A DNA stretch of 64,000 nucleotides from Antedon mediterranea (Eukaryota > Echinodermata > Crinoidea > Comatulida > Antedonidae). The position numbers were made by a program, and so were the translations under genes. The notes below the pieces were generated by a model. The model searched no databases, had not been told where the DNA came from, and saw only the letters and a list, made by a program, of their open reading frames with translations. This document shows, one piece after another, positions 1 to 64,000 of the stretch; position 1 is the stretch's first letter; each line of letters starts with the position of its first letter. The DNA is taken from the NCBI RefSeq assembly GCF_964355755.1, contig NC_092680.1:20127001-20191000 (forward strand). Direction: 5' to 3'.

Positions 1-1549
1 ATAGGGTATTATTCACTTTTCCTAACTATAGATATTTACATACTTTTAACCATTCTATTATAAATAAACAATTTCAAAGTTATTGAAAGTTTATTTAAAA
101 ATTCCGAACCAGATTTGACTTTGAAATCATGTCCATTAAATTGCACAAACAAAATTGAATTCTACTTACTAAATATAGATCGTTCACATATATATCCAAA
201 CCCATTGCTGCCGCCCCAGTTTCCAAGTTTATCAGAACAAAGTAAGTCCATTAGGCGCAGGAGCCCCGGATAGCGTTACGAAGTCGTTAACTCTGTCAAC
301 CCATGGTCAGCCCAACTAATGTGTTTTTCCCAAGGACAACTTATCAATAACTAAACTTTGTCACCACCCATAAGTGTGCTGTTCATTTCCTATTGACCAA
401 TGAACACCAATGTAACTGGACCTGAGTTACTTGCTATTCGACCTTGGGTGCAAATTATACAATTAATTGATGTTAAGGCCACTGACTACTCTTTTCTGTA
501 TAGAAACACTGAATTGACTGAATAAGAAAACCCTACAATAATTTCTACTACTACTTGATATGGTGTTATACAACAACTATATTAAAAGAATTGAATGTAT
601 GGAGAATGAAAAAAAACAATTGTTAAACGTTATATGTAAAACATCACTTAGATGATATCTATCAGATATATCATTTTCTAAACATTGTTTCATTAGTTAT
701 ATCACGGAAAAATAAGTTAGTTATAAATAAGTAAGTTATTTCTCCATGAAAGTTTCTCCATTGTTATATTCACATCACATATATTTATATTTGGTTTTAC
801 ACGTAATATTTCATTAAGAATTTCATTTTCTGACAATGTGATTGAAAAATGATGATGTTAACTGTTGGGCCTACAGAAATGATACAAATTCTCAGTTGAT
901 ATGACACAAAATTTACAGAATTCAGCACTAACAACATACCATATTCTTCAGTTCAGGTCACAAGTTTCAGGGGCGACAATGCAAACATCCCGCCAAAATT
1001 GTCCTTCATATCTCTGTATTGCCAAGTAACACACGGGAAAAGAACAAATAAAAAACAAAAACCTTTCAAAACAGACCTATTTCTGTTTTTAAAAAGATTG
1101 AAATGAAATAATTCTTTTTAAACACTGTACTGTACTTGGAAACACGTACTTGATTTGTGATATCCTCCGTTAAAAATACAGTAGAAAGTGTCCCCTTAAT
1201 AGGGGTTCTACTGCCCCTGGAACAATTCCTAAAAAAACATGTCCTCTTCATAGAGGTTTCGCAGAAAAAAACCAATATACTGATCTGGACTCGGAAATTT
1301 AAAATGTAGCAGGCAACGTTTCATAATTATTATGATATCCATTTTTATTTAATAACGATAAATGGATATAAATATTTCGTCTTTTTTGTTATTTTGTGAT
1401 GGAAAAAATATTGAGTGAACATTGGCACTGAGCTTAAATGTTCCCCGTCCCCTTAATGTCCCCTTTATAAGAGTGTCCCCTCAGTAAGGATTGACTGTTT
1501 CGCCCCTTAATAATAAATGATGGTGTCCATCTTATGTCCTCTCAATTTT

Positions 1550-1770
1550 AATGTGCTACACCCGATAATAGAATACACATCTAGCTCGTGTGCACTTTAA
1601 AAAACCTAGTAAATCTTTCGAGACGAGCAGGGGGTTACCCCGGTGTATTAGTACATCACAGCCACTGATCATCAACTGGGCCCTATGGGAGACCAGTCTG
1701 TTTCTGAAGAGGTTACCCAGTATAAATATATATTTCAATTCAATTCAATTCAATTCAACGTAAGGTGGTG
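1550..1770 (+). repeat. SINE-like body with CAATT tail, nested in the transposon
   Basis: Shares a long stretch with the element at 28985-29305 in opposite orientation, for example ATCAACTGGGCCC / ATCACCAACTGGGCCC and GGGGTTACC. The copy ends in (CAATT)n at about 1735-1758. No tRNA-like head is visible here, so it looks 5'-truncated. Confidence 0.6.
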
Positions 1771-1924
1771 TTTGGCATGTTGTGCAGGAGGGAGGTCAGA
1801 CAATATTGTCATAAAATGTATTCATTAATTTGCTTTTCCTTCATCCAATCTACATAGTAGATGGATGAAGCTATTGTTCTAACCACGTGACTATGTGGCG
1901 TAGGTTTTTTTTTTTTTAATATAT

Positions 1925-1925
1925 C

Positions 1926-1960
<35 letters not shown>

Positions 1961-1970
1961 TTATATATTT
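1925..1970. repeat. (CA)n-(TA)n microsatellite
   Basis: A run of CA dinucleotides is followed by TA dinucleotides just after a T-tract. Confidence 0.9.
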
Positions 1971-2079
1971 GCTACAATAATGTACACTAATTTGTTACTG
2001 AACTATGGAGATTTTTTTTTTTCCGAAATAAAAGATGAATGAATGAATGAATGAATAGAATAACTGTACAGTAGGCTCC

Positions 2080-3560
2080 CATGTGTTACCCAATGTGCTC
2101 AATTTGATTGTGCTACCCAATGTGCTATCCATTTGAAATAATGTGCTATCCATTTGAAAGAATGTGCTACCCGATAATCCGTATAGAATAATGTACAGTA
2201 CTATATCCATTTGACTGTGCTACCCAATGTGCTATCCATTTGAAATAATGTGATATCCATTTGAAATAATGTGACTATCCATTTGAAAGAATGTGCTACC
2301 CGATAATCCTTATAGAATAATGTACAGTACAATTACATCCATTTGATTATGCTACCTAATGTGCTATCCATTTGAAAGAATGTGCTACCCGATAATCCGT
2401 ATAGAATAATGTACAGTACAATTATATCCATTTGATTATGCTACCTAATGTGCTATCCATTTGAAAGAATGTGCTACCCGATAATCCTTATAGAATAATG
2501 TACAGTACTATATCCATTTGATTGTGCTACCCAATGTGCTATCCATTTGAAATAATGTGCTATCCATTTGAAATAATGTGACTATCCATTTGAAAGAATG
2601 TGCTACCCGATAATCCTTATAGAATAATGTACAGTACAATTATATCCATTTGATTATGCTACCTAATGTGCTATCCATTTGAAATAATGTGCTATCCATT
2701 TGAAAGAATGTGCTATCCATTTGAAAGAATGTGCTATCCATTTGAAAGAATGTGCTATCCATTTGAAATAATGTGACTATCCATTTGAAAGAATGTGCTA
2801 CCCGATAATCCGTATAGAATAATGTACAGTACAATTATATCCATTTGATTGTGCTACCTAATGTGCCTTCCATTTGAAATAATGTGACTATCCATTTGAA
2901 ATAATGCTACCCGATAATCCGTATAGAATAATGTACAGTACAATTATATCCATTTAATTGTGCTACCTGATGTGCTATCCATTTGAAAGAATGTGCTATC
3001 CATTTGAAAGAATGTGCTACCCGATAATCCTTATAGAATAATTTACAGTACTATATCCATTTGATTGTGCTACCTAATGTGCCTTCCATTTGAAATAATG
3101 TGACTATCCATTTGAAATAATGCTACCCGATAATCCGTATAGAATAATGTACAGTACAATTATATCCATTTGATTGTGCTACCTGATGTGCTATCCATTT
3201 GAAATAATGTGCTATCCATTTGAAAGAATGTGCTACCCGATAATCCTTATAGAATAATGTACAGTACAATTATATCCATTTGATTGTGCTACCCAATGTG
3301 CTATCCATTTGAAATAATGTGCTATCCATTTGAAATAATGTGCTATCCATTTGAAAGAATGTGCTACCCGATAATTCTTATAGAATAATGTACAGTACAG
3401 TTATATCCATTTGATTGTGCTACCCAATGTGCTATCCATTTGAAATAATGTGCTATCCATTTGAAAGAATGTGCTACCCGATAATTCTTATAGAATAATG
3501 TACAGTACAGTTATATCCATTTGATTGTGCTATCTATTGTGCTATCTGTTTGAACTAATG
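2080..3560. repeat. Higher-order minisatellite inside the transposon
   Basis: The ~21-bp word GTGCTATCCATTTGAAATAA (with A/G variants) occurs dozens of times. It is interleaved with a longer module containing CCGATAATCCGTATAGAATA and ATGTACAGTACAATTATATC. Short open frames here (for example repeated FQMDST on the minus strand) are consequences of the repeat, not genes. Confidence 0.9.
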
Positions 3561-6071
3561 TGCTGTCTGTTTGAAATAATTCAGGTTTTTTATTTTGAAT
3601 ATGTTTTGCTATCCATTTTAGACGTGCTAAACAAGTTACATATTTGTTGATATAAATTTGCGGTACACCACGTATATTAGTTCTGAAAAGAACTGTTGAG
3701 TTGCTCGACGTTTCGATTTACTCCAAAGTCAAAGTCTCCAAAGCTATTCCATCATGTCGTATTCGGGGAATCGCCCACAAGTGTTTTCTCAGAGCAGGGT
3801 ATGTTCCGTATAGGGTTCTGTATGCTATTTTTTAATAATGTACAAAAAATGAAATGAATAATCATCGGTATGTACGGAGAAAGCTCGAGCGGAAGTCGAG
3901 GTTACTTTTGCCAACAAGACGAAGCGCGAAACAAATAAAAACGCAGCGCGAAACATCTGAAATGATATACAATTTCTCAAAACATGAAAACACAGAATAT
4001 ATTATATTAATATAACTTTTTAATATTTCCAAAGGCTCGGACATGGAAGAAGGGCCTTAAAAAACTGAATTGCTATATGTTAGACCACTTTTCCATAACT
4101 TTTCAAAACTCATCGAACCCTCTGCTAGTAGGCCTAATTAATATAGGAGCGTCGCCAAATCATTAGAAAAAAAAACATGGCATGAAGATGTAATTAATCA
4201 AACAACGGCCAAAGAATACCAACAATTTTAATTTAGGTTTCGATTCGTAATTACTAATGTGGTGGACTAGAAGCCTAGTTTGAAACTATAGTGACCATTT
4301 ATTTTAGAAAGAAAGATAGAAAAATGTGTTTCCATCTCCATGTTAATACCAAGGCACTTTTCAATTAAAAATTCTGGCCTAGTATTCTTGCAAGGTCGTC
4401 ACAGCTCCAGTTACAAAGGTCGTCACAGCTCCAGTTACAAACGGTGATACAAAGTGTCAATCATTTGACCAGTGAACAGCCCACTGGTAGGATAGTCCTT
4501 GAAACCGTCCATAAAACACATTAATCACTCACATCAGTCATGCCGCTAATGGTTGAAAACCTCACTTTTTGGGGTTTTCAAACGTAACGCTATCCGGGGC
4601 TCCTGCGCCTAATGCACTCCACCTGCCGTCAGAGGTTGTCATAAAACCAAATGCACAATCAGTATCTCCTACATTAGGTTCTCCAGATCCCCAGTATAAA
4701 TACTCAACAGTTTCTCCAGATTCCCAGTTCCAGCTGGATAGCATCGTTCTATCTGTTCCCACCTCACGGGATAACCCAATGGCATAGGCTCCATTTGCAC
4801 AGTTTTCCTGCAGGATATCCAATATAGCATTGTTTTCTTCTGTAGTGTTTATACTCACAAGATTATAGTCTGCATCACACAATCCTTTAATTTCATTCCA
4901 AGTTTTGTATTCGGTGAAGTGTGTCACAATTACAAACGTTGCTTTATAGTTTGACGATCCAACAGAAAATTCCGCACAAGCTATCGGTAAGAAAAATCCT
5001 GTGAGTAGGACAGTTTTAGTTATTAGAAGTTAATGCCTACAGTTTTTTAATCAAAATGTTAAGTATATTTGTTTTTTTATACTGTACCTTGGCAATGTAC
5101 AACTGCGACGACATAGATATTGAGTATTAGGAAAATCCTTTGAAACATTGTAAAACATAACTTGTATGATATTAGCTTCTATAAGGAAACATACTCTTAA
5201 TATTATATCTTGATAAGAGGGCGCTCTTTTAAGGAAACATGATTTTAAAATAGTCCTTTTGGTGTTTTTTAAGTTGTGGTTTCTTAACATCAACTAATAG
5301 TCATATAGAGGTCCTTTATCAAAATGTTTACCTTTACCTTTCAGTATATTTAGTACGGTATGCATTGTAAGTTATTCATGTATAACGACAAGGAAAACCG
5401 GCGTATTAACCAGATTCCAATAATCATTCTGGAAACCTGCTATGTACAGAAACTCGCTTTTGATATACATTTAACAATATAAATAAATATGAAATAAAAA
5501 TACATTTTACTTGGTGTGGGAGGTCGCCGTTTGTTATCCGATGTTCATAAATTATTTACTCTCCAAATTGTTATAGCAAAAAAAACGTTACTTATTTTAC
5601 TTTTTTTTGGAAAAAAAAACACCACTAAATACGGGTTGGCGGATTGGCCGTATTTTAAAAACATATTCCCTTCTTTCGTTTTACAGGAAAGTGTCACCTT
5701 TTGATACTGTGTCCCAAAAAGAGATTCTACTGTATTTTGTATAATACATAAACTAAGATATTTATTACATTAATCGCTGTGATTATAAGTGAAATAACGA
5801 GTAAATCGAGACTTTTCACATCAAAGATTAAATAGGTTTTTGAGGAAATAATCTTTAATATGTATTTTACTTCCAGTTTAAGCTGACGAGTATAATCGCT
5901 TTCAGAACTTTATTCAACCATAAGAAAATAAAACAATAGTACTAAAGAGGGGAAAACAAAAACACCCACAAAGATGCTGAAGTGAAATGGTTGTGCATCA
6001 GTGCTGTATACGCAATACATAGAACGCAACTATTACTTTATGCTAACGAAAACGAAACCTTTATTGTAGCA

Positions 6072-6127
6072 ATGAAGGCCATCACAATACTCATCTGCCT
6101 AACTCTTTTAAGTGTAGAGCTCACAAG
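6072..6127 (+). pseudogene. Orphan plus-strand signal-peptide-like exon (copy 1)
   Basis: Reads MKAITILICLTLLSVELTS on the plus strand, a convincing signal-peptide shape. The sequence after it is GCATTTTT, where a related copy at 15143-15210 has GTATATTT, a possible splice donor. It lies head-to-head with the signal exon of lectin receptor 1. No downstream plus-strand coding exon is visible. It is probably a relic of a divergent secreted or membrane gene carried along in the tandem duplications. Confidence 0.4.
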
Positions 6128-6461
6128 CATTTTTAATTTACATTTTAACACTTGTTTTCAAATTGATTATTTATGATTATATATTCCAGAGGCTTCAAGA
6201 TTAAGAATTTAGATTTGTTTCTTTCTACTCTGCCTAAAATAATATCATTAATAAGTTGCCAAAGCTAATGTTAGTGTTTTCTATTCTAATGCAATCATTT
6301 GTACAGCTGTTCTATCCACATTTTAGCTTTATTATTATTCTACTATTAACACATTAATATTAACCTTGATAGTTGAACTACCTGTAACCTTATCATTAAC
6401 GTTCTTTATAAAATGTAAATAATATACAATGACAATTTAATTGTATATATTATTTCTACAT

Positions 6462-9400
6462 TTATTCTGTAACCTCAACATAAACAGGTTGTTGCACGTC
6501 TTCGTTGAATCCTCCATACGCGGCATTCTCTTCAATCACGTGACATACATTGACTGCTTTCTGTGACTTTTCTGATGTTTTCAATTCGCTTTCAGATTTA
6601 CAAAAGAGTTGGTCATGAAATCTGAATATAAATATAGTATATTTATATTTATATATATATTCATATTGATTTCTATTATCATAGGAATATTTGATAATAG
6701 AGCATTTCATTTGTATCACATTGTGGTGCTTTATCATGTAAGATGGTAATGCTATGGTAGGTCTATATGATACTAGGAGATACACATGTGGAACACACGT
6801 GGTAGTTTACTCAATGTATTAACACCAAGAAAAGTTTCTGTTACTTAGTTCAGGCAATTAAGATACCAAAGAGATTATTATGAAGTATACCTACCTATAT
6901 AACAGCATTACTATAACAACAGCAAAAACCACATTTAATGTTACAGATGATATCACTACCGCAGTCAAGTCTGAAATAAACAATAGTAGCATTGCCATCT
7001 TAATTCATAAAACTACTACGTAATAGTCCACATTATCAAAATTGTGTAACTTTTAGTTGGTTTGTTGGCCTATTACTTTGAGTTGCTTTGGTAGGTTTTA
7101 ACATCATTCGTCGTTTATTGGTCAATAATTGTTGTGTGAGTGCGCGCTTCTATATTATTGTTTGTTCAATTGGTCGTTTGTCGGATGACCCTTTTGTAGC
7201 GGGTAGGTAACATTTTTGGTTAGATAACATTTTGGTTAACTTATGTTCTTGACATATTGATAGTTCAGTGTTTGTGACATCCTCGGATACTCACATTTTC
7301 AATTTCCATAAGTGCTCAATTGTATATTAGTAATGCATAACCAACAACATTTGCTAGTCATTGTTCTGAAAAACTTATATTTTACAACCTACCAAATATT
7401 GATTCCTCTTCATTTACTAAGCTACAATCAGTCATCCTGATATCATCACTATATGTTAAATCATTATCGATGGTCTCACTAGTGGGTAGCAACGATGTCA
7501 GGTGGTGAGTCGTGGTTTCATGATGAGTGACGTCAGTTGATGCGTCCAAAACAGTCTCACTAGTGGGTAGCAACGATAACAAGTTGTTAGTCGTTGTTCC
7601 ATGATGAGTGACGTCAGTCTCAAGAGTTGAAGTTACTGGAGGATTTGCTGGATAAATTAGAACAAATAAATCAGATAAACCAACAGAAAAACACAGTAAA
7701 TGATTAATTTATTTAATACGCATAAAACTTCTTATGAACTAATTCTGTAAAAGACTGTAATGTACTAGATATCTAAAATCAAAATACTAAGTTGGCTAAC
7801 TTCCAATAAAATCTATTGATAATACATTGGAAATATATTTCAAATACGGTATGACGTTTATCTCATTATGTCACATGGTGTGTTTTTTGGTCAATGTTGT
7901 TCAGTCAGTGTGAATGTTGGAATACCTTTGATTTTAACTCGTGTTATAATTACCGATAGTAATCGTAGGTATCAACGACATCAATTGATTAGTTGTTGTG
8001 CCAGGAGGCGTCGTGACGTTAGTTGATGCGTCCACAACAGTCTCACTAGTAGGTAGCAACGATATCAGGTGGCTAGTCGTTTTTCTATGAGTGACGTCAG
8101 TTGCTTCTTCAAGAGTTGAAGTTACTGGAGGATTTTCTATATAAATTAAAACAGACAAACGGTAACACGGTATATAAATTAATTGTTTAGATACACATAC
8201 AATATCTTATAGGCCTAGACTCTGTAATGTTCTAGATGTCTGAATCAAAATACTAAGTAGGTTTCCAATAAAATATATTGATAATACATTGGAAATATAG
8301 TTTCAAATAATAATAATAATAATATCCTGGATTAATATAGCGCCTAATGTTGTGAAACCTCTAAGCGCTGAACATTATTACCCCAGTCATTTTTTCCTGA
8401 TCAAATACGTATGGAAACATACTCTCATAATGCAGCTAGTAATCAGCGCAAAGTTGTGTACGGTATGACGTTTATCTCATATTGCCATGACATGTTTTTC
8501 GGTCAATGTTGTTCAGTAAGGGTCAATGTTGTTCAGTAAGTGTGAATGTTGGAATTGATTTTAACTCGTGTTATAATTACCGATAGTAATCGTAGGTACC
8601 AACGACATCAATTGATTAGTTGTTGTACCAGGATGCATCGTGACGTCAGTTGATGCGTCCAAAACAGTTGAAGTTACCCGAGGAGTTGCTACAAATTAAT
8701 GTAATGTAAATATGACTAATCATAACCCAATCGAGAAAATATATTCTTATTAATATAAAGGAACAATCATAAAACATTATCTTATAACTTAAAAATGTAA
8801 AGCTTTATTGCAATATACACTGTAAAGTTTTAAAATGCAAAAGCTATTCCGAATAGAATTTCTGTTTTGCTATTCTTAAAAAGTTGGTAAAAACAACTAC
8901 GATATATTTTGTACCTTGCTGATATTCACGTTTTAGTTTATTTTCTACTATCTCTAAAGTATTACTATTAATCTATTAATTACTATAAGAGCTGAACTAT
9001 ATGCTGTACAATTTTTAGATTTTTTTAAAATAATCTAAATATTAATATTACTTCTAAATTTGAACTATGCTTGTTTAAATAAAACAATTTTTTAAAGTAA
9101 AGAGCATTGTTACATACAGATGCTACAGGAACTACAACTATTTCACTTACTTGGAACTGTTTTTTCACATATATATCCATACCCACTGCCGCCTCCAACA
9201 AGTGTTTCAGAACAAGGTAAGTCACCCCACCTGCCATCAGAGGTTGTTATATAACCAAATGCACATTGTGTATCTCCTACATTAGGTTCACCAGAAGCCC
9301 AGTATAAATACTCAACAGTTTCTCCAGATTCCCAGTTCCAGCTGGATGCCATCGTTCTATCTGATCCACTCTCACGTGATAACCCAATGGCATAGACTCC

Positions 9401-9761
9401 ATTTGCACAGTTTTCCTGCAGGATACCAAATATAGCATTGTTTTCTTCTTCAGTGTTTATACTCACAAGATTATACTCTGCATCACACAATCCTTTAAGT
9501 TCATTCCAAGTTCTGAATTCGCTGAAGCGTGTTACAATTACAAACGTAGCTTTATAGTTTGACGATCCAATAGAAAATTCCGCACAAGCTATCGGTAAGA
9601 CATAATGCAGTGAGAGAAGAACCATTTTAATTATTAGAAGTTAAATGCCTATAGTTTTTTTTTATCAAAATGTTAAATATATTTGTTTTTTATACTGTAC
9701 CTTGGCAATGTACAACTGCGATGACATAGATATTGAGTATTATGAAAATTTTTTGAAACAT
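6462..9761 (-). CDS. C-type lectin receptor 2 (signal - CTLD - mucin-like stalk - TM - tail), complete
   Basis: Predicted type I membrane lectin of about 426 aa. Exons, 5' to 3' on the minus strand: 9761-9701 signal (MFQKIFIILNIYVIAVVHCQ); 9588-9151 CTLD; 8688-8581, 8136-7954 and 7647-7393 Thr/Ser-rich stalk; 6970-6895 TM (AVVISSVTLNVVFAVVIVML); 6621-6462 tail ending QPVYVEVTE. The intron phase is 1 throughout except 2 before the tail, and all frames join. The CTLD has YAIGLSRE, WNWESGE, an EPN motif and GRWGDLPC, the equivalents of the WIGL, Ca-site-2 EPN and WND motifs, so mannose-type Ca-dependent sugar binding is likely. The stalk holds internal copies of a module around TDVTHH and SLLPTSET. 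The tail has tyrosines in NAAYGGF and VYVEV. An alternative unspliced start at 9625 (MVLLSLHYVLPIAC) also keeps frame. The last coding bases GAATAAA merge the stop codon with a poly(A)-like signal. Confidence 0.85.
8296..8400. repeat. Dispersed repeat fragment (AAT)n plus GCGCCTAATG-type tail
   Basis: An AAT run is followed by TGGATTAATATAGCGCCTAA and a CTAAGCGCTGA word. A related fragment is at 12070-12150, and a reversed GGCGCTATATCA word is near 63757. The wording resembles 3' ends of widespread invertebrate retroelements. Confidence 0.5.
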
Positions 9762-10031
9762 TGTAAAACATAACTTGTATGATATTAACTTGTACAAGGA
9801 AACATACTCTTAATATTATATTATATATTGATGAGAGGGCGCTCTTTTAAGGAAAACATGTTTTTAAAATAGTATTTTGGTGTTTTTTGAAGTTGTGGTT
9901 TTTTAACAATATAAGGAAATAGTAATAATTTTAAGCGACTTGAACTATGCTTGTTAAAAAAACCTAATGTCTTTTAAGTAAAGAACATTGTTACATACAG
10001 ATGCTATAGGAACTACAACTATTTCACTTAC

Positions 10032-10644
10032 TTGGAACTGTTTTCTCACATATATACCCATACCCATTGCTGCCTTGCCAGTTTCCAAGTTTGTAAGAAC
10101 AACTTACGTCATCCCACCTACCATCAGAGTTTGTTATAAAACCAAATGCACAATCATTATCTCCTACATTAGGTTGACCAGATGCCCAGTATAAATACTC
10201 AACAGTCTTTCCAGATTCCCAGTTCCAGCTGGATAGCATCGTTCTATCTGTTCCCATCTCACGTGATAACCCAATGGCATAGACTCCATTTGCACAGTTT
10301 TCCTGCAGGATATCCAATATAGCATTGTTTTCTTCTTCAGTGTTTATACTCACAAGAATATAACCGTCATCACACAATCCTTTAAGTTCATTCCAAGTTT
10401 TGAATTCGGTGAAGTGTGTAACAATTACAAACGTTGCTTTATAGTTTGATGATCCAACAGAAAATTCCGCACAAGCTATCGGTAAAAAAATGCAATGCAA
10501 TGAGAAGAATCGTTTTAGTTATTAGAAGTTAATGCCTATAGTTTTTTTTATCAAAATTGTAACATTATTTATTTTTTATACTGTACCTTCGCAATGTACA
10601 ACTGCGACATAGATATGGAGTATTATGAAAATCCTTTGAAACAT
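10032..10644 (-). CDS. Second signal + CTLD cassette (lectin receptor 3), no anchor of its own
   Basis: Signal exon 10644-10587 (MFQRIFIILHIYVAVVHCE, phase 1) and CTLD exon 10475-10032 (148 codons, phase 1, donor GTAAGT). Only about 270 bp separate it from the signal exon of receptor 2, and no stalk, TM or tail lies between. Its donor is phase-compatible with the receptor 2 stalk exon at 8688, so it may be an alternative 5' cassette of that gene. The CTLD has QPN where the other copies have EPN, and GRWDDVSC in the WND position, suggesting altered ligand preference. Without splicing the exon has no ATG in frame near its 5' edge, which supports use of the separate signal exon. Confidence 0.75.
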
Positions 10645-10699
10645 TGTAAAACATAACTTGTATGATATTAGCTTGCGTACAAGGAAACAGACTCTTAAT

Positions 10700-11886
10700 A
10701 TTATATTATATATTGATAAGAGGGCGCTCTTTTAAGGAAAACATGTTTTTAAAATAGTCCTTTGATGTTTTTTTAAGTTGTGGTTCTTTAACAATATGAG
10801 CACTTAGTAATAATTTTAAGCGACTAACTATAAAGATCTTTATCAAAATGTTTTTATAATTGTATATTATTAAAGTAGGCCTATGTATTGTTAGTTTGTC
10901 AAGTAACTACAAGGAATACAGTACCTGTGTTCTGTACAGTATACCAAACAAATAGAGCCTGGAGCGATAAAACATCGATACAATAAAAAACGGCAATAAA
11001 AATGGTGATAGTTACGAAATGGTATTAGTGCGCGTGACATAGAAACTAAAATTAACTCAATTTATGGAAAAAAGAATGAATCTTTAGACTTGAAATTGCC
11101 CTTCAAGTATATGTATGTCAAAATACATTACAAAGCTGTTGACACAAGGTGTAGGCCTTCATAACAAAGGAATAAGAAAACCGTGATCAACTTCAAAGCA
11201 TTTATTTTACAACGAAGTTATAATAAGTAGCTGGTGTGTTATAAAATAAAAATAATGCAATGGTACAAATATATTAATTCTGTGAAAATAATGTTCTATT
11301 CTTTAAAATAGAGTAAACCCTTTCATCTTTCATCTCATAAAAGTATTGTATCATTAATCAATTAATTAAAAATTAGTATTAACAATTATTACACAATTAT
11401 TTTAATGAACAAATAATGTTAATTAAAATTAACATTATTTGTATATGAACAATATCAACCATAAGTTTTTACTCATTTACAAGCTAGATGAGACCTACTC
11501 TCTTTATCATTTTACTGATATTTATATCAAAAGTTAGCAGCAGTGCATTTGTGGTGAACTGTCTGTTAATTTGTCTAAATGTTTAAATATAAGAATTCTA
11601 ACAAAACTAAATGCTAATTATAAGAAAAATACCAAATATATATCAAAGTGCTTATCATTCAACAAAAAGGAACATTAATTACCAGAGAAACGTTTTATCA
11701 AGTATTTATTAACAATTTATATCTTGAAACTAACAACACCAATGTTAAATAAAATGTATACAGAAATAGGTATATAATATCGTAAATTATAAGTTTATGT
11801 TATCTCGAACACCATGAGTAACACAGTGAAACGTATTATTACAGTTGCCTTGAATCATGGTTGTGGATGATGAACTTGAAGTATGG
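10700..11886. other. Gene-free stretch with duplicated 5' flank and a palindrome
   Basis: About 200 bp left of each signal exon (GAGGGCGCTCTTTTAAGG, then TTTAAAATAGT) is conserved among receptors 1-5 and may be promoter sequence. At 11409-11442 a perfect 16-bp inverted repeat (ACAAATAATGTTAATT, 2-bp spacer) could form a hairpin. Otherwise no coding evidence was seen. Confidence 0.5.
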
Positions 11887-14413
11887 CTAAGTGCAGGGGC
11901 AGTATACAACAACTGAAAAGAAGAAAAACTCTTTTTGATCAATGTCATGGCATACTTATAGTTTCCATACATACTTTAATATATTTTAAATAATGTTGAT
12001 AAAAAGTATTTCATTTAGGAAGAAAGCGTAAATTAAAGAAAACAATTAAATAAACACAACGTTGATCTAGTTGGCTTAATAATAATATTCTGGATTTATG
12101 TAGCGCCTAATGTCGTGAAAATTCTAAACGTTTTAGCCTCCTACATACAAACTGAAAACATTTACAAAAAATAACATCTAGACATTTGCAAGTGGCTTGG
12201 TTTGCTTCAATTAATTACAAGTAAATGAAACTTAAGTAGTTTAGAGAAGGTGTAAATAGTTTAAGAAGAGGGAGAATTAAATTAGGCCACAAAATATCCA
12301 CAATTCTTGAATTCTGTAATTATTGTTTTTTTTTCACTTTATTGTTATTTAACCATGTTTGTCACATTACAATATTTAGTTGGTGTTGTTTTGTGTCTCC
12401 CATGTGTTATTTCCTAACTTTACAACCAAATAAATATCTCATCATGATTGTGCGATTTTTCTCTAATATTGTAGTTGATGAACTAAAAAATAAAATGATT
12501 ATTCAACTTATATTAAATATAGGAGAACCTACCTTTACAAGAAGGAGTTGATCCGGACCAACTTCCATCTTCCAAACACATTCTGGTCGTGTTACCTATC
12601 AATTCATAACCAACCGTAGTACACGTATATGTAGCTGACATGCCAAATGTTGTGCCAGATACGTAGGAAACCTCTCCATTTATAATATTGCTCAAACCAC
12701 CACAATCAACAGCTATAAATATAGATTATTGTGAACATTATTAATTAATATTAATAATTGTGTTACTCTCAGTGAAATAAACTGAAATACTATACCTAAT
12801 TCACACAATGATCCTGATGTACCAGATGGACATTGACAGATAAATAATGATGAGGATGATGAAGTTTGCAGGCATGTTCCACCATTCTGACAGAAATTGT
12901 CGAGTTGGCAGGGATCTGTAAATAAACATACATTTATATAGATAAAAATTGATTCTACATATTATTTCAGATAAATTGATTTATCTAGACTAGTCTAATA
13001 TGACAACCTGTAGTCTAAGTGCTAGACGACAAATCGTTTCATAAGTATAATAGGCCTGCTTGATAATACGGCGTTTCGATTTTTTTCTGAAAATACTAGC
13101 GCATGTAGTATACATATGAAACCCCATATGTGCCAAAATATGTATCTTTTTACTAATTTCTAGACTAATAAAGCTTAAGCACTGCAAACACTATGTTCAT
13201 TTGTCTACCTCCTACTTCACAGCGTGTTCCAGAATAGGCAGTTGGACACGAACAAAAATAAGATGTTGACGATTGATGACAGGTCCCACCATTCAAACAT
13301 GGACTACTTGAACAAGGAGAAACAACTGAAACAAATAAAAATAAAATCAACTGATGATATGTAGACCTACCAACTGAACAAAATAGTGTGCTTTGTACAC
13401 ATGTTCCATTATTCATTAAGATGACAGAGATTTTTAAAGACTGTATCAGTACTAAATATGATTATGAATTCAGGACTTCATTTCTTGCAATGTTTTGCAA
13501 TATCTGGTATGACTGTAGATCAAAATTCTGTATTTTAAAAAAGATCATTTAGAAAATACTTATCCTTGAACATTTCCCACCATAGTACAGGCCGAAATCA
13601 TTTTTTCCAAACATAGGTGTTTATAAATCAGTTGGAGATGCAACATATAATTAAATATTTGTACATTCATGCCGTTTCATAATATGCCTAATTGAGCTGG
13701 AATCACTAGTTTATCGAGACAAAAACTAGAGACTTGAGACAAGACCAGCCAACCTGTAGATTGTTCATTGCTCTACCTACCTACTTCTTCTTCACAGTGT
13801 GTTCCAGTATAACCTGATAGACAACTACACAAATATATATCAGGTAACTGTGTACAGGCCCCACCATTCAGACATGGGCTAGAGTAACAAGGATTTATAA
13901 CTGAAACAAATAAAAGAAAAATCAACTAATAATGTACCAGCAGCTGGACCGAAAAAGTGTGATTTGTAGGCACGTTCCACCCTTCATACTGGGTTGGCAG
14001 AGATCTGTAACTAGTGTAACAGTATAACTATTAATATTGGCTATAAAATTAGACAAATGCATAATTTATTGGTCTATTTCGTGCCATTTAAGCATTTTAA
14101 ACCAATGTTTGACATACCACCTAGTTGAATGTGGAATTGTCCTCTTTATCAATGATTGCCATGCGAATCCTAAAACCGTACTAAGAGATTAACAATGACA
14201 ATAGTAGGGGTAATGTCACAGATACCTAGTGGTATAGGACTTTAGTGACTACTGATAAAAACTATAACGGAATACGGGTAAACATAAGGAAAAGATCAGC
14301 CATAAAAAGAAAGAGATGGCAAGCTTTAGTCAAACACTATAATAATATTGCATACCTTGGCATTTTACTACGGTCACATACAAGTAAAATATCAACCAGA
14401 TCTTGAGAAACAT
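11887..14413 (-). CDS. EGF-EGF-EGF-sushi protein, predicted secreted
   Basis: Exons: 14413-14356 signal (MFLKIWLIFYLYVTVVKCQ); 13900-13781, 13325-13209 and 12915-12796, each one EGF domain (PCYSSPCLNGGACTQ, PCSSSPCLNGGTCHQ, PCQLDNFCQNGGTCLQ, each with the C-x-C...C core); 12712-12533 one sushi/CCP domain (VDCGGLSNIINGEVSYVSG to GSWSGSTPSCK). All junctions are phase 1. The simplest next exon (acceptor TTTTCAG, 11912-11887) adds VVVYCPCT and a stop, giving about 206 aa without a membrane anchor. Because all exons are phase 1, the sushi exon could instead splice into the downstream CTLD exon at 10475 and so reach the TM and tail. The signal exon is almost identical to that of the EGF receptor at 22.8-26.9 kb. 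The domain calls are firm; the 3' end is uncertain. Confidence 0.7.
13380..13440 (-). pseudogene. Relic EGF half-exon
   Basis: Reads NNGTCVQSTLF, the first half of an EGF domain. No second half follows, and the same broken unit recurs at 13945-14012 and 24790-24872. Confidence 0.5.
13945..14012 (-). pseudogene. Relic EGF half-exon with intact acceptor
   Basis: After a GTTACAG acceptor it reads LCQPSMKGGTCLQITLF, then loses homology. It lacks the CxC...C half of an EGF module. Confidence 0.5.
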
Positions 14414-15030
14414 AATTGGAAGCTTGGTAGCAGAAAGATCGTCAGGAAAACTATTTAAAAAATTTGTATTCAAATGTAATATAACAAGGAAATTGTAAAT
14501 CGATGTTTCGAGGGCGCTATAACAATGATACATTCCTAATTCTAATCGATCAGATGTGCCTATAGTTTATTGTCAAATAATAAAATAATTTTGTCGAGTA
14601 CTCCTCATATCCTACGCGAAACAAGGCCATGGCTGGCCCAGTCGCGTGCGCAAATTTGAGTTATTGTTTACCGACCAACCAACATAGAGCTATAGAAAGC
14701 TATAAAGAATTGTATTAATTAAAAATAAGCTATCCAATACAAGTGCTAACTAGAGGGCAGCAAATTAGGCCTTATCTCCGACTAACGTAATGTTTCCGCG
14801 TACAGGATTTCAAATGATTTTGTTTTTATGTCAGTTTCAATCTTATACGTGGTCTCATAATTCATTAATTATTATTCAGGCAGCCAGTAGAGCACTAATG
14901 AAAAAGTAATATTTATATTTTAAGCTCTGGCCCATTATTAAATTGGACTACAAGTCACGTCCCCCTCTGAGAATAGTTGAACTGTATAATGTTTAAAATA
15001 AGAAAAGCAATCTCTCTTTTATGGTATATT
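14240..15030. repeat. Duplicated 5' flank of the EGF genes
   Basis: This block, including the signal exon at 14356-14413, matches 26780-27370 around the other EGF gene's signal exon. Shared words include CGGAATACGGGTAAACATAA and TATTTTAAGCTCTGGCCCA. It shows that the two EGF genes arose by segmental duplication. Confidence 0.7.
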
Positions 15031-15142
15031 TAAAATAAATATAAACAAATATATTTGTTTTTTATACTGTACCTTCGCAATGTACTCTCTTAAATTGGTC
15101 GACTGAATATTCTGAATTATACTGAAACCTTTATTACAGCAA

Positions 15143-15210
15143 TGAAGGTCATCACAATACAGCACTCATCCGCTTACAGTAACTCTTTTTAAGTATAGAG
15201 CACACAGGTA
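15143..15210 (+). pseudogene. Orphan plus-strand signal-peptide-like exon (copy 2, frame broken)
   Basis: ATGAAGGTCATCACAATACA matches the copies at 6072 and 18717 but carries small indels that break the hydrophobic frame. It keeps a GT donor-like end (CACACAGGTATATT) that the others lack. Confidence 0.35.
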
Positions 15211-15505
15211 TATTTTGTTTACGTTTTTAAAATTGATTATTATTATATTTAAGAGGCTCAAGATGAAAAGGTCATTTCGATTTCTTTCTTTCACCTCTGC
15301 CTAAAAATAATATCATTAATAACATATTTTATGTCAGTTTTCTATTCCTAATGCAATCTTTTGTTCAGCTGTTCTATCCACATTTGTGTTTTTATTCTAC
15401 CTACTATAAAACATTATTCCTAATCTTGAGAGTTGAACATAAACGTTCTTTATAAAATGTAAATAATATACAATGACAATTTAATTGTTTATATTATTTC
15501 TACAT

Positions 15506-17794
15506 TTATTCTGTAACATCAACATAAACAGGTTGTTGCACGTCTTCGTTGAATCCTCCATACGCGGCATTCTCTTCAATCACGTGACATACATTGACTG
15601 CTTTCTGTGACTTTTCTGATGTTTTCAATTCGCTTTCAGATTTACAAAAGAGTTGGTCATGAGATCTGAAGATAAATATATGTACATAAATATTTGTCTA
15701 GTATCATAGGAATATTTGATAATAGAGAGTTTCATTTGTATCACATGTGATGCTTGTATCATGTAAGTTTGAGTTAAGGATAAGGCTAGGAGATACACAT
15801 GTGGAGCACATGTGCTTTTTACTCAGACTCTAAACGTTAGAGGACAGTTATGAACATAAATACTTTAGTTCAGGCAATCAAGATACAGATTAGTCATGTC
15901 GTCTACCTACCTATATAACAGCATTACTATAACAACAGCAAAAACCACATTTAATGTTACAGATGATATCAGGCTTGAAATAAACGATAGTAACATTTCG
16001 AAGTACTGAATTGTATATTAATAATGCATGATATAACCAACCATTTTGCAAGACGATTTTCTGAAATATATTTTGTCAATTAGGTCTAGGCCTACACAAA
16101 AATATTTATTTTGCAACCCACCAAGTTTTGATTCCTCTTCGTTTGCTAAGCAACAATCAGTCATCCCGATATCATCAGTAATTGTTAAATCATTATCGGT
16201 GGTCTCACTAGTGGGTAGCAACGATATAAGCTGGTTAGTCGTTGTTCCATGATGAGTGACGTCAGTTGCTTCCTCGAGAGTTGAAGTTAGGCCTTCTGGA
16301 GGATTTGCTTGATAAATTAAAACAAAGAAATCAGATCAACCAACAGGTAAACACAGTATATGATTTAATTGTTTAGATACGCATAAAACATCATATAAAC
16401 TAATTCTGTAAAGAACTGTAATGTGCTAGATGTCATAATACTAAGTAGGCTAACTTCAAATAAAATATATTGACAATACATTGGAAATTATACATTCAAA
16501 TACGGTATGACGTTTATCTCATATTGGCATGTGTCACGACATGTTTTTCGGTCAATTTTGTTAAGTCAGTGTGAATGTTGGAATCCCTTTGATTTTAACT
16601 CGTGTTATAATTACTTACCAATAGTAATCGTAGGTATCAACGGCATCACTTGATTAGTAGTTGTACCAGGATGCGTCGTGACGTCAGTTGATGCGTCCAC
16701 AACAATTGAAGTTACTTGAGGAGTTGCTACAAATTAATGTAATGTAAATATGACTAATCATAACCCAATCGAGAAAATCTATTCTTATTAATATAAAGGA
16801 ACAATCATAAAACATTATCTTATAACTTAAAAATGTAAAGCTTTATTGCAATATACACTGTAAAGTTTTAAAATGCAAAAGCTATTCCGAATAGAATTTC
16901 TGTTTTGCTATTCTTAAAAAGTTGGTAAAAACAACTACGATATATTTTGTACCTTGCTGATATTCACGTTTTAATTTATTTTCTACTATCTCTAAAGTAT
17001 TACTATTAATCTATTAATTACTATTAGAGTTGAACTATATCCTGTAAAATTTTTAGATTTTTTTAAAATAATCTAAACATTAATATTACTTCCAAAGTTG
17101 AACTATGCTTGTTAAAAAAACCCAATGTCTTTTAAGTAAAGAGCATTGTTACATACAGATGCTATAGGAACTACAACTGTTTCACTTACTTGGAACTGTT
17201 TTCTCACATATATACCCATACCCATCGCTGTCTGTTAGTGTGTCAGAACAACTCCCTTCACCCCACCTACCATCAGAGTTTGTTATATAACCAAATGCAC
17301 ATTGGTTATCTCCTACATTAGGTTCACCAGATCCCCAGTATAAATACTCAACAGTCTCTCCAGATTCCCAGTTCCAGCTGGATGGCATCGTTCTATCTGA
17401 TCCACTCTCACGTGACAACCCAATGGCATAGACTCCATTTGTACAGTTTTCCTGCAGGATATCCAATATAGCATTGTTTTCTGCTGCAGTGTTTATACTC
17501 ACAAGACTATAACCGTCATCACACAATCCTTTAAGTTCATTCCAAGTTTTGAATTCCCTGAAGTCGGTAACAAGTACAAACGTTGCTTTATAGTTTGACG
17601 ATCCAACAGAAAATTCTGCACAAGCTATCGGTAAGAAACATGCAGTGAGAAGGACAGTTTTAGTTATTAGAAGTTAATGCTTACAGGTTTTTTTTTATCA
17701 AAATTTTAACAATATTTGTTTTTTATACTGTACCTTGGCAATGTACAACTGCGATGACATAGATATTGAGTATTAGGAAAATCTTTTGAAACAT
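15506..17794 (-). CDS. C-type lectin receptor 4; TM exon looks damaged
   Basis: Exons: 17794-17734 signal (MFQKIFLILNIYVIAVVHCQ); 17624-17190 CTLD (145 codons); 16726-16619 and 16307-16122 stalk; TM exon from about 15975 to 15908; 15665-15506 tail ending PVYVDVTE. The CTLD keeps EPN but has GRWGEGSC, so the WND-type Asp is Glu. The TM exon has lost about 15 bp at its 5' edge. Its acceptor now reads TTATTTCAAG, and using it gives a TGA almost at once, out of frame with the hydrophobic segment. The stalk donor is also weak (GTGGGT). The product may therefore be secreted or non-functional, although the tail exon remains open. The tail stop again lies inside AATAAA. Confidence 0.75.
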
Positions 17795-18830
17795 TGTAAA
17801 ACATAACTTGTATGATATTAGCTTCTATAAGGAAACATACTCTTAATATTATATCTTGATAAGAGGGCGCTCTTTTAAGGAAACATGATTTTAAAATAGT
17901 CCTTTGGTGTTTTTTAAGTTGTGGTTTCTTAACATCAACCAAATAATAGTCATATAGAGGTCCTTTATCAAAATGTTTACCTTTACCTTTCAGTATATTT
18001 AGTACGGTTTGCATTGTAAGTTATTCAGGTATAACAACAAGGAAGACCTGCGTATTACCCAGATTCTGATAAACATTCTGGAAACCTGCTATGTACAGAA
18101 ACTCGCTTTTGATATACATTTCACAATATAAATAAATATGAAATAAAAATACATTTTACTTGGTGTGGGAGGTCGCCGTTTGTTATCCGATGTTCATAAA
18201 TTATTTACTCTCCAAGTTGTTATAGCAAAAAAACTTTACTTATTTTACTCTTTTTGGAGAAAAAAAACACCACTAAATACGGGTTGGCGGATTGGCCATA
18301 TTTTAAAAACATATTCCCTTCTTTCGTTTTACAGGAAAGTGTCACCTTTTGATACTGTGTCCCAAAAAGATATTCTACTGTATTTTATAATACTTAAACT
18401 AAGATATTTATTACATAGATCGCTGTGATTATAAGTGAAATAACGAGTAAATCGAGACTTTTTACATCAAAGATTAAATAGGTTATTGAGGAAATAATCT
18501 TCAATATGTATTTTACTTCCAGTTTAAGCTTGCGAGTGTAATCGTTTTCAGAACGTTAGTCAACCATCAGACAATACAGCAATAGTACTAAAGAGGGGAA
18601 AACAAAAAACCCACAAAGATGCTGAAGTGAAATGGTTGTGCATCAGTGCTGTATACGCAATACATAAAACGCAACTATTACTTTATGCTAACGAAAACAA
18701 AACCTTTATTGTAGTAATGAAGGCCATCACAATACTCATCTGCCTAACTCTTTTAAGTGTAGAGCTCACAAGCATTTTTAATTTACATTTTAACACTTGT
18801 TTTCAAATTGATTATTTATGATTATATTTC
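17700..18830. repeat. Segmental duplication of 5.05-6.18 kb
   Basis: Both blocks contain a signal exon, a GAGGGCGCTCTTTTAAGGAA flank, the TTGGTGTGGGAGGTCGCCGT word and the orphan plus-strand signal-peptide exon, with only small differences. The duplication is therefore recent. Confidence 0.8.
18717..18772 (+). pseudogene. Orphan plus-strand signal-peptide-like exon (copy 3)
   Basis: Near-identical to 6072-6127 (MKAITILICLTLLSVELTS). It sits in a ~1.1 kb block (17.70-18.82 kb) duplicated from 5.05-6.18 kb and lies head-to-head with lectin receptor 4. No downstream exon is seen. Confidence 0.4.
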
Positions 18831-18979
18831 AGAGGCTTCTTAAGACATTATTTTTGTATCTTGTTATCCACATTTTAGCTTTATATTCTACTTATCTATT
18901 AACATCTATATAACGTTAGTTTAACTAAAAGTAAATAATATGCAATGACAATTTAATTTTTTATATTATTTGTCTACAT

Positions 18980-21222
18980 TTATTCTGCAACCTCAACATA
19001 AACAGGTTGTTGCACGTCTTCGTTGAATCCTCCATACGCTGCATTCTCTTCAATCACGTGACAAACATTGGCTGGTTTCTGTGACTTTTCTGATGTTTTC
19101 AAATCGCTTTCAGATTTACAAAAGAGTTGGTCATGAAATCTGAAGATAAATATATGTACATAAATATGTGTCTAGTATCATAGGAATGTTTGATAATATA
19201 TCATTTCATTTGTATCACATTGTGGTGCTTGTATCATGTAAGATTATGGGTAATGCTATGGTAGGTCTATATGATACTATGAGATACACATGTGGAACAC
19301 ACGTGGTAGTTTACTCATTGTATTAACACCAAAACGTTAGAGGAAAGTTTTTTTTTATGAACTTAAATACTTTAATTCTGGCAATCAAGATACCAAACAG
19401 ATTAGTTTTTTATTCCTACCTATGTAACAGCATTACTATAACAACAGCAAAAACCACATTTAATGTTACAGATGATATCACTACCGCAGTCAAGTCTGAA
19501 ATAAACAATAGTATATAGTAGCATTGCCATCTTTATTCAGAAAACTACTACTATGTAACAGTACACATTATCAAAATTATGTAACTAAATTTTACAACCT
19601 ACCAAATTTTGATTCATCTTCGTTTACTAAGCAACAATCAGTCATCCTGATATCATCAGTAATTGTTAAATCATTATCGATAGTTCCCTGATAAGTGACG
19701 TCAGTTGCTTCCTCAAGAGTTGAAATTACTGGAGGATTTGCTGGATAAATTAGAACAAATCAGACAAACCAACAGGAAACACAGTAAATGATTTATTTAT
19801 GTAAATACGCATAAACCTTTTTATGAACTAATTCTGTAAAGAATGTACTAGATGTCTGAAATCAAAATACTAAGTAGGCTAACTTCCAATAAAATCTATT
19901 GACAATACATTGGAAATATAATTTCAAATACGGTATGACGTTTATCTCATATTGCCATGACATGTTTTTCCGTCAATGTTGTTCAGTAAGTGTGAATGTT
20001 GGAATCACTTTGATTTTAACTCGTGTTATAATTACCGATAGTAATCGTAGGTATCAACGATATCAATTGATTAGTTGTTGTACCAGGATGCATCGTGACG
20101 TCATTTGATGCGTCCAAAACAGTTGAAGTTACCTGAGGAGTTGCTACAAATTAATGTAATGTAAATATGACTAATCATAACCCAATCGAGAAAATCTATT
20201 CTTATTAATATAAAGGAACAATCACAAAACATTATCTTATAACTTAAAAATGTAAAGCTTTATTGCAATATACGCTGTAAAGTTTTAAAATGCAAAAGCT
20301 ATTCCGAATAGAATTCCTGTTTTGCTATTCTTCAGAAGTTGGTCAAAACAACTACGATATATTTTATACCTTGCGGATATTCACGTTTTAGTTTATTTCT
20401 ACTATCTCTAAAGTATTACTATTAATCTATTAATTACTATTAGAGCTGAACTATATCCTGTACAATTTTTAGATTTTTTTTAAAATAATCTAAATATTAA
20501 TATTACTTCTAAATTTGAACTATGCTTGTTTAAAAAAAACAATTTTTTTAAAGTAAAGAGCATTGTTACATACAGATGCTACAGGAACTACAACCGTTTC
20601 ACTTACTTGGAATTGTTTTCTTACATATATATCCATACCCATTGCTGTCTTTCCAGCGTCCAAGCTCTTCAGAACAACCGAAGTCTCTCCACCTACCATC
20701 AGAGTTTATTATATAACCAAATGCACATTGGTTATCAACTACATTAGGTTCACCAGATGCCCAGTATAAATACTCAACAGTCTCTGCAGATTCCCAGTTC
20801 CAGCTGGATGGCATTGATCTATCTGATCCACTCTCACGTGATAACCCAATGGCATAGACTCCATTTGCACAATTTTCCTGCAAGATATCCAATATAGCAT
20901 TGTTTTCTTCTTCAGTTGTTATACTCACAAGATTATAATCTTCATCACACAATACTTTAAGTTCATTCCAATTTTTGAATTCGCTGAAGTGTGTTACAAT
21001 TACAAACGTTGCTTTATAGTTTGACGATCCAACAGAAAATTCTGCACAAGCTATCGGTAAGACAAATGCAGTGAGAAGTGAACAGATTAGTTATTAGAAG
21101 TTAATGCCTACATTTTTTTTATTATCAAAATGTTAAATATGTTTATTTTTGTATACTGTACCTTCGCAATGTACAACTGCGATGACATAGATATTGAGTA
21201 ATATGAAAATCTTTTGAAACAT
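18980..21222 (-). CDS. C-type lectin receptor 5, complete with short stalk
   Basis: Exons: 21222-21162 signal (MFQKIFILLNIYVIAVVHCE); 21050-20607 CTLD; 20143-20036 and 19740-19603 stalk; 19495-19420 TM; 19139-18980 tail. All phases join, giving about 328 aa. The CTLD has EPN, GRWRDFGC and SNGYGYIC, with a slightly divergent VVD after EPN. It has one stalk exon fewer than receptor 2, and its second stalk exon lacks a TTxxL-SLLPTSET module, so stalk length varies by module loss. The TM reads TAVVISSVTLNVVFAVVIVM and the tail keeps both tyrosine motifs, matching receptor 2. Confidence 0.85.
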
Positions 21223-22802
21223 TGTAAAACATAACTTGTATGATATTAACTTGTACAAGGAAACAGACTCTTAATATTATTATATTCTTGATGAGAGGGC
21301 GCTCTTTTAAGGAAAACATGTTTTTAAAATAGTACTTTGGTGTTTTTTAAAGTTGTGTTTTTTAACAATATGAGCAAATAGTAATAATTTTAAGCGACTA
21401 ACTATAAAGCTCTTTATCAAAATGTTTTTATAATTGTATATTATTAAAGTAGGCCTATGTATTGTTAGTTTGTCAAGTAACTACAAGGATTACCGTACCT
21501 GTGTTCTGTAAAGTAAACCAAACAAATAGAGCCTGGGGCGATAAAACATCGAAACAATAAAAAATGGCAATAATGGTAATAGTTACGAAATGGTATTAGT
21601 ACGCGTGACATAGAAACTAAAATTAACTCAATTTATGGAAAAAAGAATGAATCTTTGGACCTGAAATTGCCCATTTCAAAATATTTTAGCTTGGATCGAT
21701 TGAGGGTGTTTTCCGATCGTGGTATACACTATCTAGTTGTAATCATTCACCGAATCACTGTTGTAAAAGGAAGGTGTAATGGGTGGTATTAAAAAATACC
21801 CTTTGATTTTATGAACCTTATTTTGTAAGAAAGCCGTGGGTCAATGAAGCATAACAACAGAATTCTACACAAACCAAAAGTCTTAGTTTTAACACAAAAG
21901 ACTATTTTTGCCTTTTGCCAATAACAAATATATTTATTTTTATCAGGTCTTGGTATACTTGCATTTTCTGGCTCTATATACACTCACTACTAATTCAGCA
22001 TTATAAAATAGAACACTTTTACACTCAATCTACACTCTACATGCAAGCAGCATAATATTTAACTGACACACACACCTTAATCTCCGTGCCCCGACACTCC
22101 TAAATCCTCTCCTATTCCAGTTTTATTTAGGCCCTTAAAGTAGACTATTACTCAACATCCATTGGTGTAATGCATACATATTGATAGAAATGGAAGGGGC
22201 TTATCTTGAAAAACAGTAAAAACCTTGAAATCCTTATTTGTTTAATAACCCATTTGAATACTTACTGCTACAGAACTCGTAGCAATTAGCAATTCTGCTG
22301 TATAAGTACACATTTCAAATTCTCTGAAGATCTTTGGACAAATATTATTTTGAATAAACAATAAGCCTATATAATCAGAATTAGAGTTAATAATATGCCT
22401 ACGTAAGGCTTACAAATAAATTTAAAAAGTGCGTTCTACTTTCAGATATTTTATCGATCATCATGCATATTACATTGTTGAATCTTTTGTACAACGTACA
22501 CTACAACTTTCTTATCCTTCATCATTATGTTTTATCATCAATCTTTAAAAGTTTTTCTTGCCTTTTTTTTCTTTTCTTTTTTTTTCTTCAAATCATCTAG
22601 TTAGGCTATAATACATATTTACAAACACCATACAATATAGCATTGAAAACACAATAGATCATTCATTGTATCTCATTAACATAGTCTCTTCCCTGACATC
22701 TAATCTGATAGACATATTATATTATTATTGCATGAAACTATATTATTTTTATCAAGTAAAAATGTAAAGTTACTCTAAGATTATAATATTTTCGTTGCAG
22801 TC
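21223..22802. other. Gene-free stretch
   Basis: The first ~450 bp repeats the conserved 5' flank of the lectin genes (as at 10.65-11.1 kb). The rest is AT-rich sequence without recognisable coding exons. Confidence 0.5.
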
Positions 22803-25800
22803 CTATTTAGTAATATCAACATAAACCGGATCCTGTAGGTCTTGGTGAAATCCTCCATAAGCTTCATTCTTTTCAAACACATGGCATACATTGACTGGTT
22901 TCGGGGCCTTTTTACTTTCACTTTTCAAATTTTGACTACGTAATCTGAAGATAAACAAATAACATTAACTCAATATAAAATATAAAAACAAATCATTAAT
23001 AATGATGTTATATTTCAGTAAAAAGATACAAATCTATAAGCTTCTTTTATACATTAAACGTTTTACACAGACGTCATACGTATTTATTGAATACGTCACA
23101 ATTGTCTTTGTTGGTTTAAAATACACTGTTTAATGGTTTTGTATTTATTTATTTTATTTTGTATCTGTGTTGTTTCGGGATCTATATTTCTTTCCTCTTA
23201 AAACGCTCTTTCAATTTAATCTGAATTGAAATTAACATAAAATTAATGTTTAATTTTTGAATAATAAAAAATTTAAATAATAATAATAATAATAAAGAAT
23301 TATAATAATAACTCAAAAACGTATATACCAACCTGTATAACAGCGTTACAATAACAATGCCACAAACCACATTTAACGTCACCGATGATATCACGACCGC
23401 TGTCAATACTATAAATGAAGCAAAAATTAACCAAAATAAATAATACAATACATTATCGAAAAGTTAAATATATGGGATGGCAGAGGATGACAGCTTAGAA
23501 GAAGAAAATGATTAAGAAATATATAAATATCTACACAAAAAAGGAAATATATCATTAAATTATTTATAAATCCGAAGGCAAATTACTGAAAATGCCAATG
23601 CTGTGGGTATCAGTGTGGCTGGATCTCAATGGAGATAAAAAAAAAAGCGAAAAGCTAAATCAAAATGATAAAGTAAAACAGCCAGAAAAGTTAGCAGAGC
23701 TTTCGGGCAACACTAGCCCTTCATCAGTGCAATTAAATTATTTAGAATATATATTTATTTAATTTATGTGTGATTGATTGTTTTCTTAATTGCTTGCTTG
23801 TTTAATTGATAATAAATAAATCAACCTACCAAGTTTTGATTTATCATCGTCATCTCTAATCTCACTAATTGTGGGCAACAACGATATCAATTGGTTAGTT
23901 GTTTTACCAGGATGCATTACTTCAGTTGAAACCACTTCAGGAGTTGCTACAGAAGAATTCAAGCGTTTTAATAATCAACGACCGCAGTTCCTTAAAGTAC
24001 ATTTTCAATGTAGTTTTCCATCATTATTGTGAAATTGCGACCCACAACCTACCAGGTTTTGATTTATCATCGTCATCTCTTGTTATGTCATTACCAATTG
24101 TTTCACTAATTGTGGGCAACAACGATATCAATCGGTTAGTTGTTTTACCGGGATGCATTGCTTCAGTTGAAACCACTTCAGGTCTTGCTACAGAAGAATT
24201 CAAGCAATAAAGTCAACTCAAACGATTGCAGTTTCTTAAAGTACATTAACAATGTATAGTTTTCCATATTAAAAACATCATTTTAAATAGTAAGAATAAT
24301 AGCCTAAAATCAGAGCACATGTACATTTCGTGTTGTTTATTTTTATATCATTATCTAGTCATTATGACAAATACGGAATAGAAAAAAAAACAATTCACAA
24401 AAATAATTATCATTAAACAATAGAGTGTATACAATTAACACATCAAATCCAATTTATTCAAAAATGCTTACATCCTCTTGAAGACAAGACATTATTCTTT
24501 TAATGTACTGTTATTCAACCACATATAGATGAAGCTAAAAACATCTTTTATACTTCTTAATCTCGAAAAGTTAACGGAATCCCAATTTTCAAATCTGCAA
24601 ATTGTTCATTGCTCTACCTACCTACTTCACAGTTTCTTCCAGAAAAGCCAGGTGGACAACTACATACAAATCCTACATCAGGTGTTACAGATTGAAAACA
24701 GGTCCCACCATTAAAACATGGGGTAGGAGAACAAGGATTTACACCTGAAACATTTAAAACAAATTCAATTGACGATGTACGTACCCGCTGCAAAATGTGT
24801 GCTTTGTACTCATATGTTCCACCATTCATTCATTTGAATGGGTTGGCAGAGATCTGTAACAGTGTAACTACTACGATTATGAATTAATAATACAAACTGG
24901 CTGATAGATAGTGACAGTGATAGAACATCCACAATCTCACTCTCACCCATCCATGCAATGTGTAGCTCCGAGTGACGTGTTAGATAAGTTAATATAGGGA
25001 ATGTGTAGCTCCGAGTGACGTGTTAGATAAGATAATATAGGGAATGTTCATGAATGTTGTAGCTCCGAGTGACGTGTTAGATAAGATAATATAGGGAATG
25101 TGTAGCTCCGAGTGACGTGTTAGATAAGATAATAATATAGGGAATGTTCATGAATGTTGTAGCTCCGAGTGACGTGTTAGATAAGATAATATAGGGAATG
25201 TGTAGCTCCGAGTGACGTGTTAGATAAGATAATATAGGGAATGTTCATGGTTGTAGCTCCGAGTGACGTGTTGTTAGATAAGATAATATAGGGAATGTGT
25301 AGCTCCGAGTGACGTGTTAGATAAGATAATATAGGGAATGTTCATGAATGTTGTAGCTCCGAGTGACGTGTTAGATAAGATAATATAGGGAATGTGTAGC
25401 TCCGAGTGACGTGTTAGATAAGATAATATAGGGAATGTTCATGAATGTTGTAGCTCCGAGTGACGTGTTAGATAAGATAATAGGGAATGTGTAGCTCCGA
25501 GTGATGTGTTAGATAAGATAATATAGGGAATGTTCATGAATGTTGTAGCTCCGAGTGACGTGTTAGATAAGATAATATAGGGAATGTTCATGAATGTTGT
25601 AGCTCCGAGTGACGTGTTAGATAAGATAATATAGGGAATGTTCATGAATGTTGTAGCTCCGAGTGACGTGTTAGATAAGATAATATAGGGAATGTTCATG
25701 AATGTTCAGTATTTGCCTTTGATACACACCTGAAGCGATATCTGGAAACATTGCCTCTGGAAATATAGGCCTATAGTAACTATAGAGTTGAACTATACCG

Positions 25801-26929
25801 AGACACTTTAAGTAGCGTATTGACTTTCTTTCAAAATATCTAACATAGAATAATGGCAAACGTTTAAGAATAGTAAATTCAGAAGTATAATATACTTCTT
25901 CTTAAACGTTATTCTCTATGAACATTATTAGCCAAAATGAAATGTCCATCTTGAACAAGGTCATATACATGGCTGCAGTCAAGTGCTCAAGTTAGTGTTT
26001 ACCTACCTACCGACCCACCGACCGACCGACCGACCAATCGATCGATCGATCGATCGACCGATCAACCGACCGACCAGTAATAATACATTTAACATTTAAC
26101 ATTTAACATAGTGAGCTGTAGATACCGGCTGCACACAATAATACGAGGATGCTTTCGATTTTCCTATCTCCTCCTACGATAATTGTTTTTAATGGCTAAA
26201 AACCGGTTGAACAGCTCGAGAACAGGCTCATAATGTTGAAGACAGGCCGATGGATTTTCTTTAAAAAAAAAACTATTTTGATAGATTAATATATAATTGT
26301 TATACAAATGTATTGTTTTTCGATAAATGGAACATTCCAATCTCTCTTCCACAGCGTCTATTCCCTCAGGCATCGTAATAACACAAAGGTAAGTTAAGTA
26401 CACTTATAATAGAAATTCCATTCATTTTTTAAATCTGTGCTGCAGAGGTTGGATATAGGTATTTTTTTTAAACAGATAATGAGCTAGCGTTTTCAGTCGC
26501 CGTCTATATACATGTACAATCAACAATATTATTGCAGTTAAACCACCCCTCAATGGCATTGAGCAGAAAAAAAACAGAACTTTGGAGGGGAACTAACTTA
26601 AGTATGAATTGGCTCTAAGAAACAATTGAAAACTACTAATTAATTTGAGTTAGATAATTATTTATTGACGATTAAAATTTACGATTTGCCCCGAATAGAG
26701 GTGTTTTTCACAAAATTGTTTTACATTATATAAACACATATACAAATAAACTTTATTACTGACAGTTGCTTTACGTTTGTAACGGAATACGGGTAAACAT
26801 AAGGCAAAAATCAGCCATAAAAAGAAAGAAATGGCAAGCTTTAATCAAACACTATATAATATATTGCATACCTTGGCATTTTACTACGGTCACATACAAA
26901 TGAAATATCAACCAGATCTTGAGAAACAT
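22803..26929 (-). CDS. EGF receptor on the lectin-family stalk, TM and tail
   Basis: Exons: 26929-26872 signal (MFLKIWLIFHLYVTVVKCQ); 24744-24622 one EGF domain (NPCSPTPCFNGGTCFQ to CSCPPGFSGRNCEVG); 24187-24053 and 23946-23830 stalk (STEAMHPGKTTNRLISLLPT and a near-identical partner, both with acidic RDDDDKSK ends); 23408-23333 TM (TAVVISSVTLNVVCGIVIVT); 22944-22803 tail ending YVDITK. Phases join to about 216 aa. The TM and tail are plainly homologous to the lectin receptors (VNVCHV, EAYGGF, DPVYVDI), so the ectodomain has been exchanged while the membrane and signalling part is shared. The first intron is about 2.1 kb and holds a minisatellite. Confidence 0.85.
23575..23735 (+). repeat. 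Dispersed repeat, copy also at 30984-31245
   Basis: Contains CAATGCTGTGGGTATCAGTG, GGCTGGATCTCAATGGAGAT, an A-tract, and AGCAGAGCTTTCGGGCAACA, all shared with the PPM1G intron copy. Family unknown. Confidence 0.65.
24790..24872 (-). pseudogene. Relic EGF half-exon
   Basis: Same broken unit as at 13945-14012: GTTACAG acceptor then CTCTGCCAACCCA and a GGTGGAACAT word. It is not open as an EGF module. Confidence 0.45.
24962..25708. repeat. Minisatellite with CRE-like cores
   Basis: A ~40-bp unit (GTAGCTCCGAGTGACGTGTT then AGATAAGATAATATAGGGAA) alternates with a longer form carrying TGTTCATGAATGT, about 16 copies in all. Each copy has a TGACGT core like a CRE/ATF site. It lies in the first intron of the EGF receptor. 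Confidence 0.9.
25859..25910. repeat. Two-step palindrome
   Basis: AACGTTTAAGAA (25859-25870) pairs with TTCTTAAACGTT (25899-25910), and AGAAGTATA pairs with TATACTTCT inside it. Confidence 0.7.
26005..26080. repeat. (GACC/ATCG)n tetranucleotide microsatellite
   Basis: A run of CTAC, GACC and ATCG tetranucleotides. Confidence 0.85.
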
Positions 26930-27049
26930 AATTGGAAGCTTGGTAGCAGAAAGATCGTCAAAACAAGAAAAAAATATATAAAAAAGCTAACTCTAGAGGG
27001 CAGCAAACCAGAGATTTTCGAAACTGAAAAGGGGGATACCTGTTGAATA

Positions 27050-27969
27050 GATAGATGGTGCCGCTGCTGTCGTTTGTGAAATTTATGTTTAGAGGACGTT
27101 CATTTTATTCTAAAATGTCCGTTATATATATAAAAAAAAAACCGCAAATATTTTGTTCCAAAGTATATTGTAAATATTTTTAATTTTTCTTCATTATTTA
27201 AGTCTAGAAAACCAACAATTAAGCATTAACAAATTATATTTTAGAGCCCTAATGAAAAAGTAATGTTTATATTTTAAGCTCTGGCCCACTATTAAATAGG
27301 TCTACAAGTTACGTCTCCCTCTGAGGAGAGTTGAACTTTATAATGTTTAAAATAAGAAAAGCAATCTCCCTTATGATATTAGTTGATTAGCTTAAAAATT
27401 AATAGGTGAAACAAAACGATAGGTGATTGATCAAGTACAATGTAGGTCTTATTTTGAATGAATGTTGAATTACCTTATCATAGCATATAAAGGCCACAGT
27501 TTACTCATTGTAACAAGTTTAATGTACATTTTGTTTTTTTGTAATCAGTAAACGTTTTACCAGGGACGTGAACAATAACAGATACTAATTTTTTTTTTTT
27601 TTTTTTTTTTCTTTTTGGGCTATCCTGGAAAGTCTTTTATAGATGTATTATTTGTAATGTCCGTAATTTATGTTATCACTTTGTATGTATTTTTTATGAT
27701 GATTTTCCAAATAAATTCAAATCAAATCTAATTTGATTTCTTTTTTTAAAAGAAAATAAAAATATAAACTTTCCAGAGGGCGCAGTCAACATGTGTGACA
27801 TCATTTTGACTTCTTTTTTCTTTCAATGGAAAAGCGAGGGAATGAATAGATTATAATATTAGTATTACTACTACTATTGAAGACAATTAAATCGTAATAA
27901 CACGTGTGTTTCTGTATTTAGAATTAATGAATTTCCTTTAACTAACCTTTATTGTTTAACTCTTAAACC
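27050..27969. other. Gene-free stretch before PPM1G
   Basis: Contains the end of the duplicated EGF-gene flank (to about 27370), a T-tract at about 27589-27611 and an A/T-rich 5' flank for PPM1G. No other coding evidence. Confidence 0.5.
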
Positions 27970-30900
27970 ATGGGAGCATATCTTTCTGAACCAAATCTAG
28001 AGAAAACTTCGGAAGAATGCAAGTGTGAAAGGTTCTCTTTCGGTGTTGGTTCTATGCAAGGTTGGAGGTTAGCGCAAGAGGTGAGTTCGGGCCGGCTGGT
28101 TTACTGGTACTAGCAAGGCCTAGGCTGAGCCTAGGCCTACTAACTAAAATGTCTTAGCACAATGACGGCTAGGCCTAGGGAATCTGGATATGGAAATGGT
28201 GTATTCAATCATTAAAATACATCATTATTGCAGGCAGCATATCTTTATCTAGCTAGGCCTATAATATAGGCCTAATTATTGATAAGAAAAGAGAGATTAA
28301 ATTAATACAATAATTTTTATTTAGGATAGAGGGCCCTATAATAATCATTTAAAAATAAATAAAATAGAAATGTGTTTATACTTTAAAATTTCATTATTGT
28401 TTAGTGTTGTCAATGCATTGTTACAAAAATGTAATATGAGTGCAAAATAATTTTTTTTTCAGGATGCACATAACTGTATAGAAAAGCTGGAAGAAAAGAC
28501 ATCATTATTTGGTGTTTATGATGGCCACGGAGGTGAATTTTCTTTTTGTACATAAATGATGCAATTGTTTTGTAAATTTATAGTGATTTTATGAGTGAAA
28601 AACAGTTGAAAATTACACATAGATTATCATCACTGTATGGTTTTAGTATCTAATTGTTGAAATGTAAATATTCTATTTATAATAAGTATGTTAAGATAAG
28701 AGATAAATAAATTATATGAGCTTAATAATTGTTAGTGGCAAAGTTTTACGTCCAATCCTGGATGCATCATCATCAGACACAGACAAGTCTTTCAACATTT
28801 TAAATTTAATTAATTTTTCAGTACACCGCTCGAACAAAAAGTAGTAATAGTAAAATTATAATAGTGAATAAGTAAGAGATAGATCATCCACTTTAAATGA
28901 AAATTGTGAAAGGTACAAACATTGGCCACAGACAAAATGTATGTTTTCTAACATTAATACAGTGGGGACAATGTAAAAGCTTGTTTGTTTGTTTGTTTTA
29001 TCTTTATACTGGGTGACCTCTTCAGTCAAAGACTGATCTCCCAGAGGGCCCAGTTGGTGATCAGTGGCTGTGATGTACTAATACACCGGGGTAACCCCCT
29101 ACTCGTCTCGAAAGATGTACTAGGTTCTTTAAAGTGCACACGAGCAAGTTGTGTACACTGGACCTACGGTTTATAGTCCTTTATCCGAGAAGACTCGTTC
29201 TACCACCAGAACCATGGAGTGAGTGAGCCTCGAACCCCTGCCGATGTTATGGCTACGTGATTACGGTTCCACTGTCTTAACCGCTCGGCCACTCACTCAC
29301 TCCTCCGCTTAATTTGGTCTATACCATCCATTCATTGTATTTGTAGCCCATGTATCAGTTTGTAAGATCAATGTTATTGTGACATCTTAGATGATAAATT
29401 AATTTTCCTCTCTGTTTTAAAATCAAAATGCGTGTTTCTCTTTGTTTGTTAGGAGCGGAGGTGGCCCAGTATTGCTCACAGCACTTGCCAGAATTCATTA
29501 AGAAAAACAAATCATTTAAGGAGGGTGATGTCGAAATTGGCCTAACCTCCTCATTTTTAGAGTTTGATAAACATCTAACAGAAAAAAGTGTGGTGACAGA
29601 ATTAAAAAAGATGGCAGGCATGGATGAACCTGAAGAAGAAGGTAATGTATGATTAATATTATTGTATGTCTTTCTCATTATGATATATGTATAAAACATT
29701 GGTCATAGAGTTTTTAGTTCTAGTCACATCATCTTATTGCATGTGTCCTTCAGCAAGACACTTTACTTACGTTTGCCTCTCTCCATCCAGGGGTAAATGG
29801 GTACCATAGGTTTAAGGTTTAAACACAATTGTGCTGATTAATAACTGCATTATGGGAGCTGTCTATTCGTGTTCGATCCAATGACCGGGGTAATAATGCA
29901 AAGATATAAGATTGACATTACTGGATACGTGCTGTAGACAGGCACTTTCGGGAACTAAGACTAAAGTGTCCGTTTGCAGGAAGATTAACTGAAAAATCAG
30001 ATCTATTACAATATTTGTTTTTTAAGTATAAAGAACAACAATATTTTACAGTAAAAAGGTTTTCAAATTTGGCTTGTAAGTAAGTTACAATACCTGTATG
30101 CTGCAATAAATTATTCTTATAGTAATTTTGAATAATATACAGTACATGTACATCTTTTAAATACATTTATAATGTATAATATAATTTTTCTCTTTAATAT
30201 TAAGATGATGAGGAAACAGACCTTTTAAATGAAGAAGCAAATATGCCTATAGCTGACCTCTTGGCACGATTTGGCCAGGCACCCAGCAGTATTAGGTCAA
30301 TAAGAAAAAAAGTAGATAGAAAAGACTTGTTATCACCAATGATTCGAAAAACACAACCTCGGTTTCCAAGTAATGGTTCCACTGAACCAGACATTGAGGA
30401 GGAGGAAAATGAGGAGAACGTAGAGAAAACGGTAACAAATGGAAGTGATGATAAAATTAGTACAAAATTAGAACTAGACGATTCATCTAAAGAAAATGGA
30501 CAAGTAAATGGTGAAGTGATAGAAAACGGAGACATTAAAGAAAAGGATGATGGAGATACCCAAGTAAGGAATGACAGTGAAGGAAAGGAAGAGGAGGAAT
30601 GTGCAACAAGTACCTCAAATAGTAATAACATTAAAAAGAAAGGTAAATTTAACAGATTTATTTTATGCTGTTCTTTATATACAGTAACCGACTAATCCCA
30701 TGCTTAAGTAATCCCACCCCTGATTTAGGTTAAATTCACCCACAGACTTCGATGCAATCTGAGTTTAATTCTCTCCCCAACTGTAGATTTTGCAAGTCCC
30801 TCTGGGGTTATACTGATTTATTGACAATTATAAGCCGCCTTCCAAAAAGAACAGAATGCCAATGGAAGAGAAAGTATATTTATGGCTATGTTTATTATTT

Positions 30901-33845
30901 TATAATTCTTCTTAGTTTTTATCAACTTTGTGCTTTGAACCTGATATACAGTATGTAATTAAAATATATACTTGATAATTTATAAAAATCCAAAGGCAAA
31001 TTACTGAAAAAATGACAATGCTGTGGGTATCAGTGGCTGGATCTCAATGGAGATACAAAATAAAATAAGCAAAAAGCTAAATCCAAAGGCAAATTACTGA
31101 AAAAATGACAATGCTGTGGGTATCAGTGGCTGGATCTAAATAGAGATTAAAAAAAAAAAGCAAAGAGCTAAATCAAAACGATAAAGTGAAACAGGCAGAA
31201 AAATTAGCAGAGCTTTCGGGCAACACTAGCCATTCATCACTGATGATTTGTAAAGAAATATATAAACAACAACAACAACTTTTTATCACAATATAAAATG
31301 TTGATGTAGAAAGAACAATTGTACTAGAAGATGATGATGATGATGATGATTCAGAAGATGAGGAAGACTATGATGCTGAAGAAGATGATGGTGAGGAGGA
31401 GGAGGATGAAGAAGAAGTTGAAGAAAATGCAGACACTGAAGATGCTGGTGATGATACGGAGGACTACGGGTTTCCAGGAAGAGAGGAGGTAAGTTGAGTC
31501 CACACAAAGTATTTTGTTAAAAGTGGACTGGATTACTGTACCACCGCTGTGAATTATAAAAATAAATATCTGGGTGGTTTGAAAAAGAAAATATAGGAAG
31601 AGCATTTAAAATGTAAATTTGAGAGCGTAATGTCTCCATACATCATGCTTCATTGACTTCTCCACCTGATGCATTGTGGGATAGTTGTGTTTCAATTTTG
31701 CCAGATATATTTTCATTTTTTGATCTCCCTTTATTTTGATTATCAAATTAGTCTTTTTACTTTTCAATGTATATCATTGGGATTTAACCCAATTTAAAAT
31801 GCCCCTTGAGATGTAAATTCCTTTTTTGGAGAATTTGAGAGGGCCATCTTTGGTACCATGCATTTTTTATTTGTCTTTCAATTCAAAATAACATTTATTT
31901 TCTTACTTTTAAGTTCGAGATAGAGGTTTCTGTGCTTTTTCTTCCCGTATTGTATCAAAATGAGTCAAATCAGACATTGTATAATAAATGAAATATATGC
32001 TAATTTTAAATTTCTTTGTAGCCTGGTAGTGACAGTGGATGTACAGCAGTAGTAGCCATTTTAAAGGGCCAAGAACTAATAGTTGCAAACGCCGGTGATT
32101 CACGATGTGTATTATCCCGAGGTGGAAATGCTCTTGACCTCTCCGTTGACCACAAACCGGAAGACGAGGAAGAACTAGAAAGGATTGTCTTTGCGGGTGG
32201 GAAAGTGACCGAAGATGGCCGTGTTAATGGTGGCCTTAATTTATCAAGGGCATTAGGTAAGAGTTCAAAGTTGAGAATGTTGACAAAGATGATTTGAACG
32301 ACCTATTTGCATAGATTATTAGGCAAGAGCAAGAACACTATGTAGTTTTGATTTATGATCATTGAAAAATTACATTACCTTTACTCGAGACCTTATTTGG
32401 ATGATTGAATTTAATGTGTTTATAAATAAGGTATTTTTCTGTTTTAATAATTTTTGTTTTGGGTTTTTTTTTATGTCGAAGATATTTTTGTAATGCCATT
32501 AATTTTTCACTACTTTCTGTAGTACAATACATACAATAATATGTTTTTAATTTATTTTTTATATCAGGTGATCATTGCTATAAACAAAACAAATCATTAG
32601 CATTAGAAAAGCAGATGATATCACCTTTACCTGACATACGGAAAGTGACATTAACACCGGAAGAAGATGACTTTTTTATTTTAGCCTGTGATGGTATCTG
32701 GTAAGTTTTTTGAAATTGTTTGAAGTGAGAATTGTACTCTGGGTAATCCCAGTTTTTGGCATGGGATAGTTGGTCTAAGAGTGCCATAATCAGAAGCCAA
32801 GAAGGACTACTGTTGTGCATAGGCTTTAGAACATTTTATCCTAGCTTTAATAATGTGTTCCAAAAACAAACAACAATCAACTTGAGGGAGATATTTAAAT
32901 AAATAAAGAGAGAAGGTAACTTCTACTTAATATTCCATGACATTATACAGTATGTTTGATTGTTTGTAATTTACATACTGTACTATTTGTTAGTTTGTTA
33001 TACCATTCTAAGTATTTGGTACATACATAGATATTTGATCATTTTGTACTTGTATTATGTCATTATAAATAAATTGACCATTTACTGTTGAGTCATTTGT
33101 GGATGAAGTGCAGTGTTGGTCAGACTTTAGTGACCACCATCGGAGACCTAGTGTTAAAATACTTTTTTTTTTGTATTGCAGGAATGTACTTACAAGTCAA
33201 GAGGTAGTAGATTTCGTAAGAGAACGACTTAATCAAGACCATCCAGAGGGCGGCACTTGGACCTTGACTGCAATTATCGAAGAGGTAAATGAACAATTTA
33301 TTTGGTATTCTTATTTATATTACTTACACATCTCAGGCACATATACAAAATATAAATATATAAAGACACATAAGCAGAATTAAATAATCAATAAAAATAT
33401 AATAAAGGAGATCTCTAGAGCTGTCAGACAACCTTATTACAAATTTATAAGTTTATTTTTTATTTAATTACATTAAAAATATGTATAACAAAAGTGTTAT
33501 TAAATTTTGAACATCGGCAACAAGTTACCCAAGGAACAAAAAATGTTAATATAAAGTTAGATTTTTTCCCCAAATTGGTCTTAAAATACTTAAAATATAT
33601 GAGTATGGCATGTATGGCAAAATCCATAGGATAGTTACATGAATTTGCAGGATCTATCAGTTATAATTGTTTTACAGTTGTTTGATGCTTGCTTGGCGCC
33701 TGACACATCAGGAGATGGAACTGGGTGTGACAACATGACATGCATCATCGTACAGCTTCATCAAAACACTGTGACCTCCGCAAAGAAGAAACGCAAAGTG
33801 TCTGAAGGCGATGACAGTGATAGTAAACGGCCGTGCAAGGAATGA
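27970..33845 (+). CDS. PPM1G: Protein phosphatase PPM1G (PP2C gamma)
   Basis: Metal-dependent Ser/Thr phosphatase of the PP2C family. The vertebrate orthologue is nuclear and acts on splicing and chromatin factors. Exons: 27970-28080, 28463-28532, 29453-29641, 30205-30642, 31310-31488, 32022-32256, 32568-32700, 33182-33284, 33678-33845. All phases join to about 541 aa, close to the 546 aa of human PPM1G. It starts MGAYLSEPN, a myristoylation-type N-terminus shared with the orthologue. Visible PP2C metal-site motifs are [22 protein letters not shown] and GCDNMTC. A long acidic insert ([10 protein letters not shown]...EEEVEEN) splits the catalytic domain, as is characteristic of PPM1G. The C-terminus is basic (KKKRK, KRPCKE). 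Splice sites are all GT-AG. Confidence 0.97.
28985..29305 (-). mobile_element. tRNA-derived SINE in PPM1G intron 2
   Basis: Read on the minus strand it begins with a tRNA-like head (TGGCCGAGCGGTTAAGACAG, then GGGGTTCGAGGCT), matching Pol III A- and B-box patterns of a Leu/Ser-type tRNA. A body follows that is shared with 1550-1740, then an (ACAA)n tail at about 28980-29000. Confidence 0.75.
29716..29905. repeat. Dispersed retroelement-like fragment
   Basis: Contains TGTCCTTCAGCAAGACACTT, CCTCTCTCCATCCAGGGGTA and AATGGGTACC, wording typical of a repeat widespread in marine invertebrates. There is no coding content. Family not determined. Confidence 0.45.
30984..31245 (+). repeat. Dispersed repeat in PPM1G intron 4, internally duplicated
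   Basis: The segment from CCAAAGGCAAATTACTGAAA through CAATGCTGTGGGTATCAGTG occurs twice in a row. It is followed by the same A-tract and AGCTTTCGGGCAACACTAGC as at 23575-23735. Confidence 0.65.
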
Positions 33846-34776
33846 AAACTCTGGGAAACCATGCCTTTTATTAGATTTGTCTGATCAACTTTAGTGTTCA
33901 GGATTTTTATATTATTGTACTAGTACGGGTAATAAGCCCACACTCATAAGTTTCATGAAGGATGATTGTATTGTCATATCTTGGTCCTAGGGAATAAGCC
34001 TACTTGTAAATTTCATGTTTAACAGGTGTTGGTATGGTACTTAACGCAACCGACACAATGTAAGAAAATGTCCTTCCAATAATTGTGTTTGCCCCCGCCT
34101 GTGTGAAATCAAACGTGCTTGTTGCGAGTCAATGTTAGTTGCCGTAGACTTTGAACTGGTTCACCCCGCGTACTTTACAGTACATGCTGTACTATGTTTT
34201 CCAGTGTTCTTTTGCCATGATTTCTGGTAGCGATGTTTGTAGCACTGTTGAGTCCCACTTGTGATTGCGCAATACAGAACCTTGCGTCGCTACGTTGCAT
34301 TCTAGTGGGAACCACACTTTACAGACCACTTCGTTGTCCCAAGGAATGTGTAAAATATATTTTCACCTCACTTCCCAGATAACCACAACATTTTTCCTAT
34401 TCTGTACATTTTCATCATTGTTATTGAGTGATCATATATTGGGAGATAGGTTCAGATTGTAATAATATAACATATGTAGGCCTTTCTTGTGTTATCAAGA
34501 TAGGTAGTACTATATTGATCAAAGATATGCCCCTTTGGCAAACCCTTGAAAATAATTTGTTTAAAACATAAAAAAGGGGTATAATACTTTTAAAATAGCT
34601 GTACATTGTTAAATCATGTTTTGCTTGAAATACTTATAATTATTATTTTGAACTAACCAATTTGTTTTTAAGAAGTTGAGATTTAATCTTTTATGTTATG
34701 AATTATGGAAGTTATTATCTTTTTACAACGTAATAATCTCATTCTAAATTGATTTGAATTGCTTTCCAAGTTTATT

Positions 34777-34782
34777 AATAAA
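34777..34782 (+). promoter_or_regulatory. Candidate poly(A) signal of PPM1G
   Basis: AATAAA about 0.93 kb downstream of the PPM1G stop, at the end of an AT-rich 3' UTR-like stretch. Confidence 0.5.
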
Positions 34783-34799
34783 GTCTGAATGTTAAAGGT

Positions 34800-35600
34800 T
34801 TCTGTTGTAGAACACAAATTACTGTAAACAAAAACCTATGCAATCATATCTTCAACCTTTATTTATTCATTTATTTATTTTGTTGATATTTAAATTACTT
34901 ATTCAAACTTTGTATTTATCAAAAACTTGACAATCACAAATTCTATTTATAATGAGAAGAAAAGTTTTGCTTGCTAAAATGCTTATATTAAATCTTTTGC
35001 TGTTGTATAAATTTGTTTATTAATCATTATTATGATACAGTACCTACAATGAACAAAACCTAACAATATGTGCCAATTAAAATGTAAGCAAATTATTATT
35101 ATTTGTAAGTGATGTGATAGAGTAATAATAAATAAAAAGAAAAGATTACAGCTTAATAATATAAAAACATGCATCAACATGATTACATTTGTGATAAAGC
35201 TGAACAATTTACTGATTCATTTTAATGTAACAACAATCATCTTAGATGAATTCTTATAAATTATGATGTTACTACTCTAATTGTGATACAAAACATTTTT
35301 TTAGATAAGATCTATTTGGATTTTTAAGATTGTAGTAACGAGATTAATTCACTTAAAACTATTCTTAAGTTAAACCAAATATCATTTAAACTTATTATAC
35401 TATAGTAAGTTACTGTACTCCGTGTTATTTGTAATGTGCGGATAGTACTAAATCACATCACAGAAATAACCGAAAACAAATAGGAGGTACAAACCAAGTA
35501 TTTCATGATGGCTTCTTTATCATCTTAATTTTGTTTTCTGTTCTCACAAAACTGTATTTTTTGTATCCTAGATAAACTAAATTGTCTAAAAATATTAATT
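34800..35600. other. Gene-free stretch
   Basis: AT-rich sequence between PPM1G and the repeat cluster; nothing coding was recognised. Confidence 0.5.
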
Positions 35601-35610
35601 TGATGCAAAA

Positions 35611-35690
35611 TGGTATAGTGGAGTAGCTGGGTGGATCCTTGCTTTCTAATCCTGATGGTCAAAGTTCAAATCCTGTCGGATGTCCAAATA
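35611..35690 (+). repeat. tRNA-like sequence, probable SINE head
   Basis: TATAGTGGAGTAGCTGGGTG and, 40 bp on, AAAGTTCAAATCCTGTCGGA resemble Pol III A and B boxes. The stem pairing of a true tRNA is poor, so a tRNA-derived repeat is more likely than a functional tRNA. Confidence 0.35.
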
Positions 35691-35747
35691 CTCGCAACTG
35701 AAACAAGTACTACTACTCTCCAACTCTATATATTTGTAGACAAACCT

Positions 35748-36087
35748 GTATGGTATTAGTGTAGTGAGCTGACAACTCTCTAGTATGTTAGTGAGTCCGT
35801 CTTGATCCTGACATGAAGTAGAGCTCTATCTACATGGTATTAGTGTTGTGAGCTGACAACTCTCTAGTATGTTAGTGAGTCCGTCTTGATCCTGACATGA
35901 AGTAGAGCTCTATCTACATGGTATTAGTGTTGTGAGCTGACAACTCTCTAGTATGTTAGTGAGTCCGTCTTGATCCTGACATGAAGTAGAGCTCTATCTA
36001 CATGGTATTAGTGTTGTGAGCTGACAGCTCTCTTGTATGTTAGTGAGTCAGTCTTGATCCTGACATGAAGTAGAGCTCTATCTACAC
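35748..36087. repeat. 84-bp tandem repeat, four copies
   Basis: The unit runs from ATGGTATTAGTGTTGTGAGC to CATGAAGTAGAGCTCTATCT. Copies start 84 bp apart at 35833, 35917 and 36001, with a first, diverged copy before them. Confidence 0.9.
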
Positions 36088-36203
36088 TATCAAACTTTAT
36101 GTGATGTGCCCATATATGGGCATGATGAGGTAATATCACTACCATATTTGAGCACATCACACTTTTGTTGTCAAACTAGTTTGATAGTGTAGACAGAGCT
36201 TAA
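36087..36203. mobile_element. Palindromic MITE, copy 1
   Basis: Ends CTCTATCTACACTATCAAAC and its inverted partner TTTGATAGTGTAGACAGAGC. The interior ATGTGCCCATATATGGGCAT is shared with copies at 36709, 38936 and 48936. Confidence 0.75.
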
Positions 36204-36708
36204 AACTGTTTATTTGTACAATATGATTGCCATTTTGAAGGCTATTTCTTTGTTGAATTTGATGATCTGATCAATATACAGTATAAAAATGAATTTCATA
36301 TTGAAATAAAAGTGAAACTTTCTGTTAATGATTTTCTTGGATTTTTATTTTGCTATAGTATGCATCAATTGTAGGAGATGAAGTTGGTAATTTTTAGACC
36401 AAATTTAAAGTTGTGTGTACTGAAAAACAGTGGTATTTGTGAAATACAATGATTTAATGAAACAATTTAAATTTAAAAAAAAAAGATATTCATTTTAAAT
36501 GTATTGAATAATGTACATTTTTATTATCAATATATACACTTCAAAATAATATATACTGTACTGCAAATTTTAGACTAGTGAAAGACACTTTGTCTAACTA
36601 TTGGAACGTCTTGAAAATTCAAACACACTTGGGACCAGACTTGGACTGAAAATCGTAACCATTATTGTCTTTCCTGTGTATCGCATAGCCAATGGCTTTT
36701 CACTTACG

Positions 36709-36877
36709 CTCTGTCTAAACTATCACACTTTATGTGACAAAAAAATGTGATGTGCTCATATATGGACATGATGTCCATCATATCACTACCATTACCATAT
36801 TTGGGTATATCACTACCATATTTGGGCATATCACACTTTTTTTGTTTAACTAGTTTGATAGTGTAGACAGTGCTTTA
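36709..36877. mobile_element. Palindromic MITE, copy 2
   Basis: GCTCTGTCTAAACTATCACA at the left and TTTGATAGTGTAGACAGTGC at the right. The interior carries a short duplication of ATCACTACCATATTTGGG. Confidence 0.75.
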
Positions 36878-37389
36878 AAATTCCATCCATAAATGTTATT
36901 TAAGGTAGATACTTGCTTCATGGAGCACAAATTTCCCCCAACTAAAAAAAAGTCTGGCTCAGAAACCATGTCCACTCGAATCTTATTCTAGCAATAGCAC
37001 ATTGATCCCACCACCCCCAAAAACAGTTTCCGCACCCCTGGTGCAGATTGCTGTGGTATTTACATCTGTACATAAAGTAATGCTACATGAACTTTAACCC
37101 CACTAAATATCCAAATTCAGTAACTTTGATTCTAAATACTCTTAGAGTTTTTGTGTATACAGTAGTTCTAAACAACTTAACCCATGTCAAACTATCTGAA
37201 CTTCAAACTGAATCCAAATTGTATTAAATTCACCTTTTAATAAGAAAGACATTTCATTTCCTCAAAGGATGTCATGATACAGGACAGTTACAAAAATTGT
37301 TTTTAATAGAATGAAAAATTGAAATTTTAATTGGAAACACCCCACAAAGTACAGAGGCTATCAGAACAATTAACATCAATCAAAGACAA

Positions 37390-39370
37390 TTATTTCTCTG
37401 CTTGATTTGATGCTTTGTTTGTTTCAGAATCTTCTTTTTCTTCCTCGGCCATCTCCACCTCTCCATCGTCTCCATCCCATGATGCCTCCTCATCTTCTGG
37501 TTCTTTCTTTCCTGCATCTAACTGTGCCTTCCTTAACTTTCTCCTATTACCAGAATCATAGTATTTCAGATGTCTGCCAATGTTATCAATTCCTGTCAAG
37601 CACTTCCTCCAAACTTTATCCTCATTTTCAGCAGGAAAATCGTAATTCTCCAGTGTCTGTTGTTTAATTATTTCCAGGGTGCTTTGATCGAGTTTTTGGT
37701 TACGGCGCCCTCCTTGGGTACGACCAGAGCACGTTGCCTGCATGAGATCTTCAGTTTTAAATAAGATCCTTGCTAGTTTGCGTGCAAATGCAGTTGGCGT
37801 GGTTGACTGTCTGAGAGCCATTTCCACCTGGCTTGGAGATAGTGGATATTCTTCCTCGGTCTCATCTCTCCACTCTATTTCAGATTCTATTTGCACTGTG
37901 GATTCCAAACCGTTAGTCCTGGTGGCCTTAGCTTCGCTTTGTTTCCTTTTAGACTTTGATGTTGATTCTGCAGCTCCCATGGCAGTTGGACGTTTAAATC
38001 CTCTTCTCATGGCTTCTTTGTTCCGTAGTTGTTCATCAAAATCATTAGCCATTGTCTGTGTTACGCCACTAACCGCATTCAACAGTGTTGATATAGGTTC
38101 AGCTTTCTCTGGCTGGAAAATCAATACACAAAACAGCTTATAACTCACTCGTATATTGTTTTTTAAACCTTTAGCAATTGAGAATATAAACAACTAATTT
38201 ACTGATAACTGTACAAAGATAATCTTATCTAGCACTGTACAGATTAGTACAAATGTTCAGTAATACTGTAACACAAATGAAAAGTAAACACTTCTTTAAA
38301 AAAAATCCAACGATGGTTTTTTTTTTTATCTAGGTAGAAATAAATGTGGGTGAAATTACTACTAAAAAGATAAAAAAAACATATGGTTTACATTAAATTC
38401 TAAAAATGATTGAATACAATTTATCAGGCAATGTTAGACAAATAGTGTAGGTTACCTCCATAGATCCCCAACAAAACACTTGTCCTTTTTCAGTAAGTGC
38501 AATGCAGTGGTGCTGGCCAGCTGCTACCTGAACTACCTTCTCTGGAAGCTCTACTTCACCTGTCAACCCCTCTCTACCCTTAGGTTCACGACGTCCTAGA
38601 GCTCCTAAACGCCTAGCTCCAAATGTAAATACCTGAAATTGAACAAAGTAAAATCTTTTAACATTTCTTTTTTCAAGAGTTCATTTTTAATAAATTGTTT
38701 TATTACCTTTTGGCTATGGTTTATCAAATAAATTTAAAAAAAATGAAATCAAAATAATAATTAAAACAACAATAACAAGTATAGTATCTTAACACTGTAC
38801 AGATTACATGGATGTATAAGATATACCACAATGCACTTCACTTCAATCATACCTTCACAAACACAAGAACACAACTGTAAGCGCCAACTTTGTATGCATC
38901 TAATACTGTTGTAATTAAATCTCAAATATAGCTCTGTCTACACTATCAAACTTTATGTGACAAACAAATGTGATGTGCCCATATATGGACATGATGATGT
39001 CATATCACTACGATATTTGGGCACTCACACTTTTTTTGTCAAACTTGTTAGTGTAGACAGAGCTTTATACAAACCTTTCCTTCGCTTGAGAGGCATATTG
39101 CATGGTTACTGCCAGAGCTTATCTGAACAATGTCCACACCTTCCTGAAACATAGGACGTGGGGTACCCAAGCCCAGCTTCTTGGACCTCCTTGGAGCTGA
39201 AAGAAAAATATATCAGTACAGTGTGAGTAATAATATTAATGTTTTCATAATACAGTAGTAAAACGTTCTTCTTCTATACATTACAAGATGTATTAACAAT
39301 AGATAATAGATTCTAGTTTGCAAATGCGCAAATTACCTTCATCATCTTGATTTTCATGGGAGCCTGACAT
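37390..39370 (-). CDS. RCC1-repeat / BEN-domain protein
   Basis: Exons 39370-39337 (MSGSHENQDDE), 39196-39075, 38632-38456 and 38112-37390 join in frame to about 351 aa. Exons 2 and 3 encode two RCC1-type propeller repeats (VQISSGSNHAICLSSEGKVF then TFG; VVQVAAGQHHCIALTEKGQV then FCWG). Exon 4 has a basic linker (KSKRKQSEAK), then a BEN-type region (FARKLARILFKTEDLMQATC, KLDQSTLEIIKQQTLENYDF, WRKCLTGIDNIGRHLKYY) and an acidic Glu-rich end. BEN domains bind DNA or partner proteins in chromatin factors, so a nuclear role is likely. Two RCC1 repeats are far fewer than the seven of a full propeller. I do not recognise a named orthologue with this architecture. A MITE sits about nine bases inside intron 2 from the donor. 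Confidence 0.8.
38936..39066. mobile_element. Palindromic MITE, copy 3, in an intron of the RCC1-BEN gene
   Basis: Starts GCTCTGTCTACACTATCAAA and ends TTAGTGTAGACAGAGC. Interior as in the other copies (GATGTGCCCATATATGGACA). Confidence 0.8.
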
Positions 39371-40136
39371 TTATTTTTTATTGAATCATCCTGTAACAAA
39401 CAAAAAAATGCATGTAATAAATTAAAATAATATTATACTTGTATACTGTAGTAGAAATCGTCAATAACATATGCACCCGCACACCTTTAAAACAGATAAT
39501 TATATAAATCAATCAATAATATGGCCAACATAAACTAAAATCAATTCAGCAATTATTATCAATAATCACAGTGTTGGACTAAGATTACAGGGTCGGATGT
39601 GAAAGAAGTATTAGTGGTAAAATATATTGCCATGGAAATCAGAATCATTTAGAGAAGGTTAGTTTATGTTCAGTTTATTTAGGATTTATAGGTTAATGAT
39701 TTCATTACTTATATTTATTTGTATTGGTTATTTAGGTGTTTTTAGGTTGATTATCTAGGGATGTTTATGTTACACTTGGCTCATGTGCGCCTGCGCCTTT
39801 TACGTCAAAGAAATCTCAAAAAGTTTAGAATGATGGTGGAGGCTCGGGAGGGTGGGTACTTAGTTAGTACAGTAATATTAATAATATCCATTTAGGCCTA
39901 CTGTACATAGGCCTAGCCTAGGCCTAGGCTAGTAGGCCTACATGGTTCGGTTTAATAAAAAAAAAATGAAAAAATCATACTTTAAATTAAATATTAATTT
40001 TTCCCTTTTTCTTCTAGGTAGTTTCTTGTTATTTTTTTTTTAAGCAGTTCATTCATAATTAAACACAAACATATTAATAGGAATAAAATAACATTACAAA
40101 AATACAGTACAGTACAATAATAAATAACATTCAAAA
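39371..40136. other. 5' flank of the RCC1-BEN gene
   Basis: Contains TAGGCCTA-rich words near 39893-39943 and probable promoter sequence. No coding evidence. Confidence 0.4.
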
Positions 40137-40265
40137 ATGGAAAAGTTCGCGCCACCAAAACAACAACAGAAAACAAGAGGAGATCTTGATGCTGAAACGC
40201 GTGAAGCCATTGCTGCGAATGATCAGGGTACGTTGTGTGTGCTTGCTGCTTTGCAGCGGCACTGA
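40137..40265 (+). CDS. Possible small ORF or first exon (hypothetical)
   Basis: ATG with 42 codons (MEKFAPPKQQQKTRGDLDAE...) ending LQRH. A splice-donor-like CAGGGTACGT lies inside it after about codon 31. It is unrecognised, and no partner exon was identified before SF3B5. It may be chance. Confidence 0.25.
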   Translation: MEKFAPPKQQQKTRGDLDAETREAIAANDQGTLCVLAALQRH

Positions 40266-40828
40266 CCATTTGAAGTCACCATTCACAGAATGTATACTCT
40301 TAATACATTTTCTTTTCACACTAAACAACAAAAGAATATATATTTCACAATATGAAATAATTGTACTAGTCAACTAAAGCAAATAAGCAACAAAATAAAC
40401 GCATTTTACCACACGATTGAAAATCTTCTTTTCTCGGTGACGCGTTGATAAAAAATTACAACGCGGTTGGTGACGCCGTATGAAATTAGCCTCGTTACAA
40501 AAATTGTTTAATCTACATTTATTATTACTAAAAAATCTAAGTGTTATGTATTGTATCTATAGTATAATAATATTTTAAACATAATAATAATTATTTTAAA
40601 TATTTTTGATAATTTAAACAATTAACACAATTAACAATATAGAAATATTGTAAACGTGCCAAATATTCATACATTTAATTTTTATTCGATGTCCAGAGGG
40701 CGGTAGTCACTTTTTTATTGTGGTCGAAAGCGTTTTTTTTTTTACGTATCGTAGGCCGAGCCTAAAAAGCCTATAAATTATTCTCTTTTGAAGTACTAGG
40801 CAATTGCGGATAAGAACATATTATTATA

Positions 40829-41089
40829 ATGGGAGATCGGTACAATATTCACAGTCAATTAGAACATTTACAATCGAAGTATATTGGAACAGGGCACGCA
40901 GATACATCGAAATGGGAATGGCTTACGAACCAGCATCGCGACAGCGTTTGCAGCTACATGGGCCACTACGACATGCTGAACTTCTTTGCTGTGGCTGAGA
41001 ACGAAAGTCGGGCTAGGGTGAAATTTAACCAAATGGAAAGGATGCTACAACCTTGTGGTCCACCACCAGAACGCCCAGATGATTCATAA
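40829..41089 (+). CDS. SF3B5: Splicing factor 3b subunit 5 (SF3b10)
   Basis: Intronless 86-aa protein, the same length as human SF3B5 and nearly identical in sequence (MGDRYNIHSQLEHLQSKYIG, KWEWLTNQHRDS, SYMGHYDMLNFFA, MLQPCGPPPERP). It is a small core subunit of the SF3b complex of U2 snRNP, which contacts the branch-point region. The start is fixed by the alignment to the orthologue. It is followed by AT-rich 3' sequence with AATAAA near 41374. Confidence 0.97.
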   Translation: MGDRYNIHSQLEHLQSKYIGTGHADTSKWEWLTNQHRDSVCSYMGHYDMLNFFAVAENESRARVKFNQMERMLQPCGPPPERPDDS

Positions 41090-41099
41090 CATTGTTTTC

Positions 41100-42700
41100 A
41101 TGTTCTATTTTTTTATTTCCTGTTGATCACAGATGTTACCATTTTTAAACAAAAAATATTGATAAATTAAAAGCTACTACAACACACAGAAGTAAAAAGG
41201 AAGCGAACTATACTAGGCATATTTAATTTACGCCTATATTTTCTGCAACGACTCTCTGATACATCAATATACATGAATGACAATTATCATAGACTTTTAC
41301 AATAGACTTTATGTACAGTCCTGTTTTCAAATGAAGGATATAGTGTAGATCATCGCACAGAATGAAATACAACAATAAACAATTACAAGCACTGCTGTTA
41401 ATAACAATTATTATTAATAATTAGTATTATTCACTAATTATACGTGTTATGATAATACTTTTTATCATAACTTTAAATTGTGTTTGTTTTGAAGACAACA
41501 AGGATAAATGTCATAAGTTGATCAAGAACTTTGGATCTGTTCTCCCTCAAAATGATCAGCATAGCCGATTCTCAGTACTGTATCTACAAATATTATTCGT
41601 CCTGTCGTGCAGTCATCATAGACAATGTTGATACAGTGTTACGTCACATGTAATGCCTGTATCACAGGAGTAATATAACACTGTATCTAGACTACCTTAA
41701 CTTTAAAAATAAATTATTCCACAATCAATGTATAGTCTATGATAAAATGTTTTTGGTAGGCAAATAAATTACCTTTGAGTATAACAAATAAGTTTGTCTT
41801 CGACTTTGTGTTATTTCTTGCATTGTGGTTTTACAACTGTAGCTTGGTGATACCATGTCTCTTTTTACCAAGCTTCAAATCCTGGCTTAACTAAAACTTT
41901 TCAATAAACCAATGTGATAGAAAAATTGTTAATTTAAAGACCAAATTACCTACCTTTGGTTTCATTCTGTTTTAAATGTCACTATAGAACACGGTGATCA
42001 CATAATTTCTAAAAATTATACTGATATTAAAAACATGTTAGCAATTTAATGCTATAACAAGTCGTTTTGTAATTCTTTGTGTGAAGATCAGTCATAATTT
42101 ACATTCTTAATTTTTTTAAAGAGCAGGGCCTATACTCGGAATAAAACATTACAATAATAAATGGCTGACTTATTGTTAATGGGGTCCAGGGATTTAAATC
42201 AGAAAAAAAGTGAGTATATCTAAAAAGATAAAAATTAAAAACCGGAAAGGAGTGAGACTTTAAGGCCTATATTAATAAATCAATATACTGTACTTTAAAA
42301 TACAATTACAGTATACTAATTAGTTTATATTAGAAGAGGGATATTCAGCCACCATATAAAAACTACAACTTGGTTTATAAATGTCTACATCAAAGAAAGA
42401 TTCAATTTATTATAACAAATACGTACAGTTTAAATAGTTCATTCTTATAAAAGCAGGCTCTCAATTTATCACTGTTTTCGACACATCAAAAGATATACAG
42501 GGGACTAAATAACGTGTTATATTATTATGTTTTTCTTATGACTAAATGACGTCGAAAAATTGTATTTGATTATCATCAATTATGACGCAATAGAACTTTT
42601 AAAAGTTGCGGTATTTAATTTACTTCGATTTTTTCCCAACCACCAATTTTTTTAATGTCGCCCTCTTTCTTCTGATTTTAGCACGTGCGCTAAAATTTCA
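41100..42700. other. Gene-free stretch between SF3B5 and PPIE
   Basis: AT-rich DNA, no supported gene. The final ~60 bp (GCACGTGCGC just before the ATG) looks like a PPIE promoter with an E-box-type CACGTG. Confidence 0.5.
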
Positions 42701-42702
42701 AA

Positions 42703-45700
42703 ATGGCCGCCAATAATAAACGTATTATTTACGTTGGTAAGAAAAATGTTGTATTATTAGTTAATTCTAAGAGATATTAAATTAATTTAGTTACCCAATT
42801 ATAAGTCAATAGTCGATGAGTTAACCTGCAATTATTTCAATTAAAAATATGTATGCTGACAAAACGCTAGGCCTATATAATAAAAGCACTCCTCACTTCA
42901 CTACTCAAGTCAGGCAGGCGCCGGAGGGGCAATCTCGTCGACGTGGTTGGAATGTGAATGGGATGTGTAGGCCTAGCCTTCTGTAACTTAGTATTAGTTT
43001 AGTATTAACTCTATCGTTCAAATTGTGTACAGTGCTTTATTACCATATATAAAACTCGAATACATAATATGCGTCCTCTTGTTTGTTGTCTTTTTCTTCC
43101 TAAAACTAAACTTTTATTTTACAAACTTGTTAAATTTTTATTTTGATATTCATCAATGATATTTTAATCACGCTTTAGCTAGCTACAGTAGGCCTACCCA
43201 ACAATGGTATACTTATTCTATAGGCCTAGCTAGCCAAGTTCTGATAATTGGTTGAATAAAAAAATTTTGGAAAGACCACAACAATGCAATTGATGCCTGT
43301 AATATCTATTGTTTTTTTTTGTAGGTGGCTTAGCAGAAGAAGTAGATGAGAAGGTGCTGCATGCAGCTTTTATCCCCTTTGGTGATGTTGTCGACATTCA
43401 AATTCCTATGGATTATGAGACTGAGAAGCACAGAGGTTTTGCATTTGTTGAGTTTGAATTTGCTGAAGTATGGACAAAATTGAATTATTTTTCTAATTTC
43501 TGTATGACTTTTCATGAGTGCATTATAGTTTAATTATTAATAATGAGATTGTTTTGATTAAAATTTCTTTAAAGAGTTTTAACCTGCGACCTGAACCTCT
43601 AATTAATATACCTTCCCCAACACACAAGTATTATTTTTGTGTCCTTGCACTATAAGTATAAAACTACTAAATAAAAATCTAAAATTGAAATATAATATTA
43701 ATACAATAAATGTTAAATTATCTACAAAATGTGTATTTAATTCATGATTGTATATTTTTAATATTGTATTTTATATACATTGTAATTTTGTAAAAATCAA
43801 TTCAGTTTTGCTTTTAATATCCATTATATCAAATTCAATTATTAATGTAAACATTAACGAAAATTAACACTAAAGTAAAAGATAAAAAAAATGGCCGCAA
43901 ATTGTATATGTTGCCTATGCTTAATACATATCTATACAGCTTCTAACACTATTTATTTTATATGTTGCCTATGCTTAATACATATCTATACAGCTTCTAA
44001 CACTATTTATTTTATATGTTGCCTATGCTTAATACATATCTATACAGCTTCTAACACTCTTTATTTTATATGTTGCCTATGCTTAATACATATCTATACA
44101 GCTTCTAACACTCTTTATTTTATATGTTGCCTATGCTTAATACATATCTATACAGCTTCTAACACTATTTATTTTATATGTTGCCTATGCTTAATACATA
44201 TCTATACAGCTTCTAACACTATTTATTTTATATGTTGCCTATGCTTAATACATATCTATACAGCTTCTAACACTCTTTATTTTATATGTTGCCTATGCTT
44301 AATACATATCTATACAGCTTGTAACACTATTTATTTTATATGTTGCCTATGCTTAATACATATCTATACAGCTTCTAACACTCTTTATTTTATATGTTGC
44401 CTATGCTTAATACATATCTATACAGCTTCTAACACTCTTTATTTTATATGTTGCCTATGCTTAATACATCTATCTTTACAGCTTCTTCTTTTATTTTCCC
44501 TACAGGATGCCGCTGCTGCAATAGACAACATGGTAATGTTTCTTTCTATATTTTTCACAGTAGCTCAGTTTTCTTTTTTACATAAATTTACTTTAAAAAC
44601 AAATAAAAAAGAACCAACTTTACATATCTCTTTTTGTGGGCCTCACAAAATGTGAAATTCCAATGATTACATATCTTTTATCATTTTGTTTCATGTTTCA
44701 CTTCATGTTAGTTGTTGACATAATTAATTTTTGGAAATATTGAATGCTAACCTATGTATGTTTATTAAACTTTTGTATCAGTTTAATTTTTAGATACTTA
44801 TAGATAAGCTAGACTAATGTCAGTGGTCAATTACTTTAGTACTTTACCTACTGTACATTGTATTCTTTATTACAGAATGAATCTGAGTTGTTTGGAAGAA
44901 CTGTTAGAGTAAATTTAGCAAAACCAATGAAGATAAAGGAAGGTTCCAGTAGGCCAGGTAGGATCTTTAAAATTCATTAGTTTCACACTCCACTCCACCC
45001 GATTTTGAGGTTTGTTTAGACTTAGGGGCCAAAAATATCACATTAGGATTAAGAAGGAAAGAAAAAAAGGAAAAAGAACTCATGGTTAAATCATCGAAGA
45101 ATTCTAAATAAAAACTCTGGTTTCCTAATGTATTCTTAATAATTTCTTCAACATACTGTTGGACATATAGGACAATTAAACTCTTGTTAAAATCAGTATA
45201 CAGGGCTGCAAATTAACTTTTTTACTTGGTAGCACTATCAAATTTGTATGATGGCTCATAATAATTTTTGGTAGCACCACCAATTTTTTTAGTAGCACCT
45301 TTTCATCGACAACAACCCCCTTCCCTCAAACCCCATCCGCGAAGATCCGTTTTTAGTTTAGTTGGGGGGGGGGGGAGGAGGGTATAAAAATAACTCCCCC
45401 CCCCCCACCCCGCGCTTGGGCGGGGGGATTTTTAAGTAATTATAGGTTGTTTCAATCGATTTCTGAGCACATAAATTGGGTTATGCACATTTTAGGCACT
45501 GGTCCTGATGCGCCACTTATATTCACGCAAGATTTATTCTTTTTACGGTACGGAAAGAAATTACTGCTTTGTATACGCGTAACCTTTCGTAGCCTACGCG
45601 TAAATAGACCGTAGGTCATTGTTCTCTAAACGTATCCTGCAATTTACAAAGTATTGTTCGTTGCCTACAATGTATTGTTTATGATAATATCTACGCGTCG

Positions 45701-48700
45701 ATACACCAATGTCATCGCCTTTAGGAGCATGAACAATGGAAACAAACATGTATTTGTTGGCTAATTAAAATCCTAGAAGACGTTAATTTTTGTAGCCGCC
45801 CTACACATCGGTTGTCCTAATTTGGCAGGACATCCGCTGACGAGACGACATCGGGCCCGAGGCCCTCAACTCACGCAGAGAGAGTTTCGGCGGCCTACAG
45901 TACATGATTCAATCCGGCCATTCAATCCTACCTTGGTTTAGCGAATTATAAAAACAACAACACCTTGGCTAGGACGCAAACAAAATATATGCAAAATAAA
46001 TATATATTCCATGTTAAAGATTTAACATAGGCCTTTGTAAATTATTATTACGATAAAAGGCCCGACCAGAATTTGGAGGGGAAAAACGTGCGAATCGTGG
46101 GAACAGTTTATAGAGCTGTATTATGTTTCATGTGACGCAAAATTCAGGTACAAGTACTCTGTTTTGTAGCCACGTGGTAAAACAGAGTATCGCGTTTCAT
46201 GACATGTGACCAAAAAACTAGGTCTGTATTAATTACGGTCTTCTGTCGGCAGTCTTTTTGAGCGACCGATTGAACGTTCTGATACTATATTTAGAATGAA
46301 TTGTTTACGATCTTTTTGTTTGCATGTTTTTGGATCGACTGGACGTTCGATATATTATTTTTATTAGTTGGCATAGTTCATTGTGTTGGATCGTGTCTCG
46401 TATACGTTTACATTGTAGGAAATTTATATTCACCGTTGTTGAGAGTAAAAAAACACACACGAATGAAACATTTACGAATAAAAAATATTATATTATATAT
46501 TTCTTAGTAATGTACAAATTGGTCCTCTTCCGCCAGTCAAAATTAACACATTAAATAATAATTTTCACACCTTGTTACTTACTATAGAACATCGTGAGGT
46601 TGTTTATTGAGGTTACTAACGAAGCCAAACAATGTAACCTACAAAGCCAACAACGTAGCCTGTTTTATCTACGAAGCTACTTCGTAGGAAAAGCTGCGGT
46701 ATTTTCTCTGATATATAATTTTCGATATTAATCAGAATCTGGAATAAAGTATTAAATCTACTGATAAACAATACTGCTGTTTAATCTATATAATGAATTT
46801 ATTATATATATCATTAATTACATTATTTAGTAATCATGATATAACCATTATACTGCCTAAAAAATGCTGATGGCTGCGCGGCGACAATCCTTATCTGCTG
46901 CGCCCGCCCTGGCTAACTTCTGTGTACGGCGGTACAATTGTTTTTTTATATTCCTTCTTTAAAACGGAGGTGATTTTCCACGAGGTTTGTGTCGTCCGCG
47001 CGTCACACTGTGCTGTGTATTTGGTGTCCTTTTGTGTGATTGGGTAAGGCAGCATACAATAAATGGACGAACTTCCAATCACAACGAGTGTAAAATGTTT
47101 AGGGGCTTTGTACGCTTGAATGAACCTGACTCCTTTGCGGCGGCGGTGACTAGTGGAAACTCCTGAGCCTTCCGTAGAGTAGAGAGAGATTAAATTACAA
47201 CACAGTTAAATAGGGAAAACACACCTGACTTCAATTTGAAACAACTCGCACAAGCAGACGATCTTGTCGCGCTATGCGCGACCTATTCTGTTGCTTTAGT
47301 CGCAAACAGAAAAATTAGGTCGCAAATGCGACCAAATACCCCTTAATTTGCAGCCCTGGTATAGGTATAAAGATTAGGATTTTAAAGATAAGTTACATTT
47401 TATTTAAATGTTTTTTAATAATTTCATTTCAATAGTTATTTTTCTCAATATTATTCTTCATCGATTCTTCTAGGCAAGAATAATTGTCTGATAAAGTTTC
47501 TGGACGATCTTAGAAATTCAATCACTCTACTGCAATCAAGTGTATTTTTCAAGTGTCCAATATAAAGTAAAAGCACAGTGTTTAACACTATACTAAACAC
47601 TAGGAACAGTGTTAATACTATTATTATGTATGCATAGTCATTTCCATATTCCTCTTTTGGTTGTTCAATACATGGTAGTGGTGGGTTAACAATCTTAAGC
47701 GTCACAGGATTGTCACAAGGACGAGCTGGCTCTGTAAAGTCATTTTCAATTGTGCAGTTAATTATTGAATTATTCAGTTTTTCCTTTGCAATGAATTCGG
47801 TTGTAACCCATAGGTGGGTATCATTATAACAATGTGATGCTATCAATGATGTTGATTTCTTTCTTTCGATTATTAACAAATCAATGTTGTCTGGGGGAGA
47901 CTTCTTCTCAGTGATGCAAGTTGCACGTACCGTATCATTCACCTCATACTCTGACTTTGACAGCTTACATATAGGATAAGGCTCACCTGTGATTTCTCGT
48001 ACAGTTAAAAAAGCTTTATCTGAAAACTCGCTTTTAACTTTGCATTGATAATATCCTTTATCCCGACGTTCCACTACTTTTATGTGAATACTGTATGTCT
48101 GAACATTTGCCTCAATGCTAAAATTATAGTGTGGGTCATTATCTTCAATCTTTTCACCATCTTTCCACCAGGTTAAATCGTTTCTCTTGGCCTTTAAAGC
48201 GCATGTAAATTTAGTAGCAGTGCTTCCTTCATTAACTGTTTCATTACCTGGTTGTGATGCATATACCTCACTCTCAGCATTAACTGCCAATGTCATAAAA
48301 CAAACGATTGCTGTAAAATTGTACATTGTTTTCTTGATTTTGACCAGCAATGGCGTAATATTGCCTGCTTAGTGTTTTTACATTCAATTTTGCAATAACA
48401 CAAATAGTATAATATTGAATCTCTATTGACTATCTACAGTAAAAGACTTGTAAAAGAAATTCTTTTCTATTGTTATTCAGTCATGTGTATACATATCCTA
48501 GTAACATTATATGTCTAAACAGTCATAAACAATGTCAATACTTTACCACCATTTTTACAAATGATCCTTTTGAACTACCGTAAATGATTTAAAATTGTCT
48601 TGTGTGTTTACTACTACTCAACCGTGACACCAGTCACCAATTACAGAGTTCAACATTTGTAATTTTTCTCTGCAGCACATTTACATTAACATGAGTACAT

Positions 48701-51700
48701 TATATTACAGTTTGGTCTGATGACAATTGGCTGAAGAAGCATGCAGGAGAGACATTAAAGAACCAGGAAGAAGGAGCTGAGAAAGAAACAGATGGTGAGA
48801 GTGCTGCTGGAGGAACTAAAAGACCTGCTGAAGATTCTGACCAGGTGAGTAGGTGTTGAAACACTTGCATATTGTAAGCAGGGTTTATACTCAAATATTT
48901 ATAAGGTTGAGTTACATTCTGGAGAGTAAAATATCTTAAGCTCTGTCTACACTATCACACTAGTTTAACAAAAAAAAGTGTGATGTGCCCAAATATGGTA
49001 GTGATATGCCCAAATATAGTAGTGATATGCCCAAATATGGTAGTGATATGACATCATCATGTCCATATATGGGCACATCACATTTTAGTTCCCCTGATAA
49101 TTAAGGCCTAGAACGCACAGTTGACCATGTCGATCTAGAAAGAAATTTGATGCACTGTAGGTTGTGTTGATAACCTATATCGGCATGGTTGACCGTGAGG
49201 ATATAAAATACTGCATGCATGGGCATATGTGGCTATAGAAAACTGTAAATTACATTTTTTGACCATGCATATAGCCTTATACAAATGTTAAGATAAATAC
49301 CTACTGTATGTCAATATATTTAATTCGTACCACATATTCTTAAATCATGCTTTACTCTATTCTTTGTATTGTCATTGAACTTTGAATTTTAAATACAATA
49401 TCTGGTTAAATATACAGAAAGAAAAAATGAATTTCCCTTAAAATTGTCAAATTTTGCTATAAAAACCAGATACCTTTTATAGTAGTTAGATAGTTTAACC
49501 TAATGTAATAACCTGTCTGGTGACTCCTTAGAAAGTGGGTATACAGTGGATAATTTTTGTTATAGCATGAAAATAAAAAATTAAAGACACCTTCCCTACA
49601 ATTTGTGATGTTTATATATAACTTTAAAAACATTAAACCAGGTCATTCCTTGTCTTAAATGTACGTTTTATGGTAAATTATGATAAACAGTGAGAATAAA
49701 CAATGCACTACCTAAGTATCTCGCGGCGAATGACCTCTCCTGGACGGTCTTTAGGCCTAGCCAAGCTAGGCTTAGTTTTGTAGGCCTAGCTGGTAAACAT
49801 CGGTAACGTACAAACATCGTACGCTAGCTACATACCTAGCCTGACGTTGTATAGTTGCTGCATTAATTTATTAATTGTCTTTCTATTTTTGCCAGACTCC
49901 GTTGATACAAAGTGGGGAAAACCCGGTATTTTCGCTGAAAAGTTAGGAGTCTTCCATTTGTTTTGGCCTCACGATCGATCGAAAAGTGGGTGAATTACAG
50001 AAGAAAAACAAAAATATCAATCCACGCGCAATGCATTTTGAGATTTATAGCAGGCCGCTATAATTATTAGAATCGACTTATTTTTCACATTTTTAACCAG
50101 GACCATATAGTATTAATTTTACATTAAATATAGTTTGTGATCTTAAATTAGATCTAAAAAACGTAGGGAAGGTGTCTTTAAATAAAAACACCGCGCCTGG
50201 CCTTTAATGTGTATTCTTGTTAGCCAATGTCATAATCAGAATGTTTTTAGCATGGACATGGAAAAACAAATTTTTAGTGTCCCTTTCACGCACAGTATTG
50301 TTTACAAAATTGTTTATTCTCAAAATAAAAGGTAAAACTATTTTATTTCCTAAAATTGTTGTTATTGTAGGCTGCAGGATCAGGACAAAAGAGGGCAAAG
50401 GTCAACCCTCAAGTGTACTTTGACATTAAATGTGGAAAGAAGGAAGCTGGTAGAATAATCATGCAGCTAAGGAGTGATGTTGTTCCCATGACTGCAGGTA
50501 GACTTTTCCTTCCCAATATTTTTTTCAGGCAGCTAGGGAGTGATAATTGCTTTTTCTTTTCACAATGTACCTTTTTTAAACTTCATATACATGAGATAAA
50601 TCTCAAACAATCACTGCAATATTTTACTTTAAACATCAATGTAATTGCGTAATTGTATTTTTACTTTCTTAATTATTTTTTTTCAGAGAATTTTCGTTGT
50701 TTGTGTACGCATGAAAAAGGGTATGGTTACAAGGGAAGCATATTTCATCGCATTATTCCAAAATTTGTATCCTTTTCAGATGTTAAAAAACAGATATTGG
50801 CTTATTATTACCAATGAAAATAATTTTTCCTGAAACGATTTTTGATCAAAGTGCCTATCATTAAAAAAAAATGTTTCAAAAAAATTATTTTTTCAGAACA
50901 ATATATCTTTAATATACTGTATAAACGTAATTACTTTCTATATTTTAATTTTTATCAGGTAAACATATTGTTATCCATCATTTTTTCCTTAACAAGATCT
51001 TTTGTAGATGTGTCAGGGAGGCGATTTCACCAATCACAATGGGACTGGTGGGAAGTCAATATATGGGAAGAAATTTAATGATGAAAACTTTGTACTGAAA
51101 CACACAAAACCTGGATTGCTATCGATGGCAAACTCTGGACCTGGTACCAACGGATCACAGTTCTTCTTGACAACAGAAAAAACTGAATGGTTAGAAACTA
51201 ATAATAATTTATTATTTAAAACAGTGTACTTTACTTTCCCAAAACCAGACACATCGGAGCTAGCCCAAAATGTCTGGTTGCCCAGAAAGTTTAGTTTTCA
51301 TAATGCGCTAAATTGTAGGAAAGAATGTCTGACCATCGGAGAGCTTAAAATAACTTCTCTGTGAGTTTTTTGAGAGTTAACGTTTCTTAGGAGAATAGTC
51401 CGGTTTTGGTATTAAAGTTACTATGATTTCTTGGAAAAATGTCATTACTTTTTAATTTAAAATGTATATTTTATAATTTACCATGTCAAGAACTCAAATT
51501 CTAGTAAACATGACAATAAAGTTGATCTTGTTAAGTTCAGAGTTCAGCACTTTCTCTAACTTTTTTAACAATTTAAAAAATAACTTGTTGGAACTGAAAT
51601 CATCATTATAATATTGATATTATTTTTCTTAATATGAATTCTTTTTTTTTTATCATAAGGATTTATTAATATTCAACCACTGACTTTTTGTACATATTAG

Positions 51701-52437
51701 AGAGGTTTCGCAATCTTACGAATACGATAACGAAAACGGATACGTCACGCACACGTATTCGTTTTCGTAAGCCATAAAAAAATCTGTTTCGCATGGCAAT
51801 GAAATATTGAGGCGCGTCCAAAATATGACTTCGGTAAATTTGAACGAAGCGAAGGTACGTGTTGCTTGGTGCTTGGCTGCCTAGGCCTACCGTAACATCA
51901 AAGCGAGTGAGGACTTTAAAAACTGCTATTTATCTAAATTGACCTGGCATTTTAGTAAATTACTTTAGTAAATTACTTTCAATAAATCTATAATTATATT
52001 ATAATCATGAATCATTCCTACTTCAAATGCAAAATGTGCAAAATAGATCAAAAACTATACTCGTTTTGTAGTTACGACTGGTGATATTCGTCAACACGAA
52101 TACGCTTTACGAATATGAAATGGGGATCAGCTCAAAAGTTTCACAAATGTATGACGTATCCGTTTTCGTTATCGTATTCGTAAGGTTGCGAAACCTCCCT
52201 AGTAATAATAAATATAACTGGTGCACAAAAACAAAATATATACAAAAGCAAAAAAGTATTTCATTTTTCATAGACTTCAAATGTTTTGGTTTTTTTTTCA
52301 GGTTAGATGGAAAACATGTTGTCTTTGGAGAGGTAATCGAGGGGATGAACGTAGTGAGAGCGATGGAAAAACTAGGATCTCAATCTGGAAAACCATCTAC
52401 AAAGGTTACCATCGCTGACTGTGGAGAGCTGGTATGA
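42703..52437 (+). CDS. PPIE: Peptidyl-prolyl isomerase E (RRM-cyclophilin)
   Basis: Spliceosome-associated prolyl isomerase with an RNA-binding domain. Exons: 42703-42736, 43325-43467, 44506-44532 (27 nt), 44876-44957, 48711-48844, 50371-50497, 50687-50766, 51008-51189, 52302-52437. They join to about 314 aa; the human protein is 301. Residues about 8-85 form an RRM with RNP2 IYVGGL and RNP1 RGFAFVEF. A charged linker follows, then a cyclophilin domain with [54 protein letters not shown] and [12 protein letters not shown], retaining the catalytic Arg/Phe/Gln and Trp region. It ends IADCGELV, like the orthologue. Introns are long and filled with repeats; one contains an Ig-superfamily gene on the opposite strand. 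Confidence 0.97.
43906..44480. repeat. 54-bp minisatellite at the 3' end of PPIE intron 2
   Basis: Eleven copies of a unit containing TTGCCTATGCTTAATACATA and TCTATACAGCTTCTAACACT. Because 54 is divisible by 3, the array is open in one frame for about 190 codons, but this is not a gene. Each unit has an intron-end-like pyrimidine run with ACAG, and the last unit runs into the true acceptor of the 27-nt exon. Confidence 0.9.
45201..47358. mobile_element. 2.16 kb hAT-like non-autonomous transposon in PPIE intron 4
   Basis: Termini CAGGGCTGCAAATTAA (45201) and TTAATTTGCAGCCCTG (ends 47358) are inverted repeats. Flanking GTATA occurs on both sides, a possible 5-bp target duplication. CAGGG-type ends are typical of hAT elements, although those usually make 8-bp duplications. 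No transposase is visible. The interior is richer in CpG than its surroundings. Confidence 0.7.
45364..45406. other. G-run / C-run inverted pair
   Basis: Twelve consecutive G at 45364-45375 and eleven consecutive C at 45396-45406, 20 bp apart. They could pair as a hairpin or form G-quadruplex/i-motif structures. Confidence 0.8.
47451..48350 (-). CDS. Intronless Ig-superfamily type I membrane protein A (nested in PPIE intron 4)
   Basis: Single open frame of 299 aa. Signal peptide near residues 9-25 ([15 protein letters not shown]). First Ig domain: Cys50 in KFTC, Trp61-62, Cys103 in DKGYYQCKV. Second, Ig-like domain starts [14 protein letters not shown] and contains [24 protein letters not shown] and [10 protein letters not shown] is about residues 238-264 ([20 protein letters not shown]), then a short basic tail of about 35 residues. 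There are several N-glycosylation sites. It is closest to protein E at 59.6 kb, not to its immediate neighbours. No ITIM- or ITAM-type tyrosine motif is seen in the tail. A second in-frame ATG at codon 9 may be the true start. It lies antisense to PPIE, immediately after the hAT-like element. Confidence 0.85.
   Translation of the reverse strand: MLVKIKKTMYNFTAIVCFMTLAVNAESEVYASQPGNETVNEGSTATKFTCALKAKRNDLTWWKDGEKIEDNDPHYNFSIEANVQTYSIHIKVVERRDKGYYQCKVKSEFSDKAFLTVREITGEPYPICKLSKSEYEVNDTVRATCITEKKSPPDNIDLLIIERKKSTSLIASHCYNDTHLWVTTEFIAKEKLNNSIINCTIENDFTEPARPCDNPVTLKIVNPPLPCIEQPKEEYGNDYAYIIIVLTLFLVFSIVLNTVLLLYIGHLKNTLDCSRVIEFLRSSRNFIRQLFLPRRIDEE
48936..49090. mobile_element. Palindromic MITE, copy 4, in PPIE intron 5
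   Basis: Begins GCTCTGTCTACACTATCACA. A 22-bp motif around GTGATATGCCCAAATA is tandemly repeated, then TGTCCATATATGGGCACATC. The right end is degraded. Confidence 0.65.
49581..50181. mobile_element. TTAA-flanked MITE in PPIE intron 5
   Basis: AGACACCTTCCCTAC at 49585 and its perfect inverted partner GTAGGGAAGGTGTCT ending at 50177 are each flanked by TTAA. This is the target duplication used by piggyBac- and Kolobok-type elements. About 0.6 kb, non-coding. Confidence 0.8.
51702..52198. mobile_element. MITE with ~45-bp inverted repeats in PPIE intron 8
   Basis: GAGGTTTCGCAATCTTACGA with ATACGATAACGAAAACGGAT and TACGTCA on the left is mirrored on the right by TGACGTATCCGTTTTCGTTA and TCGTATTCGTAAGGTTGCGA with one or two differences. 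Superfamily unknown. Confidence 0.8.
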
Positions 52438-53001
52438 AGAAAGAAGAAAATGTGATAAGATGAAGAAAAGTAGCTGTGATTGGCCAGTGTGTCACTAAGA
52501 CTTGCAGCAAGATCCTGATTGGTCTATTTGAAGTGTGTGCTTGTGATCCTGCAGTGTTGTATCTTATTACTGGTAGATACTTGGACAGGTTGTAGTAAGG
52601 TTCTTAGGTTTTGCACACTCAAACAGAACAGTGCATTGAAAAGTTAAAAATTGAAGTGATGTTAACCAGATTTAATAATTGTACCAAAGATATTTTCCTA
52701 TTCTCACAGAATCATCTGAAGGTTAATTTTACAGTTTAACAAATACAATACAACAGTTCAACTATATAATTTCATTTTATTTATTACGCAATGTATAGAT
52801 GTAATATAATAAGCCTCTATTTTAATTACTGTTGCACAAAAAGCTAAATTAAAACCCATCCTTTATTCAAAGCAAATTCAAACAAAATGTAAATTTCTTT
52901 ACTATAGTTGCACATAGGTTAAATTTGATATTTAATAAAGCATTTAAATCATAATTTGTTTGATTAAAATACAAAATGCAATACAATGACATTGTAACTA
53001 G

Positions 53002-53494
53002 TTAACACATTGACTGCCAAGGCATTTTCCGTAATTTCTGTCCCAGTGCCAAGTCCCGTTTACATATTAAATTACAGTTTGAAAGTGTAACATCTGGTCA
53101 TATATCTGACCCCCATCCTCTGACCCACCCTATCATCGAGAGATAAAAACAGTAAACCATACTGAATCATTTCATCCTTTATTATTTTTATTTACTATTA
53201 GCGCAATTTATGACATGTTTGAGATGATTATATTGAGTGTGAGGGCGCCATCGTATCAACCATATTCAATGCATGAGGGAATAAACACAAACAAACATAT
53301 GACATTTATTTTTAGATTATCGTTTACGTACATCATTCATAAACTGCCATGCGATAATTCCTGTTCCAATCACCACTGCCAGCGATTCTACATACAATAC
53401 AAAAGTGCTACGATTTTGACGTAGTATTACGTCTTGGCAAGTAGCGAAACGCAATTTTTGACGTATAAATACGCCGTGGCAGTGAACGTGTTAA
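53002..53494. mobile_element. piggyBac-type MITE downstream of PPIE
   Basis: TTAACACATTGACTGCCAAG at the left and GCCGTGGCAGTGAACGTGTT followed by AA at the right are imperfect inverted repeats bounded by TTAA. Confidence 0.7.
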
Positions 53495-53934
53495 GTAAAA
53501 TAAAATTTTAATCTATGCAAAATGAAAAATGTCGAGAGTGTCAGAAATTTGAATTATTTTTTTTTGTATTTAAACTATAAATTTAACCATGTTGATCTGT
53601 ATTTTGTTAATGGACATTACTCTTTCCAGGTTTGAATATTAACATTATACAGTACATATAACATAATACTAACTATATTTCTATTAATAATATTGTTTAA
53701 AAATGTTAGTAATTAAAATGGTAGTGTAATGTTTGTTCTTATTTAAATATTTCTGCTATATCAATTCAGTTCAGGAATTTATATTTTTTTTCTTTTTTGC
53801 TTTGTAAATGTTGTGGTTGAAGCTCAAAGTTTCTTACTTTTCTTTTTTTTCAAGGCTATTTTAATTGTAACTGTATTTTATTATCCTCTTTTTAAATATA
53901 AATTGCATAAATCTGTGTTAATTTGGTATCCATG

Positions 53935-55008
53935 TTAAAATGTTTTTGTTGGCACTTCAGTTCCTTTGTCTGACTTGTTACCTTCCATTAAGGGAATGTC
54001 ATCATTGTTTGACTGGGGTCTCCGACACTTATTATACATAATATACAAACAAGACCTAACAATAAATGGTAACACAGTGAATACTATTTGAAATACAAGT
54101 ATTGTAATCAATAAATTTCTAATAGTATCTGTATGTTCTTTGTACTTGCATTCACATTTACACCTATCTGTTGGCTTATCTTCTGGTTTATCTGTTGCTG
54201 ATTCTGTACTTCTATTTGTGCCTTCTGTAGGTGCAGATGGTGTTGGCATTTCTTTGGTTGTAGTTGTTGGATAAGTGGCAATGATCTTGTTGCAACTTCG
54301 AGGTGCAATATTAATAGAAATGTCTGAGTTGGAAATTGTGCAAATTGCTTTCTTTCGTTTTGGATCTGCTTTAAACTCTGATGTGGCCCATAGATGTGTT
54401 GCATTACCACATTGACATGTAGTGTCTAGTTTATCAGATGTTGGCGTTGACATATGTACCTCATGTGAGATTGATAGCTTTTCATATTCTGCCTCAGAAT
54501 GTATTTTATAAGGCGGTGACTTAAAAGATTCATGGTGTTCTGCCTTAAAATCTATATCATCAGCAGGCCACTTGTTCTCTGTGATACAAGTCATTTCCAC
54601 CATCTCATATTCTTCATACACTGACTTTGACAACTCACATATAGGATAAGGCTCACCTGTGATTTCAAATACTGTTAGCCATGCTTTTTCAGATTCTTCT
54701 GTTTTTCCATCCTTCGATACTTTACATTGACCTTTATCTGTGCGTTGTACTGTGTTTATTTCCAAAGTAGTTTTTTTCATCTGATTTTCATTCCACCAAT
54801 TGTAATGTTCATCTTTTGTAATATTTGTGGAATTTTTCATTCACATTATTGTTTCAGGTTGCACATCCAAAAGGCATGTAAACCTGACATTAGTGTCTCC
54901 TTCTTTGATTGTATCATGTCGAGTTACCGGTCCTCGTTGAATAAGTTCACAATTCACCAAATAAATGTAAAAAAGTAAACAAAAAGTACTTTTGATTGTA
55001 AAAAGCAT
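53935..55008 (-). pseudogene. Intronless Ig-superfamily membrane protein B with a premature stop
   Basis: The frame begins at 55008 (signal MLFTIKSTFCLLFYIYLVNC) and runs 55 codons to TGA at 54843-54841. This sits exactly where protein D has TGG, the conserved Trp before MKNS. The frame then continues open for 301 codons: rest of Ig1 (TDKGQCKVSKDG, with the YY of the motif missing), the second domain (EPYPICELSKSVYEEYE, CQCGNATHLWATSEF), a Thr-rich stalk (TKEMPTPSAPTEGTNRSTES), a Cys-rich pre-membrane segment (CKCECKYK), TM (NLLITILVFQIVFTVLPFIV) and a ~40-aa tail. A single-base nonsense change in an otherwise intact gene suggests recent inactivation or a segregating allele. Confidence 0.8.
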
Positions 55009-55149
55009 TGTGGTAGGTTACAGTATTATTTTGTCTGCAGGCTCTTTCTCCAATTGAATGAAAGCAGCTATCAACCAACTGTCCAACTAAGGAATATTTC
55101 GATTTCTTACACCTAGCACCAATATACATGAATAACTTCATTATTTAAT

Positions 55150-56170
55150 ACCATTGTTTGTGATACAAATGTTCTTTGTAATTTTATAATGATATCAATC
55201 AATATACCCTAGGCCATTATTGGAATAATAAACATTACAAATTGTTTGTTTACATAGAGGAACCATAACAATACTGTAATCTGGTTTTATAATGGTAAAT
55301 ATAGAGATATGTCTATGTTTTACCACCAAATTGATATCAGTGGTTGCTTTTATGTGTTGCATATTTTAACATCTATGTTATGCCATTGCATTTTCTTCTT
55401 TATCAATTTCTGACCTAGTAACACAATTCATTTCCTACCATAAGATGTCAAGAATAATGAGATAAAATTTAAAAGTTTTGCACCTATGTCTTCTGGTATT
55501 TCTTGACAGTTTATCATTGCTGTAGGCTTAATTTTCCTTCTAATGGTTATCTTTTGTAATTATAGTAATTTTTAATTATCATTTTTTAAGGATGGAACTC
55601 TATGAAAATATAGTAGTCTACATGACTTAATCCTAACTATTGTTATTACAACAAATAAAAAATCAAGCATCATATTAGAATTGACAACCTTAAGATTAGT
55701 GTTACATACTGTATTTTTCTTTATAATAACATGTTATTTTCATTGATTAATAATGGGACATCTGATGGGAGGAAATCTCAAATTGCTTGCTTTGTCTGCC
55801 TACTGTTGTAGTAGACAAGTGCTAGGATGGATAAGAATAGTAACAGATTTATATTATGCAATCCATCTAATGTCTTCTATGTTGCATTCACATGTACCAT
55901 TAGGATCCTTCTGAATCTGTTCATAACAAAAAGAATATAGAACTGTGAAAGTAAACCATATTAATATCAAATTGTCATTAATTATTCATTATTCAAAACA
56001 TCAATTTGCAAAAAAATATCTATGTATGATTAAATGTATTTTAGTTGTCTTACTTTATATTAATATAACTTTTTTTATATAATATAACTTCTGGAACTTT
56101 AGTAAACGATTATCCATTCATTTTTACATTCACATTTATTGTACACTCATTGTACTTGACATCTGTTTCT
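55150..56170. other. Region downstream of Ig gene C
   Basis: Mostly non-coding. It contains a possible 3' exon of gene C (55916-55854) and a decayed copy of the family's stalk/pre-TM segment near 56100-56170. Confidence 0.4.
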
Positions 56171-56176
56171 TTGTTA

Positions 56177-56929
56177 TCAACTGTTTCCCTTTTTACCCAT
56201 TGCCATTCCTATGCTTACCTTTGTATTAGGAAGTTGTTGTAGAGTTGTTGGTGTTTCTGTGATATTTGTTGGTGAATGAATCAAAAGACTCTTGTCACAA
56301 TACCGAGCGACACTAGAAATTGTATAGTTGAATATTTTACAAACTATCTTTGTATTATTTAGTTTTGAATTTGCCTTAAACTCTGATGTGGCCCATAAAT
56401 GTGTAGCATTACCACAATGACATGTAGTCTTTAAGGGTTTAGTTTTGTCCTGATATTCTGTATAAAAGTCAATATCATCAGGAGGCCACTTGTTCTCTGT
56501 GATACAAGTCATATACACCATCTCGCATTTCCCATACTCAGGCTTTGACAGCTCACAAATAGGATAAGGCTCTCTTGTGATTTCTAATACTTTCAAGTAT
56601 GTTCTTGCAGATTCTTCTGGTCTTTTACCTTTCCAGACTTTACATTGATAATAGCCTTTATCTGTACGTTGTACTGTGTTTATTGTCAAAATAGCTTTTT
56701 TTGTCATCTCATCATACGTCATTCTGTAATGTTCATCTTGTGTTATATTTTCTGAATCTTTCATCCACTCGTACTTGTCAGGTGCCACGGTGAAAAGGCA
56801 TGTGAACTTGGTTTTAGTGCTTCCTTCAGTGACTTGTTGTGTTTCTTCACTTTCTGGTTGTAGAATAAGTTTCTCACCATTCGCCAAATAAATGTAAAAA
56901 AGTAAACAAATATTAAGATTTAACATCAT
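56177..56929 (-). CDS. Intronless Ig-superfamily protein C, lacking TM
   Basis: Open frame of 250 aa. Signal MMLNLNICLLFYIYLANG; Ig1 with KFTCLF, YEWMKDSENIT and [13 protein letters not shown]; second domain EPYPICELSKPEYGKCE, TCHCGNATHLWATSEF, VCKIFNYTISSVARYC; short Thr-rich stalk; then a stop with no TM. The TM region of its relatives is represented downstream only by decayed sequence. A strong splice donor (CAAAG/GTAAGC at 56219/56218) and an acceptor before 55916 would add IQKDPNGTCECNIEDIRWIA and a stop. That replaces the tail with the family's TCECN segment but still no full TM. It is probably secreted, or a 3'-truncated gene in decay. Confidence 0.7.
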   Translation of the reverse strand: MMLNLNICLLFYIYLANGEKLILQPESEETQQVTEGSTKTKFTCLFTVAPDKYEWMKDSENITQDEHYRMTYDEMTKKAILTINTVQRTDKGYYQCKVWKGKRPEESARTYLKVLEITREPYPICELSKPEYGKCEMVYMTCITENKWPPDDIDFYTEYQDKTKPLKTTCHCGNATHLWATSEFKANSKLNNTKIVCKIFNYTISSVARYCDKSLLIHSPTNITETPTTLQQLPNTKVSIGMAMGKKGNS

Positions 56930-57737
56930 CGTGGTAGTGCAAAGAGATGGGTAGTTGTATGCAGTGTTAGTCCTACAACAGTTTTGTCAAAAATGTTTAT
57001 ACCAGCACGTCAGCAGCAACTCGAATTAACCGCATCATTGATATCATTGTTTACAATACAATGTTCTTTTGAATTTATTTGTCAAACTTCAACCATACAC
57101 CATAATGTATTTATGTTATTGATTAGCAGTAAACAGTTGATGGGTTATTGAAAATTTGCTTACTTACTGTACTTCCCACATCTATCAAAATTACTGTTTT
57201 TGTTACTTTTCATCAAATGTTTCCTTCAGTCGCATATAAAATGTGAATTATCAGTAGAAAAATTTTGTGTAATTGACTTCAATGAGATGTTTTCTTTGAT
57301 GCAAAATTCTATTAAGTTTACAAAAAAATGATACTTTTTGCAATGGTTTTTCTGCTTTGAAAAAGAAAATTGTTATTAACCAGCAGTTACTGGTATTCTA
57401 GGTCTAGACTGTGATTCTGCTTAAAACAACCACATTTTGGCACATATGGTATGTCATACATTTTTTTAATTTTTAATTTTTATTTCTTTATTCTGATATA
57501 AAATCAATAGGATAAAAACACAAATAACACAAATACATTTAATTGAAACTGATCATTTTCAGAACACTTTGTTTGAAGAGAAACCTCACGTTTTATATAT
57601 TTACATATAACTATAAACCTATTAATTATGTAGATGTTTAAAAAAATTCAGTTGCAGAATTGTTTTCTATGTGTGTTTGAGGTGTACTTTAATTTTACTA
57701 AAAAGACATCAAAAACAAACTATCAGTATTGTGCACA

Positions 57738-58632
57738 TTATATGCACATTATTATTATAACTAATAACAAAATAATCCATTTATTGTTACATTCACATGT
57801 GTACTTATTAGCATTTTTGTCTGTTGTTGTTTCTGTAGTTATCTTTGAACCTGGAGTTGTTGTCTCATCTGTCACCCTATCATCTGTTTCATCAGTGGTT
57901 GTTGTTGATTGAATGACAAGACTCTTGCTGCAATACCGAGCATCACTAGAAATGTTATGGTTAAAAATTTTGCAAACTACCTCCATCAGTTTTGGATCTG
58001 CTTTAAACTCTGATGTTGCCCATATATGTGTTGCATTACCACATTGGCATGTAGTGTCTAGTTTCTCAGATGTTGGCGTTGACATATGTACCTCATGTGA
58101 GATTGATAGCTTTTCATATTCTGCCTCAGAATGTATATTATAAGGCGGTGACTTAAAAGATTCATGGTGTTCTGCCTTAAAATCTATATCATCAGCAGGC
58201 CACTTGTTCTCTGTGATACAAGTCATTTCCACCATCTCACATTCTTCATACACTGACTTTGACAGCTCACAGATAGGATAAGGCTCACCTGTGATTTCAA
58301 ATACTTCCAAATAGGCTCTTGCAGATTCTTGGTTTTTTCCATTCTTCCAGATTTTACATTGATAATAACCTTTATCTGTACGTTGTACTGTGTTTATTTC
58401 CAAAGTAGTTTTTTTCCACTGATTGTCAGTCCACCAATTGTAATGTTCATCTTCTGTAATATCTCTGGAATTTTTCATCCACACTAATGTTTCGGGATTC
58501 ACATTCAAAAGGCATGTAAACCTGATGTTGGTATCCCCTTCTTTGATTTTCTGGTCCTCGTAGAATAAGGTTTTCACCATTCACCAAGTAAATGTAACAA
58601 AGTATACAAATAGCATTTTTGATTAAATACAT
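57738..58632 (-). pseudogene. Intronless Ig-superfamily membrane protein D with a frameshift
   Basis: The signal peptide starts at 58632 (MYLIKNAICILCYIYLVNGE) and shifts frame near 58555-58570 relative to the main 280-codon frame. That frame encodes Ig1 ([32 protein letters not shown]), the second domain (EPYPICELSKSVYEECE, CQCGNATHIWATSEF), a Thr-rich stalk and TCECNNKWIILLLVIIIMCI. It stops within the membrane segment because of a short insertion, with a second stop in the former tail. Compared with E it therefore has at least two lesions. An internal start at 58580 would lack a signal peptide. Confidence 0.75.
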
Positions 58633-58689
58633 TGTTGTGGTATGGTACTGCTGGTGTTGTTCTGTTAGTTTACACACAATCACTGCCCA

Positions 58690-59637
58690 ACAGTAAATAA
58701 CATAATGTTAGCAATAAATGAGTTTATACCAAATAGCAGTTACTAAAACAGCATTTATTTTAGATTATGAAGAAACATGAGATAATTAATCTTATTTATC
58801 TTTAGTATGCAGTTTATGTATAATTATTACAGTAAGCAAACAATACTAAGCAGAAGTTTAACTTAATATTTTGCTGTATCTGCTGCAAAATGCATACAGA
58901 AAGTTTTGTTTTCAAGTTTTATATCAACAAAATATTCTGTTTGCAATAAATGAGTTTATACAAAATAAGATTACTTATGAAGAAACCATTAAACTTATTT
59001 ATCTTCTGGTATGTAGTTTATGTTTTTACATAAAGCAAATATAATTATTACAGTAAGCAAACAAGACTAAACAGAATTAGTTTATTAAATTTAATAATAT
59101 CCGTGTATATGCTGCAAAATGCAAAACAAAAAGTAATGTTTTAAAGTCTTTTATAAACAACAAAACTATTCTGTAGGAATTCTGCATTGATCTATTTCGG
59201 CTCACAAAAGCAATAGTAAATAACATATCTTATATATCTAGCAATTAAAATAGCATTAGTTAATATAGATTACTCATGAACTTTATTTGATAAGCTAATT
59301 TATCCTCTGGTGTGTAGTTTATGTATAATTATAGTAAACACACATTACTGAGCAGAAGTTTTTAATATGTGCGGCAAACAGACATTTACATTTTATATAA
59401 ACAAAAAAAGCTATTTCGCAGAAATTCTGCATTGGTCTATGTCAGCTCATCAAAAAAGAGATACATTAAATACTGCCTGCTTAGAGGTGCACTATAACAT
59501 TTGAGGTCCCCCAAGTGAAATTATATTTTTCAAGTGATTATATTTTCCCCAAGCACATACAGAATTTCAGAGAGTGAAATTATACTTTTCTCAAGGGACT
59601 ATATTTTCCCCAAGCATGGTATTGAGGTTGACTATAA
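58690..59637. other. Gene-free stretch with degenerate direct repeats
   Basis: Blocks containing AATGAGTTTATACAAAATA, ATTATTACAGTAAGCAAACA and AATTCTGCATTG recur two or three times, suggesting tandem duplication of the 3' flank. There is no coding sequence. Confidence 0.5.
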
Positions 59638-60639
59638 CTATAAATTTATTTCAGACAATTCAATTGCATTGTTTTCTGGATTTATTTGAGGTGGAATTTT
59701 AATTTTACCAAAAAGACAATAAAAATAAACTATCAGTATTATGCAAAGTATTATTATTATGATTAATAAAAAAATAATCCATCCATTGTTACATTCACAT
59801 GTGTACTTATCAGCATTGTCATCTGTTTTATTGTCTGTTGTCTCATCATCAGTTGTTTCCTCCTCTTGTTTACCTGTTGTTGTTTCTGTACTTATCTTGG
59901 AGACAGTGACTTCTTCTGTGTCTAGAGTTGCTGTCTCGTCCATCACCCTATCATCTATTTTGTCAGTGGTTGTTGATGACTGAATGACAAGACTCTTGTT
60001 GCAATACCGAGCATCACTAGAAATTTTATAGTTAAATATTTTGCAAATTATCTTTGTATTAAGATCTGGATCTGCTTGAACCTCCTCTGATATAGCCCAT
60101 AAATGTGTAACATTACCACATTGACATGTAGTGTTTAAAGTTTTAGGTCTTTCATCATCAAGATATTCATTAAATTCTATGATATCAGGAGGCCACTTGT
60201 TCTCTGTGATACAAGTCATATACACCATCTCACATTGCTCATATACTGACTTTGACAACTCACAGATAGGAGGTTGTCTTGTGATTTCAAATACTGTTAA
60301 CCAAGCTTTATCTGAAAACTCACCATGAACCTTGCATTGGTAGTATCCTTTATCCTTACGTTCCACATTATAGATTTGAATGGTGTATTTAGCATAAGTT
60401 GTTTCGTTTTTAAATATATACTTTGCATCAGTAGGCTCAATCATATTGTTGTCCTTCCACCATATTACATTTTGTAATTGAACTTCAGAAATGCGATCAG
60501 TTAAAATGCATGTAAATGTAGCAGTGTTTCCTTCTATTACTGTTTCATTACCTGGTGGTGATAAAAATACCTCACTCTCACCATTAACTGCCAATGTCAT
60601 ACAGAATATGATTGTTGTAAAACTGTACATTTTCACCAT
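59638..60639 (-). CDS. Intronless Ig-superfamily type I membrane protein E
   Basis: Intact frame. The start at 60639 (MVKMYSFTTIIFCMTLAVNG) is chosen because A and relic F share it; an upstream in-frame ATG at 60681 adds 14 residues. About 333 aa. Ig1 has TFTC, IWWKDNNMIE and [20 protein letters not shown]. The second domain has PICELSKSVYEQCEMVYMTC, CQCGNVTHLWAI and ICKIFNYKISSDARYC. A long Thr/Asp-rich stalk (ETTTGKQEEETTDDETTDNK) follows, then TCECNNGW directly before TM (IIFLLIIIIILCIILIVYFY), and a 25-aa tail ending IELSEINL. It is the best-preserved example of the C/D type and clearly related to A. Confidence 0.85.
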   Translation of the reverse strand: MVKMYSFTTIIFCMTLAVNGESEVFLSPPGNETVIEGNTATFTCILTDRISEVQLQNVIWWKDNNMIEPTDAKYIFKNETTYAKYTIQIYNVERKDKGYYQCKVHGEFSDKAWLTVFEITRQPPICELSKSVYEQCEMVYMTCITENKWPPDIIEFNEYLDDERPKTLNTTCQCGNVTHLWAISEEVQADPDLNTKIICKIFNYKISSDARYCNKSLVIQSSTTTDKIDDRVMDETATLDTEEVTVSKISTETTTGKQEEETTDDETTDNKTDDNADKYTCECNNGWIIFLLIIIIILCIILIVYFYCLFGKIKIPPQINPENNAIELSEINL

Positions 60640-60744
60640 TGATACGACAAACACATGATATTCTGACTTTGATGTTTGCAATTCACACAGTTAACACAAG
60701 CAGTATGTCAGACCTTTTCATAGAAGTTACCGATACAAAAACAG

Positions 60745-60784
60745 TATGTATAGCATGGAGTAAAGAATAAGAGGAGACACAACT
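60745..60784. repeat. Inverted repeat arm 1 (upstream of Ig gene E)
   Basis: GGAGTAAAGAATAAGAGGAG and the following CACAAC recur inverted at 62966-62998, about 2.2 kb away. Beyond the arms there are weaker matches around CTTAAG and TATGCTT. Confidence 0.75.
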
Positions 60785-60999
60785 TGAATAGTTCAGTCAG
60801 TTCATCGTGTTTCCCGCTTGCTTAAGGCTATGCTTGTAATGAGTATTTAATAGGTGCTAAACACTGCCGTTACGTAACCCAATTAGCAAAGATTACAATG
60901 TTTTACTGCCCGCGGTCAATTTTGGTGTTAGTACACATGCGTATTAGGACGTCACAATACTCTTGCTAGGCGATGTGTGCGTTCAAACGTGAAAGGTGT

Positions 61000-62950
61000 A
61001 CTATACTGTTTGTAGACCTACTGAACTTGTATTCCGACCTTGTTTATTAATTTTTATAAAAAGCAGCGCTATTCTACTGGATATCTTTTATTAATAAATT
61101 AATAATACGAGTTTTATACGGCACCAATAAAGGAATTATATTTATATGGTTTACTGTGTACTAAATGTTGGTAATTTCTCCAGACAACTTATCATGAATC
61201 ATGATTCACCAGTGGTGGTGCCAGCGGGGGGCTACGGGGGCTGTATCCCCTCCCTTCCCCCGTCTGGGAAACGCGAGTACTTTTCGTCGGGGAATATAAT
61301 ATACAGTAAAAAAAAATCATTCGCGTTCACTTCGTATAACTTCAGCGCCTAGAAAAACCGCGACGTTCCATTTTTTTTAGTACGTTGGAGCGGAGAGCTA
61401 TTGCACTTTGCATGCCAGCGATCTAATAAACAATGAATAGGTATACGCACTTGTCTGGCGGTTCCCCTTTGTACGAATTGTTTAACATTGGACCTGCTCC
61501 ATTGCGGTTTACGTGTGATATCATGTTCCATCCAGGGACCAGAATGTGTACTGTACTAGTTACTTTCCAGGCGAAGTTTACAGCTGCGTCAGTCGTGATC
61601 GACGTACGCAATACAGCAAAAGGGTACGAATAATGTTGGCGATCTATTGTTCGTATGTCCGATTTTTTAATTTTACGATTAACCGCTATGTACCGAACTG
61701 TACATAATCCTTTTAAACAATGGCTTATAATTACAAAAGAGCATAGACTATATTTGTACAGTAATTGAATTTTTAACGAACACATATAATTTGTAGTTGT
61801 TGTTACGTGTTGATACTAAACGAATATTCTCGTAGTACCATTTTATACCATATTATATAATAACGACCAACCGAAAACTAAAACTAATTGATTAATTTCT
61901 TCTTTGATAAAATATTACTACTATTTCTAACGTTATTGCAATTATTAATATATAAATATAGACCTACATAAAAAAACCTATTATTATTATTGATATTGTT
62001 TATTTTTACTATAAGGCGCGCCTATGCCTGAACCTATTAGGCCTACCGGTTACGATATGCACTAAATATGTCCATCATTATGGGATTAAATATTCTTATT
62101 TAGTTAGGCTATTTATTAAATAATAATATATTACGAACTGAGGCCTACTATGTAGTAGGCCTATGTGTAGCCACAAATCGTTAAACGATATATAATTTAG
62201 TCCTACAATTTCACTGAACTCTAAGTATGTGATCGTAAAAATCATATATTTTATGATATTAATATCATAAATAATTTAATTATACAATATCAGACTAAAA
62301 TAGAAGAATTTTAGTTTTGCTAAACGGTCATAATATAGACTGTAACATAAATTAAATGTCATATACTGTAATAAAAATAAGAAATTGTGTCGTTGGAATT
62401 CTAATATACGTATATTTTTGAATATTCATGAGAACAAATTACATAATTTTTTTCATGCGCGCATTTGCGCGCACTAAAATATGATTTTAAAATAAGTTGG
62501 AGTCTTTAATATGCTACAAAATGCACTAGGGTTCGTAAATTAAAAAGTTGCTTAAACGGTCAAATTTCGATTTACCAAATGATACGTCTATGGCTTGATA
62601 AAAAATATGATTAATTTGTTAGCTGGTATAAAAACTGCGATATCTCCGTGAAAATTTACTCGATTTTTAAACGGTTTTTTTGAGAAAAAAGCTCAAAGAA
62701 CAATGAACAACTGCACAAAGGTCATGCTTCACTATGATGTATTAGAAACTACTGCGCATGCCTCTGTTTACTTTTCTTGTCACCGATGTCATGCCTGGCT
62801 TCTTCCTTAATTAGGGTGTTACGTAATCAGAGCCGACTCTGCAGCGAGCTGCACGAGTAAACAGGATGTTCTTCAAAGGATCGTTATGGGAAGTTTATTA
62901 CCCTATGCTTAAGCACTACCGCACAGCGTGATACTAATTGGATTAACTGG
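61000..62950. other. Interior of the inverted repeat
   Basis: No recognisable gene. Open frames at 61433-61633 (+) and 61423-61785 (-) overlap each other and match nothing I know. A GGGGGCTACGGGGGCTGTAT-rich word near 61230 resembles transposon termini. This may itself be a mobile element. Confidence 0.35.
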
Positions 62951-62959
62951 ATAGCTAGG

Positions 62960-63000
62960 CCGTGTTGTGCCTCCTCTTATTCTTTACTCCATGATGTATA
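62960..63000. repeat. Inverted repeat arm 2
   Basis: CTCCTCTTATTCTTTACTCC with TATAG beyond it is the inverse of the sequence at 60745-60784. Confidence 0.75.
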
Positions 63001-63850
63001 GTCATGCATCTTAGCAACAACCAATCCAACGATGTAGCGTTTTACTACCAGTACCATTAGATTAGATAAAATCAATAGAACTTTAAAATATCATTACTTA
63101 CATCATATAAAAAGAATAGTTTAAATTAGGTATATATCATAAAAACACGATCTATCTACGATTAATCATGATTAAAACACGTCACCATAACATAAACATT
63201 ATTAATTTTTGTTCCGACACTGACTTGACAAGCATAACAATGTTTTGGGTTTATTCAGCTAAAGACTGGGATGATGGGCTTTCGAGTAGAGTGTCTGTCA
63301 CTATCTTTACGTAGCCATCTTTGTTTATATTTTCCTGCAGGTATTGTTATTTGTATTGTACTTGCCTGAATAAGGGTTAGATAATAGAGCTGTGTATGAT
63401 TTTATATACCATAGTAATAATCCATAATAATTATATATATTTTCTTGTAAGTAAATTCACCATGATAGCAACTGAATGTAGAAATAAAACCTATGCCTAT
63501 AGAAGACAATAATTTCTTTTGAATTTATTATTATTCAATCAATATTCCCCAGGCCATTGTTACAATGGTAGGCCATGTAGCAGATACGCTATACATAATA
63601 ATAGTTACAGAAAATGAAAAAAAAAAAATGAAAATTTACTAAGTTATATTACATACTTGAATGACTTATCAGTTTTAAAAAACATTTAAAGACTTTTTTA
63701 AATTTTAACCAATGCTATGACAGTATGTGGAGTGGCGCTGATTATGAGCTTATCATAAAATTGGGCGCTATATCAATGTTAATGATGTATGCTTTACGTT
63801 CTTATATTTTTTATCATATGTAAAAGCTATTGTAAATTAGGCACTTGTAC
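63000..63850. other. Gene-free stretch
   Basis: AT-rich; a retroelement-like GGCGCTATATCAATG word near 63757. No coding evidence. Confidence 0.4.
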
Positions 63851-63960
63851 ATAAAATGATTGCTGTAAAAATGTACATTTCCACCATTGATATGACAAGC
63901 ACAAGATTCTTTGTCAGACCTTTTCATAGTTACTGATAAAGAAAGCAGTATACTTGCGCT
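63848..63960 (-). pseudogene. 5' relic of a sixth Ig-superfamily gene (F)
   Basis: The minus strand reads MVEMYIFTAIILCTSA then a stop, parallel to the signal peptides of E and A. Its upstream flank (GTCAGACCTTTTCATAG, then AGCAGTAT) matches the flank of E at 60700-60750. Nothing of the Ig domains follows, so only promoter and signal peptide remain. Confidence 0.65.
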
Positions 63961-64000
63961 TGTTTGGCTACTCTGTATGTATAATCATAAAACTCTTCGC

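Follow-up and report, generated by a model that had tools for sequence, protein, structure and literature searches.

Ten units arranged in tandem on the minus strand of one chromosome probably form a small paired-receptor-like set of type I transmembrane lectin receptors, which would have been made by the exchange of ectodomain cassettes between two types of cytoplasmic tail. The cluster spans 48 kb and lies partly in the stretch of DNA that was analysed (the window, 64,000 nucleotides, NC_092680.1 (C11):20127001-20191000; the genome comprises 354 Mb in 18 contigs). It runs from W26.9k to W-21.4k, where W is the window coordinate and negative values lie before the window start. The units are termed A, B, C, D, E1, E2, F, m9, m13 and m18 and contain in total 10 homologous phase-1 signal exons and 8 transmembrane (TM)/tail ends. 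Their ectodomains consist of a lectin domain (CTLD), one EGF module, three EGF modules plus one CCP module, or a CTLD together with CCPs; seven CTLD exons are intact and one more, in unit F, is split by a transposon. Inside the window a CTLD is found in B, C, E1 and E2 and the split one in F, and EGF is present in A (one module) and D (three, with a CCP), in agreement with the initial annotation, which had seen a lectin ectodomain in four genes and EGF in at least one. The features of the units in the window are:

26872..26929, minus: unit A signal exon, MFLKIWLIFHLYVTVVKCQ, donor phase 1 (95% identity with unit D across 130 bp)
24622..24744, minus: unit A EGF exon, phase 1-1 (Pfam EGF 4.2e-10, splice sites)
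24053..24187, minus: unit A stalk exon 1, phase 1-1
23830..23946, minus: unit A stalk exon 2, phase 1-1
23333..23408, minus: unit A TM exon, phase 1-2 (dN/dS 0.14-0.18 vs lectin genes)
22803..22944, minus: unit A short tail exon with stop and two conserved Tyr (dN/dS 0.41-0.45 vs B, C, E2)
21162..21222, minus: unit B signal exon (homology scan)
20607..21050, minus: unit B CTLD exon
20036..20143, minus: unit B stalk exon
19603..19740, minus: unit B stalk exon
19420..19495, minus: unit B TM exon
18980..19139, minus: unit B short tail exon
17734..17794, minus: unit C signal exon (homology scan)
17190..17624, minus: unit C CTLD exon (Pfam Lectin_C 1.6e-08)
16619..16726, minus: unit C stalk exon
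16118..16307, minus: unit C stalk exon, whose donor is moved to phase 2 in the sole open model
15911..15973, minus: unit C TM exon, without the TAVV stretch, phase-2 acceptor required
15506..15665, minus: unit C short tail exon
14356..14413, minus: unit D signal exon
13781..13900, minus: unit D EGF exon 1
13209..13325, minus: unit D EGF exon 2
12796..12915, minus: unit D EGF exon 3
12533..12712, minus: unit D CCP (sushi) exon (Pfam Sushi 2.9e-08); no TM or tail before unit E1
10587..10644, minus: unit E1 signal exon (homology scan)
10032..10475, minus: unit E1 CTLD exon, without own 3' end (AlphaFold2 model)
9701..9761, minus: unit E2 signal exon (homology scan)
9151..9588, minus: unit E2 CTLD exon
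8581..8688, minus: unit E2 stalk exon 1
7954..8136, minus: unit E2 stalk exon 2
7393..7647, minus: unit E2 stalk exon 3
6895..6970, minus: unit E2 TM exon
6462..6621, minus: unit E2 short tail exon, the nearest 3' end that follows D, E1 and E2
5088..5148, minus: unit F signal exon (homology scan)
4615..4980, minus: unit F CTLD exon, 5' part
249..4614, unstranded: 4366 bp element with 32 bp terminal inverted repeats, within the unit F CTLD exon
174..248, minus: unit F CTLD exon, 3' part

In the homology scan each unit possesses one signal exon, which in the CTLD units is situated just upstream of the CTLD exon, and 10/10 of these exons have a phase-1 donor; this donor (AAG/GTACAG) has a low splice score. 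Ectodomain and stalk exons are in phase 1-1, TM exons in phase 1-2 and tail exons run from phase 2 to the stop, with the phase-2 route of unit C as the exception. The phase 1 that had been ascribed to all ectodomain exons is hereby confirmed (all are 1-1) and, as the extracellular joins are in phase 1, every cassette is compatible with every 3' end. Models of A, B, E1, E2, m9, m13, m18 and of D joined onto E2 are open with GT-AG splice sites throughout; among the 3' ends the exceptions are F, which is broken, and C, which has unusual sites. The in silico proteins have a length of 216 aa for unit A (in the order signal-EGF-stalk-stalk-TM-tail), 328 aa for B, 426 aa for E2, 302 aa for m9, 530 aa for m13 and 747 aa for m18, all of them open. 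To remain open, the 338 aa model of unit C requires both a donor further downstream and a phase-2 acceptor, because the TM exon has lost its first codons. Every complete unit has an N-terminal signal exon and a C-terminal TM and tail, and not the type II orientation. The receptor anatomy is well supported; transcription and splicing would be as modelled. Two putative decayed signal exons at W18.09k and W5.43k were superseded by the true ones at W17794 and W5148 in the homology scan. A single EGF-CCP-CTLD-CTLD gene made of D and E was rejected, as in the same scan every unit has its own signal exon.

Beyond the window, the CTLD of unit F is followed by four CCP exons, a TM exon and a diverged tail between W-0.4k and W-7.4k, which we assign to unit F on account of their order and because no signal exon lies between. 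The CCP of unit D matches that of unit F at 78%. A second copy of the element (about 4 kb, W-5418 to W-1453) is located between the downstream CCP exons, and both copies have 32 bp inverted ends and internal minisatellites.

The shared exons of the initial annotation were found again at their positions on the minus strand, and the similarity of the short tails is beyond chance. A search of the whole genome with the short tail gave matches in five places (E 7.7e-31 to 1.2e-11), all of them in this cluster, the weakest (E 1.2e-11) being the tail of the EGF gene with 58% identity; no further short tails were found outside the cluster in the 354 Mb. When TM and tail of unit A, the EGF gene, were used as a further query, the whole genome again gave only this cluster. 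These tail searches missed the diverged tail of unit F inside the cluster and thus distant copies elsewhere are possible. Of the proposal that at least five genes share the tail, the common tail stands: the window contains four complete 3' ends of the short-tail type (A, B, C and E2), a fifth close one belongs to m9, 12 kb outside the window, and unit F has a diverged sixth. D and E1 do not carry a stalk, TM or tail themselves. CTLD copies with 61-100% identity over most of the domain are also all inside the cluster, and the approximately 50 other CTLDs of the genome match at 42% or less. A modular family spread over the genome, which many tail matches would have supported, was rejected, since the tail searches found only this cluster and EGF matches elsewhere are generic. 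The family is ten units at one place, and a large or demonstrably fast-diversifying family is not supported.

The short tail has about 53 residues and two invariant tyrosines about 12 residues apart, which are usually found in a YGGF-x8-YVDV-like arrangement. In A, B, C and E2 the tail reads YGGF-x8-YV[DE][VI], so that the spacing fits an ITAM and the hydrophobic positions are F, then V or I; the first tyrosine motif is YGFT in m9 and YESS in F. The ITAM consensus YxxL/I-x(6-8)-YxxL/I is not reached by the short tails, and by eye the ITIM [SIVL]xYxx[LIV] is absent from them. Outside the window, m13 and m18 combine a CTLD of the same kind with a long tail containing multiple tyrosines, which has 253 and 397 residues, respectively, and is encoded by exons open for 250-400 codons. 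By eye the long tails start like the short tail beside the membrane; they are 55% alike over about 100 residues, and no other occurrence was detected in the genome at that search sensitivity. The m13 tail contains three ITIM sites, one of them beside the membrane, which is above shuffled sequences (P 0.003); the m18 tail has a single ITIM site, no more than expected by chance in shuffles, and four NPxY motifs compared to 0.07 expected. Neither the short nor the long tail matches a Pfam family. In m13 an internal repeat of about 600 bp (W-13.6k to W-14.4k) duplicates a stalk exon and the 3' half of the CTLD exon, and the repeat copy carries a stop.

The lectin domain belongs to the CTLD superfamily by fold and by profile. 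Pfam Lectin_C is matched above the cut-off (1.6e-08), the AlphaFold2 model of the unit E1 domain has a pLDDT of 93.9, and Foldseek relates it to the CTLDs of CD23 and the mannose receptor with a probability of 1.00; the best sequence profiles are those of the mannose-receptor family. The motifs EPN/QPD and WND are marks of the sugar-binding subset, not of CTLD membership. EPN is present in B, C, E2, m13 and m18 and replaced by QPN in E1 and NPN in m9, and a canonical WND is found only in m18 among the seven intact CTLDs. Since 2/7 intact domains have no EPN and WND is canonical in one, calcium-dependent sugar binding is doubtful for several of them; by these motifs the m18 CTLD is likely to bind sugar and binding by the other CTLDs is uncertain. 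The variation of the CTLDs is concentrated at residues 110-140, the region that holds the WND position. Among the five closest CTLDs dN/dS is 0.72 (0.49-1.01) overall and 1.04 (0.67-1.73) at residues 110-140, thus dN/dS gave no significant sign of positive or diversifying selection in these five, and the rapid diversification suggested in the beginning is not borne out.

For unit A the constraint on the 3' exons was estimated in the same way. The TM exon shows a dN/dS of 0.14-0.18 against B, E2 and m9, and the tail exon 0.41-0.45 against B, C and E2 and 0.52 against m9, all of which are rough values because the exons are short. They indicate that both exons are under purifying selection and were retained as coding. 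That the EGF gene uses the TM and tail exons at 22.8-23.4 kb, as had been assumed, is in this way answered in part, at the level of the sequence. A minisatellite with copies 43-100 bp apart occupies 24881-25728 of the window, within the first intron of this gene.

The exchange between tail types is seen in the CTLD tree, in which m9 and m13 are split from B, C, E1, E2, F and m18 with a support of 100/100. This split places the long-tail units m13 and m18 on opposite sides, each together with short-tail units. A tree that holds m13 and m18 together was rejected in the AU comparison (p=0.000173), where the p-value has to be read in the light of the comparison having been chosen after viewing the pairwise CTLD distances. 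A comparison of the DNA shows one continuous block of 740-760 bp, at about 80% identity, that m18 has in common with B, C, E1 and E2 and that comprises DNA upstream of the start codon, the signal exon, intron 1 and the CTLD exon and stops about 10-30 bp past the CTLD exon. Downstream of this block no match of at least 60 bp to B, C, E1 or E2 was found, and the m18 tail matches the m13 tail at 72-77% in the DNA. As the block is common across the tail types but ends after the CTLD exon, whole cassettes were exchanged, and the simplest reading is that this may have happened through unequal crossing over or gene conversion. Likewise, the signal-exon DNA regions of A and D are 95% identical, yet the 3' end of A matches the lectin genes. 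The cluster thus combines similar ectodomains on different tail types with exchange between them, as in paired receptors, at about 80% DNA identity and not near identity. The earlier proposal of different ectodomains on one shared stalk-TM-tail is strengthened by the CCP modules, the second (long) tail type and the exchange of cassettes.

In the proposed organisation each unit starts with a cassette of upstream DNA, signal exon and ectodomain exon(s), which in most units is followed by a stalk rich in Ser/Thr and by a single exon each for TM and tail. Cassettes have been copied between units via unequal recombination or gene conversion, and this copying placed the lectin cassette on two tails, the two-tyrosine tail of about 53 residues and the tail of 250-400 residues, which contains NPxY besides other tyrosine motifs. 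A ligand would be bound by the CTLD (or EGF/CCP), and after phosphorylation the tyrosines of the tail would cause endocytosis or attract proteins with SH2 or PTB domains. The short and the long form, whose lectin domains are similar, would make up a pair with differing outputs. The most likely function would be that of receptors at the cell surface that recognise glycans or proteins and whose tails signal by phosphotyrosine or endocytosis; the two forms would have their lectin domains in common.

For D and E1 no stalk, TM or tail of their own is recognisable before the next unit. Joined in silico to the 3' end of E2 they give open proteins of 458 aa and 427 aa, respectively, and the geometry and phase of D, E1 and E2 allow their cassettes to splice to one constant region. 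Tentatively, D, E1 and E2 might be one gene with alternative first cassettes, each with its own promoter and all spliced onto the stalk-TM-tail at W8.7k-6.5k, which would be compatible with the exchange of cassettes. D and E1 have signal exons and phase-1 donors, and in the lectin units the upstream DNA is conserved together with the signal exon (e.g., 88.7% over 1102 bp between B and E1). However, tandem duplication followed by loss of the 3' end would give the same picture for D and E1, and E1 and E2 are neighbours with 88% identity in their DNA. In its widest form the proposal would state that promoter-signal-ectodomain cassettes (lectin, EGF, EGF-sushi) recombine in the germline between short and long tails and that one gene, in addition, offers three cassettes on one constant stalk-TM-tail via alternative first exons; in this form we consider it improbable. 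If true, the alternative cassettes would be the cell's choice of a recognition domain on a single signalling output.

Part of the cluster may be decaying, because the splice sites of C are unusual, F is split by a transposon and D and E1 have no 3' end. With the partial CTLD repeat and its stop in m13 and the small size of the family, this could point to an ordinary tandem array in which lectin gene copies are decaying, the EGF/CCP genes are relics or mere neighbours and no functional modular system exists. We regard this as unlikely, as TM and tail of unit A are constrained and open, the phases are consistent throughout, the long-tail exons are open over hundreds of codons and the exchange across tail types is supported. 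The highly repetitive locus, including the m13 repeat, could also raise the suspicion that several units are unmerged alleles or misjoined copies, but such an assembly artefact is very improbable, given that the units differ by about 7-20% even outside the exons, that they differ in the number of stalk exons and in insertions, and that the tails map to one place.

It is possible, albeit doubtful, that the receptors are real and modular but are used for cell adhesion or for gamete or tissue recognition and not for immunity. The parts known from selectins (CTLD, EGF and CCP) serve adhesion; on the other side, the arrangement of two tails with exchanged ectodomains is known from immune receptor clusters (PMC2110893), which is an analogy only. 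We infer an immune role for the set of exchanged lectin receptors, and the neighbouring and distant Ig arrays are consistent with an immune setting, although they prove nothing. At 47454-60690 of the window, on the minus strand, and beyond it, there are five or six tandem genes for Ig-superfamily receptors that by eye are nearly intronless. They have a TM and a short tail, the similarity of the closest ones is 54-58%, and one has an in-frame stop. Between the two receptor arrays (29.4k-52.4k of the window) lie conserved genes, by eye a PPM1G-like phosphatase, SF3B5 and a PPIE-like cyclophilin, and a protein with a weak BEN-domain match. Elsewhere in the genome, intronless genes for Ig receptors of about 490 aa, by eye with three Ig-like domains, form large tandem arrays at C3 11.77-11.90 Mb, C3 18.70-18.90 Mb, C2 38.0 Mb and C6 5.7-5.9 Mb, and Ig matches number at least 85 genome-wide. 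In the array that was read, their cytoplasmic tail is strongly conserved from PVSIPDVYFEPRDHIDPMLPQLGL to QVYYTQRMYPASSL. These arrays are possibly a bigger story than the lectin/EGF cluster. Another dense CTLD array with the same IGLSR motif is located at C6:1395001-1415000, beside sequences that by eye resemble PAN domains. Models of COX1 and hemerythrin gave no match in the genome, and the spliced-leader pattern of Ciona gave one match, attributed to chance. Judging by the sizes of C1 (41.4 Mb), C3 (39.0 Mb), C6 (31.7 Mb) and C11 (22.3 Mb), almost the entire 354 Mb may be contained in about eleven large contigs.

Among known systems, the CEACAM1-related paired receptors of mammals resemble the cluster in being a tandem cluster in which ectodomain exons were converted onto different tyrosine-motif tails; in the dog, gene conversion between CEACAM1 and CEACAM28, whose tails are opposed, covered the leader and the ligand-binding exon (PMC2110893). 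They have Ig-fold ectodomains that are nearly identical and canonical ITAM/ITIM motifs, in contrast to CTLD, EGF and CCP ectodomains and tails with non-canonical paired tyrosines or NPxY here. The parallel would be a likeness of evolution and logic and implies neither membership nor common descent. Selectins (CTLD group IV) form a tandem cluster in vertebrates (PMC514892) and, like the units here, are clustered type I membrane proteins made from CTLD, EGF and CCP modules. However, they combine CTLD-EGF-CCPn in one chain, whereas here CTLD and EGF-type modules are mostly in separate units; unit F has CTLD and CCP without EGF, and the CTLD-EGF-CCP order is present in no unit of the cluster. Among solved structures the CTLD is nearer to those of CD23 and the mannose receptor than to selectins. 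Mannose receptors have 8-10 CTLDs with a cysteine-rich and a fibronectin domain, and CD23 is a type II protein; neither architecture is present in the cluster despite the best profile and fold matches. The lectin receptors of the natural killer complex are clustered and have short and long signalling forms as well, but they are type II with an N-terminal tail. In UGT1A and the clustered protocadherins a single constant 3' region serves several variable 5' units upstream of it, an arrangement that D, E1 and E2 may have as well, whereas most units here own a 3' end and alternative splicing is putative.

A described family with this set of parts was not found in the open-access literature; each part is known, and the combination with exchange between two tails is, as far as found there, not described. 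The cluster is a clear case of ectodomain cassettes that have moved between two kinds of signalling tail. Its fold has no relation to that of the mammalian Ig receptors, for which such exchange is described, and the cluster is small enough for complete testing. If the receptors are expressed in immune cells, an independent origin of paired-receptor evolution would be suggested.
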